A stretch of DNA of 64,000 bases from Glycomyces xiaoerkulensis (GTDB lineage Bacteria; Actinomycetota; Actinomycetes; Mycobacteriales; Micromonosporaceae), in contig NZ_PGGV01000037.1 in the NCBI RefSeq assembly GCF_002798405.1, positions 124,001 through 188,000 on the forward strand. Direction: 5' to 3'. The position numbers were made by a program, and so were the translations under genes. This document shows, piece by piece, positions 1 to 64,000 of this stretch. Positions within the stretch are counted from its first letter, which is position 1; each line of letters opens with the position of its first letter. The notes below the pieces were generated by a model. It was not told where the DNA came from and ran no database searches. It saw only the letters and a program-made list of their open reading frames with translations.

Positions 1-32
1 TGGACGCGCTGCTGGAGCGGCTGGGGCGGTGA
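1..32 (+). CDS. 3' end of an upstream gene (partial)
   Basis: The first bases read in frame as DALLERLGR followed by a TGA stop at 30-32, which looks like the last codons of a gene that begins before the window. The product cannot be recognised from ten residues. Confidence 0.4.
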   Translation, partial: DALLERLGR

Positions 33-63
33 CTCGCGGGCGAGCGCCGCTGGCGCCCCGTCC

Positions 64-69
64 TTAGAC
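64..69 (+). promoter_or_regulatory. -10 box of a likely leaderless promoter for the channel gene
   Basis: The hexamer TAGACT ends 7 nt before the ATG at 77, and no purine-rich ribosome-binding site lies between them. That spacing fits a transcript starting at or next to the start codon. No clear -35 box is visible. Confidence 0.4.
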
Positions 70-76
70 TGCCTGT

Positions 77-1855
77 ATGCACCCCAATACATTGCCCCCC
101 GATCGGAAGGGCGACAACGGGAGCCCGCCCGAACGACTGATCATCGTCGTCGGCGACAACCGGCTGACGCTGCGGTTCATCGACAACCTCATCAAGCGGT
201 ACGGCTACCGGGTCATGGTGATCATCGGTCCCGGGCCGGGCGGGCAGCGCGAGGAGATCCGCCGGTGGGCCTCGCGCTCGCCCTCCCTGGAGGTCTTCGA
301 GCGCGCCCGGATCACCGCCGAGACCATCCGGGACGCCGGCCTCATCGAGGCCTACGCGGTGGCGCTGATGGATCAGAACGACGTCGGCAACCTGCACCTG
401 GCGCTGAAGATCCGCGAGATGTCGTACGACCTGGCCGACGAGACCCTCCCCAAGCTCGTCATCAGGATGTACAACCGGCAACTGCGCGACCGGATCAAGC
501 TGCTGCTGGACGAGGGCGTGTACGTGGAGTCCGACGCCGACATGGTCGCCCGCACCTACGGGGCCGCCGCGCTCGGGCAGATCCCGCCCGGCGAGATGGA
601 CATCTGGGACCGGCGCCTGTACCTCGAACGTGAGCCCGACCCGCGCGCGGGGGCGCAGTGGGTGGTGGCGAGCGGCAACGGCGGCGGCGTGGAGATGATC
701 TCGGAGAATCCCGAGGAGTCGGTGCGGGTGCTGTGCCTGGTGCCCGAGCGGAAGCGGCGCCGCTTCCGCTCCAAACCCGGGACCGTGCTGCGGTTCCTGC
801 GGCGGACCGAGAACGGGCTGCGCCGGGCGGTCGACACCAAGCTGCGGATCGCGGCGCTGGCGCTGATCGCGATCATGTCGGCCGGAATCTGGTCGCTGGC
901 GCATTTCAGCAGCCGCGTCAACCCGGTCGAGAACGGCTGGGACGCGCTCTACATCATCACGCTCATCGCCGGCGGCGGCATCGACCCCGACCTGGAGTCG
1001 GCGGCGGCGGTCAAGATCACGCACGGGGTGGTGGTCATGAGCGGCTCACTCATCATCCCGATCGTCACCGGTGCGATCGTGCAGGCGATGGTGGCGCGGC
1101 GCTACGCGCTCTCGGAGGGGCGGATCGTCGAGTCGGTGCGGGACCACGTGATCGTGGTCGGGCTCGGCAACATCGGCACGCGCGTGGTGGAGCATCTGCG
1201 GGAGGAGCGGATCCCGGTGGTGGCCATCGAGAAGGACCGCCGCGCGGTGGGCATCCAGGCCGCCCGCGCGGTCGGGGCCCAGGTGCTGCTCGGCGACGCG
1301 AGCCGCCCGGAGACGCTGCGGGAGGCCGATATCGATCACTGCCTCTCGCTGGTGGCGATGGCCAACGAGGATTCGGCGAACCTCGAGGCGGCGCTGTCGG
1401 GCCTGGAGTGCAACCGGGGCCTGCGAACGGTGATGCGGATCTACAGCGACGACTTCGCCAGACTGGTGCGGCGGAGGTTGAACAAGCGCCGGAGCCCCAG
1501 GGACCCCCTGCAGCACCGGTCGTACAGCGCACCGGAAGTGGCCGCGGCCTCGTTCGCGGCGGCCCTCACCGACGACGAGATCCACGAGGTGATCCCCGTG
1601 CGCGGGCACCTGGTCTACATCGGGGAGGTGACGGTCGCCCCGGGCGCGCCACTGGGGGACGCGGAGGCCCGCGAGGCCACGGTGCAGGGCTCGCACCGGC
1701 TGCTGGCGGTCAGGCGCGACCCGGAGGGGGTCAGGTGGGACCCGGACGCGGCCTTCCGGATCCGGGCCGGCGACAAGCTGCTGGTGATGGCCACCCGCGA
1801 CGGGTACAAGGACGTCCAGAACCGCAGTCTGTACGGCCAGGCGCCCCCACCTTGA
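77..1855 (+). CDS. CASTOR/POLLUX-type ion channel with NAD-binding domains
   Basis: A 592-residue membrane protein, probably a ligand-gated cation channel. The N-terminal 200 residues form a Rossmann-like TrkA/RCK domain (IIVVGDNRLTLRF near residue 22). A hydrophobic segment follows near 255-275, then a re-entrant pore-like loop containing NGWDALYII and a GGG turn, then a second membrane helix near 315-340. A second TrkA-N domain begins HVIVVGLGNIGTR near 357 and a TrkA-C-like region closes the protein. The order RCK, pore, RCK is that of the CASTOR/POLLUX and SIO family rather than TrkA subunits, which lack a pore. Ion selectivity cannot be read. The ATG is chosen because a -10-like box precedes it by 7 nt. 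Confidence 0.85.
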   Translation: MHPNTLPPDRKGDNGSPPERLIIVVGDNRLTLRFIDNLIKRYGYRVMVIIGPGPGGQREEIRRWASRSPSLEVFERARITAETIRDAGLIEAYAVALMDQNDVGNLHLALKIREMSYDLADETLPKLVIRMYNRQLRDRIKLLLDEGVYVESDADMVARTYGAAALGQIPPGEMDIWDRRLYLEREPDPRAGAQWVVASGNGGGVEMISENPEESVRVLCLVPERKRRRFRSKPGTVLRFLRRTENGLRRAVDTKLRIAALALIAIMSAGIWSLAHFSSRVNPVENGWDALYIITLIAGGGIDPDLESAAAVKITHGVVVMSGSLIIPIVTGAIVQAMVARRYALSEGRIVESVRDHVIVVGLGNIGTRVVEHLREERIPVVAIEKDRRAVGIQAARAVGAQVLLGDASRPETLREADIDHCLSLVAMANEDSANLEAALSGLECNRGLRTVMRIYSDDFARLVRRRLNKRRSPRDPLQHRSYSAPEVAAASFAAALTDDEIHEVIPVRGHLVYIGEVTVAPGAPLGDAEAREATVQGSHRLLAVRRDPEGVRWDPDAAFRIRAGDKLLVMATRDGYKDVQNRSLYGQAPPP

Positions 1856-1925
1856 CGGGGGACCGCCGCAACTTCTGCGTATCCCGCTCGTTGAACCACC
1901 GACGCGACTGTGGTGAAAGGGGCCG

Positions 1926-3158
1926 GTGGTGCTCGGAGCGGAACGGAACGCAGGTACAGGACGCGGTCGGCGGTGGCGCCGGTTCGCGATCGCGGCGGCG
2001 GCCGCGGCTACGGCGACGGTCACCGCGGTCACGGTGCCCGGCGCGTTCGCCGACGAGCAGACGCTCGAGCTGGGAGATTCGGTGGTGCGGCTGCCGGTCG
2101 ACGAATCGCTGCTCGGGGTCGTCCAGGTCGGCGAGGTAGCCGACGTGGCCGAGTCGCTCACCGGCGGAGCCGAGCGGACGGTGGAGCTGCACGACCCGGG
2201 CGCCAGCTACGTGAAGGTCCACTTCGAGCGGCTGCTGCTGGCCGAGGGCGATTACGTGACCGTCGCCAGTCCCGACGGGACCGAGTCGCACCGGTACGAG
2301 GAATCGGGAATCGACCGGTGGGCCACCTCGATCACCGGTGACACCGCCGTCGTCGAGCTGCACGGCACCTCCGGCGGCACCGCCGCTGCGCTGGGCGCGG
2401 TGATCGACCGGGCCGCCTACGGCTATCCGGCCGAGGTGGTCGACCGGATCATCGAGGACCGGGAGAGCGCGGCTCCGCGTGCGCCCGAGAGCATCTGCAA
2501 GTACGACGACAAGCGGCCCTCACCGTGCTATGAGGAGTCCCATCCCGGCGCGGTCGGGCACACCGACCCGGTGGCGCGGCTCCTGATCGACGGGACGGTG
2601 CTGTGCACGGCCTTCCGCGTCGGCGAGCGCAACCGGATGCTGACCAACAGCCACTGCTTCTCCCAGTCCTGGGAGGCCCGCCGCACCGAGGCCTGGTTCG
2701 GCTACGACTGCACCGACTGCGGCGGCGAGGAGGCGACCGCCCCGGTGAAGGTCACCGGGCGGCGCGTCCACGCGAGTTCGCAGGAGTTGGACTACACGCT
2801 GTTCAGCGTCACCAACTTCACCGCGATCGAGCGGTTCGGGTCGCTGGAGCTGTCGACATCCGCAGCTCGCCGCGGCGATGCGATCTACATCCCGCAGCAC
2901 CCGGCGGGGCGGCCCACCGAGATCGCGATGGAGTCGTCGGTGGACGGCGGCGAATGCGTGGTCAAGCAGCCGGTCTACGACGGCTATGTCGCCGACAGCG
3001 ACGTCGCCTACTACTGCGACACCGAGTTCGGCTCGTCCGGATCGCCGGTGCTGTCGCGCGACTCGCACGAGGTGGTGGCGCTGCACCACTTCGGCGGCTG
3101 CCCCAATTCGGGGGTGAGCGCGCCGCTCGTCGAACAGGAGATCCGCCACCTGATCTGA
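1926..3158 (+). CDS. Secreted trypsin-like serine protease
   Basis: A 410-residue secreted protein with a GTG start behind a GAAAGGGG ribosome-binding site. An Arg-rich start and an Ala-rich hydrophobic stretch at residues 20-42 form a signal peptide, with likely cleavage after AFA. Residues 43-190 are a prodomain-like region without a recognised fold. The chymotrypsin-fold part carries the catalytic triad: His243 in LTNSHC, Asp289 in LDYTLF and Ser371 in GSSGSP. Cys pairs, including CTDC near 260, suggest disulfides outside the cell. The family cleaves peptide bonds, but the substrate is unknown. The last 148 bp overlap a convergent reverse-strand gene. Confidence 0.85.
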   Translation: MVLGAERNAGTGRGRRWRRFAIAAAAAATATVTAVTVPGAFADEQTLELGDSVVRLPVDESLLGVVQVGEVADVAESLTGGAERTVELHDPGASYVKVHFERLLLAEGDYVTVASPDGTESHRYEESGIDRWATSITGDTAVVELHGTSGGTAAALGAVIDRAAYGYPAEVVDRIIEDRESAAPRAPESICKYDDKRPSPCYEESHPGAVGHTDPVARLLIDGTVLCTAFRVGERNRMLTNSHCFSQSWEARRTEAWFGYDCTDCGGEEATAPVKVTGRRVHASSQELDYTLFSVTNFTAIERFGSLELSTSAARRGDAIYIPQHPAGRPTEIAMESSVDGGECVVKQPVYDGYVADSDVAYYCDTEFGSSGSPVLSRDSHEVVALHHFGGCPNSGVSAPLVEQEIRHLI

Positions 3159-3481
3159 GCGGTCCATCCGTCGCAGACCCGGAGGCAGGAGGCCCAGACG
3201 CGTTCGGCGGCCTCCTTCAATTCGGATGCGGTGGCGCCCTCGTGCGCCCAGGGTTCGTGTGCGGGTTCGGATATCCACAGGGTCGGTCTGCCGACGACGA
3301 GTCCCGAGACGTATCCGAGCAGGGCGGGCCGGTGGTCGGTGAAGGCGATCCAGAGGCGGGGCAGTTCGGCGTGGGTGCCGAACCGGATGCGGCGGTCGGC
3401 GACGGTGTCGTGGCCGAGGACGGTGAGCCGTCCGGGGTCGGGGACGGTCGTGGGCCGGATGGTGTTCGGCGCGGGGCTCAT
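3011..3481 (-). CDS. Hypothetical protein, coupled to the upstream small membrane gene
   Basis: A 156-residue protein I do not recognise. Its ATG at 3481 overlaps the TGA of the preceding reverse-strand gene (ATGA at 3478-3481), indicating translational coupling. Residues 20-110 look like a normal globular sequence with RIRFGTHAELPRLWIAF and a Trp/Glu-rich stretch. The last 50 residues are read antisense through the protease gene and may be non-conserved, so the functional protein may be only about 105 residues. No signal peptide or membrane helix is seen. Confidence 0.5.
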   Translation of the reverse strand: MSPAPNTIRPTTVPDPGRLTVLGHDTVADRRIRFGTHAELPRLWIAFTDHRPALLGYVSGLVVGRPTLWISEPAHEPWAHEGATASELKEAAERVWASCLRVCDGWTAQIRWRISCSTSGALTPELGQPPKWCSATTSCESRDSTGDPDEPNSVSQ

Positions 3482-3918
3482 CGGACTCCTCCGGCCGGGT
3501 GCGGTGAGGGCAGGAGCGCCGGGCAGGGCGATTGCCGCGGGGGCCGCGGCGGTGGTGTCGGGATTCGCGGTGGGGCGGCGGTGGCGTAGGCGCTCCAGGT
3601 GGGTCCGACGGCGAGGGCGACGAGCATGAGCCAGGTGAGCCCGGCCAGGAGGAGCAGGCGTTTCCGGACGCCGTTCGGCTCGGCCGCGGGTTCGGGTTGC
3701 CGGTGGCGCGGGTCGGCCACCGGGCAGGGTCTGATCTTGGCCATGAACTGGCGGGGCCGCTTGGGCGGGACGGTCCACTCCTCCCAGGGCTTGGCCGGTG
3801 CGGGGGCACCGGGTTCACTCCTGAATCCCGGTATCGCCCAGGTGGGCGTCCCGTCGCGGTGAAGGGCGTTTCGCTGCTGAATCGGGGCCTGATTTTGGCG
3901 TAGGCTGACGCTAACCAC
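3478..3918 (-). CDS. Small proline-rich single-span membrane protein
   Basis: A 146-residue protein with a GTG start behind an AGGAG ribosome-binding site. The first 85 residues are polar and Pro/Arg-rich, with PPKRPRQF near the middle. One hydrophobic helix follows (RLLLLAGLTWLMLVALAVG, about residues 86-104), then a Pro-rich tail. This suggests a cytoplasmic N-terminus and a short exposed C-terminus. The stop overlaps the next start, so the two small genes are probably one operon. No family is recognised. Confidence 0.5.
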   Translation of the reverse strand: MVSVSLRQNQAPIQQRNALHRDGTPTWAIPGFRSEPGAPAPAKPWEEWTVPPKRPRQFMAKIRPCPVADPRHRQPEPAAEPNGVRKRLLLLAGLTWLMLVALAVGPTWSAYATAAPPRIPTPPPRPPRQSPCPALLPSPHPAGGVR

Positions 3919-3945
3919 GGGAGGTTCTCCTCTCTGGTTTATGGA

Positions 3946-3987
3946 GCGGGCCGCCGAACTTGTTTGAGCGCTAGCGCGGCGGCCCGC
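3946..3987. repeat. Inverted repeat with 11-bp perfect arms
   Basis: GCGGGCCGCCG at 3946-3956 is matched by its reverse complement at 3977-3987 around a 20-nt loop. It sits just upstream of the reverse-strand GTG at 3918, so it could be a 5' leader hairpin, a terminator for something leftward, or a simple repeat. No U-tract follows. Confidence 0.5.
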
Positions 3988-4297
3988 GTCTGCCTATTCA
4001 CTTGTGCTTCGACTCCGCGCACTGCGCGTGACCTCACCGTCGCACAGCGGTGACGATCGGCCCCGGATTGACACGCCGGTTCGTCCGGATTCGTCTGTGA
4101 ACCTCCCCTGCGGTGTCCGCCCGTACCGCACCGTCTCAACCAGGCGGATACGACGCCCCGATGGATCGCGCACGCGCAAAGGCCGCCGCGGCCCTCCCCG
4201 CCGACCTGTTGATCCGCAACCGAGGGTCGATCCGGAAGTTGAAGGACGCATGCGCTCGCCCCTTGACTTCTTGGCTGACGAGGGTGCAGCCCGGTTC
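3988..4297. other. Intergenic stretch with no supported gene
   Basis: Open frames exist on both strands but none has a credible start, codon pattern or recognisable domain. No RNA gene is seen. Confidence 0.5.
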
Positions 4298-4762
4298 TCA
4301 GTCCCACCAGTTGAAGAGGATCGCCGCAAGGGTATCGGGCTTCCAGTACCGGCATGAGGACCGCGCAACTTCGGTCAGCTCAGAGAGGTCGATCTCGGAG
4401 TACCGCAAGGCAAGTTCGCTGCCGGTAAGCACGCGGTACCCGTTCTCGGCGAGGAGGTTCGACCACGGCGGCGGTTCCCTGAACGTGGCGTCGGTATCGA
4501 ATCCCATGGAGTCTGGTGCCGAATGGCAGAAACCGACCCAGGCCAGGTGCTGCAGGCAGAGCAGGTCGTACTGCTCGGTGCGGCTCTTGAGCCGAATGAC
4601 ATGGAAACTGCGTGGGTACGCGAGCGGGTCTACATGTTCGATCCATACCCCAGAAGGCCGCGCCGACCCGTGGACCAAGGAGGCCAGCGCCTGGGGATCG
4701 ACCTCGGGGAACGGCTCGGAACAGGCGTCCCAGAACCCTACGGCGTACTGCGGCAGTCGCAC
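4298..4762 (-). CDS. Hypothetical cytosolic protein
   Basis: A 154-residue protein with a GTG start behind GGGGGAG. It is rich in aromatic residues and Trp, with motifs such as QYDLLCLQHLAWVGFCHSA and a WWD terminus. It has no signal peptide or membrane helix. Codon choice is less GC-biased than in flanking metabolic genes. It lies 36 bp downstream of a small membrane protein on the same strand and may be co-transcribed with it. The family is not recognised; a toxin, immunity or other accessory role is possible but not shown. Confidence 0.6.
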   Translation of the reverse strand: MRLPQYAVGFWDACSEPFPEVDPQALASLVHGSARPSGVWIEHVDPLAYPRSFHVIRLKSRTEQYDLLCLQHLAWVGFCHSAPDSMGFDTDATFREPPPWSNLLAENGYRVLTGSELALRYSEIDLSELTEVARSSCRYWKPDTLAAILFNWWD

Positions 4763-4798
4763 TCGCTCCCCCAGAGAACGAATTTCAGGGAAACGCCA

Positions 4799-5158
4799 CT
4801 AGTCACGAATCAGAAAGACTCCACGCTTCATTGCATCCGCTACGGCTCGCCTAGCGGCTTCCTCCGCTGCTGGACCCGCTGTTCCCAGCCCAACGTAACC
4901 TCGGCGTCCGGTTATATAAGCTGTCAGATCTACAGCGGATGCACCGGCGACACCCACCATAAGTATGGTACCGATGAGCGCAATGCCACCCAGAAAGCCG
5001 AAGTCCGACCCACCCTGGCTGAAAACAATGAAGGTACCAATCGCTCCGAGAACCCAGGATAGGCCGATTCTAGCTACGACCACAGACTGCTTAAAAGCAC
5101 GCGAGACGATTATCTCCCGTTCCAGTCCATTCGACCCGAATCGTGACATTTTCCCCAA
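4799..5158 (-). CDS. Small two-span membrane protein
   Basis: A 119-residue protein. Two hydrophobic helices lie near residues 29-46 and 54-75 (VLGAIGTFIVFSQGG and GIALIGTILMVGVAG), followed by a polar, Ala-rich helix ending in RRAVADAMKRG. The TTG at 5158 has GGAGAG 5 nt upstream; the alternative ATG at 5149 lies too close to a GGGGA. It precedes the hypothetical gene ending at 4298. No family is recognised. Confidence 0.6.
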   Translation of the reverse strand: MGKMSRFGSNGLEREIIVSRAFKQSVVVARIGLSWVLGAIGTFIVFSQGGSDFGFLGGIALIGTILMVGVAGASAVDLTAYITGRRGYVGLGTAGPAAEEAARRAVADAMKRGVFLIRD

Positions 5159-5371
5159 TTGAACTCTCCAGTCTCATCATTGTCTAGCAGCGAATGCAGT
5201 GGCCTGCGTCGGCGATTGCCTTCGACTCCCTGCTCGGACGAATGAACGCAGTGTTCCGATTCGTTCTCGTAGGCGCCATCGCGCTTGGCCCGTCGGCCGC
5301 ATCCGCCCGACCATACCGGCGTCGCGACGGAAGTCCAGGCGGTCTACCTGAAGGACGGCAGTCGCGACGGA

Positions 5372-5547
5372 TCAATGATGTGCCGCTTGGGCGTTGCGGT
5401 CGAGCTGGATCACGGTCCGTGCATGACGCCGAGCCGTCGTCGTCTTGCCGCAAGCTCGCAGTCCGACGACGAGCACAGCCGGAAGATCCTTCATGAGGTC
5501 ATCGATCGACCGGTCTGCGAGTCGCGCGCAATGTATTCCCTGTTCAT
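5372..5547 (-). pseudogene. Frameshifted 5' remnant of an AAA/DUF4143 ATPase gene
   Basis: An ATG at 5547 opens MNREYIAR, then the frame must shift near a GCGCGC run at about 5520-5526 to continue LADRSIDDLMKDLPAVLVV. The Walker A motif GLRACGKTTT and an ARTVIQLDR stretch follow. This is the usual N-terminus of AAA_14/DUF4143 ATPases, which average about 400 residues, but the frame stops at 5372 after roughly 55 residues and no continuation is seen to 5160. It is therefore a decayed fragment. An intact, only distantly similar relative lies 1.9 kb away at 7436-8701. Confidence 0.6.
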
Positions 5548-5850
5548 TTGGCCGCGCCGCCGCGTTGATCGACGCGATGCGGGTGATACTCGGCTGATGC
5601 CGACTCCCTCTCGAGACACGACGGCGGGTCGTGTGTTCAACGACCTGCGGAACACCGCACGACGACAGCAACGAGGCACTGAGGCCTTTCCGGGCAAGGT
5701 GGTTGGTACTGAGTGTGACTGGAACCGATTGGGACGAGAGGGAACCTCCTGGTGAGGGTTGGAGTAGTGACGGCGTCGGGTTTAGCAATCGATAGTCGAG
5801 ACGGTGGTTCTTCCCTCGTAGGGGAGAACCACCGCTTGGGTCGATTCGTG
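5548..5850. other. Gene-free stretch
   Basis: No frame here shows a recognisable product on either strand. It separates the ATPase remnant from the DHFR-like gene and is probably decayed accessory DNA. The same applies to 5159-5371. Confidence 0.4.
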
Positions 5851-6495
5851 TCACTTCCGCCAGAACAGGTGGTGCGTCACGCCGCTCGGGCTGGGCACGG
5901 TCTCGAGGTTGAACCGGTCGAGCAGTTCGTCCGGCGACTGCCATAGCCGGACTCCGGAAGCAAGTTCGACCTGCGAGACGGCCACGTGCATGGTGTCGAC
6001 CAGGTCGGCATCGAGGAATTCCCGGATCGTGGTGGCCCCGCCGCCGAGCCGGACGTCCTTGCCCTGCGCCGCCTCTCGCGCCTGTTCGAGGACCGCGGCG
6101 GGGTCGCCGTCGGTGAAGTGGAATGTGGTGTCCGACAGCGTGAACGAGGGACGCAGATGGTGGGTCATGACGAACACCGGAGTGTGGAACGGCGGCTCCT
6201 CACCCCACCAGCCCTGCCAGTCGTGGTTTTCCCAGGGGCCGCGCTGGGGGCTGAACTTGTTGCGGCCCATGATTTCCGCGCCGATATTGTTGGCGAAGTC
6301 GCGCGTGAAGTAGTCGTCGAGTCCGCGGCTCCCACCGGGATCGGTGCGGCCGGGCATGCTCGCCGTGTCGATGGCCCAGGACATCAGTTCCCGAGGGTCG
6401 GCGTGACCGAACGGCCGCTCGAGACTCTGACCCTCGCCTGCTCCGAATCCGTCTAGCGAGACGGTGAAATTCTGCACCCTGAGAAGCTGGCTCAT
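5851..6495 (-). CDS. Dihydrofolate reductase / RibD C-terminal family protein
   Basis: A 214-residue cytosolic protein of the YyaP/RibD-C group, NAD(P)H-dependent reductases whose substrates are mostly unknown. It opens LLRVQNFTVSLDGF, the usual first strand of the family, and carries GAEIMGRNKF, a PVFVMTHH strand and the dinucleotide-binding LGGGATTIREFLDADLVD. The ATG at 6495 is preferred over the in-frame GTG at 6510 because AGAGGA lies between them at correct spacing. It stands alone in an accessory region, so context says nothing about its substrate. Confidence 0.8.
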   Translation of the reverse strand: MSQLLRVQNFTVSLDGFGAGEGQSLERPFGHADPRELMSWAIDTASMPGRTDPGGSRGLDDYFTRDFANNIGAEIMGRNKFSPQRGPWENHDWQGWWGEEPPFHTPVFVMTHHLRPSFTLSDTTFHFTDGDPAAVLEQAREAAQGKDVRLGGGATTIREFLDADLVDTMHVAVSQVELASGVRLWQSPDELLDRFNLETVPSPSGVTHHLFWRK

Positions 6496-6701
6496 GTAAT
6501 TCCTCTTCACTGTTGGTCATGGTGATGACAATAATGAGACTCTGCGAGTCGGGCAGATTCATCGCCGCAACCAGTGAAGGTACCGTGCTTTAGGCCACTT
6601 CTCAAAGTCGAAGCCGACACAGCGGGGATTGTCAGAACCTCTGTGGGTCGAGGCGATCGCTTCTGATCCTTCTATTGCTCGGTTTGGTCGGTGACACTGT
6701 C

Positions 6702-6800
6702 GCCGAAGTAGCCCACGGGCCTCGATCTCCACCCGCCGAAGTCGTCCACGAGCCCCGGGACGAACCCGCCGAGGTGGTCTACGGGCCTTGATCCCCACCC
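6702..6800. repeat. Three tandem 33-bp repeats
   Basis: Units begin at 6702, 6735 and 6768, each starting GCCGA(A/G)GT and ending CCACCC or AACCC, all exactly 33 bp. Related units occur in reverse orientation at about 7243-7308. A 20-bp copy of the unit core, GCCGAAGTGGTCCACGGGCC, lies at 52791-52810. The period is a multiple of three, but no credible protein is read through it here. Confidence 0.75.
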
Positions 6801-6901
6801 CCGGGCCGGTTCACGTCGCTGTGCCACACGGGGGTTCTACGGTCCGGGCCACCCATAAGAGCTGCGTGCGAGCGGCTCCGCCGCTTTCTGAAGCATTACG
6901 C
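6735..6901. repeat. Left arm of a long inverted repeat
   Basis: This arm of about 167 bp is complementary, with scattered mismatches, to 7144-7308. The inner ends AAGCATTACGC (6891-6901) and GCGTAATGCTT (7144-7154) match perfectly. The outer part consists of the 33-bp units. The loop (6902-7143) is GC-rich with no supported gene. No transposase lies inside or beside it, so it could be a non-autonomous element, a folded RNA or a relic. Confidence 0.75.
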
Positions 6902-7143
6902 ACGCTTTCGTGCAAACTGGGTCGATGATGCCCGTTCACGGCTCTTGGCACCGGCAACCCGAGTCCAGCCCGACACAGCGGGTCCTGCGACCGGCTCGGT
7001 GGGTCCGGCTGGGCCGGTCGGGCGACCGACGCCCGGTGCCCCCGTCCCCGGGCGTGGTCGTGGCCTCCGGCCGGGGCCGACTGGGTTTCCAGATGTGGGT
7101 GCGGGTGTTCGGGGTGTCATCGACGGGCCTGGTGTTCGTGGGG
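6902..7143. other. Loop between the inverted-repeat arms
   Basis: A GC-rich segment with frames open on both strands but no recognisable protein or RNA gene. Confidence 0.4.
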
Positions 7144-7308
7144 GCGTAATGCTTCCGAGGCGGCGGAGCCGCTCGTACGCAGCTTTATCGGGTGGCTCGG
7201 ACCGTTGAACCCCCATGTGGTGCCGGTGAGTGGACCGGCCTGGGGTGGGGATCAAGGCCCGTAGACCACTTCGGCGGGTGGAGACCGGGGCTCGTGGGCT
7301 TCTTCGGC
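7144..7308. repeat. Right arm of the long inverted repeat
   Basis: This arm is the reverse complement of 6735-6901 with roughly 80-90% identity by eye and includes two 33-bp units in reverse orientation. Read leftward from about 7341, the units translate as an uninterrupted Ala/Glu/Pro-rich peptide ending in a stop near 7249, so they may descend from a coding 3' end. Confidence 0.7.
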
Positions 7309-7362
7309 GGTGAGGGTCCGTGCGTAGAGGGCCCGCCGGTCAACGCGGCGGCGGGTTAAGAG

Positions 7363-7399
7363 TTCGGCGAATATGTGACTAGAGCGTCGGCGAATATGT
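7363..7399 (+). repeat. 13-bp direct repeat upstream of the ATPase gene
   Basis: TCGGCGAATATGT occurs at 7364-7376 and again at 7387-7399, 23 bp apart (about two helical turns). It lies 37 bp before the ATPase start and just upstream of its -10 box, a place where an activator or autoregulator could bind. Confidence 0.5.
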
Positions 7400-7423
7400 T
7401 ATTACGATCAAGTTTCTGCCTGC

Positions 7424-7429
7424 TATGCT
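7424..7429 (+). promoter_or_regulatory. -10 box of a likely leaderless promoter for the DUF4143 ATPase
   Basis: TATGCT, with TG one base upstream, ends 6 nt before the ATG at 7436. No ribosome-binding site is present. Confidence 0.45.
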
Positions 7430-7435
7430 CGCTTC

Positions 7436-8701
7436 ATGTCGAACCTCCTGCCTCGTCGAGCGCTCACCCATCTGAACGAGCGCGTCGATGCGTTCCGCGC
7501 CGTCGTGGTCGGTGGCCCTCGGCAGGCCGGAAAGACCACCCTGCTGCGGCAACTGCATGCCGAACGAGGCGGGACCTTCGCGACACTCGACGACCCGACG
7601 GCCCTCCAGACGGTCCGGTCCGATCCGTCGGGGTTCGCCGGGTACGGTGCGGCGCCGCGGATCTTCGACGAGGTGCAGCGGGGCGGCGACGATCTGCTGC
7701 TGGCGGTCAAGCGGCTCATGGATCTCGACGATGCGCCCGGCCAGTTCGTCCTGTCGGGTTCGACCCGGTTTCTGACTGTCCCGACGTTGTCGGAATCGTT
7801 GGCGGGGCGAGCCGTGTTCGTCGATCTGTGGCCGCTGAGCGCCGTCGAACGGACCAGATCAGGCGTCGACGCTCCAGCGCTCTTGTTCGACCGGGAGCGC
7901 CTATTGAACTCAGCGCCGGTTTCGCAGTGGGACCGGGGCGGCTACTTCAAGCTCATCTGCGAGGGCGGCTATCCGGAGGCGGTCCGAATCGGCTCCGAGT
8001 CACTTCGCGCTGACTGGTTCGACAGTTATGTATCCACAGTGGTTCTGCGGGATGTCGCTGAGTTCGCCGACGTGCGCCATGCCAATCTGGTGCCGCATCT
8101 CCTGCGGCTGGTCGCCGCGCGTTCCGGGTCGAACCTGGTCCAGTCCGATCTCGCCAAGAGCCTGGAGCTGAACCAAGCCACGGTCCGGGACTACCTGGGG
8201 TATCTCGACATCGTCTATCTGACCGCGAAGCTGCCGGCGTGGTCGACCAACCTGACCGCGAAGCTCATCAAGACTCCGAAGGCCTACGTCACGGACTCGG
8301 GGCTGACGGCATCGCTGCTCGGAGCCGACTTCGAAGCCGTGTCCGCCCCCGGTCACCCGCTTGCGGGACCACTGGTGGAGACGTTCGTCTTCGCCGAGCT
8401 GACCCGGCAGTTGACGGTGAGTTCGATTCGAGCGGGGTTGCATTACTACCGTGACCGGGACGGCCGCGAGATCGACTTCGTGCTCGAACGTCGGGACGGA
8501 GCGGTGGTCGCCATCGAGGTCAAAGCCTCGGAAACGGTGCGGTCCGACTCGTTCAAGCATCTTCACTGGCTCCGAGATCGACTCGGCGACCGGTTCCGTG
8601 CGGGCTATGTCCTGTACCTGGGCGAGGAGATGCGGCCGTTCGGACCTGACATGGCGGCCGTCCCCCTCTCCGCCCTCTGGGGCGGGGCACCACTGCCGTG
8701 A
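7436..8701 (+). CDS. AAA_14 / DUF4143 family ATPase
   Basis: A 421-residue cytosolic ATPase. Walker A is GGPRQAGKTTL near residue 26, Walker B is RIFDEVQR near 75, and a sensor strand FVLSGSTRFL follows. The middle carries a helix-turn-helix-like segment (LAKSLELNQATVRDYLGYLDIV). The C-terminal DUF4143 half has FVFAELTRQL and a restriction-endonuclease-like core, REIDFVLERRDGAVVAIEVK, whose D, E and K match the PD-(D/E)XK pattern. Family length is normal. The biological role of these widespread ATPases is unsettled. It lies beside repeats and a remnant of a relative, suggesting a mobile accessory region. Confidence 0.85.
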   Translation: MSNLLPRRALTHLNERVDAFRAVVVGGPRQAGKTTLLRQLHAERGGTFATLDDPTALQTVRSDPSGFAGYGAAPRIFDEVQRGGDDLLLAVKRLMDLDDAPGQFVLSGSTRFLTVPTLSESLAGRAVFVDLWPLSAVERTRSGVDAPALLFDRERLLNSAPVSQWDRGGYFKLICEGGYPEAVRIGSESLRADWFDSYVSTVVLRDVAEFADVRHANLVPHLLRLVAARSGSNLVQSDLAKSLELNQATVRDYLGYLDIVYLTAKLPAWSTNLTAKLIKTPKAYVTDSGLTASLLGADFEAVSAPGHPLAGPLVETFVFAELTRQLTVSSIRAGLHYYRDRDGREIDFVLERRDGAVVAIEVKASETVRSDSFKHLHWLRDRLGDRFRAGYVLYLGEEMRPFGPDMAAVPLSALWGGAPLP

Positions 8702-8746
8702 GTTCGGTCCGTGCCCGTTCGCCGTGTGCCACGAGCCGGGACTGCA

Positions 8747-9910
8747 TCAGGCAGACTCGGGTGTGACCTGGAGTTCCTTGACGATCGTGGAGTAGTGGGA
8801 CCGGACCCGGTCGTCGGTCGGGTCGTCCTCGGGGTCCCAGTGGACCGCCAGGCGCTCGTAGACGGTGTTGCGCTGGGCGGGAATCCGGTCGGCGGTGCGG
8901 ATGAGTTCGACCAGCTCCGAGAGCCGCGAGGAGTTCCGGGCCCCGGCCGAGGAGATCACGTTCTCCTCCAGCATGATCGAACCCAGGTCGTCGACGCCGA
9001 GGTGGAGGCTCAACTGACCGGCGGCCTTCCCGGTGGTCAACCAGGACGACTGCAGGTGCCGCACGTTGTGGAAGAACAGCCGGGCCACCGCCAGCAGCCG
9101 CAGGTACTCCATGGGCGTCGCCTGGGTGCGGCCCTTGAGGTGGTTGTTCTCCGGCTGATACGTCCACGGGATGAACGACCGGAACCCGCCGGTGCGGTCC
9201 TGCACGTCGCGGATCATCCGCAGGTGCTCGATCCGCTCGTGCGCGGTCTCCCCGGTGCCCATCATCATCGTCGCGGTCGACTCCAGGCCCAGGTTGTGGG
9301 CGGTCTCCATGATCTCGAGCCAGCGCTCCCCGGACTCCTTGAGCGGAGCGATCGCGGTGCGGGGCCGCTCGGGCAGCATCTCGGCGCCGGCCCCGGCGAT
9401 CGAATCGAGCCCGGCGGCCTTGATGCGGCGGACGGCCTCCTCGACCGAGACGTCGGAGACCGTCGCCATGTGCGCGATCTCCGAGGGGCCGATGGAGTGG
9501 ATGGTCAGCTCCGGGTACTCGCCCTTGACCGCCGAGAAGAGCCGCTCGTAGTAGTCGACGCCGTAGTCCGGGTGGTGGCCGCCCTGGAGCATCACCTGGG
9601 TGGCGCCGAGGTCGGCGGCCTCGCCGCAGCGGCGCAGGACCTCCTCGAGCGAGTGCTCCCAGCCCTCTTCGTGTTTGGGGGCGCGGTAGAAGGCGCAGAA
9701 TTTGCAGGCGGTCACGCACACGTTCGTGTAGTTGACGTTGCGGTCGATGAGGTAGGTGACGATGTTGTCGCCCACCAGGCGGCGCCGCACCGTGTCGGCG
9801 GCCTCGGCGAGGGGGTGGAACGGCGCCTCGGTGTAGAGCAGTTCGGCTTCCTCGGCGCTGATGCGGCCGCCGTCGGCGGCGTGGGTGAGTACCTCGTCAA
9901 TCTCGGCCAT
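8747..9910 (-). CDS. mqnC: Cyclic dehypoxanthinyl futalosine synthase (radical SAM)
   Basis: A 387-residue radical SAM enzyme of the futalosine route to menaquinone that cyclises dehypoxanthine futalosine. The cluster-binding CxxxCxxC is Cys65, Cys69 and Cys72 in NVCVTACKFCAFYR. GSGTNF-like glycines are replaced by the family's LQGGHHPDYG, and SFIPWTYQPENN is typical of MqnC. It is the last gene of a three-gene reverse-strand operon beginning with mqnA, 18 bp after the FAD reductase. The companion radical SAM enzyme mqnE lies at 15203. Confidence 0.93.
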   Translation of the reverse strand: MAEIDEVLTHAADGGRISAEEAELLYTEAPFHPLAEAADTVRRRLVGDNIVTYLIDRNVNYTNVCVTACKFCAFYRAPKHEEGWEHSLEEVLRRCGEAADLGATQVMLQGGHHPDYGVDYYERLFSAVKGEYPELTIHSIGPSEIAHMATVSDVSVEEAVRRIKAAGLDSIAGAGAEMLPERPRTAIAPLKESGERWLEIMETAHNLGLESTATMMMGTGETAHERIEHLRMIRDVQDRTGGFRSFIPWTYQPENNHLKGRTQATPMEYLRLLAVARLFFHNVRHLQSSWLTTGKAAGQLSLHLGVDDLGSIMLEENVISSAGARNSSRLSELVELIRTADRIPAQRNTVYERLAVHWDPEDDPTDDRVRSHYSTIVKELQVTPESA

Positions 9911-9928
9911 GGCCCGAGCCTATCCGGG

Positions 9929-10702
9929 CTAATCGACGTAGTACAGCTCCGTGTGGATCTGTGACGCGCCGGTCTCCTCGAGGACCTCCTTGACGCCCAG
10001 GATCAGCTCGTATGGGCCGCAGAGGAACCACTCGTCGATCTCGCCGGGGTCGACCAGCTCCTCGAAGATGCGGCGGAGCCTGTCGGGACTCAGCCGACCG
10101 GTCAGGAGCGGCTCGGCGCCTTCGCATCGGGTCCGGATGTGGTGGAGGCGCAGCCGGTCGCCGTGCTCGGCCTGGAGCTCCCGCAGTTCGGCGGCGTACA
10201 TGGTCGAGTCCTCGGTCCGGTTGGAGTAGAGGAGGGTGACCGTCGCGCCCGCGTCGAGGGCGGCGGCGGTGATGGACATGATCGGGGTGATGCCCGAGCC
10301 GGCGACGATCGAACCGTAGTGGCGGTCGGGCCGGATGTCGGTGCAGAAGTTCCCCAGCGGCGGGAGGACCTCGAGGACGTCTCCGGGCTGGAGCCGGCGG
10401 TTGGCGTAGCCGGAGAAGCTGCCTTCGGGGATCGACTTGATGCCCAGGCGCAGCTCGCCGAGATCGGCCAGTTCGCGCGGGGAGGAGGCCAGGGAGTAGG
10501 AGCGGCGGACCTCGCTGCCGTCGGGCTCGACGCGCTGGAAGGTCAGGTGCTGGCCGGGCTTGAACGCGAAGGTCTCGCGCAGCGCTTCGGGGACGTCGAG
10601 GGTGACCTCGACGGCGTCGTCGGTGAGGGCGCGCACCCGGTCGACGGTGAGCTTGTGCCAGGCGGGCCGCCGTTTCCGCTGCGGTTTGAGCTCGACGCTC
10701 AT
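9929..10702 (-). CDS. FAD/NAD(P)H oxidoreductase lacking the ferredoxin domain
   Basis: A 257-residue ferredoxin-NADP reductase-fold protein closest in layout to PaaE-type phenylacetyl-CoA oxygenase reductases. The FAD-binding barrel contains the RxYS motif (RRSYSLAS). The NAD(P)-binding half contains GSGITPIMS and FLCGPYELI, and the end IHTELYYVD is where PaaE-type proteins continue into a [2Fe-2S] domain. Here the protein stops, so it has no Cys cluster and must pass electrons to a separate partner. Its ATG overlaps the mqnA stop (ATGA, 10699-10702) and mqnC follows 18 bp later, linking it to menaquinone synthesis. Its electron acceptor is unknown. Confidence 0.8.
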   Translation of the reverse strand: MSVELKPQRKRRPAWHKLTVDRVRALTDDAVEVTLDVPEALRETFAFKPGQHLTFQRVEPDGSEVRRSYSLASSPRELADLGELRLGIKSIPEGSFSGYANRRLQPGDVLEVLPPLGNFCTDIRPDRHYGSIVAGSGITPIMSITAAALDAGATVTLLYSNRTEDSTMYAAELRELQAEHGDRLRLHHIRTRCEGAEPLLTGRLSPDRLRRIFEELVDPGEIDEWFLCGPYELILGVKEVLEETGASQIHTELYYVD

Positions 10703-11559
10703 GCGCTCTCCCTTCCGGCCGAGAAGAATTCGGGCCCGTGCTCGGGTGCCGGGGCCACATCTGTGTAACCGGACGCGCGTCTTGCGAATTCCCGCAGGCC
10801 CGCGAGGTGCCGGTCGTCGAGGGTGAACTGGAGGCGTTCGAAGTAGTCGGCCAGCGCGGCGGGCTCGAACGGCTCCCAGCGGGCGGCCGAGGCCACGACC
10901 TCCCCGATCCCCTCTCGGGAGCGCCGCACCGAGTCGGTGAAGGCGAGATGGACGTCCTTGACCAGGCCGGGATGGGCTTCGGCGTAGTCGCGGCGGACGG
11001 CCCAGACGGCGAAGACCATGGGCAGGCCGGTCCAGTCCTTCCAGGCGGCGGCGAGGTCGAGGACGTGGTGGCCGCGCGGGTCGTGGTGGACGCGGAGGGC
11101 CTCGTCGCCGATGAGCACGGCCGCGTCGGCGCCGGACAGGGCGGCGTCGAGTTCGGGCTCCGTGGTCGCGAACTCGGGTGCGAGGCCGTACCGCTGCTCC
11201 AGGAGCATGCGGGCGAGCAGGACGCCGGTGCGGGAGGTGGAGGCCAGGGCGACCTTCGGGGCCGGGCCGAGCCGGTCGAGGGGCGCCTTGGAGACGAGGT
11301 TGACGCTGAGGACCGGGCCGTCGGCGGCCACGGCGATGTCGGGCACCAGCAGCAGCCGGTCGGCGTGCCGGAGGTATTCGACCAGGCTGATCGGGCCGAT
11401 GTCGAGCTCGCCGTCGACCAGCAGCCGCGACAGCTCGTCGGGCGGGGCCCGGTGCAGGTCGACGTCGAGCAGCGCCCCGGACCTGGCCAGACCCCAGTAG
11501 ATGGGCAGGCAGTTGAGGAACGCGATATGACCTACCCTGGGGCGCCGTGCGATGTTCAC
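10699..11559 (-). CDS. mqnA: Chorismate dehydratase
   Basis: A 286-residue periplasmic-binding-protein-fold enzyme that dehydrates chorismate to 3-enolpyruvylbenzoate in the futalosine menaquinone pathway. It shows RVGHIAFLNCLPIYWGL at the N-terminus, ELDIGPISLVEYLR, and LASTSRTGVLLARMLLE. The GTG at 11559 is chosen over upstream starts because the family begins two or three residues before RVGHI, and a TACGGT box lies 7 nt upstream. It is the first gene of mqnA, FAD reductase, mqnC. Confidence 0.93.
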   Translation of the reverse strand: MNIARRPRVGHIAFLNCLPIYWGLARSGALLDVDLHRAPPDELSRLLVDGELDIGPISLVEYLRHADRLLLVPDIAVAADGPVLSVNLVSKAPLDRLGPAPKVALASTSRTGVLLARMLLEQRYGLAPEFATTEPELDAALSGADAAVLIGDEALRVHHDPRGHHVLDLAAAWKDWTGLPMVFAVWAVRRDYAEAHPGLVKDVHLAFTDSVRRSREGIGEVVASAARWEPFEPAALADYFERLQFTLDDRHLAGLREFARRASGYTDVAPAPEHGPEFFSAGRESA

Positions 11560-11566
11560 GCTCTCG

Positions 11567-11572
11567 ACCGTA
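11567..11572 (-). promoter_or_regulatory. -10 box of a likely leaderless promoter for mqnA
   Basis: On the reverse strand TACGGT ends 7 nt before the GTG at 11559, with no ribosome-binding site between. Confidence 0.35.
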
Positions 11573-11638
11573 TCCGGTCGGTCGGCGGTGCGGCGCCGCC
11601 GCGGCGGCGGTGACACTCGGCGCACCGCCGGGCGCGGC

Positions 11639-11926
11639 TCACTCTTCCTCGGCCCGGTCGTTCTCGGTGTCGGTGGGGACCTCGCCGGTCACCAGGGCGG
11701 CGAGGCGGTCGATGACGGCCTCGTCGTCGCTTTCGAGGACGACCTGGTCGCCGGCGCGGACGTCCAGCAGCAGGACCTGCAGGATCGACTTGGCGTCGTG
11801 CGGTTCGCCACCGGGCTTGGCGATGGCGACCTCCTCCGGCGATGCACCGGCGGCCTCGACGAAGGCGCTGGCGGGCCGCGCCTGGATCCCTACTTCCGTG
11901 GTCACTTTCACACGGCGTTCCGCCAT
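11639..11926 (-). CDS. HPr-like protein with Gln in place of the catalytic His15 (Crh-like)
   Basis: A 95-residue HPr-fold protein. HPr carries phosphate on His15 in the motif GLHARPA; here the motif is GIQARPA with a clear CAG codon, exactly at residue 15. The regulatory serine region is retained (DAKSILQVL, Ser47). Bacillus Crh shows the same combination of Gln15 with an intact Ser46 and is a regulator, not a sugar-phosphotransferase carrier. The tail is acidic. The ATG at 11926 has GGGGGTGAG upstream, preferred over the GTG at 11935. No PTS genes or HPr kinase lie in the window. The function is inferred only as non-catalytic. Confidence 0.85.
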   Translation of the reverse strand: MAERRVKVTTEVGIQARPASAFVEAAGASPEEVAIAKPGGEPHDAKSILQVLLLDVRAGDQVVLESDDEAVIDRLAALVTGEVPTDTENDRAEEE

Positions 11927-12014
11927 GTTGCTCACCCCCGTGGCGCGATGTGCGCGTCATCGACCGACGCAGTTCCAGCATGGACCGGTGCGGGAGTGAA
12001 CGGTGGGGTTTCGG

Positions 12015-13427
12015 CTAGTTTTCCTCTTCCGTGTCCGGTTTCGGGCCGCCGTAGACCGTGGGCCGCGGCAGCGGCATGTGCTCGGGCAGGTCGGCCCGCT
12101 CGACCAGCCCCTTGACCCTGGCGCGTCCGGCGCGGTACGCGCCGTCGTCCGGTTCCTCCGGCGGCCACGAGGCCGGCGGCTCGGAGGGGCGGGCGGACTT
12201 GCTCGGCGGCTCCTCGAACAGGCTGATGTCGGGTGCGTCGACGATCTTCTTCGACGGGGTCGACTCGCCCGCGGGCGCGGCTTCGGCCGCGGGCTCCGGC
12301 GCCGGTTCGGGCTCGGAGGCGGAGGGGGCGGCGGCCTCGGCGATCGGCTTGTCGCCGTCCGAAGACGGCTGCGGCGGCCCCGGCTCGGGTTCGGGAGGCG
12401 GTCCCGGTTCGGGCGGCGGGGCCGGCTGCGGCTCGGGATCGGGCACCGGCGGGGCCGGTTCGGGGTGGGGGACCGGCTCGGGTTCGGGCTCGGGTCCGGG
12501 GTCGGTCTGGTCGGCCCGGGGTTCGCGGATGGTCTCGCCCGATTCGATCGAGCGGTCGGGCTCGGGCGAGGCGGCCTCGGCTCCTTCGGGCGCCTCCTCG
12601 GGCTCGGGTTCGTCCTCCGAGGGCGGGGCCGGCGGCAGGGACTCGCCGGGGACGTCGTCGCCGAGGTCGCCGAGCACCGACTCGTCCTCCTCGGAGAGCT
12701 CGCCGGTGTCGTCTTCGGCCTCTGGCTCGGGGACGTCGTCGTCCCACAGCGGCGCGTCGTCGTTCTCGGTCGCGGGGGCGGCCGACTCGGCGGCCCGCGG
12801 TTCCGGGGCCGGGGCGGGTTCGGGCTCCGGGCCGGGATCGGTCTGGAGGCTGACCTCGGGGACCGGCGGCTGCGGCGGCGTCGGCTCGGCGCTCGGTGCC
12901 GGTCCGTCGGCGGACGGGACGGAGAAGCCCGGCGGCGGGGCGTACGGCGACTGCTGGGCGGCCGAAGGCTGTGCCGGGGCGGGTTGGGCCGGCTGCGCCT
13001 GCGGCGGGGAGCCGTCTCCGGCGGGCACCGGCGGCAGCGACTCGACCGGTGGACCGGGCGGTTGCGGTGGCGCCGGGACCGCGGCCGGCGGGGGAACAGA
13101 CGGCTGCTGCGGCTGCGGCGGCCGGGCCGCGGCGGCCTGCCCCTGCCCGGGGGGCGGCGGCTGCGGGGGCCGGTACTGCTGCGGTTGCTGCGGCGGGGCC
13201 ACCGGCGCCGGGGCCGGCGGCTGCGGCGGCCGACCGGGCGGCGCGGGCCGGCCCTGCGGGGCCGGCGGCGGCGCGTAGGACCCCTGCTGGCCGTACGACG
13301 GCGGCGCGTACTGCGGTTCGGGTGGGAAGCCTCCCAGCGGCGGCGGCAGCGGCACGCCGCACTGGGGGCAGCGGCGCTGCATGGACGCCAAGTACTTACC
13401 GCAAGCGCTGCAGCTTTTGTCGTCCAC
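12015..13427 (-). CDS. Zinc-ribbon protein with a long disordered Pro/Ala/Glu-rich region
   Basis: A 470-residue protein with a GTG start behind GAGGAGG. The first 30 residues form a zinc ribbon with two CxxC pairs (CSACGKY and CPQCGV). Residues 35-200 are Pro/Gln/Ala-rich and 200-420 are Pro/Glu-rich, both surely disordered. The last 40 residues regain order (AGRARVKGLVERADLPEHM). There is no membrane helix. The arrangement suggests a metal- or protein-binding head on a flexible tether. It lies 36 bp downstream of the NlpC/P60 hydrolase on the same strand. No function is assigned. Confidence 0.7.
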   Translation of the reverse strand: MDDKSCSACGKYLASMQRRCPQCGVPLPPPLGGFPPEPQYAPPSYGQQGSYAPPPAPQGRPAPPGRPPQPPAPAPVAPPQQPQQYRPPQPPPPGQGQAAAARPPQPQQPSVPPPAAVPAPPQPPGPPVESLPPVPAGDGSPPQAQPAQPAPAQPSAAQQSPYAPPPGFSVPSADGPAPSAEPTPPQPPVPEVSLQTDPGPEPEPAPAPEPRAAESAAPATENDDAPLWDDDVPEPEAEDDTGELSEEDESVLGDLGDDVPGESLPPAPPSEDEPEPEEAPEGAEAASPEPDRSIESGETIREPRADQTDPGPEPEPEPVPHPEPAPPVPDPEPQPAPPPEPGPPPEPEPGPPQPSSDGDKPIAEAAAPSASEPEPAPEPAAEAAPAGESTPSKKIVDAPDISLFEEPPSKSARPSEPPASWPPEEPDDGAYRAGRARVKGLVERADLPEHMPLPRPTVYGGPKPDTEEEN

Positions 13428-13463
13428 GGGAGCCTCCTCGGGGATGGAGCGTCGTTGATCGGA

Positions 13464-15056
13464 TTACCTCGCCACCATCGTGCCATCATCCGGTGGCACT
13501 CGGTATCCGCCTTGCCCTAACCGGCTCGAACCCGCGACCGCGGCGAACTGCCGACCGAACCATCCGGCGAGCGCGTTGACGTCGTCCGGAGACGGGCTCT
13601 CGGTCGGGTCGTCCTCGGTGGGCGTCGGCTCGTCCGACGACTCCTCGTCGGTCGGCGTGGAGTCGTCCTCCGGCGGCGACGGACTCTCGGACGTGTGGTC
13701 GTCGGTGGGCGTCGGCGGGTCGTCCGAAGGATCGTCCTCGGGAGGCGACGGGGTCTCCGGCGAGGTCTCGGTCGGCGACGGCTCGCCGGGAGTGGTCTCG
13801 GTCGGCGTCGGCGAGGGCTCAGGGCTCGGCGTCGGGCTCGGCGAGGGAGTCGGAGTCGGGCTCGGCGTGGGGCTGGGCGTCGGGCTCGGCTCGTCGTCGG
13901 GGGACGGAGACGGGGACGGCACGCCGCCGGGGTCGCCGGTCGCATCGTCGTCGCCCTCGCCGGTCTTGACCGCGTCGACCACGCGGTGGGCGCCGGCGAA
14001 GTTGTCGAACCAGATGCTGCTGATCTTCACCACGTCGCCGGTGCGCGGGGCCTGCACCATCTTGCCGTCGCCGACGTACATGCCCATGTGGTAGACCGAC
14101 TGCCAGTCGCCCGGGATGTCCCACCAGAACAGCAGGTCGCCCGGCAGCAGGTGCTCGGTGTCGACCGGCCGGTCCCGGGTGAAGTTGAACTGGTCGGCGG
14201 CCACGCGCGGCAGGGAGACGCCCGCGTAGGCGTAGGCCTGCTGGGTCAGGCCCGAGCAGTCGAAGGTGTCCGGCCCCTCGGCGCCCCATTCGTAGGGCTT
14301 GCCCAACTGCAGCAGGGCGTACTCGACGGCCTGCTTCGCCTCGGGCGCGGCGTCCCAGCCCTCGACCTCGGAGGAGAAGTCGCCGGAGTGCTCCTGGGCG
14401 GCCTCCTCGCGGGCCGCCTCCAGCGCCTCGAGCTCCTCCTCGTTCTCCTCGATGAGCTCGTCGAGCTCGGCCTGCGCCTCCTGGTAGGCGTCGTCGAGGG
14501 CGGTGAAGCGCTCCTCGGACCGCGACGACGACAGCTCGGCGGCGTCGCGGGCGGCGCGCGCGACCGACTCGGCGGTCGCGGCTTCCTCTACATCGGACGA
14601 CAACCCCGGCAGGTCCCACTCCCCGCCCAGCGGCGTCAGTCCGGTCAGGTCGGGCAGTTCGGTGTCGGGTTCGGCCGACAGCTCGGCGTAGGCCTCGCCG
14701 GCGGCCTCCTCCAGGCGCTGCCGGGCGGTCTCCAGTTCGGCTTCGGCCTCCAGCCACGCGGTCTCGGCGCTCTCGAGCCGCTCGGTGCGCAGCAGCCACT
14801 CCTCTTCGGCGGACTCCCGTTCCTGCGCCAACTGGGCGACCTCGATCGAGGCCGCGTCGATCTGTTCGGCCAGCGGCCCGTCGGCGGACTCGGGATTGGT
14901 GACCGGGGCCTCGTCGGTCGCCTCGCCCAGCGGGCGCGAGCCTTCGTCGGGAACCGTGTCCCCGGGCTGGGCGAGGACCGGCAGGGCACCTCCGAACAGG
15001 ACGATCGCCGCACCCGCGCCGGCAAGCGCGGTCGCCCCGAACCGTTTCACGCGCAT
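13464..15056 (-). CDS. Secreted NlpC/P60 peptidoglycan hydrolase
   Basis: A 530-residue exported endopeptidase. A signal peptide covers residues 1-30 (ALPVLAQPG). Residues 60-220 are acidic coiled coil, as in RipA-type hydrolases. The C40 peptidase domain carries Cys267 in FDCSGL, the His in VYHMGMYVGDG, and PGDLLFW. The last 160 residues are low-complexity Pro/Ser/Thr/Asp repeats (PSPTPSPTP type), a probable wall-spanning or glycosylated stalk. The family cuts peptide cross-bridges during growth and division. The ATG at 15056 is chosen because it starts the signal peptide. It is divergent from mqnE across 146 bp. Confidence 0.88.
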   Translation of the reverse strand: MRVKRFGATALAGAGAAIVLFGGALPVLAQPGDTVPDEGSRPLGEATDEAPVTNPESADGPLAEQIDAASIEVAQLAQERESAEEEWLLRTERLESAETAWLEAEAELETARQRLEEAAGEAYAELSAEPDTELPDLTGLTPLGGEWDLPGLSSDVEEAATAESVARAARDAAELSSSRSEERFTALDDAYQEAQAELDELIEENEEELEALEAAREEAAQEHSGDFSSEVEGWDAAPEAKQAVEYALLQLGKPYEWGAEGPDTFDCSGLTQQAYAYAGVSLPRVAADQFNFTRDRPVDTEHLLPGDLLFWWDIPGDWQSVYHMGMYVGDGKMVQAPRTGDVVKISSIWFDNFAGAHRVVDAVKTGEGDDDATGDPGGVPSPSPSPDDEPSPTPSPTPSPTPTPSPSPTPSPEPSPTPTETTPGEPSPTETSPETPSPPEDDPSDDPPTPTDDHTSESPSPPEDDSTPTDEESSDEPTPTEDDPTESPSPDDVNALAGWFGRQFAAVAGSSRLGQGGYRVPPDDGTMVAR

Positions 15057-15202
15057 ATGAGGAGTCCTTCTGTGGTGGATGCCACCGATACTGTACCGAA
15101 GCCTCGCCAAATTCGCATTCTCGCCCGTCACACGGCACTCGTGCCCCGGAGCCACCGCGTGGCGGCGGGGTTACGCTGGCGGAAACCGGAAGGGGATGAG
15201 GT

Positions 15203-16378
15203 ATGAGCGACTCAGCGGCGTTCAAAGCCGAGATCGAAGCGAAGCTCGCCGCCGGCGAGCGGCTGACGTTCGAGGACGGCGTCGGGCTCTACGAGATCGA
15301 CGACCTGGCCTGGCTCGGGCGGCTCGCCCACCAGGTACGCATCGACAAGAACGGGGACCGGACGATGTTCAACGTCAACCGGCACCTCAATCTCACCAAC
15401 GTCTGCTCCGCCTCCTGCTCCTACTGCTCGTTCCAGCGCAAGCCCGGTGAGGCCGACGCCTACACCATGCGCGTCGAGCAGGCCGTCGCCCTCGCCGAGC
15501 AGATGAAGGACGACGCCCCCACCGAGCTCCACATCGTCAACGGCCTCCACCCGACCCTGCCGTGGCGCTACTACCCGCGGGTGCTCTCCGCGCTCAAGGA
15601 GACCCTGCCCCAGGTCAACCTCAAGGCCTTCACCGCCACCGAGATCCAATGGTTCGAAAAGATCTCCGGACTCGGCCTCGACCGGATCCTCGACGAGCTC
15701 ATCGAGTCCGGCCTCGCCTCGCTCACCGGCGGCGGCGCCGAGATCTTCGACTGGGAGATCCGGCAGCACATCGTCGACCACGACTGCCACTGGGAGGAGT
15801 GGTCGGGCATCCACCGCGCCGCCCACAACAAGGGCCTGCGGACCCCCGCGACCATGCTGTACGGACACATAGAGGACCCGAAGCACCGCGTCGACCACGT
15901 GCTGCGGCTGCGCGAGCTCCAGGACGAGACCGGCGGCTTCAGCGTGTTCATCCCGCTGCGCTACCAGCACGACTTCCACGACTCCCAGGACGGCAAGATC
16001 CGCAACCGGCTCCAGCCGCGGACGACCATGGCCAGCCCCGCCGAATCGCTTCGGGTCTTCGCCGTCTCCCGGCTGCTGCTGGACAACTTCGACCACGTCA
16101 AGTGCTTCTGGGTGATGCACGGACTCGACGTCGCCCAGTTGGCGCAGTCGTTCGGCGCCGACGACCTGGACGGGTCTGTCGTGGAGTACAAGATCACCCA
16201 CGACGCCGACAACTACGGCACCCCCGACAAGATGAGCCGCGAGGACCTGCTCGAACTCATCCGGGACGCCGGATTCCAGCCGGTCGAGCGCAACACCCAC
16301 TACGAGATCATGCGCGAATACGACCCGCCCGAGTCGCTCGCCGAGCGGCGCGCCCGACCGCAGTCGGTGCAGTTCTAG
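15203..16378 (+). CDS. mqnE: Aminofutalosine synthase (radical SAM)
   Basis: A 391-residue radical SAM enzyme joining 3-enolpyruvylbenzoate to SAM-derived adenosine, the step after MqnA. CxxxCxxC is Cys68, Cys72 and Cys75 in NVCSASCSYCSF. FSVFIPLRYQHDFHD, AFTATEIQWF and NGLHPTLPWRYY are typical of MqnE. The ATG follows GGGGATGAGGT. The next gene starts on the stop codon (TAGTG), and a second small membrane gene follows that, so the three form an operon. The gene for the hydrolase step (mqnB) is not in the window. Confidence 0.93.
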   Translation: MSDSAAFKAEIEAKLAAGERLTFEDGVGLYEIDDLAWLGRLAHQVRIDKNGDRTMFNVNRHLNLTNVCSASCSYCSFQRKPGEADAYTMRVEQAVALAEQMKDDAPTELHIVNGLHPTLPWRYYPRVLSALKETLPQVNLKAFTATEIQWFEKISGLGLDRILDELIESGLASLTGGGAEIFDWEIRQHIVDHDCHWEEWSGIHRAAHNKGLRTPATMLYGHIEDPKHRVDHVLRLRELQDETGGFSVFIPLRYQHDFHDSQDGKIRNRLQPRTTMASPAESLRVFAVSRLLLDNFDHVKCFWVMHGLDVAQLAQSFGADDLDGSVVEYKITHDADNYGTPDKMSREDLLELIRDAGFQPVERNTHYEIMREYDPPESLAERRARPQSVQF

Positions 16379-16785
16379 TGCCACCGGACCAGGCCCGGGA
16401 CAAGCCGCGGATCGACACGCTGCGGGAGCTGATCGGGACCGTCCTGGCCTACGTGGTCATGGGCGCGATCGCCCTGGTGGTGATCGACTTCCTGTTCAGC
16501 TCGGCCACCGGCCAGGGATTCGGCCGGATCTCCGGCTGGATGGCCGCGCTGCCGACCGTGTTCGTCTTCACCGACCAGTTCCGGCGCTACGAGGGCCCCT
16601 CGCGCTGGGCGGTGTCGCTGACCGGCGTGGTCCTCGGGCTCGGGGCCGGGACCGCCGCGGCGGCGCTGGCGCCGCCGACCTGGCTGCCGATGGTCGCCGG
16701 CGGGATCGGCGGCCTGGTGGCCGCGCTGGTGTACGCCACGCTGTGGCATACCGGAATCAGCATCTACGGAGAGGAGCGGCATTGA
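16378..16785 (+). CDS. Small multi-span membrane protein
   Basis: A 135-residue protein whose GTG shares the last base of the mqnE stop. It has four hydrophobic segments, near residues 22-42, 50-65, 78-98 and 102-120 (TVLAYVVMGAIALVVIDFLF begins the first). No catalytic motif or family is recognised. Overlaps on both sides (TAGTG with mqnE, TTGA with the next gene) indicate translational coupling. A role linked to menaquinone or the membrane is possible but unsupported. Confidence 0.75.
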   Translation: MPPDQARDKPRIDTLRELIGTVLAYVVMGAIALVVIDFLFSSATGQGFGRISGWMAALPTVFVFTDQFRRYEGPSRWAVSLTGVVLGLGAGTAAAALAPPTWLPMVAGGIGGLVAALVYATLWHTGISIYGEERH

Positions 16786-17774
16786 ACCCGGTCGCAAAGT
16801 ACTTCCTGGCGCGGCTGGCGCTGTTCGCCGCCGTCGCCGCACCCCTGAGCCTGTTCATGAACCTCCTGCTCGCGCTCGCGGTCGGGCTGCTGGCCTCGAT
16901 GCTGGCGTCGTTCCTGCTGCTCAAGGGCATGCGCGAGGAGATGATCGACCACATCGACCGGCGCTTCAAGGAGCGCCGGGAGGAGAAGAAGCGGCTGCGC
17001 GCCGAGCTGCGCGGCGACTCCTAAGCGGCTGCGCATCAGCTCGGTGCAGATCTGGAGCGTCTCGGCCGCGCCGGCCTCCAGCGCCTTGCCGTAGTGCTTG
17101 AGCCAGGAGCGGACGCCGTCGGGCGTGCCGGTCGACCAGGCCCGCTGGGCGCCGACGTACTCCGGGTGCCGGTCCAGGTGCCCGGCGTTGACCGTGATCA
17201 GCAGATCCGGGTCGAGCTCCTTGCTGGCCAGCGCGATCCGGGCCGCGCCGCGGGCGACGACGTTGTTGGCCACCGGGAACGGCTGGACGGCGACCAGTTC
17301 GCCGTGGACGACCGCGGCGCTGAGGGCGGCGGGGATCTCCTTGGTGGGGTTGGAGACCAGCGCGCACATGGCGTCGATGCGCGCGGCGCCGGCCTTGTCG
17401 ACCTCGATGCGGCCGGGCTCGAAGTCCTGGCCGGAGTCGGGGAAGTCCCGCGAGGCGAGCAGGTGGAGCTTGGCGAGGACGAAGCGCGGCGAGACCGACC
17501 AGAAGTCGACCAGGCGGGGCAGGGCTTCGGACACGCGCATCGTGCCGGAGACGATCGGGTCGGTGAAGCCGCCGGCGCGCAGCCGTTCGACGTCGCAGTC
17601 GTAGCCCTCCAGCGCCAGCGTCGCCGAGGCGTCGTGCAGGGCGACCTCGGCGAGGACCCCGGGATTGTCGCCGCGGAGTGCCTCGTGCCAGAGCATGCGG
17701 TCGACGTTCGTCCTGGCGTTCTCCAGGGAGTCGGCTACCTCGGAGAGTTCGAGGAGAGGCGCGAGAGGATCCAC
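16764..17774 (-). CDS. Fic-fold protein with a degenerate Fic motif
   Basis: A 336-residue open frame. Residues 1-245 match the actinobacterial Fic-like family, with helices such as LHDASATLALEGYD and VSPRFVLAKLHLLASRD. Fic enzymes transfer AMP using HPFxxGNGRxxR; the equivalent region here is HGELVAVQPFPVANNVVARGAAR, where the motif His is Gln and the glycine-rich loop is lost, so AMP transfer is unlikely. Family members end near residue 250 (about 17025). Here no stop occurs and the frame runs 260 bp antisense through the DUF4229-like gene, giving a low-complexity tail. The true end is uncertain. Confidence 0.65.
   Translation of the reverse strand: MDPLAPLLELSEVADSLENARTNVDRMLWHEALRGDNPGVLAEVALHDASATLALEGYDCDVERLRAGGFTDPIVSGTMRVSEALPRLVDFWSVSPRFVLAKLHLLASRDFPDSGQDFEPGRIEVDKAGAARIDAMCALVSNPTKEIPAALSAAVVHGELVAVQPFPVANNVVARGAARIALASKELDPDLLITVNAGHLDRHPEYVGAQRAWSTGTPDGVRSWLKHYGKALEAGAAETLQICTELMRSRLGVAAQLGAQPLLLLPALLEAPVDVVDHLLAHALEQQERRQHRGQQPDREREQEVHEQAQGCGDGGEQRQPRQEVLCDRVQCRSSP
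16782..17024 (+). CDS. DUF4229-like small membrane protein
   Basis: An 80-residue protein starting with TTG that overlaps the previous stop (TTGA, 16782-16785), with GAGAGGAG upstream. Two hydrophobic helices (YFLARLALFAAVAAPLSLF and LALAVGLLASMLASFLLL) are followed by a charged helix rich in Arg, Lys and Glu. This matches the DUF4229 pattern found beside mqnE in other actinomycetes. The whole gene is covered on the other strand by the open 3' end of the Fic-like gene. Confidence 0.75.
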   Translation: MNPVAKYFLARLALFAAVAAPLSLFMNLLLALAVGLLASMLASFLLLKGMREEMIDHIDRRFKERREEKKRLRAELRGDS

Positions 17775-18061
17775 GGGCGGAACCTTACCTGTCGGAGGCG
17801 CGGCCGAAACGCCGCACCAGATGAGCTAGAGGGCAGTCACAGATGCTACCGATGTTGGAGAACGGGCGCTAACTCCCGGCTCGTGGCAAATGCCATCGTC
17901 GGTGCCGCCTGCGGGATGCGCTGGCCTTTCGGCCGAATTATGCGGGGGCCGCGCCGGCGCCGGGCCGGGCGGGGGAAACGGTGCAGGACGGGCGCCGGTC
18001 CGCTCGTCGACCGTTCGGCGCGCCTTCGCCTGCCGTTGGGCGATGATCGGCAGGTCACGGC
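17775..18061. other. Intergenic region between the divergent Fic-like and acs genes
   Basis: Frames on both strands are open but look like GC-driven noise. The right end leads into the acs promoter. Confidence 0.45.
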
Positions 18062-18097
18062 TTGTAAAGGCGGCGTTTCGGAGTAGGGTATCCGAAA
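18062..18097 (+). promoter_or_regulatory. Candidate acs promoter with an inverted repeat
   Basis: TTGTAA (18062-18067) and TAGGGT (18084-18089) are spaced 16 bp. TTTCGGA and TCCGAAA (18076-18082 and 18091-18097) form an inverted repeat straddling the -10 box, a position suited to a repressor. The acs GTG lies about 50 bp downstream behind AAGGAG. Confidence 0.45.
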
Positions 18098-18141
18098 GTA
18101 GACCCGCCTCACAGTAACGCCGCTGTAAGGAGCGAATACCC

Positions 18142-20103
<1,962 letters not shown>

Positions 20104-20168
20104 GACCGCGTGATCTCCGCCACCTGAGATCCGAGGTTCGAGTTCCCCATAGAAACCAGTATGACGAG

Positions 20169-20195
20169 GACGGGACGGCTGGTAGCCGTCCCGTC
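20169..20195 (+). terminator. Terminator of acs
   Basis: A perfect 12-bp stem, GACGGGACGGCT pairing with AGCCGTCCCGTC, has a 3-nt loop. It lies 66 bp after the acs stop and lacks a U-tract. Confidence 0.7.
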
Positions 20196-20273
20196 ACTCA
20201 GTAGCGGCAAAGCCTCACTTTTCGATAGGGTTCCGTCACTACCCCAATAGATGCGCCCGTCGAAAGGAGCCTC

Positions 20274-21557
20274 ATGTCCGAGACCCCTGAACCGCCAGAG
20301 ACGAGGCGTAAACCCGATCGGCGCCCCATGCAGCCGATGCCCCGCATGCCCCGGCGCCACGTGGTGCGGAAGGTGCGCAAGGCCGGCAACGAGGTCGCCC
20401 GCTTCCTCCGCATCGAGACCACCGGCGGCGTCCTGCTCCTGATCGGGGCCGCCCTCGCCCTGATCATCGCCAACTCCCCCCTGTCCGAGCTCTACGAGGA
20501 CGTCCGCCACACCTACATCGGCATCCCGGACGTCTTCACGCTCAACGTCCAGCACTGGGCCGCCGACTTCCTGCTGGCGTTCTTCTTCCTCGTGGTCGGC
20601 CTCGAACTCAAGCGCGAACTGGTCGTCGGCGAACTGCGCGACATCAAGAAGGCCATGCTCCCGGTCATCGCCGCCGCCGGCGGCGTCCTGGTGCCCGCGT
20701 TCGTCGCCGTCGCCGTCGCCTGGGGCGAGCCCGGCGCCGCCGACGTCTGGCCGGTGCCGGTCGCCACCGACATCGCCTTCGCCGTCGCCGTCCTCGCGCT
20801 GTGCGCCCGCCACCTCCCCTCGAGCCTCCGGATCTTCCTGCTCACCCTCGCCATCGCCGACGACATCGGCGCCATCGCCATGATCGCGGTCCTGTACTCC
20901 GAGCCGGCGTTCATCCCCCTGCTCATCTTCGCGGCCGTCATCGGCCTCTGGGTCTTCCTGCAGGCCAGGAGGATCAAGACCCTCTGGATCTACATCCCCC
21001 TCGGCCTCGCCGCCTGGGTGGCGCTCTACGAGGCCAACGTCCACGCCACCATCGCCGGCGTCGCCCTCGGGCTGGCCACCCGCATCAAGCCCGACCCCGG
21101 CGAACACGAGGCCCCCGCACTCGCCACCGAGCACGCCCTCCAGCCGTTCAGCGCCGGATTCTGCGTCCCGGTGTTCGCGTTCTTCTCCGCCGGCGTCGCC
21201 CTCAACGGCGAGGCCCTCGGCGAGTTCGCCACCGACCGGGTCGCGCTCGCGGTCGTCGCCGGCCTGTTCCTGGGCAAGACCGTCGGCGTCACCCTCGGGG
21301 CGTACGTGGCCCACAGGTTCGGCTGGGGCCGGCTCGCGCCCGACCTGAAATGGCCCGACATCGCCGGCGTCGCGGTGCTGTGCGGCTGCGGGTTCACCGT
21401 CAGCCTGCTCATCGCCGAACTGGCGTTCGCCGATGCGGCCCAACGGGAACTGGTCAAGACCGGCGTCCTGGCCGGCTCGGCGGTGTCGGCGCTCATCGGC
21501 GCGGCGGTGCTCAACGCCCGCTCCCGCGCCGTCCGGCGTCACCACTCGCCCGCCTGA
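20274..21557 (+). CDS. nhaA: Na+/H+ antiporter NhaA
   Basis: A 427-residue inner-membrane antiporter that expels Na+ in exchange for protons. A 45-residue basic N-terminal extension precedes the first helix. The ion-binding aspartates are visible in LAIADDIGAIAM (the Asp163/164 pair of the family) and VATDIAFAVAV (Asp133). FSAGFCVPVFAFFSAGV and CGCGFTVSLLIAELAF are family signatures. The ATG has AAAGGAG upstream. An epoxide-hydrolase-like gene follows 17 bp later. Confidence 0.93.
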   Translation: MSETPEPPETRRKPDRRPMQPMPRMPRRHVVRKVRKAGNEVARFLRIETTGGVLLLIGAALALIIANSPLSELYEDVRHTYIGIPDVFTLNVQHWAADFLLAFFFLVVGLELKRELVVGELRDIKKAMLPVIAAAGGVLVPAFVAVAVAWGEPGAADVWPVPVATDIAFAVAVLALCARHLPSSLRIFLLTLAIADDIGAIAMIAVLYSEPAFIPLLIFAAVIGLWVFLQARRIKTLWIYIPLGLAAWVALYEANVHATIAGVALGLATRIKPDPGEHEAPALATEHALQPFSAGFCVPVFAFFSAGVALNGEALGEFATDRVALAVVAGLFLGKTVGVTLGAYVAHRFGWGRLAPDLKWPDIAGVAVLCGCGFTVSLLIAELAFADAAQRELVKTGVLAGSAVSALIGAAVLNARSRAVRRHHSPA

Positions 21558-21562
21558 CCTCG

Positions 21563-21568
21563 TACGCT
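21563..21568 (+). promoter_or_regulatory. -10 box of a likely leaderless promoter for the hydrolase gene
   Basis: TACGCT ends 6 nt before the GTG at 21575, in the 17-bp gap after nhaA, with no ribosome-binding site. It would give the hydrolase its own transcript. Confidence 0.35.
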
Positions 21569-21574
21569 TTGAGC

Positions 21575-22495
21575 GTGAACCGCAGGACTTTCGCCGACAG
21601 CACCGCGCTCAAGGCCGGGCCCTGGCAGCACCGGCACATCGACGCCAACGGCTCGCGATTCCACATCGCCGAGGCCGGGGACGGCCCCCTGATGCTCATG
21701 CTGCACGGCTTCCCCGAGTTCTGGTGGTCCTGGCGCCACCAGATCCCCGCCCTGGTCGACGCGGGCTACCGCGTGGTCGCGGCCGACCTGCGCGGCTACG
21801 GCGCCTCGGACAAGCCGCCGCGCGGCTACGACGCCTACACCATGGCCGCCGACGTCGTCGGACTCGTCCGCGCCCTCGGCGAGCGCGAGGCGACCGTGGT
21901 CGGCCACGACCTCGGCGGCATCCTCGGGTTCGCGGCGTCCGCCTTCCACCCGCGGCAGTTCCGGTCGCTGGTGGTGCTCGGGGCCGCGCACCCGCTGCGG
22001 CAGCGGGCCGCGCTCGCGGTCGACCCGAAGGGCCAGTTGTCGGCCTCCAAGCACCTGTTCGCGTTCCAGATGCCGCGCTACGAGCACCGGCTGACCGCCT
22101 GGGACGCGCGCAAGGTCGCCGACCTCATGTACTGGTGGTCCGGGCCGAGATGGCGGAGCACCCGGGACTTCCAGGCGTACGTGCGGGCCTGCCGCGACGT
22201 CATCCAGATCCCGCAGGCGGCGTTCTGCGCCCTGGAGGCGTTCCGGTGGCCGTTCCGCACCGCGCTCGGACTGAGCGGCCGGCGATTCGTCCGGCTGCTG
22301 CAGCAGCCGACGCCGGTGCCGACCCTGCAATTGCACGGGGCGCTCGACACGTGCGTGCTGCCGCGCACCGCCCAGGGCTCGGGCCGGTACATCCACGGCC
22401 GCTACGAGTGGAAACTGCTCGACGGCGTCGGGCACTTCCCGCAGCAGGAGATCCCCGAGACGGTCACCAAGGAGATCATCCGCTGGGCCGGGTGA
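21575..22495 (+). CDS. Alpha/beta hydrolase, epoxide-hydrolase type
   Basis: A 306-residue cytosolic hydrolase. The oxyanion motif LHGFPEFWWSW and the nucleophile elbow VGHDLGG put an Asp (residue 112) at the catalytic position, as in epoxide hydrolases and dehalogenases. A cap domain occupies about residues 135-225. The general-base His lies in DGVGHFPQQE. Substrate unknown. The GTG is chosen because MNRRTFADS fits the family start. It follows nhaA closely, and a perfect palindrome at 22501 probably ends transcription. Confidence 0.85.
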   Translation: MNRRTFADSTALKAGPWQHRHIDANGSRFHIAEAGDGPLMLMLHGFPEFWWSWRHQIPALVDAGYRVVAADLRGYGASDKPPRGYDAYTMAADVVGLVRALGEREATVVGHDLGGILGFAASAFHPRQFRSLVVLGAAHPLRQRAALAVDPKGQLSASKHLFAFQMPRYEHRLTAWDARKVADLMYWWSGPRWRSTRDFQAYVRACRDVIQIPQAAFCALEAFRWPFRTALGLSGRRFVRLLQQPTPVPTLQLHGALDTCVLPRTAQGSGRYIHGRYEWKLLDGVGHFPQQEIPETVTKEIIRWAG

Positions 22496-22500
22496 CGGCG

Positions 22501-22528
22501 GGCCGGGGAGTCGCGCGACTCCCCGGCC
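22501..22528. terminator. Bidirectional terminator palindrome
   Basis: A perfect 28-bp palindrome (arms GGCCGGGGAGTCG and complement) sits 6 bp after the hydrolase stop and 12 bp from the end of the convergent 68-codon gene. It can serve both. Confidence 0.75.
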
Positions 22529-22540
22529 GACCGGGTTTCC

Positions 22541-22747
22541 TCAGGCGGCCCGCCGGACCTCCCCCGGCGACGGCACGGCGGCCGGGTTGCGCAGGTGGCG
22601 CGCGAACAGGCCGCGGCGCGCCGCGGCGACTCCGGACGCCAGCCGGGCGAACGCCGACGGGCGGTCCTCGACCACCGGAGCGTCCGGCAGGGCCGAGCGC
22701 GCCTCGTCGTTGACCAGGTGGAGTCCCAGGATCGCGTACGTTTCCAT
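22541..22747 (-). CDS. Small hypothetical protein
   Basis: A 68-residue Ala/Arg-rich soluble protein (METYAILGLHLVNDEARS at the N-terminus). The ATG is preceded by AAGGAAC at good spacing and a terminator palindrome lies just past the stop, both favouring a real gene. It has no membrane segment or known motif. Confidence 0.55.
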   Translation of the reverse strand: METYAILGLHLVNDEARSALPDAPVVEDRPSAFARLASGVAAARRGLFARHLRNPAAVPSPGEVRRAA

Positions 22748-23072
22748 AGTGGTGTTCCTTCCGGGCGGTGATGCCGAATGCGTGCCGCGCCGGTGCGGCG
22801 TCGAGTCCGGGTTCCGGCGGAACGCCGCCCCGGCCTCGGAACCGATACTGCCGGGCCGGAGTCACCGACGCGTTACGCCCGAAGACTTCGCCGACAACGC
22901 CCGGTAAAAACCTCGTTCCGGCGATGGCGCTGCTCACAGAGGCGGCACTTGATGAGGCTCACTCGCAGGGGCTCACCGGTGCTGCCCTAGCATGTCCGGA
23001 AACCCCGAGCGGGAAGGTGATACCGGCACGCCTTCGCGCGGACCCGAGGTCGGACAGATCCGAAGGAGCATC
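22748..23072. other. Divergent intergenic region
   Basis: It lies between two divergent genes. Overlapping open frames look spurious. It must hold both promoters, but no convincing -35/-10 pair stands out. Confidence 0.4.
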
Positions 23073-23819
23073 GTGCATCCCACCGACACTTACAGCCGGT
23101 CACCGCACGCCGCCGACCGCGCCCCCGAGCGGTCGCAGATCGACGAACCCCCGCCGCGGAACGGGCGGCCGACCGACGCGCGACTGGCGCTGCTCCTGGC
23201 GTCCCTGGCCAGCGCCGCCGCCGGCATCATCCACGGCGCGGCCGCCCCCGCCCACTGGGACGAATGGCCGATCTCGGGGGTGTTCTTCGCAGGCGTGGCG
23301 CTGTTCCAACTGGTGTGGGCGGTGGTGGCACTGCCGCTGGCGGGCCGGTTCCTGGCCGCGGTCGGCATACTCGCCAACGGCGGCCTGTTGGGGCTGTGGG
23401 CCTACAGCCGCTGGGAAGGACTGCCGATGGGCCCGCACGCCGGTGCGCCCGAGGCGATCGGCCTCGCCGACGTCCTGGCCGCGGGGCTCGGAGCCGTGGT
23501 GATCGCCGGGGCGTTCTGGGCGCTGCTGCCGCGCGAGCGGCACGGGGTGCTCAAGGCCGGCGGCTACCGGACCGTGGTCTTCCTCGCCGGGGCGGCGATG
23601 GCGGTGGCACTGATCCCGGGCATCGACGGCGCGCTGAGCCACGGCGGAGAGGGGCACGACCACGGCCCGGCCGAAGACGGCGGCCACCACGGCGAAGGCG
23701 GGGAGGACGAGCACGACCACGGCGAGACCGACGACGAAACCGAAGGCGAGGCGACGACCGAACCGGCCGGCACCGAGGAGGAGGACCACACGCACGCCCC
23801 CGGCGAGGAACACGACTGA
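23073..23819 (+). CDS. Membrane protein with a His/acid-rich C-terminal tail
   Basis: A 248-residue integral membrane protein. Five or so hydrophobic helices span residues 35-175 (LALLLASLASAAAGIIHGAAA starts the first; FFAGVALFQLVWAVVALPL is another). The last 65 residues alternate His, Asp, Glu and Gly (GHDHGPAEDGGHHGEGGEDE), a pattern able to bind metals such as Zn, Ni or Co. The GTG at 23073 has AAGGAG upstream, preferred to an ATG at 22992 without one. It is convergent with the end of the biosynthetic operon, 19 bp apart. The transported or sensed ion is unknown. Confidence 0.7.
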   Translation: MHPTDTYSRSPHAADRAPERSQIDEPPPRNGRPTDARLALLLASLASAAAGIIHGAAAPAHWDEWPISGVFFAGVALFQLVWAVVALPLAGRFLAAVGILANGGLLGLWAYSRWEGLPMGPHAGAPEAIGLADVLAAGLGAVVIAGAFWALLPRERHGVLKAGGYRTVVFLAGAAMAVALIPGIDGALSHGGEGHDHGPAEDGGHHGEGGEDEHDHGETDDETEGEATTEPAGTEEEDHTHAPGEEHD

Positions 23820-23838
23820 GCGGGCGCCCGCCGGAGTC

Positions 23839-24528
23839 TCAGGCGAGGAACGGCAATCGGCGCAGGGACCCGCGGTGCGGTTCCTCCGACCACCCGCCCG
23901 GTGCCGGATTCGGACGCACCCAGCGGGTTCGCAGCCGGGAACGGAGCTCCCGCTCGCTCAGCCCTTCGGCGCTCACACTGATCCGGAAATCCATCTCGTC
24001 GCAGGAGAGGGTGAGCAGATCCGGTGCCGCGAGCGTGTCGACGGCCTGCAGCGGGGTCGACAGGCCCCGGCCGGTGCGTTTCACGAGGGCCTCCTTCCGC
24101 GTCCACAGCGAACTGAGGTCGTCGGCCCTCAGGAGCCGGTCCCTCACGCGTTCCTCGCCCGGGGCGGCGATGCACTCGAAGAGGCCCCCATCGAACGGCA
24201 CGCGCGACTGGAGGTCGATGCCGATCGGCACGGAGGCGAAGGCGCACACGCAGACCGAGGCATCGTGCGACCAGTTGAAATGCGCTTCGGGAAGCCCCCG
24301 GAACCGGGGCTTCCCGAACTCCCCGCTGACGACCTCGGGCATCGGGTCGGCCGACCGCTCCCGCCAGAGGTACTGCAGCAGCGCGAACGAGACCACGCGG
24401 GCGTACCGGTCCTGCCGCCGGTGGTAGCGGTCGGTCTTACGCCGCCGCTCGGCCGGCACCTCCGCGCGGAGCCGCTGGAACGTCGCCTCGTCCAGCGGGT
24501 CGGAGCGGGCGATGGCGACGTCGATCAT
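23839..24528 (-). CDS. Sfp-type 4'-phosphopantetheinyl transferase
   Basis: A 229-residue enzyme that attaches the phosphopantetheine arm of CoA to carrier-protein serines, needed for every T/ACP domain of this cluster. FNWSHDA (His88), PIGIDLQSR (Asp105) and WTRKEALVKRTGRG (Glu146) are the Sfp motifs. The second Mg-site acid, normally Glu in GxDxE, is Gln107 here. The ATG overlaps the stop of the FabF-like gene (ATGA, 24525-24528). It is the last gene of the operon. Confidence 0.88.
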   Translation of the reverse strand: MIDVAIARSDPLDEATFQRLRAEVPAERRRKTDRYHRRQDRYARVVSFALLQYLWRERSADPMPEVVSGEFGKPRFRGLPEAHFNWSHDASVCVCAFASVPIGIDLQSRVPFDGGLFECIAAPGEERVRDRLLRADDLSSLWTRKEALVKRTGRGLSTPLQAVDTLAAPDLLTLSCDEMDFRISVSAEGLSERELRSRLRTRWVRPNPAPGGWSEEPHRGSLRRLPFLA

Positions 24529-25748
24529 CCCTCAGCGCGGTCGACCACGAGGCACACGTTGTGGCCGCCGAACCCCAGCGACAGGGAGACCGCGCGGGAG
24601 AGCTCCGCGGTCCGGGCCCGGCCGCGCACGACGTCGATCTTCATGTCCTCGTCGATCTCCGCCGTCCCCGCGGTCGGGGGCGCGGCCCCGCGCCGGATCG
24701 AGAGCACCGCGGCGATGGCCTCGGCGGCCCCGGCCGCCCCCAGCATGTGACCGGTCATGGACTTCGTCGACGACACCAGCGCCCGGTCGCCGAACATGCG
24801 CCCGATGGACGCGGCCTCGACCTGGTCGTTCTTGACGGTGCCGGTGCCGTGCGCGTTCACGTAGACGGTCTCGTCCTTCTCCCCGGCCTCCGCGAGCGCG
24901 TCGGCGATGGCGCGGTCGATGGGCTCGCCGTCCTCGGCCGGGGCGGTGATGTGCGAGGCGTCGCTGGTGGTGCCGTAGCCCGAGACCTCCGCGTAGATCG
25001 TGGCGCCGCGCGATCGTGCGCGCGACTCGCTCTCGAGCACGAGGGCGGCCCCGCCCTCGCCGATCACGAATCCGGCGCGCTCGCGGTCGAACGGGATGCT
25101 CGCGCGGTCGGGATCCTCCGACGCGGTCAGCGCGCGGAGGTTCTGGAACCCGGCCATCACCAGCTTGTGGGAGCTCGCCTCCCCGCCGCCGCAGATCACG
25201 GCGTCGGCGTACCCGTGGCGGATCGCGCGCAGCCCTTCGCCGACGCTGACCGAGCTCGCCGCGCACGCGGCGGTGTGGGAGACCGCCGGTCCTCGTGCGC
25301 CGGCCTCGATCGCGACGAGGCCGGCCAGGATGTTGGCGGTCCATTTGGGGATGAGGGCGGGCGAGACGCGCCGCGGCCCCTGCTCCCGCATGGTCTCGGA
25401 CTCCCCCAGGACGGTCCCGACGCCGCCGAGTCCCGAGTTGCTCATGAACACGCCGAGCCGGTACGGGTCGATCGAATCGAGCAGGCCCGAATCCCGGACG
25501 GCCTGCCTGGCCGCTATCAGGCCGAACCGGCTGTAGCCGTCCAGGCGCCGCAGTTGGGGGCCGGTGAAATGCGCCGCGGGGTCGAGGTCGGTGACGGGGG
25601 CGTGGACGCGCACGGCCACGTCGGAGGTGTCGAAGTGGTCGATCGGCACGATGCCGTGGCGGCCGGCGAAGAGGTTCGATTCGAGCTCGGCGAGGTCGTT
25701 GCCGATTGGGCTGACCACGCCCATTCCGGTGATTACAGCCTTTTCCAT
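24525..25748 (-). CDS. FabF-like beta-ketoacyl-ACP synthase
   Basis: A 407-residue thiolase-fold condensing enzyme of the KAS II type. The triad is complete: Cys162 in TAACAAS, His300 in NAHGTGT and His334 in KSMTGHMLGAAG. It is therefore a condensing enzyme and not a chain-length factor, which would lack the Cys. It follows an ACP and precedes the PPTase, so it probably builds or extends an acyl chain on that ACP for the NRPS-PKS. A housekeeping role is less likely given its position in the operon. Confidence 0.9.
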   Translation of the reverse strand: MEKAVITGMGVVSPIGNDLAELESNLFAGRHGIVPIDHFDTSDVAVRVHAPVTDLDPAAHFTGPQLRRLDGYSRFGLIAARQAVRDSGLLDSIDPYRLGVFMSNSGLGGVGTVLGESETMREQGPRRVSPALIPKWTANILAGLVAIEAGARGPAVSHTAACAASSVSVGEGLRAIRHGYADAVICGGGEASSHKLVMAGFQNLRALTASEDPDRASIPFDRERAGFVIGEGGAALVLESESRARSRGATIYAEVSGYGTTSDASHITAPAEDGEPIDRAIADALAEAGEKDETVYVNAHGTGTVKNDQVEAASIGRMFGDRALVSSTKSMTGHMLGAAGAAEAIAAVLSIRRGAAPPTAGTAEIDEDMKIDVVRGRARTAELSRAVSLSLGFGGHNVCLVVDRAEG

Positions 25749-25893
25749 GCTTCTCCATCGGGTTGCGACTGGGGGGTTTGCGGTGGACCGCCACTGGTAC
25801 CGCCCGGAGGCGACGGCGGCGCCACGGCCGGTGCCGTCCGGGCGCCGGCCGTGGCCCGTCGCCGCCGGTCACGCCGATCGGCGCCGGAGGCGG
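25749..25893. other. Spacer inside the biosynthetic operon
   Basis: This 145-bp gap between the second ACP and the FabF-like gene is the longest inside the operon. It contains inverted GC-rich stretches (GGCGCCGGAGG, and CACGGCCGG with CCGGCCGTG near 25835-25856) that could form a hairpin and tune downstream expression. No gene is seen. Confidence 0.4.
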
Positions 25894-26130
25894 TCAGGCG
25901 TGCTGCCGTTCGGCGGCCTCCTGCACGCGGTCGTAGAGGTCCTGGACGCTGACGAGGGAGTCGGTGACCTCCACGCCCTGCTTGCCGACTGTGTCCTCGA
26001 TCTTCATCATGAACTCGAAGACCCCGATCGAATCCACGCCGATCTCCTCCAGGTCGTCGGTCATCGCCAGCTCGCCGGCGGTCTTGGTGGTGAACTCCGC
26101 CAGCGCGTTCTTGAACTCTGATTCGGTCAT
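25894..26130 (-). CDS. Acyl carrier protein (second of the cluster)
   Basis: A 78-residue acidic carrier protein. The phosphopantetheine serine is Ser34 in EIGVDSIGVFEFM. The sequence is of the free-standing fatty-acid/type II kind. It lies between the ABC ATPase (18 bp upstream) and the FabF-like synthase, its likely partner. Confidence 0.88.
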   Translation of the reverse strand: MTESEFKNALAEFTTKTAGELAMTDDLEEIGVDSIGVFEFMMKIEDTVGKQGVEVTDSLVSVQDLYDRVQEAAERQHA

Positions 26131-26148
26131 GATCCGTTTCGATCCCTT

Positions 26149-26919
26149 CTAGAAACCCTTTTTCCTCAGCCACGCGAACAGGTCGTCCTCGCGTCGGCCC
26201 GCCTCGTCCTCGCTCCACGTCCCCAGCTCGCGGGTATCGACCAGCAGGCCGTCGCGGAGGTAGATCACCCGGTCGCCGCGGGCGGCGCACGCCGGGTCGT
26301 GGGTCACCATGACCACCGTGGTCCCCGCCCGGTGCACGTCCGTGAGCGCGTCCATCACCTCGGCCGACATGCTGCTGTTCAGCGCGCCGGTGGGTTCGTC
26401 GGCGAACAGGACGGACGGTTCGCAGGCCAGGGCCCGGCAGATCGAGGCCCGCTGCAACTGGCCGCCGGAGACCTGGGTGATGCCGTGCTGCTTGACGTGC
26501 GCGATGCCGAACCGCTCCAGGAGCGCGTCGACGCGGGCGATTGCGGCGTCCTTCTCCTTCGGGGCCGCCTTGAGGGCGGGCAGGAGGATGTTGTCCCGGA
26601 TGTTCAGGTTGTTCAGGAAGAACGCCTGCTGGAAGACGAAGCCCATCGTCGTCAGCCGGACGCGGCTCGCCTCCTTGTCGCTCAGGGAGGTCAGGTCCCG
26701 TCCTTCCAGGAGCACGCTCCCGCCGGTCGGGCGGTCCATGCCGCTGACGCTGTAGAGCAGCGTCGACTTCCCGGATCCGGACGCTCCCATCACGACCAGG
26801 AACTCGCCCTCCCTGACCGACAGGTCGATTCCGTTGAGGACCTGGGTCGGAGGGTCGGTGGAGTAGTACGTTTTGGTCAGGTCCCGGGATTCCAGGGTGA
26901 CGTGGTCTGCTTGTGTCAT
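26149..26919 (-). CDS. ABC transporter ATP-binding protein (MacB/LolD type)
   Basis: A 256-residue ATPase. Walker A is GASGSGKST at residues 45-53, the signature is VSGGQLQRAS, Walker B is VLFADEPTGALNS, and the switch His is in VMVTHDP. The FADEPTGAL form and the adjacent FtsX-type permease mark the MacB/LolCDE class, which moves substrates by a mechanical cycle. It starts 11 bp after the permease gene. It probably exports or protects against the cluster's product. Confidence 0.92.
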   Translation of the reverse strand: MTQADHVTLESRDLTKTYYSTDPPTQVLNGIDLSVREGEFLVVMGASGSGKSTLLYSVSGMDRPTGGSVLLEGRDLTSLSDKEASRVRLTTMGFVFQQAFFLNNLNIRDNILLPALKAAPKEKDAAIARVDALLERFGIAHVKQHGITQVSGGQLQRASICRALACEPSVLFADEPTGALNSSMSAEVMDALTDVHRAGTTVVMVTHDPACAARGDRVIYLRDGLLVDTRELGTWSEDEAGRREDDLFAWLRKKGF

Positions 26920-26930
26920 GAGTGCTCCAA

Positions 26931-29333
26931 TCAACCTCTGAGCCACGAGCTCTTGTCGGCGCCGCGAAGACCCGCGGTGAGGGTGACCGCGCCGAGGTAT
27001 CCGGCCGCGATCAGGATCAGCGGGTAGGCCGCATAGACGAGCAGCGGGTTCGGGATGAACGAGAGGTCCGCGATGCCGAGTCCCGCCAGTGAGATGAAGG
27101 CTCCGACCAGGGATTCTCCGGCCGTCGCCGCGAACACGACGCCGGCCAGCGTCCCGACGGCCACCGCGACGAGGGTCTTGAGCCTCACCTGGGTGATGAT
27201 CTCGCCGGTCGAGAAGCCGATGGCCGACATCGTGCCCATCTTCCTCCGTTCGCTCGTCAGGCGCAGTTTGAGGAACAGGCTGGTGATGAGCACCGCGACG
27301 CCGATTCCGAAGATGAGGGACAGGACGGCGGCGCTGAGGAAGGCGCCGGTCACGTAGGACAGTGTCTGCTGGACGTACTCCCGCATGGGGATCACGGCGG
27401 CGGCCGGGAAGCGCTCGCCGTAGTCGTCGGCGACGGCGGCGGCGTCGGTGCCGTCGACGGTGTCGGCGTAGATCACGTAGCCGGCCGCGTCGGTCGCCAC
27501 CTCCCCTTGCATCTTGGCGGTGTGCCCGCCGCTGGTCACGTCCTGGTAGACGCCGCTGACCACCACCGGGGTCGCCTCGCCCCCGAGACTGACGGTGATC
27601 TCCTCGCCGGTCGAGACCCCGTACTTGTCGGCGTTCAGGACCGACAGGGCGATCTGCCCGGATTCGGGCGGCTCGCCCCGCAGGTACTCGACCGTGTCGC
27701 CGGAGTAGTCGCCGACCTCGACGCGCAGGGTCTCCAGCCCTTCCTCCCCTTCGATCTCGTAGAGCAGGTTGGAGAAGGCCCGCACGTCGGTCAGGCGGTC
27801 GTCTTCCCGCATGTCCGAGAGCACTTCGGTGCGGAGCCGGTCGACGTGCTCCGAGAACTGCAGGTCGGCGCGGATGTCGCTCTCGGGTGCGCCCATGTAG
27901 GTGACGAACCGGGGGCTCTCGAAGGTGCTGAGCAGGTTCATCGGGAGGGTGATGAGGACGGCCACGAGGAAGAAGACGACGGGGATCAGGATCCACTGCC
28001 TGGCGTCGGCCCTGATGTCCAGCAGCGCCAGGCGGCCGTTGACGCTGCGGCCGCGGAACGAGGCGAGGCCGGAGCGCCGGACGCGCCGGGCCTGCCGCTT
28101 GGCGCGGCGCGCGGTCTGCCGGTCGCTGAGGGTGCTGCCGTGGACCATGGCGTTGACGACCTGGATCTTCCTGACCCGGCCGAGGACGCGGCGGCAGATG
28201 GCGATGACGAACAGGTAGACCAGCGCCAGCCCGATCACGGGCACCAGGACGGTCGCGGCGCCCACCGGCGCCTCGGCGTAGTTCACCTGGACGCCGCGGG
28301 TCAGCAGGTTCGTCGCCACCACGGCGAGGAGCCCGCCGACGATGCAGGCCAGGAGGGTCATCACGCTGTACTTCGCCAGGTACAGGCGGGCGATCGACTT
28401 GTCGGGAAGGCCGATGGCCTTCATGGCGCCGATCTCGCGGACCTCGTCCTCGAGCTTCCCGCGGATCACGAAGCGCGCGTTGAGCAGGGCGATGGCGATC
28501 AGGAGGAGGCTCAGGAACACCAGGGCCACCGCCACCAGGCCGTCGCTGAAGGCGTTGATGATGCGGATCATCTGGTAGGTGACCGCCTGGCCGTTCTTCG
28601 GCAGCGACTCGTCGGACTCGTACGCCCGCTGGAAGTCGGGTATCAGGGCCGCGTCGGTCAGCAGGTACTCGACGATGATCTCGGGGGCGCCGCCTCCGGA
28701 CCGCTCCAGTTCCTCGAAGTCGTCCTCGGAGATCAGGAACCGCGTGGCCGACGACAGCGACGAGGCCATCTGCGAGTCGCGCACGAACCCTTCGACGCGC
28801 AGGTCGAGGGTCCCCGAGTCGGTCTTGACCTGGAGTTCGTCGCCGGCCCGCAACTCGAACTGCTGCTTGTAGGCGACCGGGACGTAGACCTCCCCCCGGG
28901 AGGGTTCGGGGATCGCCCCGGACTCGTCGATCAGGAAGTCGAACTCCCGGTTCTGCGTGACGAACAGGTTGTCGATCAGGCTGTCGGCCAGATCGCCCGA
29001 CTCGTCGGTCTCCGGACGGTCCCAGGCGATGGCGGCACCGTCGAAGCCGAGCATCTCCTCGACCAGCCATGCGTCGATCTCCGGGTGCTCGGCGGCGAAC
29101 CGCTCCAGCGCGTCCGGGTCGTAGTCGCCCTTGTGCATCTGGAGGAAGTGCGGCGGCTGGGCCTCGTCGAAGAGCTGGTCGACCGATCCGATCAGGCGCT
29201 CCATCACCATGGCCCCGGTGGCCATCAGGAAGGCGCTGAGGACCAGGATCACGATGAGCGCGGTGTTGACGCCCTTGTTCTTGATCAGATCGTTGGAGGC
29301 GTATCGGAGATACAGGGACTCCCTCTTGTTCAC
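26931..29333 (-). CDS. FtsX/MacB-type ABC permease, duplicated
   Basis: An 800-residue permease. An N-terminal helix near residues 20-42 (TALIVILVLSAFLMATGAMV) precedes a large extracytoplasmic domain to about 245, then three helices to about 370. After a basic linker the pattern repeats: one helix near 455-475, an external domain to about 650, then three helices. This is two FtsX units in one chain. The GTG overlaps the previous stop (GTGA, 29330-29333) and has GGAG upstream. It pairs with the ATPase just downstream. The substrate is likely the cluster product, an inference from position. Confidence 0.88.
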   Translation of the reverse strand: MNKRESLYLRYASNDLIKNKGVNTALIVILVLSAFLMATGAMVMERLIGSVDQLFDEAQPPHFLQMHKGDYDPDALERFAAEHPEIDAWLVEEMLGFDGAAIAWDRPETDESGDLADSLIDNLFVTQNREFDFLIDESGAIPEPSRGEVYVPVAYKQQFELRAGDELQVKTDSGTLDLRVEGFVRDSQMASSLSSATRFLISEDDFEELERSGGGAPEIIVEYLLTDAALIPDFQRAYESDESLPKNGQAVTYQMIRIINAFSDGLVAVALVFLSLLLIAIALLNARFVIRGKLEDEVREIGAMKAIGLPDKSIARLYLAKYSVMTLLACIVGGLLAVVATNLLTRGVQVNYAEAPVGAATVLVPVIGLALVYLFVIAICRRVLGRVRKIQVVNAMVHGSTLSDRQTARRAKRQARRVRRSGLASFRGRSVNGRLALLDIRADARQWILIPVVFFLVAVLITLPMNLLSTFESPRFVTYMGAPESDIRADLQFSEHVDRLRTEVLSDMREDDRLTDVRAFSNLLYEIEGEEGLETLRVEVGDYSGDTVEYLRGEPPESGQIALSVLNADKYGVSTGEEITVSLGGEATPVVVSGVYQDVTSGGHTAKMQGEVATDAAGYVIYADTVDGTDAAAVADDYGERFPAAAVIPMREYVQQTLSYVTGAFLSAAVLSLIFGIGVAVLITSLFLKLRLTSERRKMGTMSAIGFSTGEIITQVRLKTLVAVAVGTLAGVVFAATAGESLVGAFISLAGLGIADLSFIPNPLLVYAAYPLILIAAGYLGAVTLTAGLRGADKSSWLRG

Positions 29334-29818
29334 TCGAAGCTCCAAACTCCCGGTATCTGCGTGGACATCCACGTCAGGACGACGTGGTAGACCACGTCGA
29401 GAACGATGTTGCCGACCTCGACCCAGTCGGTCTTACCGCCGGCCCTCCGCTTCCGCAGCACCTCCTGGGTGTGGGTCCACAGTCCGCTGATGCCGTAGAT
29501 GTACAGCGTCACCAGCACCCCGACCCAGAAGTTGCCCTGGAACCAGATCGCCAGGACGCCCATCACGCCCAGGCCCAGTTGGGAGAACCCGTACTTGACC
29601 TGGAAGGGTCCGCTCGGCCAGCCCAGTTTCTCGGCGGTCTTCTCCGGTTGGAGGACGTTGATGATGAACCCGCCGACCGCGATGATCCCGTGGCTCACCG
29701 CGAACTGGTGCAGCAGGAAGGTCTTCATCACCTGCGCGTAATCGGCCGAGAATCCTTGCACGGCGAGCTGCACGACCGCGGTCAGCAGCCCTATGCCGAT
29801 GATTACGACAATCCACAT
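29330..29818 (-). CDS. Small multi-span membrane protein of the biosynthetic operon
   Basis: A 162-residue membrane protein with four to five hydrophobic segments (IVVIIGIGLLTAVVQLAV first, then near 40-60, 78-98, 100-118 and 135-150). It resembles DUF6790-type proteins, an assignment I hold loosely. The ATG lies 5 bp after the MFS stop, with its ribosome-binding site in the MFS codons. The stop overlaps the permease start. Coupling to both transporters suggests an export or immunity role. Confidence 0.7.
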   Translation of the reverse strand: MWIVVIIGIGLLTAVVQLAVQGFSADYAQVMKTFLLHQFAVSHGIIAVGGFIINVLQPEKTAEKLGWPSGPFQVKYGFSQLGLGVMGVLAIWFQGNFWVGVLVTLYIYGISGLWTHTQEVLRKRRAGGKTDWVEVGNIVLDVVYHVVLTWMSTQIPGVWSFE

Positions 29819-29823
29819 CGTAT

Positions 29824-31194
29824 TTACCTCTTTGTTTCCACGGTTTGCTGTAGCAAGTTGTCCCCAATGCGTTTGACGCTCTTGACCCGCGGTATCGCCA
29901 CGGCGGTTCCGATGAGCATCACGCCGACGATCATCAGCATCAGCCCGATCCCGCGCGAGGGGCCGACGTCGATCAGCAGCCCGAGGCTCCCGGCCAGCGC
30001 ACCGTCCGGTGTGAGCAGCGGGTTGAAGACGGCGTCGGCCAGGACGCCGGAGACGGCGTAGGCGATGATGTAGCCCAATTGCGAGATCAGCCCCATCAGG
30101 CCCCAGACCTTGCCCTGGGTCTCATTGGGAATCGAATGCCGGGCCAGCACCTCGACGCTCGTGTTCAGCGGCGGAAGCGTCATGAAGAAGACGAAGGCGA
30201 GCACCCCGATGACCAGCACGTTCACCGTGGCGCCCATCAGGAGCACCACGACGCCGCCGACGGTCAGGCCGGCCGCGATGTAGGTGAGATGCCGATTGCC
30301 CATGTTGAATATGCCGATGGCCAGGCTCGACACGACCATGCCGACCGCCGCGACCGAGCGGACCACCCCCGAGACCGCCTCGTTCGACAGGTCGAGCAGC
30401 AAGGGGGTCAGGAGCGTCTGGAGGAACCCCATGCAGAAGGTCACGAGGGTCACCAGCAGCATCAGCATGGTGATGCCCCGGTTCCGCCGCAGGAACGCCA
30501 CGCCGAAGCGGAAGTCGGCCCAGAATCCGCGTTCGGAGGCCGTCTTCTCGGTGTTGAGCGTGCGCCACACCATCGCCATGCACAGCGTGGTCACCGCCAG
30601 CGTGCCGATGTCGATCGCCAGGATGAGCGCGATCCCCGACCAGGCCATGAGTACGCCCGCGATGGCGGGCGACACCAGGTACTGGGAGGCGGTGGCGAAC
30701 TGCACCAGTCCGCCGGCCCGCGCGTACTGCTCGGGCGTGAGGAGGTCGGTGACGGTGGCCCGGTAGGCGGGGTCCATGACGGAGGTGAACACCGAACTGA
30801 CCGCGACGCACCCGTAGACGACGAACACGCCTCCGAAGCCGCTGTGGATCGCCAGCAGCAGCGCCACGAGGCCGACCGCCGAGAACGCGTCGCCCAGGAT
30901 CATCAGCAGCCGGCGGTCGAACCGGTCGGCCAGGACCCCTCCCAGCGGTGCCAGCAGCACCGCCGGCAGGAACGCGGCCATGGTGACCATCGCGACCGCG
31001 GTGCTGCGCCCGGTCAACTGGTAGACGTGCACGGCCAGGCCGAACGCGGTCAGCCCGTTGCCGAGGCGCGCGACCAGTTGCGCCGCCCAGATGACCATGA
31101 AGCCCCGGAAGTTGCGCGCCACCTCCGCCTCGGTCCGCGCCCCTTCCGGGGGACGCTCCGACGAGATCACCTGGCTCATCCGGCGGCCCGCCAC
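29824..31194 (-). CDS. MFS exporter
   Basis: A 456-residue major facilitator of the EntS-like group often found in peptide and siderophore clusters. It has twelve hydrophobic segments, with the loop 2-3 motif GGVLADRFDRRLL. A polar 25-residue N-terminus precedes FMVIWAAQLVARLGNGL. The GTG at 31194 has GAGGA upstream. It lies 10 bp after the thioesterase. It probably pumps out the product in addition to the ABC system. Confidence 0.9.
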   Translation of the reverse strand: MAGRRMSQVISSERPPEGARTEAEVARNFRGFMVIWAAQLVARLGNGLTAFGLAVHVYQLTGRSTAVAMVTMAAFLPAVLLAPLGGVLADRFDRRLLMILGDAFSAVGLVALLLAIHSGFGGVFVVYGCVAVSSVFTSVMDPAYRATVTDLLTPEQYARAGGLVQFATASQYLVSPAIAGVLMAWSGIALILAIDIGTLAVTTLCMAMVWRTLNTEKTASERGFWADFRFGVAFLRRNRGITMLMLLVTLVTFCMGFLQTLLTPLLLDLSNEAVSGVVRSVAAVGMVVSSLAIGIFNMGNRHLTYIAAGLTVGGVVVLLMGATVNVLVIGVLAFVFFMTLPPLNTSVEVLARHSIPNETQGKVWGLMGLISQLGYIIAYAVSGVLADAVFNPLLTPDGALAGSLGLLIDVGPSRGIGLMLMIVGVMLIGTAVAIPRVKSVKRIGDNLLQQTVETKR

Positions 31195-31204
31195 ATGCTC
31201 GTCC

Positions 31205-31954
31205 TCACGCGGGGACCTCGTTCAGGTCGTTGATGATGCGGTCCACCGGCTCGATAGCGCTGAGCACGAACATGTGCTCCTCCCGCTCCAGGACGTGGGT
31301 CCGGATCGGCGGCCCGATGTAGTCCTGCCACGCTTCGGGGGCGCCGTCGGCGGTGTGGGGGTCGCGGCCGCCCAGGATCAGGCGGGTGCGGACGTCGAGC
31401 CTGGTCGGCGGCAGGCGCCGGGCCTCCTCCAGGACGTGGTAGTCGGCGCGGAAGGCCGGCAGGAACAGGTCCACCAGGGACCGGTCGCTCACCATCTCCT
31501 CCGAGATCGCCCCGAACGCCGACAGGCGCCCCAGCAGGTCCGGTTCGGGCAGCGTCGCGTACCCGACGACCGGGAGGTGCCGCGGCGCGTTCGAGGCGGA
31601 CAGCACCAGGTCCGGCGGCCGCCGCGATTCGAAGTCCGGCCGCGCGCCCATCGCCAGCAGCACGTGGTAGGCCACGACGCCGCCCATGCTGTGCCCGAAG
31701 AACACCGCGCCGGGTTTGAGGACGTCGCGGAGGCCTTCCAGGTAGCAGTCGACGAGCGGGCCGAGCCGGCGCAGCGGCGGCCGGGTGGACGGCCCGTGCC
31801 CGGGAGGGTTCACCGTCCACACGTCCCAGTCCCCGCTCAACCGCTTGACCAGGTGGTTGAAGGACGCTCCGAAGCCGCCCAGGAACGGGAACATCACGAT
31901 CTGGCGGCCGGTCTCGGAGGGGCGGAGGTTCCAGAGGAGGTCGGAGGCGCTCAA
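31205..31954 (-). CDS. Type II thioesterase
   Basis: A 249-residue alpha/beta hydrolase of the GrsT/TEII family that clears misprimed or stalled carrier proteins, and may release product. The nucleophile is in FFGHSMGG, the acid in LGGRDPHT and the base in EREEHMFVL. The TTG start at 31954 has GGGAGG 7 nt upstream and overlaps the stop of the membrane gene (TTGA, 31951-31954). The megasynthase has no TE domain, so this is the only hydrolase of that type in the cluster. Confidence 0.9.
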   Translation of the reverse strand: MSASDLLWNLRPSETGRQIVMFPFLGGFGASFNHLVKRLSGDWDVWTVNPPGHGPSTRPPLRRLGPLVDCYLEGLRDVLKPGAVFFGHSMGGVVAYHVLLAMGARPDFESRRPPDLVLSASNAPRHLPVVGYATLPEPDLLGRLSAFGAISEEMVSDRSLVDLFLPAFRADYHVLEEARRLPPTRLDVRTRLILGGRDPHTADGAPEAWQDYIGPPIRTHVLEREEHMFVLSAIEPVDRIINDLNEVPA

Positions 31955-32952
31955 CTCGTCGCCTCCCGGCCGGCCCCGACCGGTTCCGCCTCGCTCCGGG
32001 TCTCGGAGCGGCCCTCCCGGCTCCTGTCCCCGGATCCGGGGAACACGGCGCCCATGCGGACGGTGTACTCGCGTTCCAGGTAGCCGGGGAAGGCGAACGG
32101 CGGGTCCAGCTCGCCGCCGCCGGCCTGGCGCTTGAGCACCAGGTACAGGGCCGCGACCAGGACCGCGAAGAGCGTCAACTGCACGAACTGCGTGGGGATC
32201 GCGAAGTAGTAGAGCTGCATGGCGCTGCCGGAGGCGGAGGCCCAGAACGGCAGCAGGAAGAACAGCACGTTGCCCTTCATCCTGCTCAGCAGGAAGCTCA
32301 TGCCGATGCACAGGACGCAGAGCTGCGCGGCGTACAGCGGCCAGGCGATGGCCAGCTCGAAGGAGGCGAAGACGTTTCCGGGCGCCACGAAGACGGCGAT
32401 GCCCAGGCCGGTCAGGACGCCGGAGGAGACGTGCTTGCCGGTGAGGCGGTGCATGAACGGCAGGAAGAAGCCGAACCACCCGATCGCGATCGCCACCATC
32501 CCGACTTCCATGTAGAACAGTTCCAGGAAGGTCAGCACCATCTGGACCGGGCTCTGCGGTTCGGGCGGCACGTCGATGCCGAACAGGATGCACAGGTACC
32601 GGATGGCGAAGATGTACCCGAACATGAGCGCGAGCAGGGCCGGAATCCACAGCAGGTCCTTCTTGCGCGGGACCAGGGAGCGGCCGAAGTTCGCCAGGCC
32701 GCGCCACCGGTCGTAGAGGAAGAGGACCAGCAGCGCCGCGATCGCCGGACTGTGGAGGATGACGACCACGACGGGGTTCCTCAGGCCCAGCTCGCCGAGG
32801 GTGTCCACGGCGAAGTCGTAGGCCAGCAGGTAGAACAGGGTCAGCGCCCAGACCGAGCCGATGGTCAGGATCAGGTACAGGACGAGGTACTTGGCGTACG
32901 GCTTGGCCGCCCGCCTGGTCGAGGGGGAGGATTCAGACACGGGTTCGGTCAT
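31951..32952 (-). CDS. CPBP-like membrane protein with degenerate active site
   Basis: A 333-residue membrane protein with about eight helices. The segment MEVGMVAIAIGWFGFFLPFM followed by a helix ending VFVAPGN resembles the CPBP (CAAX protease / bacteriocin-processing) core, but the EExxxR acids are absent (IAIGWFG) and the second-motif His is not present. It is probably a non-proteolytic member or another fold. The ATG at 32952 has GGAAAG just upstream. It lies 13 bp after the aminotransferase and overlaps the thioesterase start. It may give immunity or hold the synthase at the membrane. Confidence 0.7.
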   Translation of the reverse strand: MTEPVSESSPSTRRAAKPYAKYLVLYLILTIGSVWALTLFYLLAYDFAVDTLGELGLRNPVVVVILHSPAIAALLVLFLYDRWRGLANFGRSLVPRKKDLLWIPALLALMFGYIFAIRYLCILFGIDVPPEPQSPVQMVLTFLELFYMEVGMVAIAIGWFGFFLPFMHRLTGKHVSSGVLTGLGIAVFVAPGNVFASFELAIAWPLYAAQLCVLCIGMSFLLSRMKGNVLFFLLPFWASASGSAMQLYYFAIPTQFVQLTLFAVLVAALYLVLKRQAGGGELDPPFAFPGYLEREYTVRMGAVFPGSGDRSREGRSETRSEAEPVGAGREATS

Positions 32953-32965
32953 CTCTTTCCGGGGG

Positions 32966-34294
32966 TCAGAAGATCTCATCGATGGACTGCTTGGCTTCGC
33001 CGAGCGCTTTCTCGGCGCGGACTTGGAAGAACTCCAGATCGTCGTCCGACAACTGGGCGTTGGGGTAGATGCGGGACACGCTCGACACGAGCACGCCGTG
33101 CCGCTGCAGCGCGGTGGCGACCATGATGTCCTTGCCCATGAGCTCGAAGTCGTACTGGCCGGGGTGCTCCAGCGGCTGCGGGCAGCAGTGGAAGGAGGCC
33201 ACTCCCGGGGGCCCCTGGACGATGAGGGGCAGGCCGACGGCCTCGGCCGCCGCCACCAGGATCGATTGCAGCTCCGAGGCCCGGTCGTGCATGCGGTGCA
33301 GCACGGCCTCGTCGTTGCGGGACAGGATCTCGAAGGTCGCCTTCACCGCGGCGCTGCCGAGGGGGTAGCCGTTGTAGGTCCCGGCGTGGATGACCTTCTT
33401 GCCTTCGAGCAGCCTCATGATCTCGCGCTTGCCGGCCAGCGCCGAGACCGGTACTCCGCCGCCGCCGATCGCCTTGCCGAAGGTGGTCAGGTCCGGTGTG
33501 ACCCCCAGTTGGCGCTGGGCGCCGCCGACGCCCATGCGCACGCCGGTGATCATCTCGTCGAAGATCAGCACCACACCGTGCTCGGTGCACAGCGACCGCA
33601 GCTTCTCCAGGAAGCCGGGGGCGGGGTCGATCGAGCCTCCGTTGACGCACACCGGTTCGGTGACCGCGCAGGCCAGCTCCTCGGCGTGTTCGCGGAAGAA
33701 GGCCTCCAGGCGCTCGGTGTCGTTCCAGGGCAGCATGTACGACTGGTCGGCCATCACGTTGTCGGCGCGGCCGTCGGTTCCCTTGTAGTCGCCCTTGAAG
33801 TCGACCGGGACCGGGTTCGCCGGGTCGGCGACCCGGCCGCCCATGATGTTGTCGGCGTTGCCGTGGTAGTGGTTCTCGAACCGGAGGAAGCGGTTCCGTC
33901 CGGTGTAGGCCCGCGCCAGTCGCAGCGCCGCCTGCAGGATCTCGGTGCCGGACAGTCCGAACCGGATCATCTCGGCCGAGGGGATGTGGGTCCGCATCAG
34001 TTCGAGCGGGTCGGCGTCGAAGTCGCAGTGGCTGACGCAGAGGACCCGCATGGCGCTCTGGAGCGCCTCGAGGTACTCCTCGTGTCCGTGCCCGAGGATC
34101 ATGGCCCCGAAGCGGGCGTACAGGTCGAGGTACTCGTTGCCGTCCATGTCGAACAGGCGGCTGCGTCGGCCGTCCACGAAGTGGAGGGGGACCTCCTCCC
34201 ACGGCATGTTGAAGTTGTAGTGGACGCCACCGGGGAGGACCTGTTTGAGTCGCTCGTGGTAGCGGAGGTTCGCGGACTGCTGGGGTGGGGTCAC
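32966..34294 (-). CDS. Class III PLP aminotransferase, glutamate-1-semialdehyde type
   Basis: A 442-residue PLP enzyme. The Schiff-base lysine is Lys274 in TFGKAIGGG, the pyridine-binding Asp is in LIFDEMITG (Asp246), and YHGN and LSGTE are family motifs. GSA-type aminotransferases occur as AMT domains in mycosubtilin, iturin and microcystin synthases, where they turn a beta-keto thioester into a beta-amino one. Here the enzyme is free-standing, next to an ACP and a KS. It is unlikely to be HemL because it lies inside the operon. GTG start behind GGAGGAG. Confidence 0.9.
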   Translation of the reverse strand: MTPPQQSANLRYHERLKQVLPGGVHYNFNMPWEEVPLHFVDGRRSRLFDMDGNEYLDLYARFGAMILGHGHEEYLEALQSAMRVLCVSHCDFDADPLELMRTHIPSAEMIRFGLSGTEILQAALRLARAYTGRNRFLRFENHYHGNADNIMGGRVADPANPVPVDFKGDYKGTDGRADNVMADQSYMLPWNDTERLEAFFREHAEELACAVTEPVCVNGGSIDPAPGFLEKLRSLCTEHGVVLIFDEMITGVRMGVGGAQRQLGVTPDLTTFGKAIGGGGVPVSALAGKREIMRLLEGKKVIHAGTYNGYPLGSAAVKATFEILSRNDEAVLHRMHDRASELQSILVAAAEAVGLPLIVQGPPGVASFHCCPQPLEHPGQYDFELMGKDIMVATALQRHGVLVSSVSRIYPNAQLSDDDLEFFQVRAEKALGEAKQSIDEIF

Positions 34295-34355
34295 GGTGCT
34301 CCTCCTCAACGCGGGTGGTCGGGGTGCGGTCGGCGGGGCCGGGCGGCCGGGCGGA

Positions 34356-34595
34356 TCATTCGTGCTCCTCGGCGAGGTAGGTGCTGATGTCGTCGACGGT
34401 CTTGAATTCGAAGAGCGCGACCGGGTTGATGTCGATGTCGAGCTCCTTGCGCAGGCGGTTGATGATCTTCAGCGCCTGGACCGAGGACACCCCGAGCCGC
34501 ATGAAGCTGGCCCGGTCGTCGATCTCCCCCGGGGCGATCGAGAGCTCCTCGGCGATCTCCTTGGTGAGCACGGCGGTGATGTGGTCCTTGTCCAC
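34356..34595 (-). CDS. Acyl carrier protein (first of the cluster)
   Basis: A 79-residue carrier protein with the attachment motif LGVSSVQALKI (Ser38, with Ser in place of the usual preceding Asp). The GTG start has AAAGGAG upstream. It lies 11 bp after the stand-alone KS and before the aminotransferase, so it likely carries the chain on which both act. Confidence 0.88.
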   Translation of the reverse strand: MDKDHITAVLTKEIAEELSIAPGEIDDRASFMRLGVSSVQALKIINRLRKELDIDINPVALFEFKTVDDISTYLAEEHE

Positions 34596-34606
34596 GGGTT
34601 CTCCTT

Positions 34607-36439
34607 TCAGGATTCGAGCCAGTGCGTCTGCCTGGCGAACGGGTAGGGCGGAAGGGTGAGGACGGTGCCCGTCTCGTTGGGGAAGAAGTGCTCCCAGTCG
34701 ACGGGGCATCCGTTCATGAAAAGTTCGGCGGCGGTCTCGAACTCCGAGAGCCCCGGATCGATCGCGAGGGTCCCGGGGCCGGCGTCGCCGATCGACACCG
34801 CCAGTTCGGACCGTCCCGGTTCGTCTTCGGAGGTCCGGATCTTGCAGGCCAGTGCCCGGCGGAGGGATTCGGCCCGCGCGAGGGTGTCCGGGTTCGGTCG
34901 CAGCACGATCTTCTTGACGATCCGGTCGTCGTCGGTGGTGCGGACCTGCGACAGCGTTCCCGAGGCGGCGTCGAGCCGGGCGGTGGCGCGCCAGCCGTAG
35001 GCGGGGCGGAACCGGGCGAGGGTCATGGCGAGGTTGTACGGATCGCACCGCTCGGCCGCCAGGTGGCGCCGCACGTCCTCGATCATGCGGTGGAGGGCGG
35101 TCGGCGACTTGGCGGAGAGGCAGAGCAGCGGCGCCGGCGGTTCGGTGCCGGCGCGTTCGGCCTCGCCCTCCTCGATGACGAAGTGGACGTTAGTGCCGCC
35201 GAGGCCGAGGGAGGTGATGGCGCCGACCCGCGGCTGGTTCCCGTCGCGGGGCCACGGGGTCGGCTCGGTGACCACCTCGAACGGGGTCTCCTCCAGTTCG
35301 AGCAGCGGGTTGATGGTCTTGAGGTTCAGGTTCGGGGCCATGCGGCCGTTGCGGATGCTCAGCAGTAGTTTCGCGAGCCCCGCACCGCCCGCGGCGGCGA
35401 GCAGGTGCCCGATGTTCGTCTTCACCGAGCCGATGCCGACCTTGGCGTCGCCGAAGTCCGATTTCCGGTAGACCTTCGAGAGCGCGTTCAGCTCGATCGG
35501 GTCGCCGATCCTGGTGCCGGTGCCGTGGGTTTCGACGTACTTGATCCGGGTGTGGTCGATGCCGGTCGCGTAGCAGTCGCGGATCACGTCCGCCTGGCCG
35601 CGCGGGTTGGGCGCCATGATGTTCAGCGACGAGCCGTCGTTGTTGACCGCGTACCCCTGGACCCGCCCGTAGATCTTCCGGTTCCTGCTCCTGGCGATGT
35701 CCTCGCGTTCGAGGACGCAGACGACGGCCCCTTCGCCGATGAGCGTCCCGTCGGCCTCCTCGTCGAAGACGCGGGTGAAGGGGTTGGAGCTGATGATGCC
35801 GCCGCAGTTGCACAGCATGGTGCTGTAGGCCCCGCTGAGGATGTTGACGCCGCCGACGACCGCGCCCAGGCAGTCCTGGTGCCGGATGGAGTCGGCGGCC
35901 TGGGCCAGGGCCGTGAGGAACGACGAGCAGGCGGTGTCGACCGACATCACCGGGCCGGTGAGGTTGTACTGGTGCGACACCCGCGCCGCCAGGGCGCTGT
36001 TGATGCTGTTCATGATGGTGCGGGGGTGGAGGTCGTCGATGCCGTGCTCGTCCATGTACCGGCACACCATCGGGTAGTAGGCGTTGGTGCAGATCGCCAT
36101 GTACACCGAGTAGCGGCGGTCGGCGGTGAGGTTGGCCTCCAGCAGCCCCGCGTCGCAGGCGGCGTCGTAGGCGAGCTCCATCACGATCCGGTGCTGGGGG
36201 TCCATGAACCGGGCCTCGTCGTCCTCGATGCCGAAGAACTCCGAGTCGAACCGGTCGATCCGGTCGACCTCGCCGATCGTGTCGCGCCATTCGGGGGCGC
36301 GGGCCAGCTTGCGGCGCTCCTCGCTGACGGTGCGGGTGCGGTCGACGCCGTCGATCAGGAGCTTCCAGAACTCGTCCTGGTCGTCGGCTCCCGGGAGCCG
36401 CAGGGACAGCCCGGTGATGACGACTGATGGTTCGGTCAT
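34607..36439 (-). CDS. Stand-alone modular-type ketosynthase with AT remnant
   Basis: A 610-residue protein. Residues 4-425 are a PKS ketosynthase with all catalytic residues: Cys171 in DTACSSF, His305 in THGTGT and His345 in NIGHLLAA. Residues 430-610 begin like a KS-AT linker (PLLCLSAKSPTAL) and end like a post-AT linker (TLPPYPFARQTHW), but the acyltransferase core between them is missing: no GQG, no GHSxG, no HAFH. It therefore extends chains only with malonyl supplied in trans. The ATG overlaps the megasynthase stop (ATGA, 36436-36439). Confidence 0.9.
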   Translation of the reverse strand: MTEPSVVITGLSLRLPGADDQDEFWKLLIDGVDRTRTVSEERRKLARAPEWRDTIGEVDRIDRFDSEFFGIEDDEARFMDPQHRIVMELAYDAACDAGLLEANLTADRRYSVYMAICTNAYYPMVCRYMDEHGIDDLHPRTIMNSINSALAARVSHQYNLTGPVMSVDTACSSFLTALAQAADSIRHQDCLGAVVGGVNILSGAYSTMLCNCGGIISSNPFTRVFDEEADGTLIGEGAVVCVLEREDIARSRNRKIYGRVQGYAVNNDGSSLNIMAPNPRGQADVIRDCYATGIDHTRIKYVETHGTGTRIGDPIELNALSKVYRKSDFGDAKVGIGSVKTNIGHLLAAAGGAGLAKLLLSIRNGRMAPNLNLKTINPLLELEETPFEVVTEPTPWPRDGNQPRVGAITSLGLGGTNVHFVIEEGEAERAGTEPPAPLLCLSAKSPTALHRMIEDVRRHLAAERCDPYNLAMTLARFRPAYGWRATARLDAASGTLSQVRTTDDDRIVKKIVLRPNPDTLARAESLRRALACKIRTSEDEPGRSELAVSIGDAGPGTLAIDPGLSEFETAAELFMNGCPVDWEHFFPNETGTVLTLPPYPFARQTHWLES

Positions 36440-37653
36440 TGGCGGTCTCCCGTGGTGTCCTGGGTCGCGTCGTCGGTGATCCACTCGAGGTGGAGGAACT
36501 CGTCGTCGTGCCAGACGTTGACGTGGGCGGGCGCCAGGGCCGGGCCGCCGGTCGGGCCGTCCGGGACGTCGGCGGGCGCGATGTGCCCCTGGAAGTTGAC
36601 CAGCGCCAGGCCCAGGCGGCCCTCCCGGTTCCGGTAGGCGGCCGCCAGTTCCTCCGGGAGGCCGTCCCGCCCCGCCTCGGACAGGGAATGCAGGTAGTGG
36701 ATGCCCTGCTCCTGGGCGCGGGCGAGCCGTTCGGCCACGGCCGGCTGGTCGCCGTCCCCCTGCAGGAGCACCGGGACCACGTCCAGGAATTCGCCCATGC
36801 AGTGGGCGTAGTCGTGCCCCTTCCAGCGGCGGCAGTCGTTCACCAGGCCGGCGGCGATCCGCTTCTCACCGGTGAGTTCCGACAACCGCCCGTGCACCTG
36901 CCGGAGGGCGGCCTCGAGGGGGTGCTCGCCGCCCAGCGGGACGCTGGCGCGTCCGGCGGGGACCGCGTCGCTCCGCGAGGCCAGCGCCTCGATCACGGCC
37001 CGGTTCGAGTCGGTCCAGCCCGCGTAGTCGAAGGAGTCCAGTTCGGACCGCCAGTCGCGGTCCGGTTCCAGGGCGGTCAGGAACCGGCTGTAGCGCTGCG
37101 CGTCGGGGAGCGCCTCGCCCCGCGCCAGGCGCGGGAGTTCGTCGCTCAGGATTCCGGCGCTGAAGCCGTCGAAAACGCCGTGGTGGAAGGCCCAGACCAG
37201 CCGCAGCGTCCGGTCGGACTCGCGGACGATCACACAGCGCCACAGCAGGCCCTCGTCGAACGGTTCCGCCTGGAGGGCGTGCGCCAGCGCGTCGGTGAAG
37301 TCGCGGATCCGGCCCGGGTCGAGCCGCCGGAGGTCCTGGACCGCGACCAGCTCGGGCAGGCTTCCGACCGCTTCGGGTGGGAGGATCTCGAATTCGTCGC
37401 CGGCCAGGCGGGCGCGCAGGACCTCGTGCCGGCCGGCCAGCGCCGCGATCGCCTCCCGCAGGTCCGCGGCGTCGAGGCCGGTGACCGTCTGCATGCAGCC
37501 GCCGGTCTCGGCCCCGCTGGAACGGTGCAGCCTCGCCACGGCCCCGATGTCGAAGCGGTACTCCGGCTCTTCGGCGGCGAAGGCCGCCGCGACCCGGCGG
37601 CCGTCCTCGGCCGCCCAGTCGACCATCCGCCGGACCTGCTCGGCGGGCAGGTC
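36436..37653 (-). other. Terminal condensation-type domain of the megasynthase
   Basis: Residues 4881-5285. It has an intact HHGVFDG and the shape of a condensation domain, but is shorter (about 375 residues) and diverges from C1-C3 in its second half (DCRRWKGHDYAHCMGEFLDVVP, LALVNFQG). There is no carrier or TE after it. It may release the chain by cyclisation or by coupling to an amine, for example one on the stand-alone ACP. Confidence 0.75.
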
Positions 37654-40600
37654 CCGCCGCTTGCGTTGCGGCGGTTCCGGCTCGGGGTCGGGGGCGCTCT
37701 GCAGCACCGACGAGAGCCCGGCGGCGGTGGGGTTCCGGTACACATCGCTCACCTGGAGGTCCATCCCGGATTCGCGCAGGCGGCGGACGGCCGCGATCGC
37801 CTGGAGCGACTGGGCTCCGGCGTAGAAGAAGTCGTCGGTCGCCTGCAGGTCGGGCGCGCCGAGGGCCTCGCGGAAGGCGTCCAGGACAGCCGGGTCCGCG
37901 CCCGGCGACGGTGCCGGCGGCGCCTCCGCGCGCTCGATCTCGGCGGCCAGCCGCTTCCGGTCGGCCTTGCCGTGCGGCGTCAGCGGGAGCGCCCGCTTCC
38001 AGAAGGCGCGCTGCGGGACCATGTACTGCGGCAGTTTCGCCTGGAGCGCTTGGCGCAGCTCGGCTTCGGCGGGCGCCGCCTCGCCGGTGTAGAAGGCGGT
38101 CAGTCGGCTGTCGTCGCGTTCGTTGGTGTGGATGACGACCGCCTCGGTCACGCCGGTGCAGCGCTGCAGGGCCAGTTCGATCTCCGACAGCTCGATGCGG
38201 TACCCGGCGTGCTTGATCTGCCGGTCGACGCGGTCGATGTAGACGATGCGGTCGGACTCGTCCAGCACCACCCGGTCGCCGGTGCGGTACAGGCGTCCGG
38301 TGGTCCCGCCGGGGGCGTCGGTGAACTTCTCGGCCGTCAGCTCCGGCCGCCGGTGGTAGCCGATGGCCACGCTGGGTCCCGCGATGCGGAGTTCGCCGGG
38401 GACGCCGCGCGGCACGTCCGTGCCGTCGGGGTGCGTGATGTACAGCTCCCGGTTGCGGGCGGGGACGCCGATCGGCATGCGGTCGAAGTCCGGCGATTCG
38501 TCCACCCGAAAGTAGGTCGTGCAGACCGACGCCTCGGTGGGGCCGTACAGGTTGTAGAGCCCGCCCGGTCCCAGGACCTCGAAGGCGCGCTTCGCGGCCC
38601 AGGGCTGCATGGCCTCGCCGCCGACGTACAGGCCCGACATGCCGTCGATCGCCGCGGGGTCCTCGGCCATCAGCAGGTGGAAGACGGCGGTGATGAGGAT
38701 GCCCTTGTCGATCCGCTCCCGGCGGAGGAAGTCGGCCAGGAGCCGCATGTCCATGTTGAGGGCGTGGCCGCCCATCACCAGGGTCGCGCCGCTGAGGAAG
38801 GCGCTGTACACGTCCAGCAGCGACGGATCGAACGTGTTCGCCGTGAGGTGGAGGATCCGTTCGCCGGGCCGGTAGTCCATGTAGCCGTTGTCGGCGCACG
38901 TGCTCAGGACCCCGCCGTGGGTGACCAGGGTGCCCTTCGGCTGCCCGGTGGTCCCGGAGGTGTAGATCATGATCAGCGGGCTGGCGGCGGTGATGCCGTC
39001 GGGAGCCTCGTAGGTCCCCGACAGGCGCTCGGGCTGGTGGACCGCGACGTCCTCGGGCCAGGGGTGCGCGCGCGGGTCCGAGCACAGGGCGACCGCGGCG
39101 CCGCTGTCCTCGAGGGCGTGGGCGACCCGTTCGGCGGGGGCCTTGGGGTCCAGCGGGATCTCCACCGCTCCGCACTTCATGAGCGCCACCCGGGTGAAGA
39201 CCTGCCACGGTCCCCTGTCGAGGTGGCACGCGACGAAGTCGCCCGGGCCGACGCCCGCGGCCTGGAGGCCGCCGGCCACGGCGTCGGTGAGGCGGTCCAC
39301 CTCCGCGTAGCTCCATTCGCGCCGCTCCCAGCGGAACGCGGGCCGATCGGCGTGGTGCGCGAACGAGGCGCGCACGCGGTCGAGGAGGGATTCGTCGATC
39401 ACCGGTCCGGCGGCGGTCAGCGCCGCCCGGCGCCGCCCGTGCTCGGCGGGGGTCTCGGGGCGCAGTCGCGAGACGGGGCGGTCGGCGTCCCGGGCCATCT
39501 CGACCAGCAGCCGGTCGAGCTGCCGGCCCATCCGGGCGATGGTCGCGCCGTCGAACAGCTCGGTGCGGTATTCGATGTCGACCGAGAAGTCGTCCTCGCG
39601 CTCGGCCACGCTGACCGACAGCGCGTACCGGCTCTTGATGCGCCCGGGCGGCAGGGGCTCGAGCCGCACGCCGTCGAGTTCGAGCTCCTCGGTCCCGGTG
39701 TTCACGTAGTTGAACAGGACGTCGAACAGCGGGTGGGCGTCGCCGCCCGGCTGCAGGCCCAGTTCGGACAGCACCGCCTCGAACGGCGCGTCCTGGTGGC
39801 CGAGGACGGCGAGCGCGTCGTCCCTGGAGGCGGTGACCGCCTCGCGGACGGTCCGGCGCGAGTCGTCGGTGACCCGCAGCGGCAGGGTGTTCACGAACAT
39901 GCCGACGGTGCGGTCGGTTCCGGGGACCGTCCGCCCCGAGACCGCCGTGCCGAGCACGAACTCCCGCTGGCCGCTGTACAGGCCCAGGAGCCTGGTGAGC
40001 GCGGTGAGGAACACCATGTACGGCGTGGCTCCGCAGTCCCGGGCGAGGTCGGCGACGGCCCGCCGCCCGGCTTCGCTCACGAAGCCGTGGCGGGCGCCGT
40101 CGAACGTGGCCGGTTCCGGCGGGGTCTTGTCCGCGGGCAGTTCGAGCTTGGGGATCTCCCCGCCGAGCATCTCGGTGAAGAACTCGACGTCCCGGTCGAA
40201 CTTGCCGTCCGCCTCCAGCTTCTCGAGCGCTTCGACATACTCCGCGTAGCGCATCGGGGCGGCCGGCAGCGCCTTCCCGCCGAGCGCGTCGGCGATGTCG
40301 TCGACCAAGATCGCCAGGGAACGCTGGTCGCCGATGATGTGGTGCATGTCGATCAGCAGGTAGCGGGGCGCCCCGTCGACCGACAGGACCTCCACCCGCA
40401 TCAGCGGAGCGGCGGCGAGGTCGAACGGCCGCGGTTCCGCCGCGAGCCTCGCGTCCGCCGCTTCGGCGGTCAGCTCGGTCACGGACACGACGTCCGGGAC
40501 GTCGGCGTGGACGCGCTGCATCAGTGCGCCGCCGTCGAGGTGGAACGAGGTGCGGAGCTGGTCGTGCCGCTCCACCAGGTGCCCGAAGGCGGTCCGGAGC

Positions 40601-43600
40601 CGCTCGACGTCGAGCGGGCCGGTGATCTCGTAGGCGGTCGCCAGGTTGTAGGCGGTGGTGTCGTTCTGCATCGCGCAGACGGCGTACATGCGCTTCTGCG
40701 CGGGCGAGGCCGGGGCGGTCGACGGCGGCGGCGCGGCCGCGGGTTCGGGCCGCTCGGTGGGGGCCGGGTCGCCCTGCTTCGCGAGGCGTTCGCGGATCGC
40801 GGCGTACCGGGGGTCGGCGAAGACCTCCCCGGCGGTGAGCGAGAGGCCGGTGCGGTCCTCGATCAGGGCGCAGAGGCGCACGGCGGTCAGGGAGTCGCCG
40901 CCGGACCGGAGGAGGTCGTCGTCGTCGCTCGGCTCGGTCCCGAGCACCTCGGTCCAGGCCTCGCGCAGCACCTCCGCGGCCGCGGCGGCGGGCGGTGCCG
41001 GCCGGCCCGCGTCCCCGCCCAGCTCGTCCAGCCGGATGTCGGAGGTGAAGCGGCGTTCGGCGAAGGCGTACCCCGGCATCGGGATGCGTTTGCCGATCGC
41101 GCAGAACCGGCTCCGGTCGACCTGCCCGCCGTGGACCCACTGCGAGGCGAGGATCCGCCGCAGCCGCGCCGGGTCCAGGGGGTCGGCGACGAGCTCGGGC
41201 GAGCGGTCCGGGCGCGGCGGGGCGCCGGCCGGGACCGTGCCGGACTTGAGGCACTGCACGGCTTCGGCCGGGCCGATCTCGCCGACGGCCGAGGCGTGCG
41301 CGATCCGCAGCAGCCGGTCGGCTCCGGCGGGGGCGTGGAGGCTCCCGGGTCCGGCGACGCGGATGAGCGCGGCCCGGATGACGAACTGGGAGAGTCGGTC
41401 GATCGCCCGGTCGGAGGAGGGCTCCTCGAACACGCCCCGCCGCAGCGCGGAGCGAAGTCCGTCGTCGAAGACGCGCAGCTCGCGCTCGACCGCCTCGCGG
41501 AAGTCCGCCCCGGCCAGGCTCCGGTCGGCGGCCGGTTCGCCGGGTACGGACAGGCGCGCCCCGTCCGAGGCGTCGACCGCCAGCGGCGGGTCGGACGGCT
41601 CGATCCATGCGAGCGGCCTACCCGGCTCGGCGATCGCGACCGCCCGCGACTCCAGCTCCGCGCGGCCGCGGGCCAGGGTGTGGGAGACGTCCCTCGCCGA
41701 GCGGGCCTCCCGGCAGAAGTCCTCCAGGGTCTCCTGCATGCGGCGCCGGGATTGCTCGGTCCCGGCCGAGACGGGGTAGAGGTACTCCCCGTCCTCGTCC
41801 GGTTCGTCCGGGCGCGGCGGCGCGCTCTTCAGGACGAGGTGGGCGTTGGTCCCGCCGATGCCGAAGGAGCTCACCGCGGCCGTCCGCACGCCGGGTTCGG
41901 GCACGGTCTCTCCGGTCGGGACGTAGAGCGAGCCGGACGGGTCGATCCGCTCGTTCATGTCCAGGAAGTTGGGCATGGGCGGGATCGCTCCGCGGTGCAG
42001 GACGCCGACGGCGCCGAGGAATCCGGCGACGCCCGCCGCCGCGTCCAGGTGGCCGATGTTCCCCTTCACGGCGCCGAGGGCGCACGGGCGGCGCTTGCCG
42101 TACACCGCCGAGAGCGCCTCGTACTCGATCGGGTCGCCGAGTTCGGTGCCGGTGCCGTGGGTCTCCACGTAGCCGACCTCGTCGGCGTCGGCGCCGGCGT
42201 CGGCCAGCGCGGCGCGGATCACCTGCTCCTGGCCGCGCGCGCTCGGGGCGGTGTACCCGACCTTGCCGTTGCCGTCGTTGTTGGTCGCGCTGCCGGCGAT
42301 CACCGCGTAGATGTGGTCGCCGTCGGCCACGGCGCGGTCGAGGAGCTTCAGCAGCACCATTCCGGCGCCCTGGCCCGGGACGGTGCCGTCGGCGTCCCGG
42401 GAGAAGGGGCGGCACACGCCGTCCGGGCTGAAGATCATGCCCTCGTGAGAGGCGTAGCCCTCCTTCCGCGGGAAGTTGAGCGCCACGCCGCCCGCCAGCG
42501 CCATGGCGGCCTCGCCCTGGCGGAGGCATTGCACCGCTTCGTGGATCGCGACCAGCGAGGTGGAGCAGGCCGACTGGACGGTGACGGCCGGTCCGGTCAG
42601 GTCGAGCTTGTAGGCGATCTTGGTCGCCAGGAAGTCCTTCTCGTTCATGGTCATCGCCTCGAACGCCCCGAGCGGGTCGTCCCGGCGGTTCAGGAAGCCC
42701 GCCATCCAGGCGAAGTTGGTTCCGCTGCCGGCGAAGAGCCCGATGTCGCCGGGGTGCTCGCCCGGGACGTATCCGGCGTCCTCCAGGGCGTGCCAGGCGG
42801 TCTCGTGGAGCAGCCGCATCTGCGGGTCCATGGTCTCGGCCTCTTTGGCGGAGTAGCCGAAGAAGTCGGCGTCGAAGGTGGACGCGTCCACGAATCCTCG
42901 CGCGTTCACGTAGCGCGGATCGTCGATCGCGGCCTCGTCGAGGCCCGCCTCGAGCATCTCCTCCCTGGTGAAGCGGGAGATGCCGACCCTGCCGGCCGAG
43001 CGGTCGGCCCAGTGCTCGGCGATGTTCGCGGCCCCCGGGAGCACGCCGGAGACGCCGATCACCGCGATCTCGCGGCCGTCGGCGGGCCGGTCGTCGTCGG
43101 CCCAGTCGTCGAAGCCGGTGAGGTCCCCGAGGGTGATGGCGTCGGGCGCGTCGCGGGGCTCGGGCGCCGCGGGGGTTCCCAGCGCTTCCGACAGGCTCTG
43201 CGGGGTCGGGTTCTCGAACAGCTTCACGAGCGGCACGTCCGTGCCCAGGCTCTCGCCGAGGCGGTTGTTGACCAGCATGAGCTTGTAGGAGTTCCCGCCG
43301 ATGTCGAAGAAGTTGTCCGACGGCGCCGCCGGGCGGTCGAGCACCGCCTCCCACGCCGCGAGGATGGTCTCCAGGACGTCGGCCGGGGCGGGCGCGGCGG
43401 GGGCCCGGTCCGGCTCGGGCGCGTCCTGCGCGCGGGCGGCGTTCCGCAGCGCCCGGCGGTCGATCTTGTGGTTGGGCAGTTGCGGCATCCGGTCCACTCG
43501 CTGCAGTCGCGTGGGCTTCATGTAGGCCGGGAGCGCCCGGCCGATCTCGGCTTCGATCGGCGCCGAGAGGTCCCGGGCGCCGGTGGAGGTGTAGTAGAGG

Positions 43601-46600
43601 ACGAGGTCGTCGTCCTCGGCGGCGGCTACCGCGTAGGACACGCCGTCGGCGCGCATCGCGGTCTTCTCGATCTCGCCGAGTTCGATGCGGTTGCCGTTGA
43701 GCTTCACCTGGTGGTCCAGGCGGCCCTTGAGGGCGATCTCCCGGTTCGGGAGGCGGACGCCGACGTCGCCGGTCCGGTAGACGGGCACGTCCGGCAGTTC
43801 CCGGAGGGCGGTGAAGGCCCGCCGGGTCTCCTCCGGATTGTTCACATAGCCGGCGGCCAGGCCCTCCCCGGCGATGCAGAGCTCGCCGGGCACGCCGTCG
43901 GGCCGGATCATCCCGTCGTCGCCGACCACCAGCACCTCGGCGCCGGAGATCGCGCTGCCGATGGTGACCTCGTCGCCCGGTGCGAACTCCTTGACGGTGG
44001 CGGTCACCGTCGTCTCGGTGGGCCCGTACATGTTGAAGATGCGGGCACCGGTCTCCTCCTGCAGGTGCGTCAGCAGGTTCTCCGAGAAGTGCTCGCCGCC
44101 GCAGACGACGACCCGCAGCTTGTGGAGTTGGGCGCCGAAGCGGCGGTTGCCGCACATCGCGGTCATCTTCGACACCGGTACCTGGATGTGGGTCACGTCG
44201 TGGGCGGCGATGCGGTCGGCGATCGCCGCCGCGTCCTTGTGGTCGCCGGCGGGGCACATGTGCACCGCCGCGCCCGAGGCCAGCGGGATGAGGCTCTCGA
44301 AGGCGAAGATGTCGAAGGTGGGGTCGGCCAGGCTGATGATGACGTCCCCGGGTCCGAACAGGTCGCGCTCCCGGTGGTCGGCGAAGAGGTTGCACACGCC
44401 GCGGTGCCTGACCGCGATGCCTTTCGGGTTTCCGGTCGTCCCCGACGTGTGGATGGTGTAGATCGGATCGTCCGGCCCGGTCGGGGGAGCCTCGAACTCC
44501 GGCAGGGCCTGGTCGGTGCAGGTGCCGATGTCGAAGACCGTGTCGATGCGGGAGGTCGCGGCCAGGCCCGCCGGCGCGAAGGCGAACCTGGGCCTCATGT
44601 CGGCGATGATGCGTTCGTGTCGCGCCTCGGGCTGGGAGGGGTCGAAGGGCGCGTAGGCGCCGCCGGCCTTGAGGATCGCGAGCTGCGCGATCAGGAGGTT
44701 GACGTCGCGGACGGTGAACAGCGCGACGGTTTCGCCGGTCTCCAGCCCGGCCGCGCGGAGGCGGGCGGCCTGGGCGTTCGCCAGGGCGTCGAGCCGGGCG
44801 TAGCCGTACCGTTCGCCGTCCGCGTCGATGACGGCGGTCGCGTCCGGGGTCTGTGCCGCGTTCCGGGCGATGAGCTCGTGGATCGGTGTGAACGGCGCGG
44901 CGGTCAGGCGGGCGCGGACGGCCTCGTGCTCGGCGTCGGCGTGCAGCGGGATCCGGCCGATCGGCCGGGAGTCGTCGGCGCAGGCGCGGTCCAGCAGCGT
45001 ATCGAAGTGGGCGGCGAGCTTCTCGATGGTCGGCCGTTCGAACAGGTCGGCCGCGTAGTCGATGTCGACCGTCAGCCCGTCCTCGGCCTCGGTGCAGGTG
45101 ATGACGAGGTCCATGCCGACCGCGGGCGGCATCACCTCGAGCGGCCGCGCTCCGATCCCGTCGATCCGCAGGTCATGGTGGTCCATGTTGTGGTAGTCGA
45201 AGGAGACGTCGAACAGGGGGTGGCGGCCGGGGACCCGGCGCAGTTCGAGCTTTTCGACCAGTCGGTCGAAGGGCACGTCCTGATGGGTCAGGGCGTCGAG
45301 CACCGCCTCGCGTCCGGCGTCCAGGTATTCGCCGAAGGCGGTCCGGGCGTCCGGCCGGAGCCGGATCGGCATCATGTTGACGAACATGCCGATCATCTCC
45401 TGCGTCTCGGCCATGGTCCGGCCGGTGACCGGTACGCCGATTACCAGGTCCTCGGTTTCGGCGTAGCGGGAGAACACCGCGCCCCACGCCGACAGCATCG
45501 CCATGAACGGCGTCGCGTTGTGGGCCTCCGCGAGGGCCTTCACCGCGTCCACGCGGTCCGGGCCCAGGCGCAGGGTCACCCGGCCGGCCTCGGCGTCCCG
45601 GCGCCCGCGCGGGTGGTCGGTGGGGAGGAGATCGCGCACCGGCGCGTCGGCGAGCGCGGCCGCGAGATGGTCCTCGGATTCCGATCGGGCGTCCCGGCGC
45701 TCGGGGTCCCCCTCGTGCATGACGAAGTCCTTGTACTGCAGGGGGAGCGGATCGAGCTCCCCGGCGTACAGCCGGCTGAAGTCGCGGGTGAGGACCTCGG
45801 CCGACACCGCGTCGGCGACGATGTGGTGGATGTCGAACAGCAGCAGGCTGCCGTCGGGCCCGCCGTCGACGATCTCCATGCGGAACAGGGGGCCGCGCTC
45901 GAGGTCGAAGGGCCGGACGAATTCGGCCATCAGATCGTCGACGGCGTCGTCCTCGGGGAGGTCGCCCCGGGTGAACCGGAGCGGCGGCTCCGGGTGTGAC
46001 CCGGTGTCGGCCACCCGCTGCCGGACCTCGCCGCCGCGCATGGCGAAGGTGGTGCGGAGCGGTTCGTGCCGTTCGATCAGCCGCCGGAGTGCGGTCCGCA
46101 CCCGCTCGGGGTCGAGCGAGCCGTCCAGCCGTGTCGCGGACGGCATGTTGTAGATGAGCCGGCCGGGGTCCATCTGCGCGGCGATGTACATGCGGGTCTG
46201 GGCCGGGCTCAGCGGGTAGTCGTCGGCTGCGGGGGCCGGGCGGAGGCGTTCGGCGGTGCCGGTCCCGTCGAAACGTTCGGCCAGCGCCGCGGGAGTCGGG
46301 GCGGTGAAGATGTCGGCGACGGCGACGTCGAAGCCGAGGCGGCTCCGCAGGTGCGTGGCCAGTCCCGTGGCCTTCAGCGAGTCGCCGCCCAGGGCGAAGA
46401 AGTCGTCGTCGGGGGTGATGTCCCGGTACCCGAGCACCTGCCGGAAGGCGTCGAGGACGCCCTCCGGGGCGTCGGCCGCGGAGGCGGACGGTGTCTCCTC
46501 CGGAGTGGACGGTTCGGTGGCGACGCCGGTGTCCTGCGGGTGGGCGACCGGGTCGAAGGCGTACCCGGGCAGGGAGATCCTGCGGCCGGTGTCGTGGCGG

Positions 46601-49600
46601 CTCCAGTCGATCGGCAGCCCGGCGGCCCAGAGCCTGCCGAGCGAGTTCAGCAGGTAGGCGTCGTCGGGCGTCGGCTCGGCGGCGTGGCGCAGCAGGTTCT
46701 GGAAGCTCTGGTCCGGGCGGCGCTGCGGATCGTGCGCGGCGAAGGTGGACAGGGTGCGACCGGGGCCCAGCTCGATCCCGTAGAGCGGTCCCTCCGACAG
46801 CAGGGTCCGGACGCTCTCGGCGAAGTGGACCTCGTCGGTGATGTGGTCGCTCCAGTAGGCGGGGGCGGTCATCTCCCCCGGCCGCGCGATGCGGCCGGAC
46901 CGGTTCGAGATGATGGGGACGGACGGGTCCCGGGACTCGACGCCCGACACGACCGCCTCGAAGGCCTTTGCGGCGTCGGCCATCATCGGGGTGTGGAAGG
47001 CGTGCGAGGTGTGCAGCCTGCTGCCTTGGACGCCGTGGTCCTCGAGCCGCCCCACCACGTCGCCGAACGCCTCCCGGGTCATGCCGAGGACGGAGCGCTC
47101 GGCCGAGTTGTCCAGCGCGACCCAGACGCCGGGCATGCCGTCGACGATGGATCGGACGCGTTCGGCGGGCGAGGTCACGGCGACCATCACGCCCGGTTCC
47201 TGGCGCTGCATGAGGGTGCCGCGTTCGCGGACGAGCCGGGCCGCGTCCTCGAGGCGCCACACTCCCGCGAGGGCGGCGGCCGTCAGCTCGCCGATGCTGT
47301 GCCCCACCAGGACTTCCGGCTCGATACCGAGGGACTCCAGGACCTTGGCCATGGCGAACTGGGTACTGAACAGGGCGTACTGCGACCATTCGGTGCGGTC
47401 GACGCGACCGTCGTCGTCATCGCCGTACAGCAGGTCCCGGAACTCGGCCGCCTCGGCGCCGGGCAGCAGGCCAGTCAGTTCGTCCATCCAGTGCCGGAAC
47501 ACCGCGCCCGCGGGGCTCGGGCTCCGGTAGAGGCCGAGGCCCATCGCGCGGTACTGGTTGCCTTGGCCGGAGAACAGCAGGGCGGTCTTACCGCCGTCGG
47601 CGGCCTTCGCCGCGCCGGCGGCGGCGATCCGCTCGCTCCAGGCCTCGGCGTCCCGGTCCTCGTCGGCGGCCACGACGATCGACTTCCGGTAGGGCAGTTC
47701 GGCGCGCCCGCGGCGCAGGGTGACCGCCGCGTCGCTCAGCGATACGTCGTCGTGGTCGGCGACGTGGCGGACGACGCGTTCGGCGGTGCGGTCCAGCGCT
47801 TCCCGGCTCGCCGCGGAGAACTGCAGCAGCTCGTAGGGGTTGTCGTCCGTCGGCCGGGTCTCCGGCGCCTCTTCGAGGATCATGTGCACGTTGGTGCCTC
47901 CGACACCGAAGGAGTTGATGCCCGCCCGCAGCCGCCGTCCGCGCCAGGCCCGGCCTTCGCCGGTGACCTCGAAGGGGGTGGCGTCGAAATCGATGTTGGG
48001 GTTGGGCTTGTCGTAGTTGCGGGTGCCGGGCACGTAGCGGTGCTTCAGGCTGAGCGCCACCTTGCTCAGTCCCACCGCACCGGCGGCGGTGTCGGTGTGG
48101 CCCACGTTGCCCTTCACCGATCCGAGCAGGCACCCGCCTTCCGGGCCGCCGTCGAAGGCGCGGGTCAGCGACGCGACCTCGATCGGGTCGCCAAGGAGCG
48201 TGCCGGTGCCGTGCGCCTCCACGTACGTCACGCTCGAGGGGTCGATGCCGGACGTTTCGTAGGCCGCGCGGATGGTCTCGTACTGGCCGTCCTCGCTGGG
48301 GGCGGTGTAGGAGGCTTTGCGCTTGCCGTCGTTGCCGACCGCCGACCCCTTGATGACGGCGTAGACCGGGTCGCCGTCCCGGAGCGCCGCGTCGACCGGC
48401 TTGAGCATCAGGAGCGCCGCGCCGTTGGAGAAGACGGTGCCGTCGGCGGCGGCATCGAACGGGCGGCAGTGCCCGTCGGCGGACAGCATCATGCCGTCGA
48501 CGTAGCGGTATCCGCCCTCGTTGGGCAGTTCGATGGTGACGCCTCCGGCCACGGCCGTGTCGCATTCGCCGGCGCGCAGCGACTGGGCGGCCTGGTGGAC
48601 GGTGAGGAGCGAGGTCGAGCAGCCGGTCAGGGTGGAGATGGACGGCCCGGTCAGGTCGAAGTGGTAGGACAGGCGCGTGCTCAGGAAGTGGTTGGTGGCC
48701 AGCGTGAAGTTCTGGTAGAGGTCGCCGAACGCCGAGGGGCCGAGCAGCGCTCTCCGGTACCAGGCGAAGTCGTCGCTCCCGCCGGCGAACACCCCGGTCC
48801 GGCCCGGGATCGACCTGGGGTCGTATCCGGCGTCCTCGCAGGCCTGCCAGAAGCATTTGTACAGCAGCCGGAGCTGCGGGGAGGTCGCCTCCACTTCGGC
48901 CGGCGGAATGCCGTAGAGGTTGTCGTCGAAGACGTCGACGTCCGCGATCCGGCCCTTGGCCTTCACGTAGTCCGGGTCGCGGAGGTCGCTCTCGGGGACG
49001 CCCAGGGCGCGCAGTTCGTCGTCGTCGTAGAAGGTGATGCCCTCCGATCCGGCCCGGAGGTCGGCCCAGAACCGGTGGACGTCGGCCGCGCCCGGCACCT
49101 GGATGCCGATGCCGATGATGGCGATGTCGTCGCCGCGCCGCGCCCGCGGGCGTGAGACCGGCTCGGGCCGCGCGGAGTCGCCGAGCAGCCGGGTCTGCGC
49201 CGCGACGGTGTGGTGCTTGAGCAGGTCGGTGATGGGGATCTCGCGCCCGAACTCCTCCTTGATCTCCAGTTGCAGGCTCATGAGGTTGAGCGAGTTGCCG
49301 CCCTGCTCGAAGTAGGAGCCGTCGACGTCGATCTCGTCGTTGCCCAGCACACGCCGCCACAGTCCGGCGATCCGCTCCTGCGCGGGCGACCCGGCCGGCG
49401 CGGCGGCGCCCGCTTCGCGCGCGCTCGGCAGCCGCCGCTTGAGGGCCCGGCGGTCGAGTTTGCCCGCAGCCGACGTCGGCAGCGCCTCCACCCGCATCAG
49501 CACCGACGGGATCATCTGCGGCATGAGGTTCCGCGCCAGCGCGGCGCGGACCCGTTCGGCGGGGACGTCCTCGCCGGCGGTGAAGAATCCGGCCAGGCGC

Positions 49601-52293
49601 GCGGGGACGGCCTCGTCGTCCACGACCGCCGCGGCCTCCACCACGCCGTCGGCGTCCAGGAGGGCCCGCTCGACCTCGCCGAGCTCCATGCGGACGCCCC
49701 CGACCTTCACCTGGTCGTCGATGCGCCGGATGAACGCGAAGCGGCCGTCCGAACGCAGGTACCCGAGATCGCCGGTGCGGTACATGCGCCGCATGTGCGC
49801 CGGATCCTCCTCCGGGTCGAAGAACGGGTTCTCGACGAAACGGGTGGCGTTCAGCTCGTCGCGGTTGAGGTAGCCGGCGGCCACCCCGGCGCCGGCGATG
49901 CACACTTCGCCGGGCACGTCCACGCCGCAGAGGCCGTCGTCCCGGTCGAGGACGTAGACGCGGTAGTCGTTCAGGGGCGTCCCGATCGGCGCGATGGGAT
50001 CGGTGTCGTCGGCGGTGACGGTGCTGTGCGTGGCCCACATCGTCGCTTCGGTCGGGCCGTACACGTTCTCCAGGGAGCACTGCAGCGGCAGCTCGAAGAA
50101 CCGTTCGGTGATGTCCGAGGTCAGGGCCTCGCCGCCGCTGAACACGTACCGCAGCGAGGCGAGGTCGGCGGCGCGGCCGCTCGAGGCGGCGGCGTCCAGG
50201 AGCACGCGGAGCATGGTGGGAGAGAAGTTCACGTGCGTGATGCGCCGCTCCCGGATCGCGCCGATCAGGGCGGGCGCGTCGCCCTCTCGCCCGGCCGGGA
50301 GGATCGCGAGCCGACCCGCTCCGAACAGCCATCCGTAGACCTCGGTGCCGAAGATGTCGAACGTGAAGGCCGTCTTCAGCAGATAGACGTCGTCAGCGGC
50401 CAGCGGGAAGCGGCGTTCCAGGTCCAGGGCGGTGTTCTGGATGTTCGCGTGGCGGACCACGACGCCCTTGGGCTGTCCGGTCGACCCGGAGGTGTACTCG
50501 ATGTAGAGGGTGTCCTCCGGGTGGCGTTCGACGCGGGCCGGCCGCTCGCCGATCCGCACGCGCTCGTCCGCGGCGAGGGCCTCCAGGTCGTCCCAGTGGT
50601 CGATGTCGAGTCGGGTCACGCCTTCGGGCAGCTCGAGTTCGGCGGCGGAGGTGGTCAGGACCACCGAGATCCCCGCGTCGTCGAAGATCTGGGCCAGCCG
50701 CCGGGCGGGCATGCCCTCGGACAGCGGCACATACGAGCATCCGGCGAGCACCGTCCCGAAGACCCCCGCCAGCAGTCGGGCGCTTCGGGGCAGCAGCACC
50801 CCGACCGGCCGCTTCTCGTGGCCGACCGCCTCCAGGAGGCGGCGTTGCACCAGGACCGCCGCGTCATGGGCCCAGGCGTTGGAGTAGTCGCGGGTTTCGT
50901 CGGACCAGGCGAGGCGCGCGGGATCGGAGGTGGTCTTGTCCAGGAAGACCGAGCCCAGGTCGGTCGGCTCCCAGTCGAAGCGGTGGGTCCGGGAGAGGTC
51001 CGCCAGCAGGTCCGCCGTCTCCGAATCGGGGGCCGACCGGATCGCCCCGACCGGGGCGTCCAGCGCGTCCGGGATCCGGGTGAGCATCGCCAGGTATCGC
51101 CGGGCGAAGCGTGAGACCCGGTCCTCCGACAGCGCCGGCTCCTTGTACTGGAACACCAGCTCGGAGGTGTCCCCGATCTGCTCCACCAGAACGGAGAGCT
51201 TGCCGGGGAAGTCGACCCGGTCGTGCCGCACCGTCCCCAGCACTCCCTCGGGGTACCGGGGGTAGCTGTCGTGGATGAAGGTCACGTCGGTCGCGCGGCT
51301 CAGCGCCGGACGGTCGGTCAGCAGCTTCGTGACCGGATACCCGAGGTGCTTCCAGGTTCCGATGACCTCTGCGCCGACCCGCTCGAGCATCGCTCGAAGA
51401 GTCCGGCGCGGGTCCGCATCGATGTGCACCGGGAGCGTCTTGATGAAGCAGCCGATGCTCTGCTCCATCTCCAGCGCGGGCCGGTCGGCGAAGGGCGTCG
51501 CCACCGACACCTGGTCGGCGTGTGCGTATCGAGCCAGCAGCAGCCCGAACGCCCCGAGGTACAGAGTGTACTCGGAGACTTCCGCTTCCTGCGCGCAGGA
51601 GCGCAGCGCATCGCGCAAGGACGGATCCACGGGAAGGCGGATTTCCCGTCCCACGGATTCGCCTGTATCAGATCGCATCCAATGGGACAGATCCGGGGCT
51701 TCCTGCCTGTCGAGGTTCTCCTCCCAGAATTTTCGGCGCCTGCTCTCCTTAGACTCGGGGAGCGATTCGGATTGCTTCTTCTGGTAGGAGTGAAACCCGG
51801 CGTCTTCCTCGATCGGAGTCCCCGGATCGGTACCGCCGCGGCGCGCGAGGAACATGACCCGCTCGGCCAGGAGGCTCACCGACTGTCCGTCGGCGATCAA
51901 GTGATGGCAAACGACGAGCAAATGATCTTCCTCGCCGAACCTGCATTGAGCGATTCGGAAGAGTGGTGCCTCATCAAGCTGGAACGGTGTCTTCGCCACC
52001 TCTTCCAAGATCAACTCGAGCGCCTGCCCGCTGTATTCAATATCATACACAGTAGTGGGTGGATCGACGGACTCGGCGACGACGTACGAGACGCCGTCCC
52101 TGCCGTTCCGCGCAGCGCTTCGCAGCGCCGGCTGTTCTGACATCACTTGGCGCACAGCATGTTCGAGCCGTCCTGGGTCGACCGGCTCCATCCTCAAGTG
52201 AAGTACCACATGGTAGTCGGACGCGTCCCGCAGTTGGCAGTCGAAATACATGCCTTGCTGGGACAGCGACATCGGCACAGCCGATTCTGTCAT
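36436..52293 (-). CDS. Hybrid NRPS-PKS megasynthase, 5285 residues
   Basis: A giant cytosolic assembly-line enzyme. Domain order with key residues: C1 (HHLIADG 130), A1, T1 (Ser1001), KS1 (Cys1225), AT1 (Ser1666), ACP (Ser1972), C2 (HHIVADA 2156), A2, T (Ser3002), KS2 (Cys3243), AT remnant (3512-3757), ACP (Ser3801), C3 (HHIIGDQ 3984), A3, T (Ser4829), C4 (HHGVFDG 5037). It should join three amino acids with two malonate-derived units. No KR, DH, ER, E, MT, R or TE domain is visible. The ATG at 52293 is preferred over a GTG at 52317, since C domains start within a few residues of VPMSLSQQGMYF. It is the first gene of a 13-gene operon. Each module is listed separately. Confidence 0.95.
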   Translation of the reverse strand: MTESAVPMSLSQQGMYFDCQLRDASDYHVVLHLRMEPVDPGRLEHAVRQVMSEQPALRSAARNGRDGVSYVVAESVDPPTTVYDIEYSGQALELILEEVAKTPFQLDEAPLFRIAQCRFGEEDHLLVVCHHLIADGQSVSLLAERVMFLARRGGTDPGTPIEEDAGFHSYQKKQSESLPESKESRRRKFWEENLDRQEAPDLSHWMRSDTGESVGREIRLPVDPSLRDALRSCAQEAEVSEYTLYLGAFGLLLARYAHADQVSVATPFADRPALEMEQSIGCFIKTLPVHIDADPRRTLRAMLERVGAEVIGTWKHLGYPVTKLLTDRPALSRATDVTFIHDSYPRYPEGVLGTVRHDRVDFPGKLSVLVEQIGDTSELVFQYKEPALSEDRVSRFARRYLAMLTRIPDALDAPVGAIRSAPDSETADLLADLSRTHRFDWEPTDLGSVFLDKTTSDPARLAWSDETRDYSNAWAHDAAVLVQRRLLEAVGHEKRPVGVLLPRSARLLAGVFGTVLAGCSYVPLSEGMPARRLAQIFDDAGISVVLTTSAAELELPEGVTRLDIDHWDDLEALAADERVRIGERPARVERHPEDTLYIEYTSGSTGQPKGVVVRHANIQNTALDLERRFPLAADDVYLLKTAFTFDIFGTEVYGWLFGAGRLAILPAGREGDAPALIGAIRERRITHVNFSPTMLRVLLDAAASSGRAADLASLRYVFSGGEALTSDITERFFELPLQCSLENVYGPTEATMWATHSTVTADDTDPIAPIGTPLNDYRVYVLDRDDGLCGVDVPGEVCIAGAGVAAGYLNRDELNATRFVENPFFDPEEDPAHMRRMYRTGDLGYLRSDGRFAFIRRIDDQVKVGGVRMELGEVERALLDADGVVEAAAVVDDEAVPARLAGFFTAGEDVPAERVRAALARNLMPQMIPSVLMRVEALPTSAAGKLDRRALKRRLPSAREAGAAAPAGSPAQERIAGLWRRVLGNDEIDVDGSYFEQGGNSLNLMSLQLEIKEEFGREIPITDLLKHHTVAAQTRLLGDSARPEPVSRPRARRGDDIAIIGIGIQVPGAADVHRFWADLRAGSEGITFYDDDELRALGVPESDLRDPDYVKAKGRIADVDVFDDNLYGIPPAEVEATSPQLRLLYKCFWQACEDAGYDPRSIPGRTGVFAGGSDDFAWYRRALLGPSAFGDLYQNFTLATNHFLSTRLSYHFDLTGPSISTLTGCSTSLLTVHQAAQSLRAGECDTAVAGGVTIELPNEGGYRYVDGMMLSADGHCRPFDAAADGTVFSNGAALLMLKPVDAALRDGDPVYAVIKGSAVGNDGKRKASYTAPSEDGQYETIRAAYETSGIDPSSVTYVEAHGTGTLLGDPIEVASLTRAFDGGPEGGCLLGSVKGNVGHTDTAAGAVGLSKVALSLKHRYVPGTRNYDKPNPNIDFDATPFEVTGEGRAWRGRRLRAGINSFGVGGTNVHMILEEAPETRPTDDNPYELLQFSAASREALDRTAERVVRHVADHDDVSLSDAAVTLRRGRAELPYRKSIVVAADEDRDAEAWSERIAAAGAAKAADGGKTALLFSGQGNQYRAMGLGLYRSPSPAGAVFRHWMDELTGLLPGAEAAEFRDLLYGDDDDGRVDRTEWSQYALFSTQFAMAKVLESLGIEPEVLVGHSIGELTAAALAGVWRLEDAARLVRERGTLMQRQEPGVMVAVTSPAERVRSIVDGMPGVWVALDNSAERSVLGMTREAFGDVVGRLEDHGVQGSRLHTSHAFHTPMMADAAKAFEAVVSGVESRDPSVPIISNRSGRIARPGEMTAPAYWSDHITDEVHFAESVRTLLSEGPLYGIELGPGRTLSTFAAHDPQRRPDQSFQNLLRHAAEPTPDDAYLLNSLGRLWAAGLPIDWSRHDTGRRISLPGYAFDPVAHPQDTGVATEPSTPEETPSASAADAPEGVLDAFRQVLGYRDITPDDDFFALGGDSLKATGLATHLRSRLGFDVAVADIFTAPTPAALAERFDGTGTAERLRPAPAADDYPLSPAQTRMYIAAQMDPGRLIYNMPSATRLDGSLDPERVRTALRRLIERHEPLRTTFAMRGGEVRQRVADTGSHPEPPLRFTRGDLPEDDAVDDLMAEFVRPFDLERGPLFRMEIVDGGPDGSLLLFDIHHIVADAVSAEVLTRDFSRLYAGELDPLPLQYKDFVMHEGDPERRDARSESEDHLAAALADAPVRDLLPTDHPRGRRDAEAGRVTLRLGPDRVDAVKALAEAHNATPFMAMLSAWGAVFSRYAETEDLVIGVPVTGRTMAETQEMIGMFVNMMPIRLRPDARTAFGEYLDAGREAVLDALTHQDVPFDRLVEKLELRRVPGRHPLFDVSFDYHNMDHHDLRIDGIGARPLEVMPPAVGMDLVITCTEAEDGLTVDIDYAADLFERPTIEKLAAHFDTLLDRACADDSRPIGRIPLHADAEHEAVRARLTAAPFTPIHELIARNAAQTPDATAVIDADGERYGYARLDALANAQAARLRAAGLETGETVALFTVRDVNLLIAQLAILKAGGAYAPFDPSQPEARHERIIADMRPRFAFAPAGLAATSRIDTVFDIGTCTDQALPEFEAPPTGPDDPIYTIHTSGTTGNPKGIAVRHRGVCNLFADHRERDLFGPGDVIISLADPTFDIFAFESLIPLASGAAVHMCPAGDHKDAAAIADRIAAHDVTHIQVPVSKMTAMCGNRRFGAQLHKLRVVVCGGEHFSENLLTHLQEETGARIFNMYGPTETTVTATVKEFAPGDEVTIGSAISGAEVLVVGDDGMIRPDGVPGELCIAGEGLAAGYVNNPEETRRAFTALRELPDVPVYRTGDVGVRLPNREIALKGRLDHQVKLNGNRIELGEIEKTAMRADGVSYAVAAAEDDDLVLYYTSTGARDLSAPIEAEIGRALPAYMKPTRLQRVDRMPQLPNHKIDRRALRNAARAQDAPEPDRAPAAPAPADVLETILAAWEAVLDRPAAPSDNFFDIGGNSYKLMLVNNRLGESLGTDVPLVKLFENPTPQSLSEALGTPAAPEPRDAPDAITLGDLTGFDDWADDDRPADGREIAVIGVSGVLPGAANIAEHWADRSAGRVGISRFTREEMLEAGLDEAAIDDPRYVNARGFVDASTFDADFFGYSAKEAETMDPQMRLLHETAWHALEDAGYVPGEHPGDIGLFAGSGTNFAWMAGFLNRRDDPLGAFEAMTMNEKDFLATKIAYKLDLTGPAVTVQSACSTSLVAIHEAVQCLRQGEAAMALAGGVALNFPRKEGYASHEGMIFSPDGVCRPFSRDADGTVPGQGAGMVLLKLLDRAVADGDHIYAVIAGSATNNDGNGKVGYTAPSARGQEQVIRAALADAGADADEVGYVETHGTGTELGDPIEYEALSAVYGKRRPCALGAVKGNIGHLDAAAGVAGFLGAVGVLHRGAIPPMPNFLDMNERIDPSGSLYVPTGETVPEPGVRTAAVSSFGIGGTNAHLVLKSAPPRPDEPDEDGEYLYPVSAGTEQSRRRMQETLEDFCREARSARDVSHTLARGRAELESRAVAIAEPGRPLAWIEPSDPPLAVDASDGARLSVPGEPAADRSLAGADFREAVERELRVFDDGLRSALRRGVFEEPSSDRAIDRLSQFVIRAALIRVAGPGSLHAPAGADRLLRIAHASAVGEIGPAEAVQCLKSGTVPAGAPPRPDRSPELVADPLDPARLRRILASQWVHGGQVDRSRFCAIGKRIPMPGYAFAERRFTSDIRLDELGGDAGRPAPPAAAAAEVLREAWTEVLGTEPSDDDDLLRSGGDSLTAVRLCALIEDRTGLSLTAGEVFADPRYAAIRERLAKQGDPAPTERPEPAAAPPPSTAPASPAQKRMYAVCAMQNDTTAYNLATAYEITGPLDVERLRTAFGHLVERHDQLRTSFHLDGGALMQRVHADVPDVVSVTELTAEAADARLAAEPRPFDLAAAPLMRVEVLSVDGAPRYLLIDMHHIIGDQRSLAILVDDIADALGGKALPAAPMRYAEYVEALEKLEADGKFDRDVEFFTEMLGGEIPKLELPADKTPPEPATFDGARHGFVSEAGRRAVADLARDCGATPYMVFLTALTRLLGLYSGQREFVLGTAVSGRTVPGTDRTVGMFVNTLPLRVTDDSRRTVREAVTASRDDALAVLGHQDAPFEAVLSELGLQPGGDAHPLFDVLFNYVNTGTEELELDGVRLEPLPPGRIKSRYALSVSVAEREDDFSVDIEYRTELFDGATIARMGRQLDRLLVEMARDADRPVSRLRPETPAEHGRRRAALTAAGPVIDESLLDRVRASFAHHADRPAFRWERREWSYAEVDRLTDAVAGGLQAAGVGPGDFVACHLDRGPWQVFTRVALMKCGAVEIPLDPKAPAERVAHALEDSGAAVALCSDPRAHPWPEDVAVHQPERLSGTYEAPDGITAASPLIMIYTSGTTGQPKGTLVTHGGVLSTCADNGYMDYRPGERILHLTANTFDPSLLDVYSAFLSGATLVMGGHALNMDMRLLADFLRRERIDKGILITAVFHLLMAEDPAAIDGMSGLYVGGEAMQPWAAKRAFEVLGPGGLYNLYGPTEASVCTTYFRVDESPDFDRMPIGVPARNRELYITHPDGTDVPRGVPGELRIAGPSVAIGYHRRPELTAEKFTDAPGGTTGRLYRTGDRVVLDESDRIVYIDRVDRQIKHAGYRIELSEIELALQRCTGVTEAVVIHTNERDDSRLTAFYTGEAAPAEAELRQALQAKLPQYMVPQRAFWKRALPLTPHGKADRKRLAAEIERAEAPPAPSPGADPAVLDAFREALGAPDLQATDDFFYAGAQSLQAIAAVRRLRESGMDLQVSDVYRNPTAAGLSSVLQSAPDPEPEPPQRKRRDLPAEQVRRMVDWAAEDGRRVAAAFAAEEPEYRFDIGAVARLHRSSGAETGGCMQTVTGLDAADLREAIAALAGRHEVLRARLAGDEFEILPPEAVGSLPELVAVQDLRRLDPGRIRDFTDALAHALQAEPFDEGLLWRCVIVRESDRTLRLVWAFHHGVFDGFSAGILSDELPRLARGEALPDAQRYSRFLTALEPDRDWRSELDSFDYAGWTDSNRAVIEALASRSDAVPAGRASVPLGGEHPLEAALRQVHGRLSELTGEKRIAAGLVNDCRRWKGHDYAHCMGEFLDVVPVLLQGDGDQPAVAERLARAQEQGIHYLHSLSEAGRDGLPEELAAAYRNREGRLGLALVNFQGHIAPADVPDGPTGGPALAPAHVNVWHDDEFLHLEWITDDATQDTTGDRQ
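37654..40743 (-). other. Megasynthase module 5: C3-A3-T
   Basis: Residues 3851-4880. C3 has MHHIIGDQRS. A3 has YTSGTTGQPKG at 4444, an unusual A4 segment NTFDPSLLDVYS, and NLYGPTEAS at 4581. Hand-read pocket residues D-P-L-L-L-V-L-V-C-K are hydrophobic and unassigned. The T domain has YAGAQSL, with Ala-Gln in place of the usual Gly-Gly/Asp/Asn but the serine kept. Confidence 0.85.
40744..43113 (-). other. Megasynthase module 4: KS2-(AT remnant)-ACP
   Basis: Residues 3061-3850. KS2 is complete (SACSTSL with Cys3243, THGTGT, NIGHLDAA). The next 245 residues (41023-41760) keep the flanks of an AT (a KS-AT linker, and a post-AT GKRIPMPGYAFAERRF) but are about half the normal length and lack GQG, GHSxG and HAFH. 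The ACP has LLRSGGDSL. Malonyl must come from AT1 or an outside AT. Confidence 0.85.
43114..46233 (-). other. Megasynthase module 3: C2-A2-T
   Basis: Residues 2021-3060. C2 has HHIVADA, with Ala for the usual Gly after the Asp. A2 has HTSGTTGNPKG at 2615, NMYGPTETT at 2754, and A10 reads PNHKIDR. Pocket residues read by hand are D-I-F-Q-V-C-M-V-T-K, which match no common code I know. The T domain has FDIGGNSYKL. C2 must accept a beta-ketoacyl donor from module 2. Confidence 0.85.
46234..49158 (-). other. Megasynthase module 2: KS1-AT1-ACP
   Basis: Residues 1046-2020. KS1 has its Cys in TGCSTSL (the usual TAC is TGC) and both histidines (HGTGT 1361, NVGH 1399). AT1 has FSGQGNQ, GHSIGE and HAFH at 1764; HAFH indicates malonyl-CoA. 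It is the only intact AT in the cluster. The carrier site is ALGGDSL. No reductive domain is present, so the extension leaves a beta-ketone. Confidence 0.88.
49159..52293 (-). other. Megasynthase module 1: C1-A1-T1
   Basis: Residues 1-1045. C1 is a complete condensation domain at the very N-terminus, so it should accept an acyl or peptidyl starter from another carrier protein, as starter-C domains of lipopeptide synthases do. A1 has YTSGSTGQPKG at 600 and NVYGPTEAT at 743. The substrate-pocket residues read by hand are D-I-T-N-V-S-V-M-W-K, loosely like cysteine-type codes. T1 has FEQGGNSL. Confidence 0.85.
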
Positions 52294-52317
52294 CGTTCCA
52301 CTGTTCCTTCTCGTCAC

Positions 52318-52550
52318 TCTAACAACGCTTCAGGACCGCAGGCGGCCAGGGGCCGATCGACGTTCGAGAGCATTTAGCGGGGTTGACCTCAGTGGCGGGT
52401 ACAGATTGGGGCGTCATTGGGCATATCGGGGTCGTCGCGGATGCACTTTAGCAACTCTACGAGACCATCGCAAACACCAAATGTGTTGATTTGATCCAAA
52501 ACGGACAAGCTGTAATAGGAAATTTTCTACCTGGATTCGCCGGGGCCATG
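52318..52550. other. Upstream region of the biosynthetic operon
   Basis: Less GC-rich than its surroundings and without a gene on either strand. On the reverse strand TTGCGA (52468-52473) and TAAAGT (52445-52450) are spaced 17 bp and could be the operon promoter, leaving a 5' leader of about 150 nt. No regulator gene lies nearby. Confidence 0.4.
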
Positions 52551-52737
52551 TGTGGTTCATGTGTTCACTGTGGTGATCACGGGAATTCATTGAATGGCGG
52601 CGTTCACACTTCGATTCCCAGGATTCACATGTGGTACGAGTGTTTCCTGTGATGATCTTGGAACGCTATTCAAAGAAGCTCTTCCAGTCTTTTTCTTCAG
52701 CGTTCCCTGTGGTTCAGGTGCCGTCTGTGATGATTCC
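52551..52737. repeat. Three degenerate repeats with 78-79 bp period
   Basis: TGTGGTGATC (52569), TGTGATGATC (52648) and TGTGATGATT (52726) recur at 79 and 78 bp. Each is preceded by a similar block of about 20 bp containing TGTGG and a CA(T/G)GTG-like core, so about 32 bp are shared per unit. The spacers differ. The array lies 260 bp upstream of the operon start. It is unlike a CRISPR array in period, copy number and repeat fidelity. Confidence 0.5.
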
Positions 52738-53007
52738 GAGAATTCATGCAAACGCATCTTCCGGCCGAGCCGACCGTCCTTCCCGCACCCGCCGAAGTGG
52801 TCCACGGGCCGGGGACCGCAGACCGCTTCGGCCGGTGCCGGCCCGGACCGTGGCCTTCCTCGGGGCACGGCCAGGAGACAGTGGGCACCATCGGAGCGGG
52901 CTCAAGGGGGACTCCGCGCCTCGGGCGGACCGCCCGGCGTTGCCGGAGGGTGCTGCTGTACCGGGCGAGTCCACTGGGGCCGCCCGGTTCTTCCGCTGGG
53001 ATGCTGG
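52738..53007. other. Intergenic stretch between repeat array and tRNA
   Basis: It holds a 20-bp copy (52791-52810) of the 33-bp repeat core found at 6.7 kb, but no supported gene; overlapping frames on both strands look spurious. Confidence 0.4.
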
Positions 53008-53080
53008 TGGGCCGCGTGGGACTCGAACCCACAACCTACGGATTAAAAGTCCGCAGCTCTGCCAATTGAGCTAGCGGCCC
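53008..53080 (-). tRNA. tRNA-Lys (anticodon TTT)
   Basis: On the reverse strand a 73-nt cloverleaf folds fully. The 7-bp acceptor GGGCCGC pairs with GCGGCCC, followed by discriminator A. The D arm starts GCTC. The anticodon stem GCGGA/TCCGT has loop CTTTTAA (anticodon TTT). The T arm is GTGGG-TTCGAGT-CCCAC. CCA is not encoded. Confidence 0.95.
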
Positions 53081-53189
53081 ACGGCGACGATACCTCATCT
53101 GCGGCGGTAGGCCGGTCGAGGCGCGGCGGGGTCGGCGTGGAGTACTCGGGGTCCGCAGTGGGTGGGAGAGTGGCTTGGACGGCGCGGCG

Positions 53190-53217
53190 GCGGATGCGGA
53201 GGTGCCGCCGCCGCGCC
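53190..53217. repeat. GC-rich hairpin upstream of yaaA
   Basis: Near 53180-53217, GGCGCGGCGGCG and its complement CGCCGCCGCGCC can pair as a stem of about 12 bp around a short loop. It could terminate a transcript arriving from either side. Boundaries are approximate. Confidence 0.35.
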
Positions 53218-53332
53218 TATTCGATCCGCGTCACACGTGGCCCTCGGTGGGATTCGGGTCCGCTCCCGCTTGATCGAACACACGTACTATAGACCATTCG
53301 CGCGCCGCTGTGAAGTCGGGTCGCCGAGCAGG

Positions 53333-53338
53333 TAGACT
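53333..53338 (+). promoter_or_regulatory. -10 box of a likely leaderless promoter for yaaA
   Basis: TAGACT ends 8 nt before the GTG at 53347, the same hexamer as before the channel gene at 77. No ribosome-binding site is present. Confidence 0.4.
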
Positions 53339-53346
53339 CGCCTGCT

Positions 53347-54090
53347 GTGCTGATACTGCTGCCTCCGTCAGAAGGGAAGGCCGCCCGCGGGGACGGTCCT
53401 CCCCTCGACCTTGGGCGACTCTCCTCGCCGGCCTTGACCCCGACCAGGGAGATGCTGGTCGACCAGCTCATCGACCTGTGCGAGAACGAGGACGAGGCGG
53501 TCGCGACCTTGAAGCTGTCCGCCCGGCAACGGCACTGCGTCCAGCAGAACCGGGAGCTCCGGACCGCGCCCACGCTCGCGGCCTGGGAGCTCTACACGGG
53601 AGTCCTCTACGAGCGGCTCGGCCTGGGCGACCTGCCCGACGGCAACCAGGTGCTCATAGCCTCGCCGCTGTGGGGCCTGCTGCGGCCCTCCGACCGGGTG
53701 CCGCCCTACCGGATGCCCATGTCGGCGCAGCTTCCCGGACTCGAGAAGCTCACCAAGGTCTGGCGGCCCGCCGTCGGCGAGCTCCTCCAGAGCCGCGACG
53801 ACCTCATCGTCGACCTGCGGTCGGGGGCCTACGCCCAGGTCTGGGGCCCGAAACGGCGCGGCGTCTCCGTGCGCGTGTACAAAGAAGACGCCGAGGGGAA
53901 GCGGACGGTCGTCACGCACATGGCCAAGGCCACTCGCGGCGAGGTCGCCCACGCGCTGCTGGCCCGCGGCGTCCAGCCGACGACCCCGGCCGAACTCGGC
54001 GACTTCCTCGCCTCACAGGGCTGGAAGGTAGAGCTCTCCGAGCCCGCGACCCGCTCCAAGCCCTGGCTGCTGGACGTCGTGCACGCCTGA
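53347..54090 (+). CDS. yaaA: YaaA/UPF0246 family peroxide-stress protein
   Basis: A 247-residue cytosolic protein. It opens LILLPPSEGK, the hallmark of actinobacterial members, and carries VLIASPLWGLLRPSDRVPPYRM and DLRSGAYAQVW. In E. coli YaaA lowers free iron and limits damage under hydrogen peroxide; the biochemical activity is DNA-binding or unknown. It is convergent with ppa, with only one base between the two stops. Confidence 0.88.
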   Translation: MLILLPPSEGKAARGDGPPLDLGRLSSPALTPTREMLVDQLIDLCENEDEAVATLKLSARQRHCVQQNRELRTAPTLAAWELYTGVLYERLGLGDLPDGNQVLIASPLWGLLRPSDRVPPYRMPMSAQLPGLEKLTKVWRPAVGELLQSRDDLIVDLRSGAYAQVWGPKRRGVSVRVYKEDAEGKRTVVTHMAKATRGEVAHALLARGVQPTTPAELGDFLASQGWKVELSEPATRSKPWLLDVVHA

Positions 54091-54091
54091 G

Positions 54092-54589
54092 TCAGTGGCC
54101 GCGGTTGTACCCGGTGGCCTCGGCGCGCTCGAAGGAGCGGCGCACCTCCTCCTCGGCCTCGGCCTGCCCGGTCCACGTCGCGCCCTCGACGCTCTTGCCC
54201 GGCTCCAGGTCCTTGTAGACCGTGAAGAAGTGCTGGATCTCCAGACGGTCGAACTCCTGCACGTCCGCGATGTCCTTGTACTTGTCCATGCGCGGGTCCT
54301 CCGAGGGCACGCACAGGACCTTGTCGTCCACGCCCTTCTCGTCGCGCATCCGGAACATCCCGATCGCCCGCGACCGGATCACGCAACCGGGGAAGGTCGG
54401 CTGCACGATCACCAGCGCATCGAGCGGGTCGCCGTCCTGGCCGAGCGTGTCGTCGATGAACCCGTAGTCGGCCGGGTACACCGTCGCCGTGAACAGCGTC
54501 CGGTCGAGGCGGATCCGACCGGTCTCGTGGTCGATCTCGTATTTGTTGGCGGATCCCTTCGGGATCTCCACCGTGACGTCGAACTCCAT
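54092..54589 (-). CDS. ppa: Inorganic pyrophosphatase
   Basis: A 165-residue family I pyrophosphatase that hydrolyses PPi to phosphate. It has [24 protein letters not shown] and the metal-binding DGDPLDALV. The ATG at 54589 has GGAGGAG upstream; upstream in-frame starts add 15 non-family residues. It is divergent from dacB, as expected for this conserved actinobacterial region. Confidence 0.95.
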
Positions 54590-54631
54590 CGGCCGACTCT
54601 CCTCCAGCCTCGAATCCAGTGCTCTAGATGG

Positions 54632-54637
54632 CATAGT
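54632..54637 (+). promoter_or_regulatory. -10 box of a likely leaderless promoter for dacB
   Basis: TAGTCT ends 8 nt before the ATG at 54646, without a ribosome-binding site. Confidence 0.4.
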
Positions 54638-54645
54638 CTCTGTGC

Positions 54646-56070
54646 ATGGCCCTCAGCGACAACGCCGACCCCGAAGGCACGAGTAGTGCGCCACAGGCAC
54701 GACCTGAGGACTCCCCCTCGAAGCCGCGGCCCTCACGTGCGCGCGGCGCGCTGGCCTGGCTCTTCTCAACCATCGCCGTCATCGGTACGCTAACGGTCGC
54801 CGCGGTGCTGGTGTGGCAGATCGATGCCATGTCGGTCCCCGACAGAGGGGCGTTCACCGCCCCCGAGGCCTATCCCCCGGACGAGCCGGCGGAGGTCCTG
54901 GCCGCGTTCGACCAGGACGCCCCGGCCCCCGACCTGGCCTCGGCCCTGCCCGAACTGCTGTCGGACGAGCGCTTCGACGGGGACCTGTCGGCGGTCTTCG
55001 CCGACGCGGCGACCGGTTCGGTGCTGTACGAGCAGCGCGGCTCGGACCCGCTGTCGCCGGCCTCGTCGATGAAGCTGGTCTCGGCCGTCGCCGCCTACGA
55101 GCACCTCGGCCCGGAGTACCGGATCGAGACCAGCGTGGTCGAGGGGGCCGACGACGACACGGTGGTGCTGGTGGCCGGCGGCGACATCACGCTGACCGTC
55201 GACGGCCAGGGCTACTACGGGGCGGGCGGCAGCCTGACCGACCTGGCCGAGCAGGTCCTGGAGGCGCGCGGCGGCGAGGCGCCGTCGACGGTCGTGCTCG
55301 ATACGGACATCTTCACCGACGACGAGCTGGCCGCGGGCGTCGACGGCAACGACCTGCCCTACGTCGCGCGGGCGGCGCCGATCATGATCGACGGCGGCCG
55401 GATCGGCGGCGACCAGAAATACTTCGACTTCTACGACGACCCCGCTCAGGCGGCGCTCGAGCGGTTCGCCGAGCTGCTGGGGGCACCGGACGTCGGCCAC
55501 GGCACCGCCCCCGAGGACGCGGGCGTGCTCGGGAGCGTCCACTCGCAGCCGGTGGCGGGCCTGGTGGACTCGTTCGTGCTCACCAGCGACAACGGGCTGG
55601 CGGACGCGGTCGCGTTCCAGACGGCGCTGGCGGTGGAGGGCGAGATGACCTGGGACGCGATCGATCGGGCGCACCGGGCGCTGCTGGAGGGCTTCGGCGC
55701 CGACACCGCGGACCTGGTGCTGGAGGACGGCTCGGGTCTGTCGGAGCGGAACCGGATGACCGCCGAGGCGTTCTCGCTGATGCTGCTGGGCGCGGCCGAT
55801 ACGTTGGCGAGCACGGTGTTCGAGTCGATGCCGGTGGCCGGCTATTCGGGGACCCTGGACGACCGGTTCGACGGGGCCGAGGACGGCTGGGGCCTGGTCC
55901 GGGCCAAGACCGGGACGCTCAGCGGGGTGTCGTCGCTGACCGGGTCGCTCACCACCGCCGACGGGAACCTGATCGTGTTCTCCCTGATCAGCAACGAGCA
56001 TTCGAACACGAGCGCGGTCCAGGACGCGATGGACGATGTGACCACGGCGGTCGCGCTGTGCGGCTGCTGA
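54646..56070 (+). CDS. dacB: D-alanyl-D-alanine carboxypeptidase / PBP4
   Basis: A 474-residue penicillin-binding protein of the S13 family that trims D-Ala or cuts cross-links in peptidoglycan outside the membrane. A cytoplasmic N-terminus of about 33 residues precedes one membrane helix (residues 35-58). The active-site motifs are SSMK (Ser140 to Lys143), SDN near 313 and KTG at 421. The gene ends at a strong palindrome shared with the convergent amylase. Confidence 0.9.
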
Positions 56071-56072
56071 GC

Positions 56073-56100
56073 GTGCCCCGGCGCCGCGGCGCCGGGGCAC
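56073..56100. terminator. Bidirectional terminator palindrome
   Basis: A perfect 28-bp palindrome (arm GTGCCCCGGCGCCG) lies between the dacB stop and the end of the convergent amylase gene. It resembles the one at 22501 in size and position. Confidence 0.8.
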
Positions 56101-56106
56101 GTGCGG

Positions 56107-57858
56107 TCAGCGCCAGGTGTCGTCGACGCTCGCGCAGCCCGAGGCGGGCACGGTGACCGTCCGGTTCGATCCGGATTCCCAGACGGCGTCGCCGGCGTCG
56201 TCGACCTTCGTGTACTTGTACTCGACCGTCCGCCCGGCGGGGGCGTCGACGGTGGCGGTCCACTGCGGGTAGCCGTCGGGCGAGAGCTCGGGGCTCGCGG
56301 ACGGGTCCCAGGAGCCGAGTTCGGCGGGGGCCCCGGTGATGTGGACCATCTGGCCCCAGTCGGTCTCGGCGGTGACGGTCACGTCGATGCAGCCGCTCTC
56401 GCCGCCGTCTCCGCCGCCGGTGGCGCCGACGTGGATCGCCAGCGCGGTCCCGCCGGGGACGGTGGCGGCGAAGGAGCCGCCGGAGACGGTCACGGTGTCT
56501 CCGGAGATGACGTCGGTGTAGTCCCCGTCGGGCAGGGAGGTGCCGAAGGTGCGGGAGACGGTGCCGTCGGAGGCGTTGAAGACCGCGTGGCCGCTCTCGC
56601 CGCGGCCGAAGGCGAAGGCGTCGCCGCTGCCCCAGACGTCGGTGAGGCCGCCTCCGGCGGTGGCGGCGCGGAAGCCGGCCATGCCGCTCAGGTACGGGGA
56701 GCGGTGGATGCAGGTGAAGGGTCCGGAGCCGCAGTCGACGTCCTTGACCGTGCCGTCGGTGTTCAGCGGCGGGCCTTCGTGGAAGGTGTCGAATTCGTAG
56801 CCGGTGTAGGACGAGGGCGTCCCGAACGGGTGGGCGAGCATGAACGCCTCGGCGATCAGGTAGTCGCGGCCGTGGGTTTGGTTCAGCGTCTCGCCGCCGC
56901 GTTCGGTGTCGTGGTTGGCGACGAAGGTTCCGGCTTCGGCCGTGTAGCCCCAGTCGGTGCCCATGTCCGGCAGGTGCTGGGCGTCGCCGGAGCCGCCGAT
57001 GTGGTGTTCGAGGTCGCGGGCGTAGTCGAAGACGTGGACGTCGCCGTTCGGGGCGTATTCGTCGTCGGTGACCGGTTCGCCGTCGGCCTCGATGACCTCT
57101 TGGACGATGTAGGGGTCGCCGTTGACGCGGGCGATGATGTCGCCGAGTTCTCCGGCGTCGATGTGCTTGGCGGCGTCGATGCGGAATCCGGCGACGCCGA
57201 GTCCCATGAGGTCGTTGAGGTAGTCGGCGATGCGGCCCTGGACGTAGTCGGAGCCGGTGTCGAGGTCGTTGAGGCCGACCAGGTGGCAGTTCTGGACTTC
57301 CCACCGGTCGCCGTAGTCGCTGATCTCGCAGTAGTCGTCGCCGGTGCTGTGGAAGTCGTTCGGGCCGTATCCGGCGTCGGGGTAGTGGAACCGGGAGTAC
57401 TCGCTGCCGGCCCAGCCGGTGCGGGTCTCGTCGGCGCCGGCGGCCATGTGGTTGATGACCGCGTCGGCGATGACGCCGATGCCGGCCGCTTCGCAGGCGG
57501 CGACCATGTCGGCGAATTCGGCGCGGGTGCCGAGGCGAGAGTCGAGCTTGTAGCTGACCGGCTGGTAGTGGATGTACCAGGCGTGTTCTTCGCCGGGGCC
57601 GGTATCGGTGCCGAGGATGTGCTCCTGGGGCGGGGAGGTCTGGACGTGGGTGTAGCCGGAGTCGGCCAGGGGCCCGGCGCATTCGTCGGCGATGGAGTCC
57701 CAGTTCCACTCGAACATGTTGAGGATGGCGTCGCCGTCGTCGAGGTCGGCGGCCTGGGCGGGATGGGTGAGGGCGGTCGCGGTGAGGGCGGTGCCGACCG
57801 CGAGGGCGATCGCGGCCAGGGCGGCCGGGGTCCGCCTCGGGGGCTGGTGCTGAAGCAT
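56107..57858 (-). CDS. Secreted alpha-amylase with starch-binding domain
   Basis: A 583-residue exported GH13 enzyme that cuts alpha-1,4 bonds of starch. The signal peptide ends near AQA (residue 36). The catalytic residues are Asp228 in GFRIDAAKH, Glu254 in VQEVIE and Asp317 in VANHDTE; DAVINH is the conserved first region. Residues 485-583 form a CBM20-type starch-binding domain (WGQMVHITG, LGSWDPSASP). Start: ATG behind AAGGAG. An operator-like palindrome overlaps its promoter. It interrupts a conserved housekeeping gene row. Confidence 0.93.
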   Translation of the reverse strand: MLQHQPPRRTPAALAAIALAVGTALTATALTHPAQAADLDDGDAILNMFEWNWDSIADECAGPLADSGYTHVQTSPPQEHILGTDTGPGEEHAWYIHYQPVSYKLDSRLGTRAEFADMVAACEAAGIGVIADAVINHMAAGADETRTGWAGSEYSRFHYPDAGYGPNDFHSTGDDYCEISDYGDRWEVQNCHLVGLNDLDTGSDYVQGRIADYLNDLMGLGVAGFRIDAAKHIDAGELGDIIARVNGDPYIVQEVIEADGEPVTDDEYAPNGDVHVFDYARDLEHHIGGSGDAQHLPDMGTDWGYTAEAGTFVANHDTERGGETLNQTHGRDYLIAEAFMLAHPFGTPSSYTGYEFDTFHEGPPLNTDGTVKDVDCGSGPFTCIHRSPYLSGMAGFRAATAGGGLTDVWGSGDAFAFGRGESGHAVFNASDGTVSRTFGTSLPDGDYTDVISGDTVTVSGGSFAATVPGGTALAIHVGATGGGDGGESGCIDVTVTAETDWGQMVHITGAPAELGSWDPSASPELSPDGYPQWTATVDAPAGRTVEYKYTKVDDAGDAVWESGSNRTVTVPASGCASVDDTWR

Positions 57859-57889
57859 CGTTGCTCTCCTTGAAAACTTCTTCCATCTC

Positions 57890-57946
57890 CTAGCAACAAA
57901 TTGCTAGAAGGACAAGAATTTAGCATCTAGAGGTAGACAGTTTCAA
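57890..57946 (-). promoter_or_regulatory. Alpha-amylase promoter and operator
   Basis: On the reverse strand TTGAAA (57941-57946) and TAAATT (57917-57922) are 18 bp apart. Nine bases after the -10 box comes the 18-bp element CTAGCAATTTGTTGCTAG (57890-57907), with perfect 7-bp arms, lying over the expected start of transcription. LacI-family sugar repressors such as MalR bind sites of this type. Confidence 0.6.
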
Positions 57947-58012
57947 GATCATGAATGTACGAAATGGGACGTATGCCCACTCCGGGTGGTGGCGGGCCGA
58001 CTCCGCTCCGGA

Positions 58013-58018
58013 TAGGCT
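58013..58018 (+). promoter_or_regulatory. -10 box of a likely leaderless promoter for the metalloprotease
   Basis: TAGGCT ends 6 nt before the ATG at 58025, with no ribosome-binding site. Confidence 0.4.
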
Positions 58019-58024
58019 TAACCG

Positions 58025-59122
58025 ATGACGCCGCCCGTGAGCAATCCCATGCTGCCGTCCGTGGACTGGCGCACGGCCGCGTCGTGCTCGCGCGCGTTCA
58101 TCCGCGGCGGGCCGCGCATGAGCCCCGAAGGCGCGCTCGACGTGGTCACCGACCTGCACCGCCACGCCCGCACCGCGATCGATCTGGTCGCCGACTACTC
58201 CGGACTGACCCCCGACGGCGGGGCGCCGATCGAAGTGGTCGACCGGGTGCGCTGGAGCCACATCAACATCTCCGGGCTGCGCCGGCTCCTGATCGGGCTC
58301 GGCGCCTCCGACGCCGCGGCCGACTCCTCGGCGAGCGCCGCCGCGAAGGTCACCGGCGTCCAGGCCGGGGCGGTGCTGGCGTTCCTGTCCTCCCGGGTGC
58401 TCGGGCAGTTCGAGACGTTCTCCACCCCCTCGGGGCGGCTGCTGTTCGTGGCCCCCAACATCGTCGACGTCGAACGCCGCCTGCGCCTGCCCGCGCGCGA
58501 GTTCCGGCTGTGGATCGCCGTCCACGAAGCGGCGCACCTGATGCAGTTCACCGCCGTCCCGTGGATGCGCGACTACTTCCACGGGCTCATCCACCGATTC
58601 TTCGAGGCCGCCGAACCGGAGGAGTCCTCCGCCTCGCAGATGGGCCGAGCCGTGCGCCGCGCGCTGTCGGCCACCCGCCAGGAGCCCGACCGGCAGCGCG
58701 GCGCCGAAGGCGAGACCGACGTCATGGCCGCGGTCACCAGCCCCGAGCAGCGCGAAGCGATCTCCCGCATCCAAGCGCTCATGACCCTCCTGGAGGGACA
58801 CGCCGAGTCGGTCATGGACGGCGTCGGCCGCACCCACATCGACCACGTCGAACTGCTGCGCCGCCGCTTCGACCGCCGCCGCGCCCACCCCGGCGCGCTC
58901 CAGCGGTTCCTGCGGCAGTTGCTGGGCCTGGACGCCAAGCTCCAGCAGTACGCGGCCGGCCGCCGCTTCGTCGACCGGATCGTGACCGAGCGGGGCATCG
59001 ACGGCTTCAACCGGATCTGGGAGACGCCCGAGCACCTCCCCAGCGAGACCGAGATCGAACGGCCCGACTCCTGGGCCCGGAGAGTGCTTTCGGAACCGAA
59101 TGCGAAAGTGGGGCATGGCTAG
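58025..59122 (+). CDS. DUF2342 zinc-dependent metalloprotease
   Basis: A 365-residue protein of the actinobacterial DUF2342 family (also labelled coenzyme F420 biosynthesis-associated). The zinc motif HEAAH is at residues 167-171 and a downstream LLEGHAE supplies a further ligand. No signal peptide is seen. The substrate is unknown. It lies, as usual, just before tilS, whose start falls inside its last codons. Confidence 0.88.
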   Translation: MTPPVSNPMLPSVDWRTAASCSRAFIRGGPRMSPEGALDVVTDLHRHARTAIDLVADYSGLTPDGGAPIEVVDRVRWSHINISGLRRLLIGLGASDAAADSSASAAAKVTGVQAGAVLAFLSSRVLGQFETFSTPSGRLLFVAPNIVDVERRLRLPAREFRLWIAVHEAAHLMQFTAVPWMRDYFHGLIHRFFEAAEPEESSASQMGRAVRRALSATRQEPDRQRGAEGETDVMAAVTSPEQREAISRIQALMTLLEGHAESVMDGVGRTHIDHVELLRRRFDRRRAHPGALQRFLRQLLGLDAKLQQYAAGRRFVDRIVTERGIDGFNRIWETPEHLPSETEIERPDSWARRVLSEPNAKVGHG

Positions 59123-60092
59123 ACTGCCGGACTCGGTCGCGCGGATGCGCATAGCCGTCCGCGACCGCCTCGCCGATCTGCCGCGCGGCGCGCTCGTGCT
59201 CGCCGCCTGCTCGGGCGGACCCGACTCGATGGCCCTGGCCGACACCCTCGCGTTCGTCGCCCCCCGCGCCGGACTGCGCGCGGGGCTGGTCACCGTTGAC
59301 CACGGCCTCCAGGACGGCTCCGGCGAGCGCGCCGAAGAAGTCGCCGCCTGGGCCCGCCGGGCGGGGCTCGACCCGGTCGAGGTGGCGCCGGTGCGGGTAC
59401 TGGGATCGGGCGGCCCCGAGGCGGCGGCCCGGGAGGCCCGCTACGCGGCCCTGGACTGGGCGGCCGAGCGCCACGGGGCCAAAGCCGTCCTGCTCGGGCA
59501 CACCCGCGACGACCAGGCCGAGACGGTGCTGCTGGCGCTCACCCGCGGGGCCGGGCCGCGCGGGATCGCCGGAATGCGGCCGGTCAGGGGCCGCTACCGG
59601 CGGCCGCTGCTGGACATCGCCCGCCGGGACACGCGCGCCACCTGCGACGAACGCGGCCTCAAGCCGTGGAACGACCCCCACAACACCGACCCCCGGTTCA
59701 AACGCTCGGCGCTGCGCGGGGCGATGGACGTCCTGACCGACGCCCTCGGCGAGGACCTCGTGGCGAACCTGGGGCGCACCGCCGCCCTGGTCGCCGCCGA
59801 CACCGACCACCTCGACGCGCTCGCCGAAGCGGCCGCCGCCGAGTGCCGCGACGGCGAGGCGCTGCGGACCGACCGGCTCGAGTCCCTCGAGGCGCCGATC
59901 CGGCACCGGGTGCTGCGGGCGTGGATTCTTCAGCTCGGAGTGAACGGCGCGGCGCTCAACCACCACCACCTGGAGGCGCTCGACGCGCTCGTGACCGCCT
60001 GGCACGGCCAGGGGCCGACCTTCCTGCCCGGCGGTGTCGAAGTCGCCAGGACCGCGGGGCGCCTCCGGGCTAGCGGTACACCTCGGGCTTGA
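59115..60092 (+). CDS. tilS: tRNA(Ile)-lysidine synthetase
   Basis: A 325-residue PP-loop ATPase that converts C34 of tRNA-Ile(CAT) to lysidine. The PP-loop is CSGGPDSMAL (residues 32-41). GHTRDDQAETVLLALTRG and RGMRP-like GIAGMRPVRG are family motifs. The ATG at 59115 overlaps the metalloprotease end by 8 bp. The 3' end overlaps the convergent hpt by 23 bp. Confidence 0.92.
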   Translation: MARLPDSVARMRIAVRDRLADLPRGALVLAACSGGPDSMALADTLAFVAPRAGLRAGLVTVDHGLQDGSGERAEEVAAWARRAGLDPVEVAPVRVLGSGGPEAAAREARYAALDWAAERHGAKAVLLGHTRDDQAETVLLALTRGAGPRGIAGMRPVRGRYRRPLLDIARRDTRATCDERGLKPWNDPHNTDPRFKRSALRGAMDVLTDALGEDLVANLGRTAALVAADTDHLDALAEAAAAECRDGEALRTDRLESLEAPIRHRVLRAWILQLGVNGAALNHHHLEALDALVTAWHGQGPTFLPGGVEVARTAGRLRASGTPRA

Positions 60093-60687
60093 GCACACCG
60101 ATGAACGGCAGCTCCCGGTAGCGCTCTCCGTAGTCCAGGCCGTAGCCGACCACGAACTCGTTGGGGATGTCGAAGCCCAGGTAGGAGACGGGGATCTCGG
60201 TATGCTGCATGCCCGGCTTCCGGAGCATCGCCACCACCGACACCGACGCCGGATTCAGCCCTTCCAGGTACTTCAGCAGCCAGGACAGGGTGAGCCCGGA
60301 GTCGATGATGTCCTCGACCACCACGATGTGGCGGCCGGTCACGTCGGAGTCGATGTCCTTGAGGATTCGGACCGTCCCCGACGAGCTGGCCGAGTTCCCG
60401 TACGAGGACAGCGCCATGAACTCCATCTTCACCGGGACCGTCAGAGCCCTGGCGAAGTCGGCCATGAACATCACCGCGCCCTTGAACACCCCCACGAGCA
60501 GCAGCTCCTCGGTGTCGGCGAAGTCGTGCGAGACCCGCTCGGCGATCGCCTCCACCTTGGTGCGGATCTCGTCTTCGGTGATGATGGTGCGCTCGATCTC
60601 CTCGGCATACCACGATCCGGGGTCGATCACGGCGGCCTGGGCCTCCGGCGACGGGACTGAGGCTGGGCTGGCAAGCTCCGACGTCAT
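60070..60687 (-). CDS. hpt: Hypoxanthine phosphoribosyltransferase
   Basis: A 205-residue purine-salvage enzyme making IMP and GMP from hypoxanthine or guanine with PRPP. The PRPP loop is VVVEDIIDSGLTL, and LLVGVFKGAVMFMADFAR is typical. An N-terminal extension of about 25 residues precedes the usual start. It lies on the reverse strand between tilS and ftsH, which both face forward; in Streptomyces and Mycobacterium these genes point the same way. Confidence 0.93.
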   Translation of the reverse strand: MTSELASPASVPSPEAQAAVIDPGSWYAEEIERTIITEDEIRTKVEAIAERVSHDFADTEELLLVGVFKGAVMFMADFARALTVPVKMEFMALSSYGNSASSSGTVRILKDIDSDVTGRHIVVVEDIIDSGLTLSWLLKYLEGLNPASVSVVAMLRKPGMQHTEIPVSYLGFDIPNEFVVGYGLDYGERYRELPFIGVLKPEVYR

Positions 60688-60932
60688 ACGACAAGGGTGC
60701 CACCCGGCGGCCGGAGCCGCTGGCTTGGGTGGGCGGAGTCAACCCGCTCGTGGTAGTAATTACGGATCACATCGCGGGACTTCCCAGGGCCTGACCGGAG
60801 GTCACTGGGAGGACGGTGCAGCGCCGCGCAGTGTACTTTCGAACTGTTGGCTTCGTATGGCGACACTTGCGGGCCGACACTCGGCCGAACCGGCCAAACA
60901 CGCGAGAACGGTACGAACGCAGGAGGAAACGA
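60688..60932. other. Divergent promoter region of hpt and ftsH
   Basis: A 245-bp spacer. The frame of ftsH is open upstream to 60816, but the strong ribosome-binding site at 60921 places the start at 60933. A less GC-rich patch (GTAGTAATTACGGATCAC, about 60752-60769) probably holds the promoters. Confidence 0.4.
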
Positions 60933-62897
<1,965 letters not shown>

Positions 62898-62906
62898 GCT
62901 TGTGCG

Positions 62907-63545
62907 ATGGCTGAACTCGACAACCTCGCGGCCCGGCTGCTCGACGGCCGCATCAACGGCAGCCCCGTCGAGGACGCGGTGGACCTGCCCCGGATCGAGG
63001 CCGCCGTCCGCGAGATCCTCGAGGCGATCGGCGAGGACCCCGATCGGCCGGGCCTCAAGGAGACCCCGAGGCGGGTCGCCCGCGCCTACGCCGAGCTGTT
63101 CGCCGGCCTCCGCATCGACCCCGAGCAGGTGCTGAAGAGCTCGTTCGACGAGGACCACAACGAACTGATCCTGGTGCGCGACATCGAGGTGCAGTCGTTC
63201 TGCGAGCACCACCTGATGCCGTTCACCGGCGTCGCCCACGTCGGCTACATCCCCGGAGAGGGCGGCCAGGTCGCCGGGCTCTCGAAGCTGGCGAGGCTGG
63301 TGGAGGTCTACTCCCGCCGCCCGCAGGTGCAGGAGCGCCTCACCAGCCAGATCGCCGACCAGCTCTACAAGTCGCTGCAGTCCCGCGGCGTGATCGTGGT
63401 CATCGAATGCGAGCACACCTGCATGTCGATGCGCGGCATCCGCAAGCAGGGCTCGACGACGGTGACCTCGGCGGTGCGGGGCCTCCTGCAGTCGGACGCC
63501 CGGACCCGAGCCGAGGCGATGGCACTCGTCCGCGGCACCGGATGA
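62907..63545 (+). CDS. folE: GTP cyclohydrolase I
   Basis: A 212-residue enzyme making 7,8-dihydroneopterin triphosphate, the first step to folate. The zinc ligands are in [10 protein letters not shown] and [26 protein letters not shown] is the family N-terminal signature. It follows ftsH as in other actinomycetes, and a strong hairpin follows it. Confidence 0.95.
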
Positions 63546-63561
63546 CCGGCCCGCCGGCAAG

Positions 63562-63597
63562 GAGAACGGCCGGATGCGCATCGCATCCGGCCTTCTC
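63562..63597 (+). terminator. Terminator of ftsH-folE
   Basis: GGCCGGATGC (63568-63577) pairs with GCATCCGGCC (63583-63592) around a 5-nt loop. GAGAA and TTCTC extend the stem across a one-base bulge. It is 17 bp past the folE stop. Confidence 0.8.
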
Positions 63598-63692
63598 GGT
63601 TCCTTCTCGGTTATCAGCGAGTCCCGGGTCGGTCCCCTGGTCACGGACGACACCTGTGGAGCCGCGGACGGCTCGGCACCCTGGCGTCGCGG

Positions 63693-64000
63693 TCAGAGCG
63701 TGTTGCCGGAGCCGGGCTGGATGTTGCCGTCGGTGCCGGAGGGCGCGTTCGGGTCGCCCGGGTTCGGGTCGTAGCCCTCGGGGTAGGTCTCCACGTTGTC
63801 GAGGAAGCCGTCCCCGGTGGTGTCGGTCATGACGGTGTTGGAGTAGCCGTCGGCATCGGAGTCGATGCTCACGTAGTCGGCGTATCCGTCGCCGTCGGTG
63901 TCCGACACGATGGTGTCGGCGTATCCGTCGCCGGTGGTGTCGGAGGACACCGTGTCGACGTAGCCGTCGTTGTCGGTGTCCGACATGACCTGGTCGACCA
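63693..64000 (-). CDS. Asp/Gly-rich tandem-repeat protein, 3' part only
   Basis: At least 98 residues of a gene whose 5' end lies beyond the window; the frame is open to the last base. Five 13-residue repeats are seen (pattern D-T-D-G-D-G-Y-x-D-x-V, varied), each containing a DxDxDG-like loop as in calcium-binding or thrombospondin-3-like repeats. The C-terminus is Pro/Gly-rich (DPNPGDPNAPSGTDG). There is no Cys. It is probably extracellular or surface protein. The ATG at 63986 lies inside the repeat run, so it is unlikely to be the true start. Confidence 0.65.
   Translation of the reverse strand, partial: VDQVMSDTDNDGYVDTVSSDTTGDGYADTIVSDTDGDGYADYVSIDSDADGYSNTVMTDTTGDGFLDNVETYPEGYDPNPGDPNAPSGTDGNIQPGSGNTL

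Follow-up and report, generated by a model that had tools for sequence, protein, structure and literature searches.

What does a bacterial operon make when it combines a hybrid NRPS-PKS synthase with free-standing ketosynthases (KS), carrier proteins and an aminotransferase, and is its layout as unfamiliar as it first appears? The question is raised by 13 genes (g1 to g13, numbered in the direction of reading) of Glycomyces xiaoerkulensis, found in a stretch of 64,000 nucleotides that we analyzed as a whole and refer to as the window; the host genome comprises 4.37 Mb in 40 contigs. With modest confidence, we lean towards the view that they form a complete operon for a small beta-aminoacyl lipopeptide-polyketide.

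A conserved and intact operon

All 13 genes lie on the reverse strand, as the first-pass annotation of this DNA had described, running from position 52293 down to 23839, and every frame is open. The g1/g2, g5/g6, g8/g9 and g12/g13 junctions are 4-bp overlaps. The largest intergenic gap was correctly given as 145 bp (g11-g12), while the picture of genes otherwise joined by overlaps or gaps under 20 bp has to be amended for g3-g4 (61 bp) and g6-g7 (25 bp), both measured from the chosen starts. Pfam and NCBIfam searches bear out the proposed parts list, namely the hybrid synthase, two discrete KSs, two discrete ACPs, a GSA-type aminotransferase, a TEII, an MFS exporter (g7, 29824..31179), an FtsX-type ABC permease (g9, 26931..29333) with an ABC ATPase (g10, 26149..26919), a DUF6790 protein and a PPTase (g13, 23839..24528). 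Likewise in agreement with the annotation, the Pfam and NCBIfam listings of the 13 proteins contain no regulator, oxidase, methyltransferase or glycosyltransferase family; they also contain no KR, DH or ER.

The search for this gene order in other actinobacterial genomes, which had been proposed as a check, was run and returned the same order in nine of nine other complete clusters. Since, in addition, the dN/dS values of all 13 genes fall between 0.17 and 0.48 (two pairwise comparisons), a chance assembly of genes is excluded, and the 13-gene operon is real and intact. Recent decay of the cluster was considered and is ruled out, since the frames are open, selection is purifying and the catalytic residues are intact. 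A degenerate acyltransferase (AT) within the synthase and the lack of a regulator in the operon could nevertheless be taken as signs of a decayed or silent cluster; yet all 13 frames are open at the dN/dS values given above, the catalytic residues are kept in 12 of 12 synthase copies, and the dead AT is common to 13 copies from two phyla, which makes it an old feature rather than a recent loss. Hence, we regard a decayed or silent cluster as very improbable. A 3190-aa open frame on the forward strand (window 36427-45999), antisense to the synthase, is most likely a shadow of the GC-rich codons of the synthase.

Distribution and genomic site

Altogether, 14 clusters were counted: 10 complete and one partial from Actinobacteria, and three from Clostridia. 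The complete actinobacterial clusters are those of the window, G017, G003, G025, G033, a Stackebrandtia MAG, Antribacter, Pseudopropionibacterium, a Propionibacteriaceae MAG and Brachybacterium; the 13 parts occur in unchanged order in all 10, the KS and ACP of the Propionibacteriaceae MAG being a single ORF. The partial cluster (L028) is located on a short contig, and the other 12 clusters outside the window carry the synthase. The clostridial clusters belong to an Oscillospiraceae MAG (goat omasum), a Ruminococcus MAG and Acetivibrio straminisolvens. The occurrence of the same gene set in distant actinobacteria and in clostridia indicates a natural-product family that has recurred and not a single isolated case.

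The g2 protein found strong matches in five of 101 relatives, including its own genome. At the level of the order, the g5 profile matched five of 397 genomes (one weakly, 5e-10), and at the level of the phylum it matched four of 396 (three weakly, with E-values from 4e-7 to 7e-6). A scan with the g4 alignment, covering one genome per species, yielded 78 loci, 11 of which (L022-L032, with G017 and G003 recurring among them) carry the g2-g3-g4 group together with other cluster genes; these counts are minima, since the pattern step of the scan needs exact short peptides. In Bacillota, the cluster is rare: one of 398 genomes has it, and that one is the query genome itself. Plasmid searches returned nothing close, with a single match to g8 at 28% and two to g4 at 36-40%.

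In the tree of g1, the Antribacter sequence is sister to that of the window (support 0.998) and is nested within Glycomycetaceae, which suggests transfer. In two related genomes without the operon, the flanks (nhaA and a hydrolase gene on one side, tRNA-Lys and yaaA on the other) are separated by 7-11 kb occupied by unrelated genes, and the DNA similarity of the window to its relatives ends near 22.9 kb (22939) and returns at 52975-53005. This comparison places the operon in a variable site beside tRNA-Lys. Elsewhere in the window, a CofH/MqnC-type radical SAM gene and a VitK2_biosynth gene (8747-11688) probably belong to futalosine menaquinone synthesis.

The synthase and its decayed acyltransferase

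The synthase g1 (36436..52293; 5285 aa) is read by Pfam as C-A-T, KS-AT-T, C-A-T, KS-T, C-A-T, C; with the decayed AT included, the architecture C-A-T-KS-AT-T-C-A-T-KS-(decayed AT)-T-C-A-T-C is the same in all 12 full-length copies. These copies also keep the second His of the four condensation domains, the Ser of the five T domains, the Cys of both KSs and the Ser of the AT. The first condensation domain, C1 (50989..52293; HHxxxDG residues in 12/12), is not preceded by a carrier domain, and its donor should therefore be taken from another protein. Downstream of the adenylation domain A1 (49414..50961), KS1 and AT1 (46714..49134) follow, with GHSxGE and AFH motifs in a domain and motif search; we assume that HAFH in AT1 suggests malonyl specificity. 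T2 and C2 (44944..46461) and A2 (43444..44901) lead to KS2 (41809..43080). In the KS tree, KS1 and KS2 are sister clades (support 0.997), as would be expected of a duplicated module.

The adenylation pockets, located by anchoring on motifs and numbered after GrsA, are conserved in A1 (D-I-T-N...M-W, 12/12) and in A2 (D-I-(F)-Q..M-V-T, kept in both phyla) and vary among clusters in A3 (within T4-C3-A3-T5, 37699..40986). They match no code assignable with confidence, hence no amino acids are predicted; the nearest solved A domains gave no trustworthy substrate hint either. The conserved A1 and A2 pockets along with a variable A3 pocket predict that the products share a scaffold and differ in the last residue.

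Between KS2 and T4 lies X2 (40999..41808), a truncated and catalytically dead AT remnant. In a search of 21 sequences, the AT profile recognizes X2 in all 12 copies (E-values of 0.002 or better), whereas GHSxG is present in none of the 12 copies of X2 and in all 12 of AT1. The strongest match in that set (3.7e-39, with a profile that includes linkers) is the Acetivibrio piece, in which the first half of the AT is left, GHSxGE is altered and the second half is missing. Shared by 13 copies from two phyla, the decay is old, and these sequences indicate that one AT had decayed before the clostridial and actinobacterial forms split. The decay is thus caught at several stages, partly preserved in Acetivibrio and more eroded in Actinobacteria.

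With X2 dead and g2 devoid of an AT, both KS2 and g2 have to rely on an AT acting in trans. The operon itself has no discrete AT gene, and a FabD-like gene of the host is located on another contig. The AT-less state characteristic of trans-AT PKSs is found in g2 and in the KS2 module, while AT1 beside KS1 is intact, so that the assembly line is a mixed one; in a profile search, g2 matches several trans-AT/AT-less KS entries well.

The synthase ends in C4 (36484..37596), a divergent condensation domain with an intact HHxxxDG motif, and carries no TE. In its fold, its active histidine and its place as the last domain, C4 agrees with a macrocyclizing terminal C domain, and terminal releasing or cyclizing C domains (fungal CT domains, e.g., TqaA) provide a known counterpart; we propose that C4 is the release domain. 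Fungal CT domains are among the matches of C4, not at their top, and in the C-domain tree C4 shares a long branch with two domains, of which one is a fragment.

The proposed starter genes

Next to the synthase lie three genes that would build its starter. g2 (34607..36439) is a discrete KS without an acyltransferase, in which Cys-His-His is intact and the post-KS region ends in a post-AT-like linker; g3 (34356..34595) is a discrete ACP, the proposed carrier of the beta-ketoacyl and beta-aminoacyl starter; and g4 (32966..34294) is a class III (GSA-type) aminotransferase that keeps its PLP lysine, K274. The KS, ACP and class III aminotransferase expected by gene content in a beta-amino lipopeptide pathway are therefore present with intact residues, and g2-g4 would feed the NRPS. 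The operon also encodes a second discrete ACP (g11, 25894..26130) and a FabF-type KS (g12, 24525..25748), the latter distinct from the FabF on contig 34.

Phylogenetic analyses set these proteins apart from the fused starter enzymes of mycosubtilin type. g4 forms a separate clade next to free-standing enzymes (0.987 for 13 core members, one of them a second copy of the window's own sequence), with a Massilia enzyme as sister, and the fused mycosubtilin-type aminotransferases fall elsewhere; g4 scores 3.5e-67 against GSA aminomutases versus 6.1e-38 against the MycA domain. The g2 KS does not group in the KS tree with KS domains upstream of fused aminotransferases. A C-domain tree, meant to place C1 among acceptors of beta-aminoacyl donors, left it apart from the eight C domains located after fused aminotransferases (support 0.52). 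The trees rule out that g4 and g2 descend directly from the aminotransferase and KS of mycosubtilin, so the likeness is one of arrangement and not of the ancestry of each part. A second GSA-type aminotransferase gene, probably hemL, is found on contig 31 (118887-119978), about 5 kb left of the window start.

Clostridial relatives

In all three clostridial clusters, a fatty acyl-AMP ligase domain (an NCBIfam call that lies below the curated cut-offs) and a carrier domain are fused in front of the g2 homologue, and homologues of g3, g4, g5, g6, g8, g9 and g10 are present. The 13 genes of the operon include no fatty acyl ligase, and the ligase query found no match outside g1 in the fetched regions of the nine other actinobacterial clusters (9/9); FabF and ACP are present in all nine of these relatives. 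Conversely, no g11 or g12 match occurs in the fetched stretches of the three clostridial clusters; for Ruminococcus this proves little, since about 1.3 kb of contig is left beyond g10. g11 is not recognizably related to the clostridial starter ACP, being no closer to it than to the carriers of g1. With the clostridial KS fused to ligase and ACP, the free KS, ACP and aminotransferase of the window look like a known beta-aminoacyl starter that has been split. The layout, which the first-pass annotation had considered unfamiliar, is therefore not unique, given 13 other clusters, and its free-standing parts are largely explained by fused relatives; what stands of that claim is that no described pathway of this layout was found in open-access papers, which do not cover MIBiG.

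The Acetivibrio straminisolvens cluster shows several peculiarities. At L116 2750-8132, genes for FkbH (over the cut-off), an acyl-CoA dehydrogenase, a discrete FabD-like AT, the aminotransferase and a hydroxybutyryl-CoA dehydrogenase stand in a row. A set of FkbH, AT and dehydrogenase makes an alpha-hydroxylated extender; by analogy, the starter of the Acetivibrio product may be a 3-amino-2-hydroxy unit, and extender genes around the aminotransferase are as expected if it acts on that extension. The synthase and the g5 and g8 homologues of this strain (L115-L117) are each split over several frames. In the Oscillospiraceae MAG (L111 18788-19678), a helix-turn-helix regulator gene lies between the ABC ATPase and the PPTase, and an ORF resembling it is found after the Ruminococcus cluster; no such gene occurs in the actinobacterial operon.

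Comparison with known systems

A ligase and a PKS with an aminotransferase have been proposed as typical of beta-amino lipopeptide synthetases (PMC4219810). MycA, ItuA and FenF are described as a ligase-ACP-KS-ACP-aminotransferase arrangement with a trans acyltransferase (PMC3039948). As in the mycosubtilin, iturin and bacillomycin systems so described (MycA, ItuA, BamA with FenF/ItuD), an AT-less KS, an ACP and a class III aminotransferase act ahead of NRPS modules in our proposal, and the clostridial relatives go further in this likeness with their ligase-ACP and, in Acetivibrio, a discrete AT (PMC3039948). Unlike the iturin family, however, the operon keeps these parts in separate genes, with an aminotransferase and KS of other lineages, and the Actinobacteria have FabF and ACP instead of a ligase. 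Moreover, the iturin family has seven amino-acid modules and a terminal TE, whereas g1 has three A domains with two malonyl units between and a terminal C domain; a discrete malonyl transacylase gene, present in Acetivibrio, is absent from the window operon. The operon most likely works like the iturin family, of which it is not a member.

In puwainaphycin biosynthesis (puw, Cylindrospermum), a PKS and an aminotransferase similarly make a beta-amino fatty acid, and ligase and ACP are separate genes; puw also has a reducing PKS module, a monooxygenase and a terminal TE, none of which is found in the window operon (PMC4219810 for puw). Set beside puwainaphycin, the Acetivibrio variant may add an alpha-hydroxyl, to judge from its FkbH. 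For lipid supply, the calcium-dependent antibiotic (CDA) offers a precedent, with a dedicated FabF-type KS and ACP beside the NRPS, as with g11/g12 here. To our knowledge, CDA has no aminotransferase-made beta-amine, unlike the product proposed here.

The proposed pathway

We infer the order of use, chemistry, release and product from the observed genes, domains, conserved residues, decayed AT and conservation. In the pathway that we favor, FabF (g12) and ACP (g11) would supply or extend an acyl chain, in place of the ligase in Actinobacteria. The AT-less KS g2 would add a malonyl unit on g3, loaded in trans by AT1 of g1 or by the host FabD, and g4 would convert the beta-keto group to a beta-amine. 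C1, in view of the missing carrier before it, is expected to accept the starter of g2-g4 and would join it to the first amino acid. One malonyl unit each would come from KS1-AT1 and from KS2, in alternation with amino acids 2 and 3, and these units should stay unreduced because nothing in the operon reduces them. C4 would then release the chain, perhaps by ring closure onto the beta-amine of the starter, while the TEII would edit, export would fall to the MFS and ABC systems, the PPTase would prime the carriers and g5 may shield the host.

The same parts could be used in another order, with the beta-aminoacyl-ACP g3 as last acceptor: C4 would join the chain to its beta-amine, the TEII or another hydrolase would free the product, and C1 would take a plain fatty acyl group from g11. 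Such an order would suit the position of g2-g3-g4 after g1 in the operon, the need of C4 for an acceptor, the capacity of g11/g12 to feed C1, and the separation of C1 from C domains that follow fused aminotransferases. It would, however, leave C1 donorless in the Oscillospiraceae MAG and in Acetivibrio, given the lack of g11/g12 matches in their fetched stretches, and the FAAL-ACP-KS of both is a typical starter arrangement; we consider it unlikely. Still less probable is that g4 also aminates the beta-keto thioesters bound to T2 and T4, so that internal beta,gamma-diamino acids would arise. A separate aminotransferase and internal PKS modules that both lack reductive domains would permit this, but g4 adjoins g2-g3 in 13 of 13 clusters where the region is visible, Acetivibrio aside, where AT and dehydrogenase genes lie between.

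Returning to the beta-aminoacyl starter pathway, we found no product or pathway matching the operon layout in open-access papers (MIBiG being outside this search), and no matching paper for the producing genera. The pathway might already be described under a name that appears only in MIBiG or in subscription papers; in view of the open-access result we think this improbable, and the product and pathway are probably undescribed. If our reading is right, the operon stands for a biosynthetic family with at least 14 representatives in two phyla and an apparently undescribed product, several of them in named strains and so probably culturable, and assembly-line evolution can be followed in it as in a natural experiment (a starter fused or split, supply by a ligase or by FabF-ACP, an AT at several stages of decay). 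As a doubtful extension, we speculate that an old family moved between Actinobacteria and Clostridia, that FabF-ACP replaced the ligase, that one cis-AT serves three KSs since its sister AT decayed in place, and that C4 closes a small macrolactam from the beta-amine of the starter to the last amino acid, whose ring would contain two 1,3-dicarbonyl units, unreduced or aminated.

Accessory genes and upstream repeats

The discrete thioesterase g6 (31205..31954) is of TEII type. Two small membrane proteins had been annotated; g8 (29330..29818) is indeed small and carries DUF6790, whereas g5 (31951..32952), with 333 aa and about 10 helices, is not small. g5 has no Pfam match and adopts a CPBP/CAAX-protease fold. 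The CPBP/CAAX proteases have motifs with conserved catalytic Glu and His residues; g5 shares the fold of this family (Rce1, SpdC) but not the catalytic residues, as E149 is invariant and no histidine is invariant among 11 homologues. A role in self-protection or as a scaffold is possible.

The 145-bp gap between g11 and g12 (25749..25893) folds into a strong GC hairpin, as does this gap in each of five Glycomycetaceae clusters (z from -2.2 to -5.1, with most rather than all of the gap folded in two of the five); the hairpins of the window and its four relatives are unrelated in sequence. The hairpin is a possible terminator or attenuator, and FabF and the PPTase may be expressed apart from the rest of the operon. 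Upstream of g1 lie three 40-nt direct repeats (52551-52590, 52630-52669 and 52708-52747; spacing 79 and 78 bp). The repeat is absent from the 1-kb upstream stretches of 11 relatives and is therefore not part of the shared system; in the window, it possibly forms a binding array.
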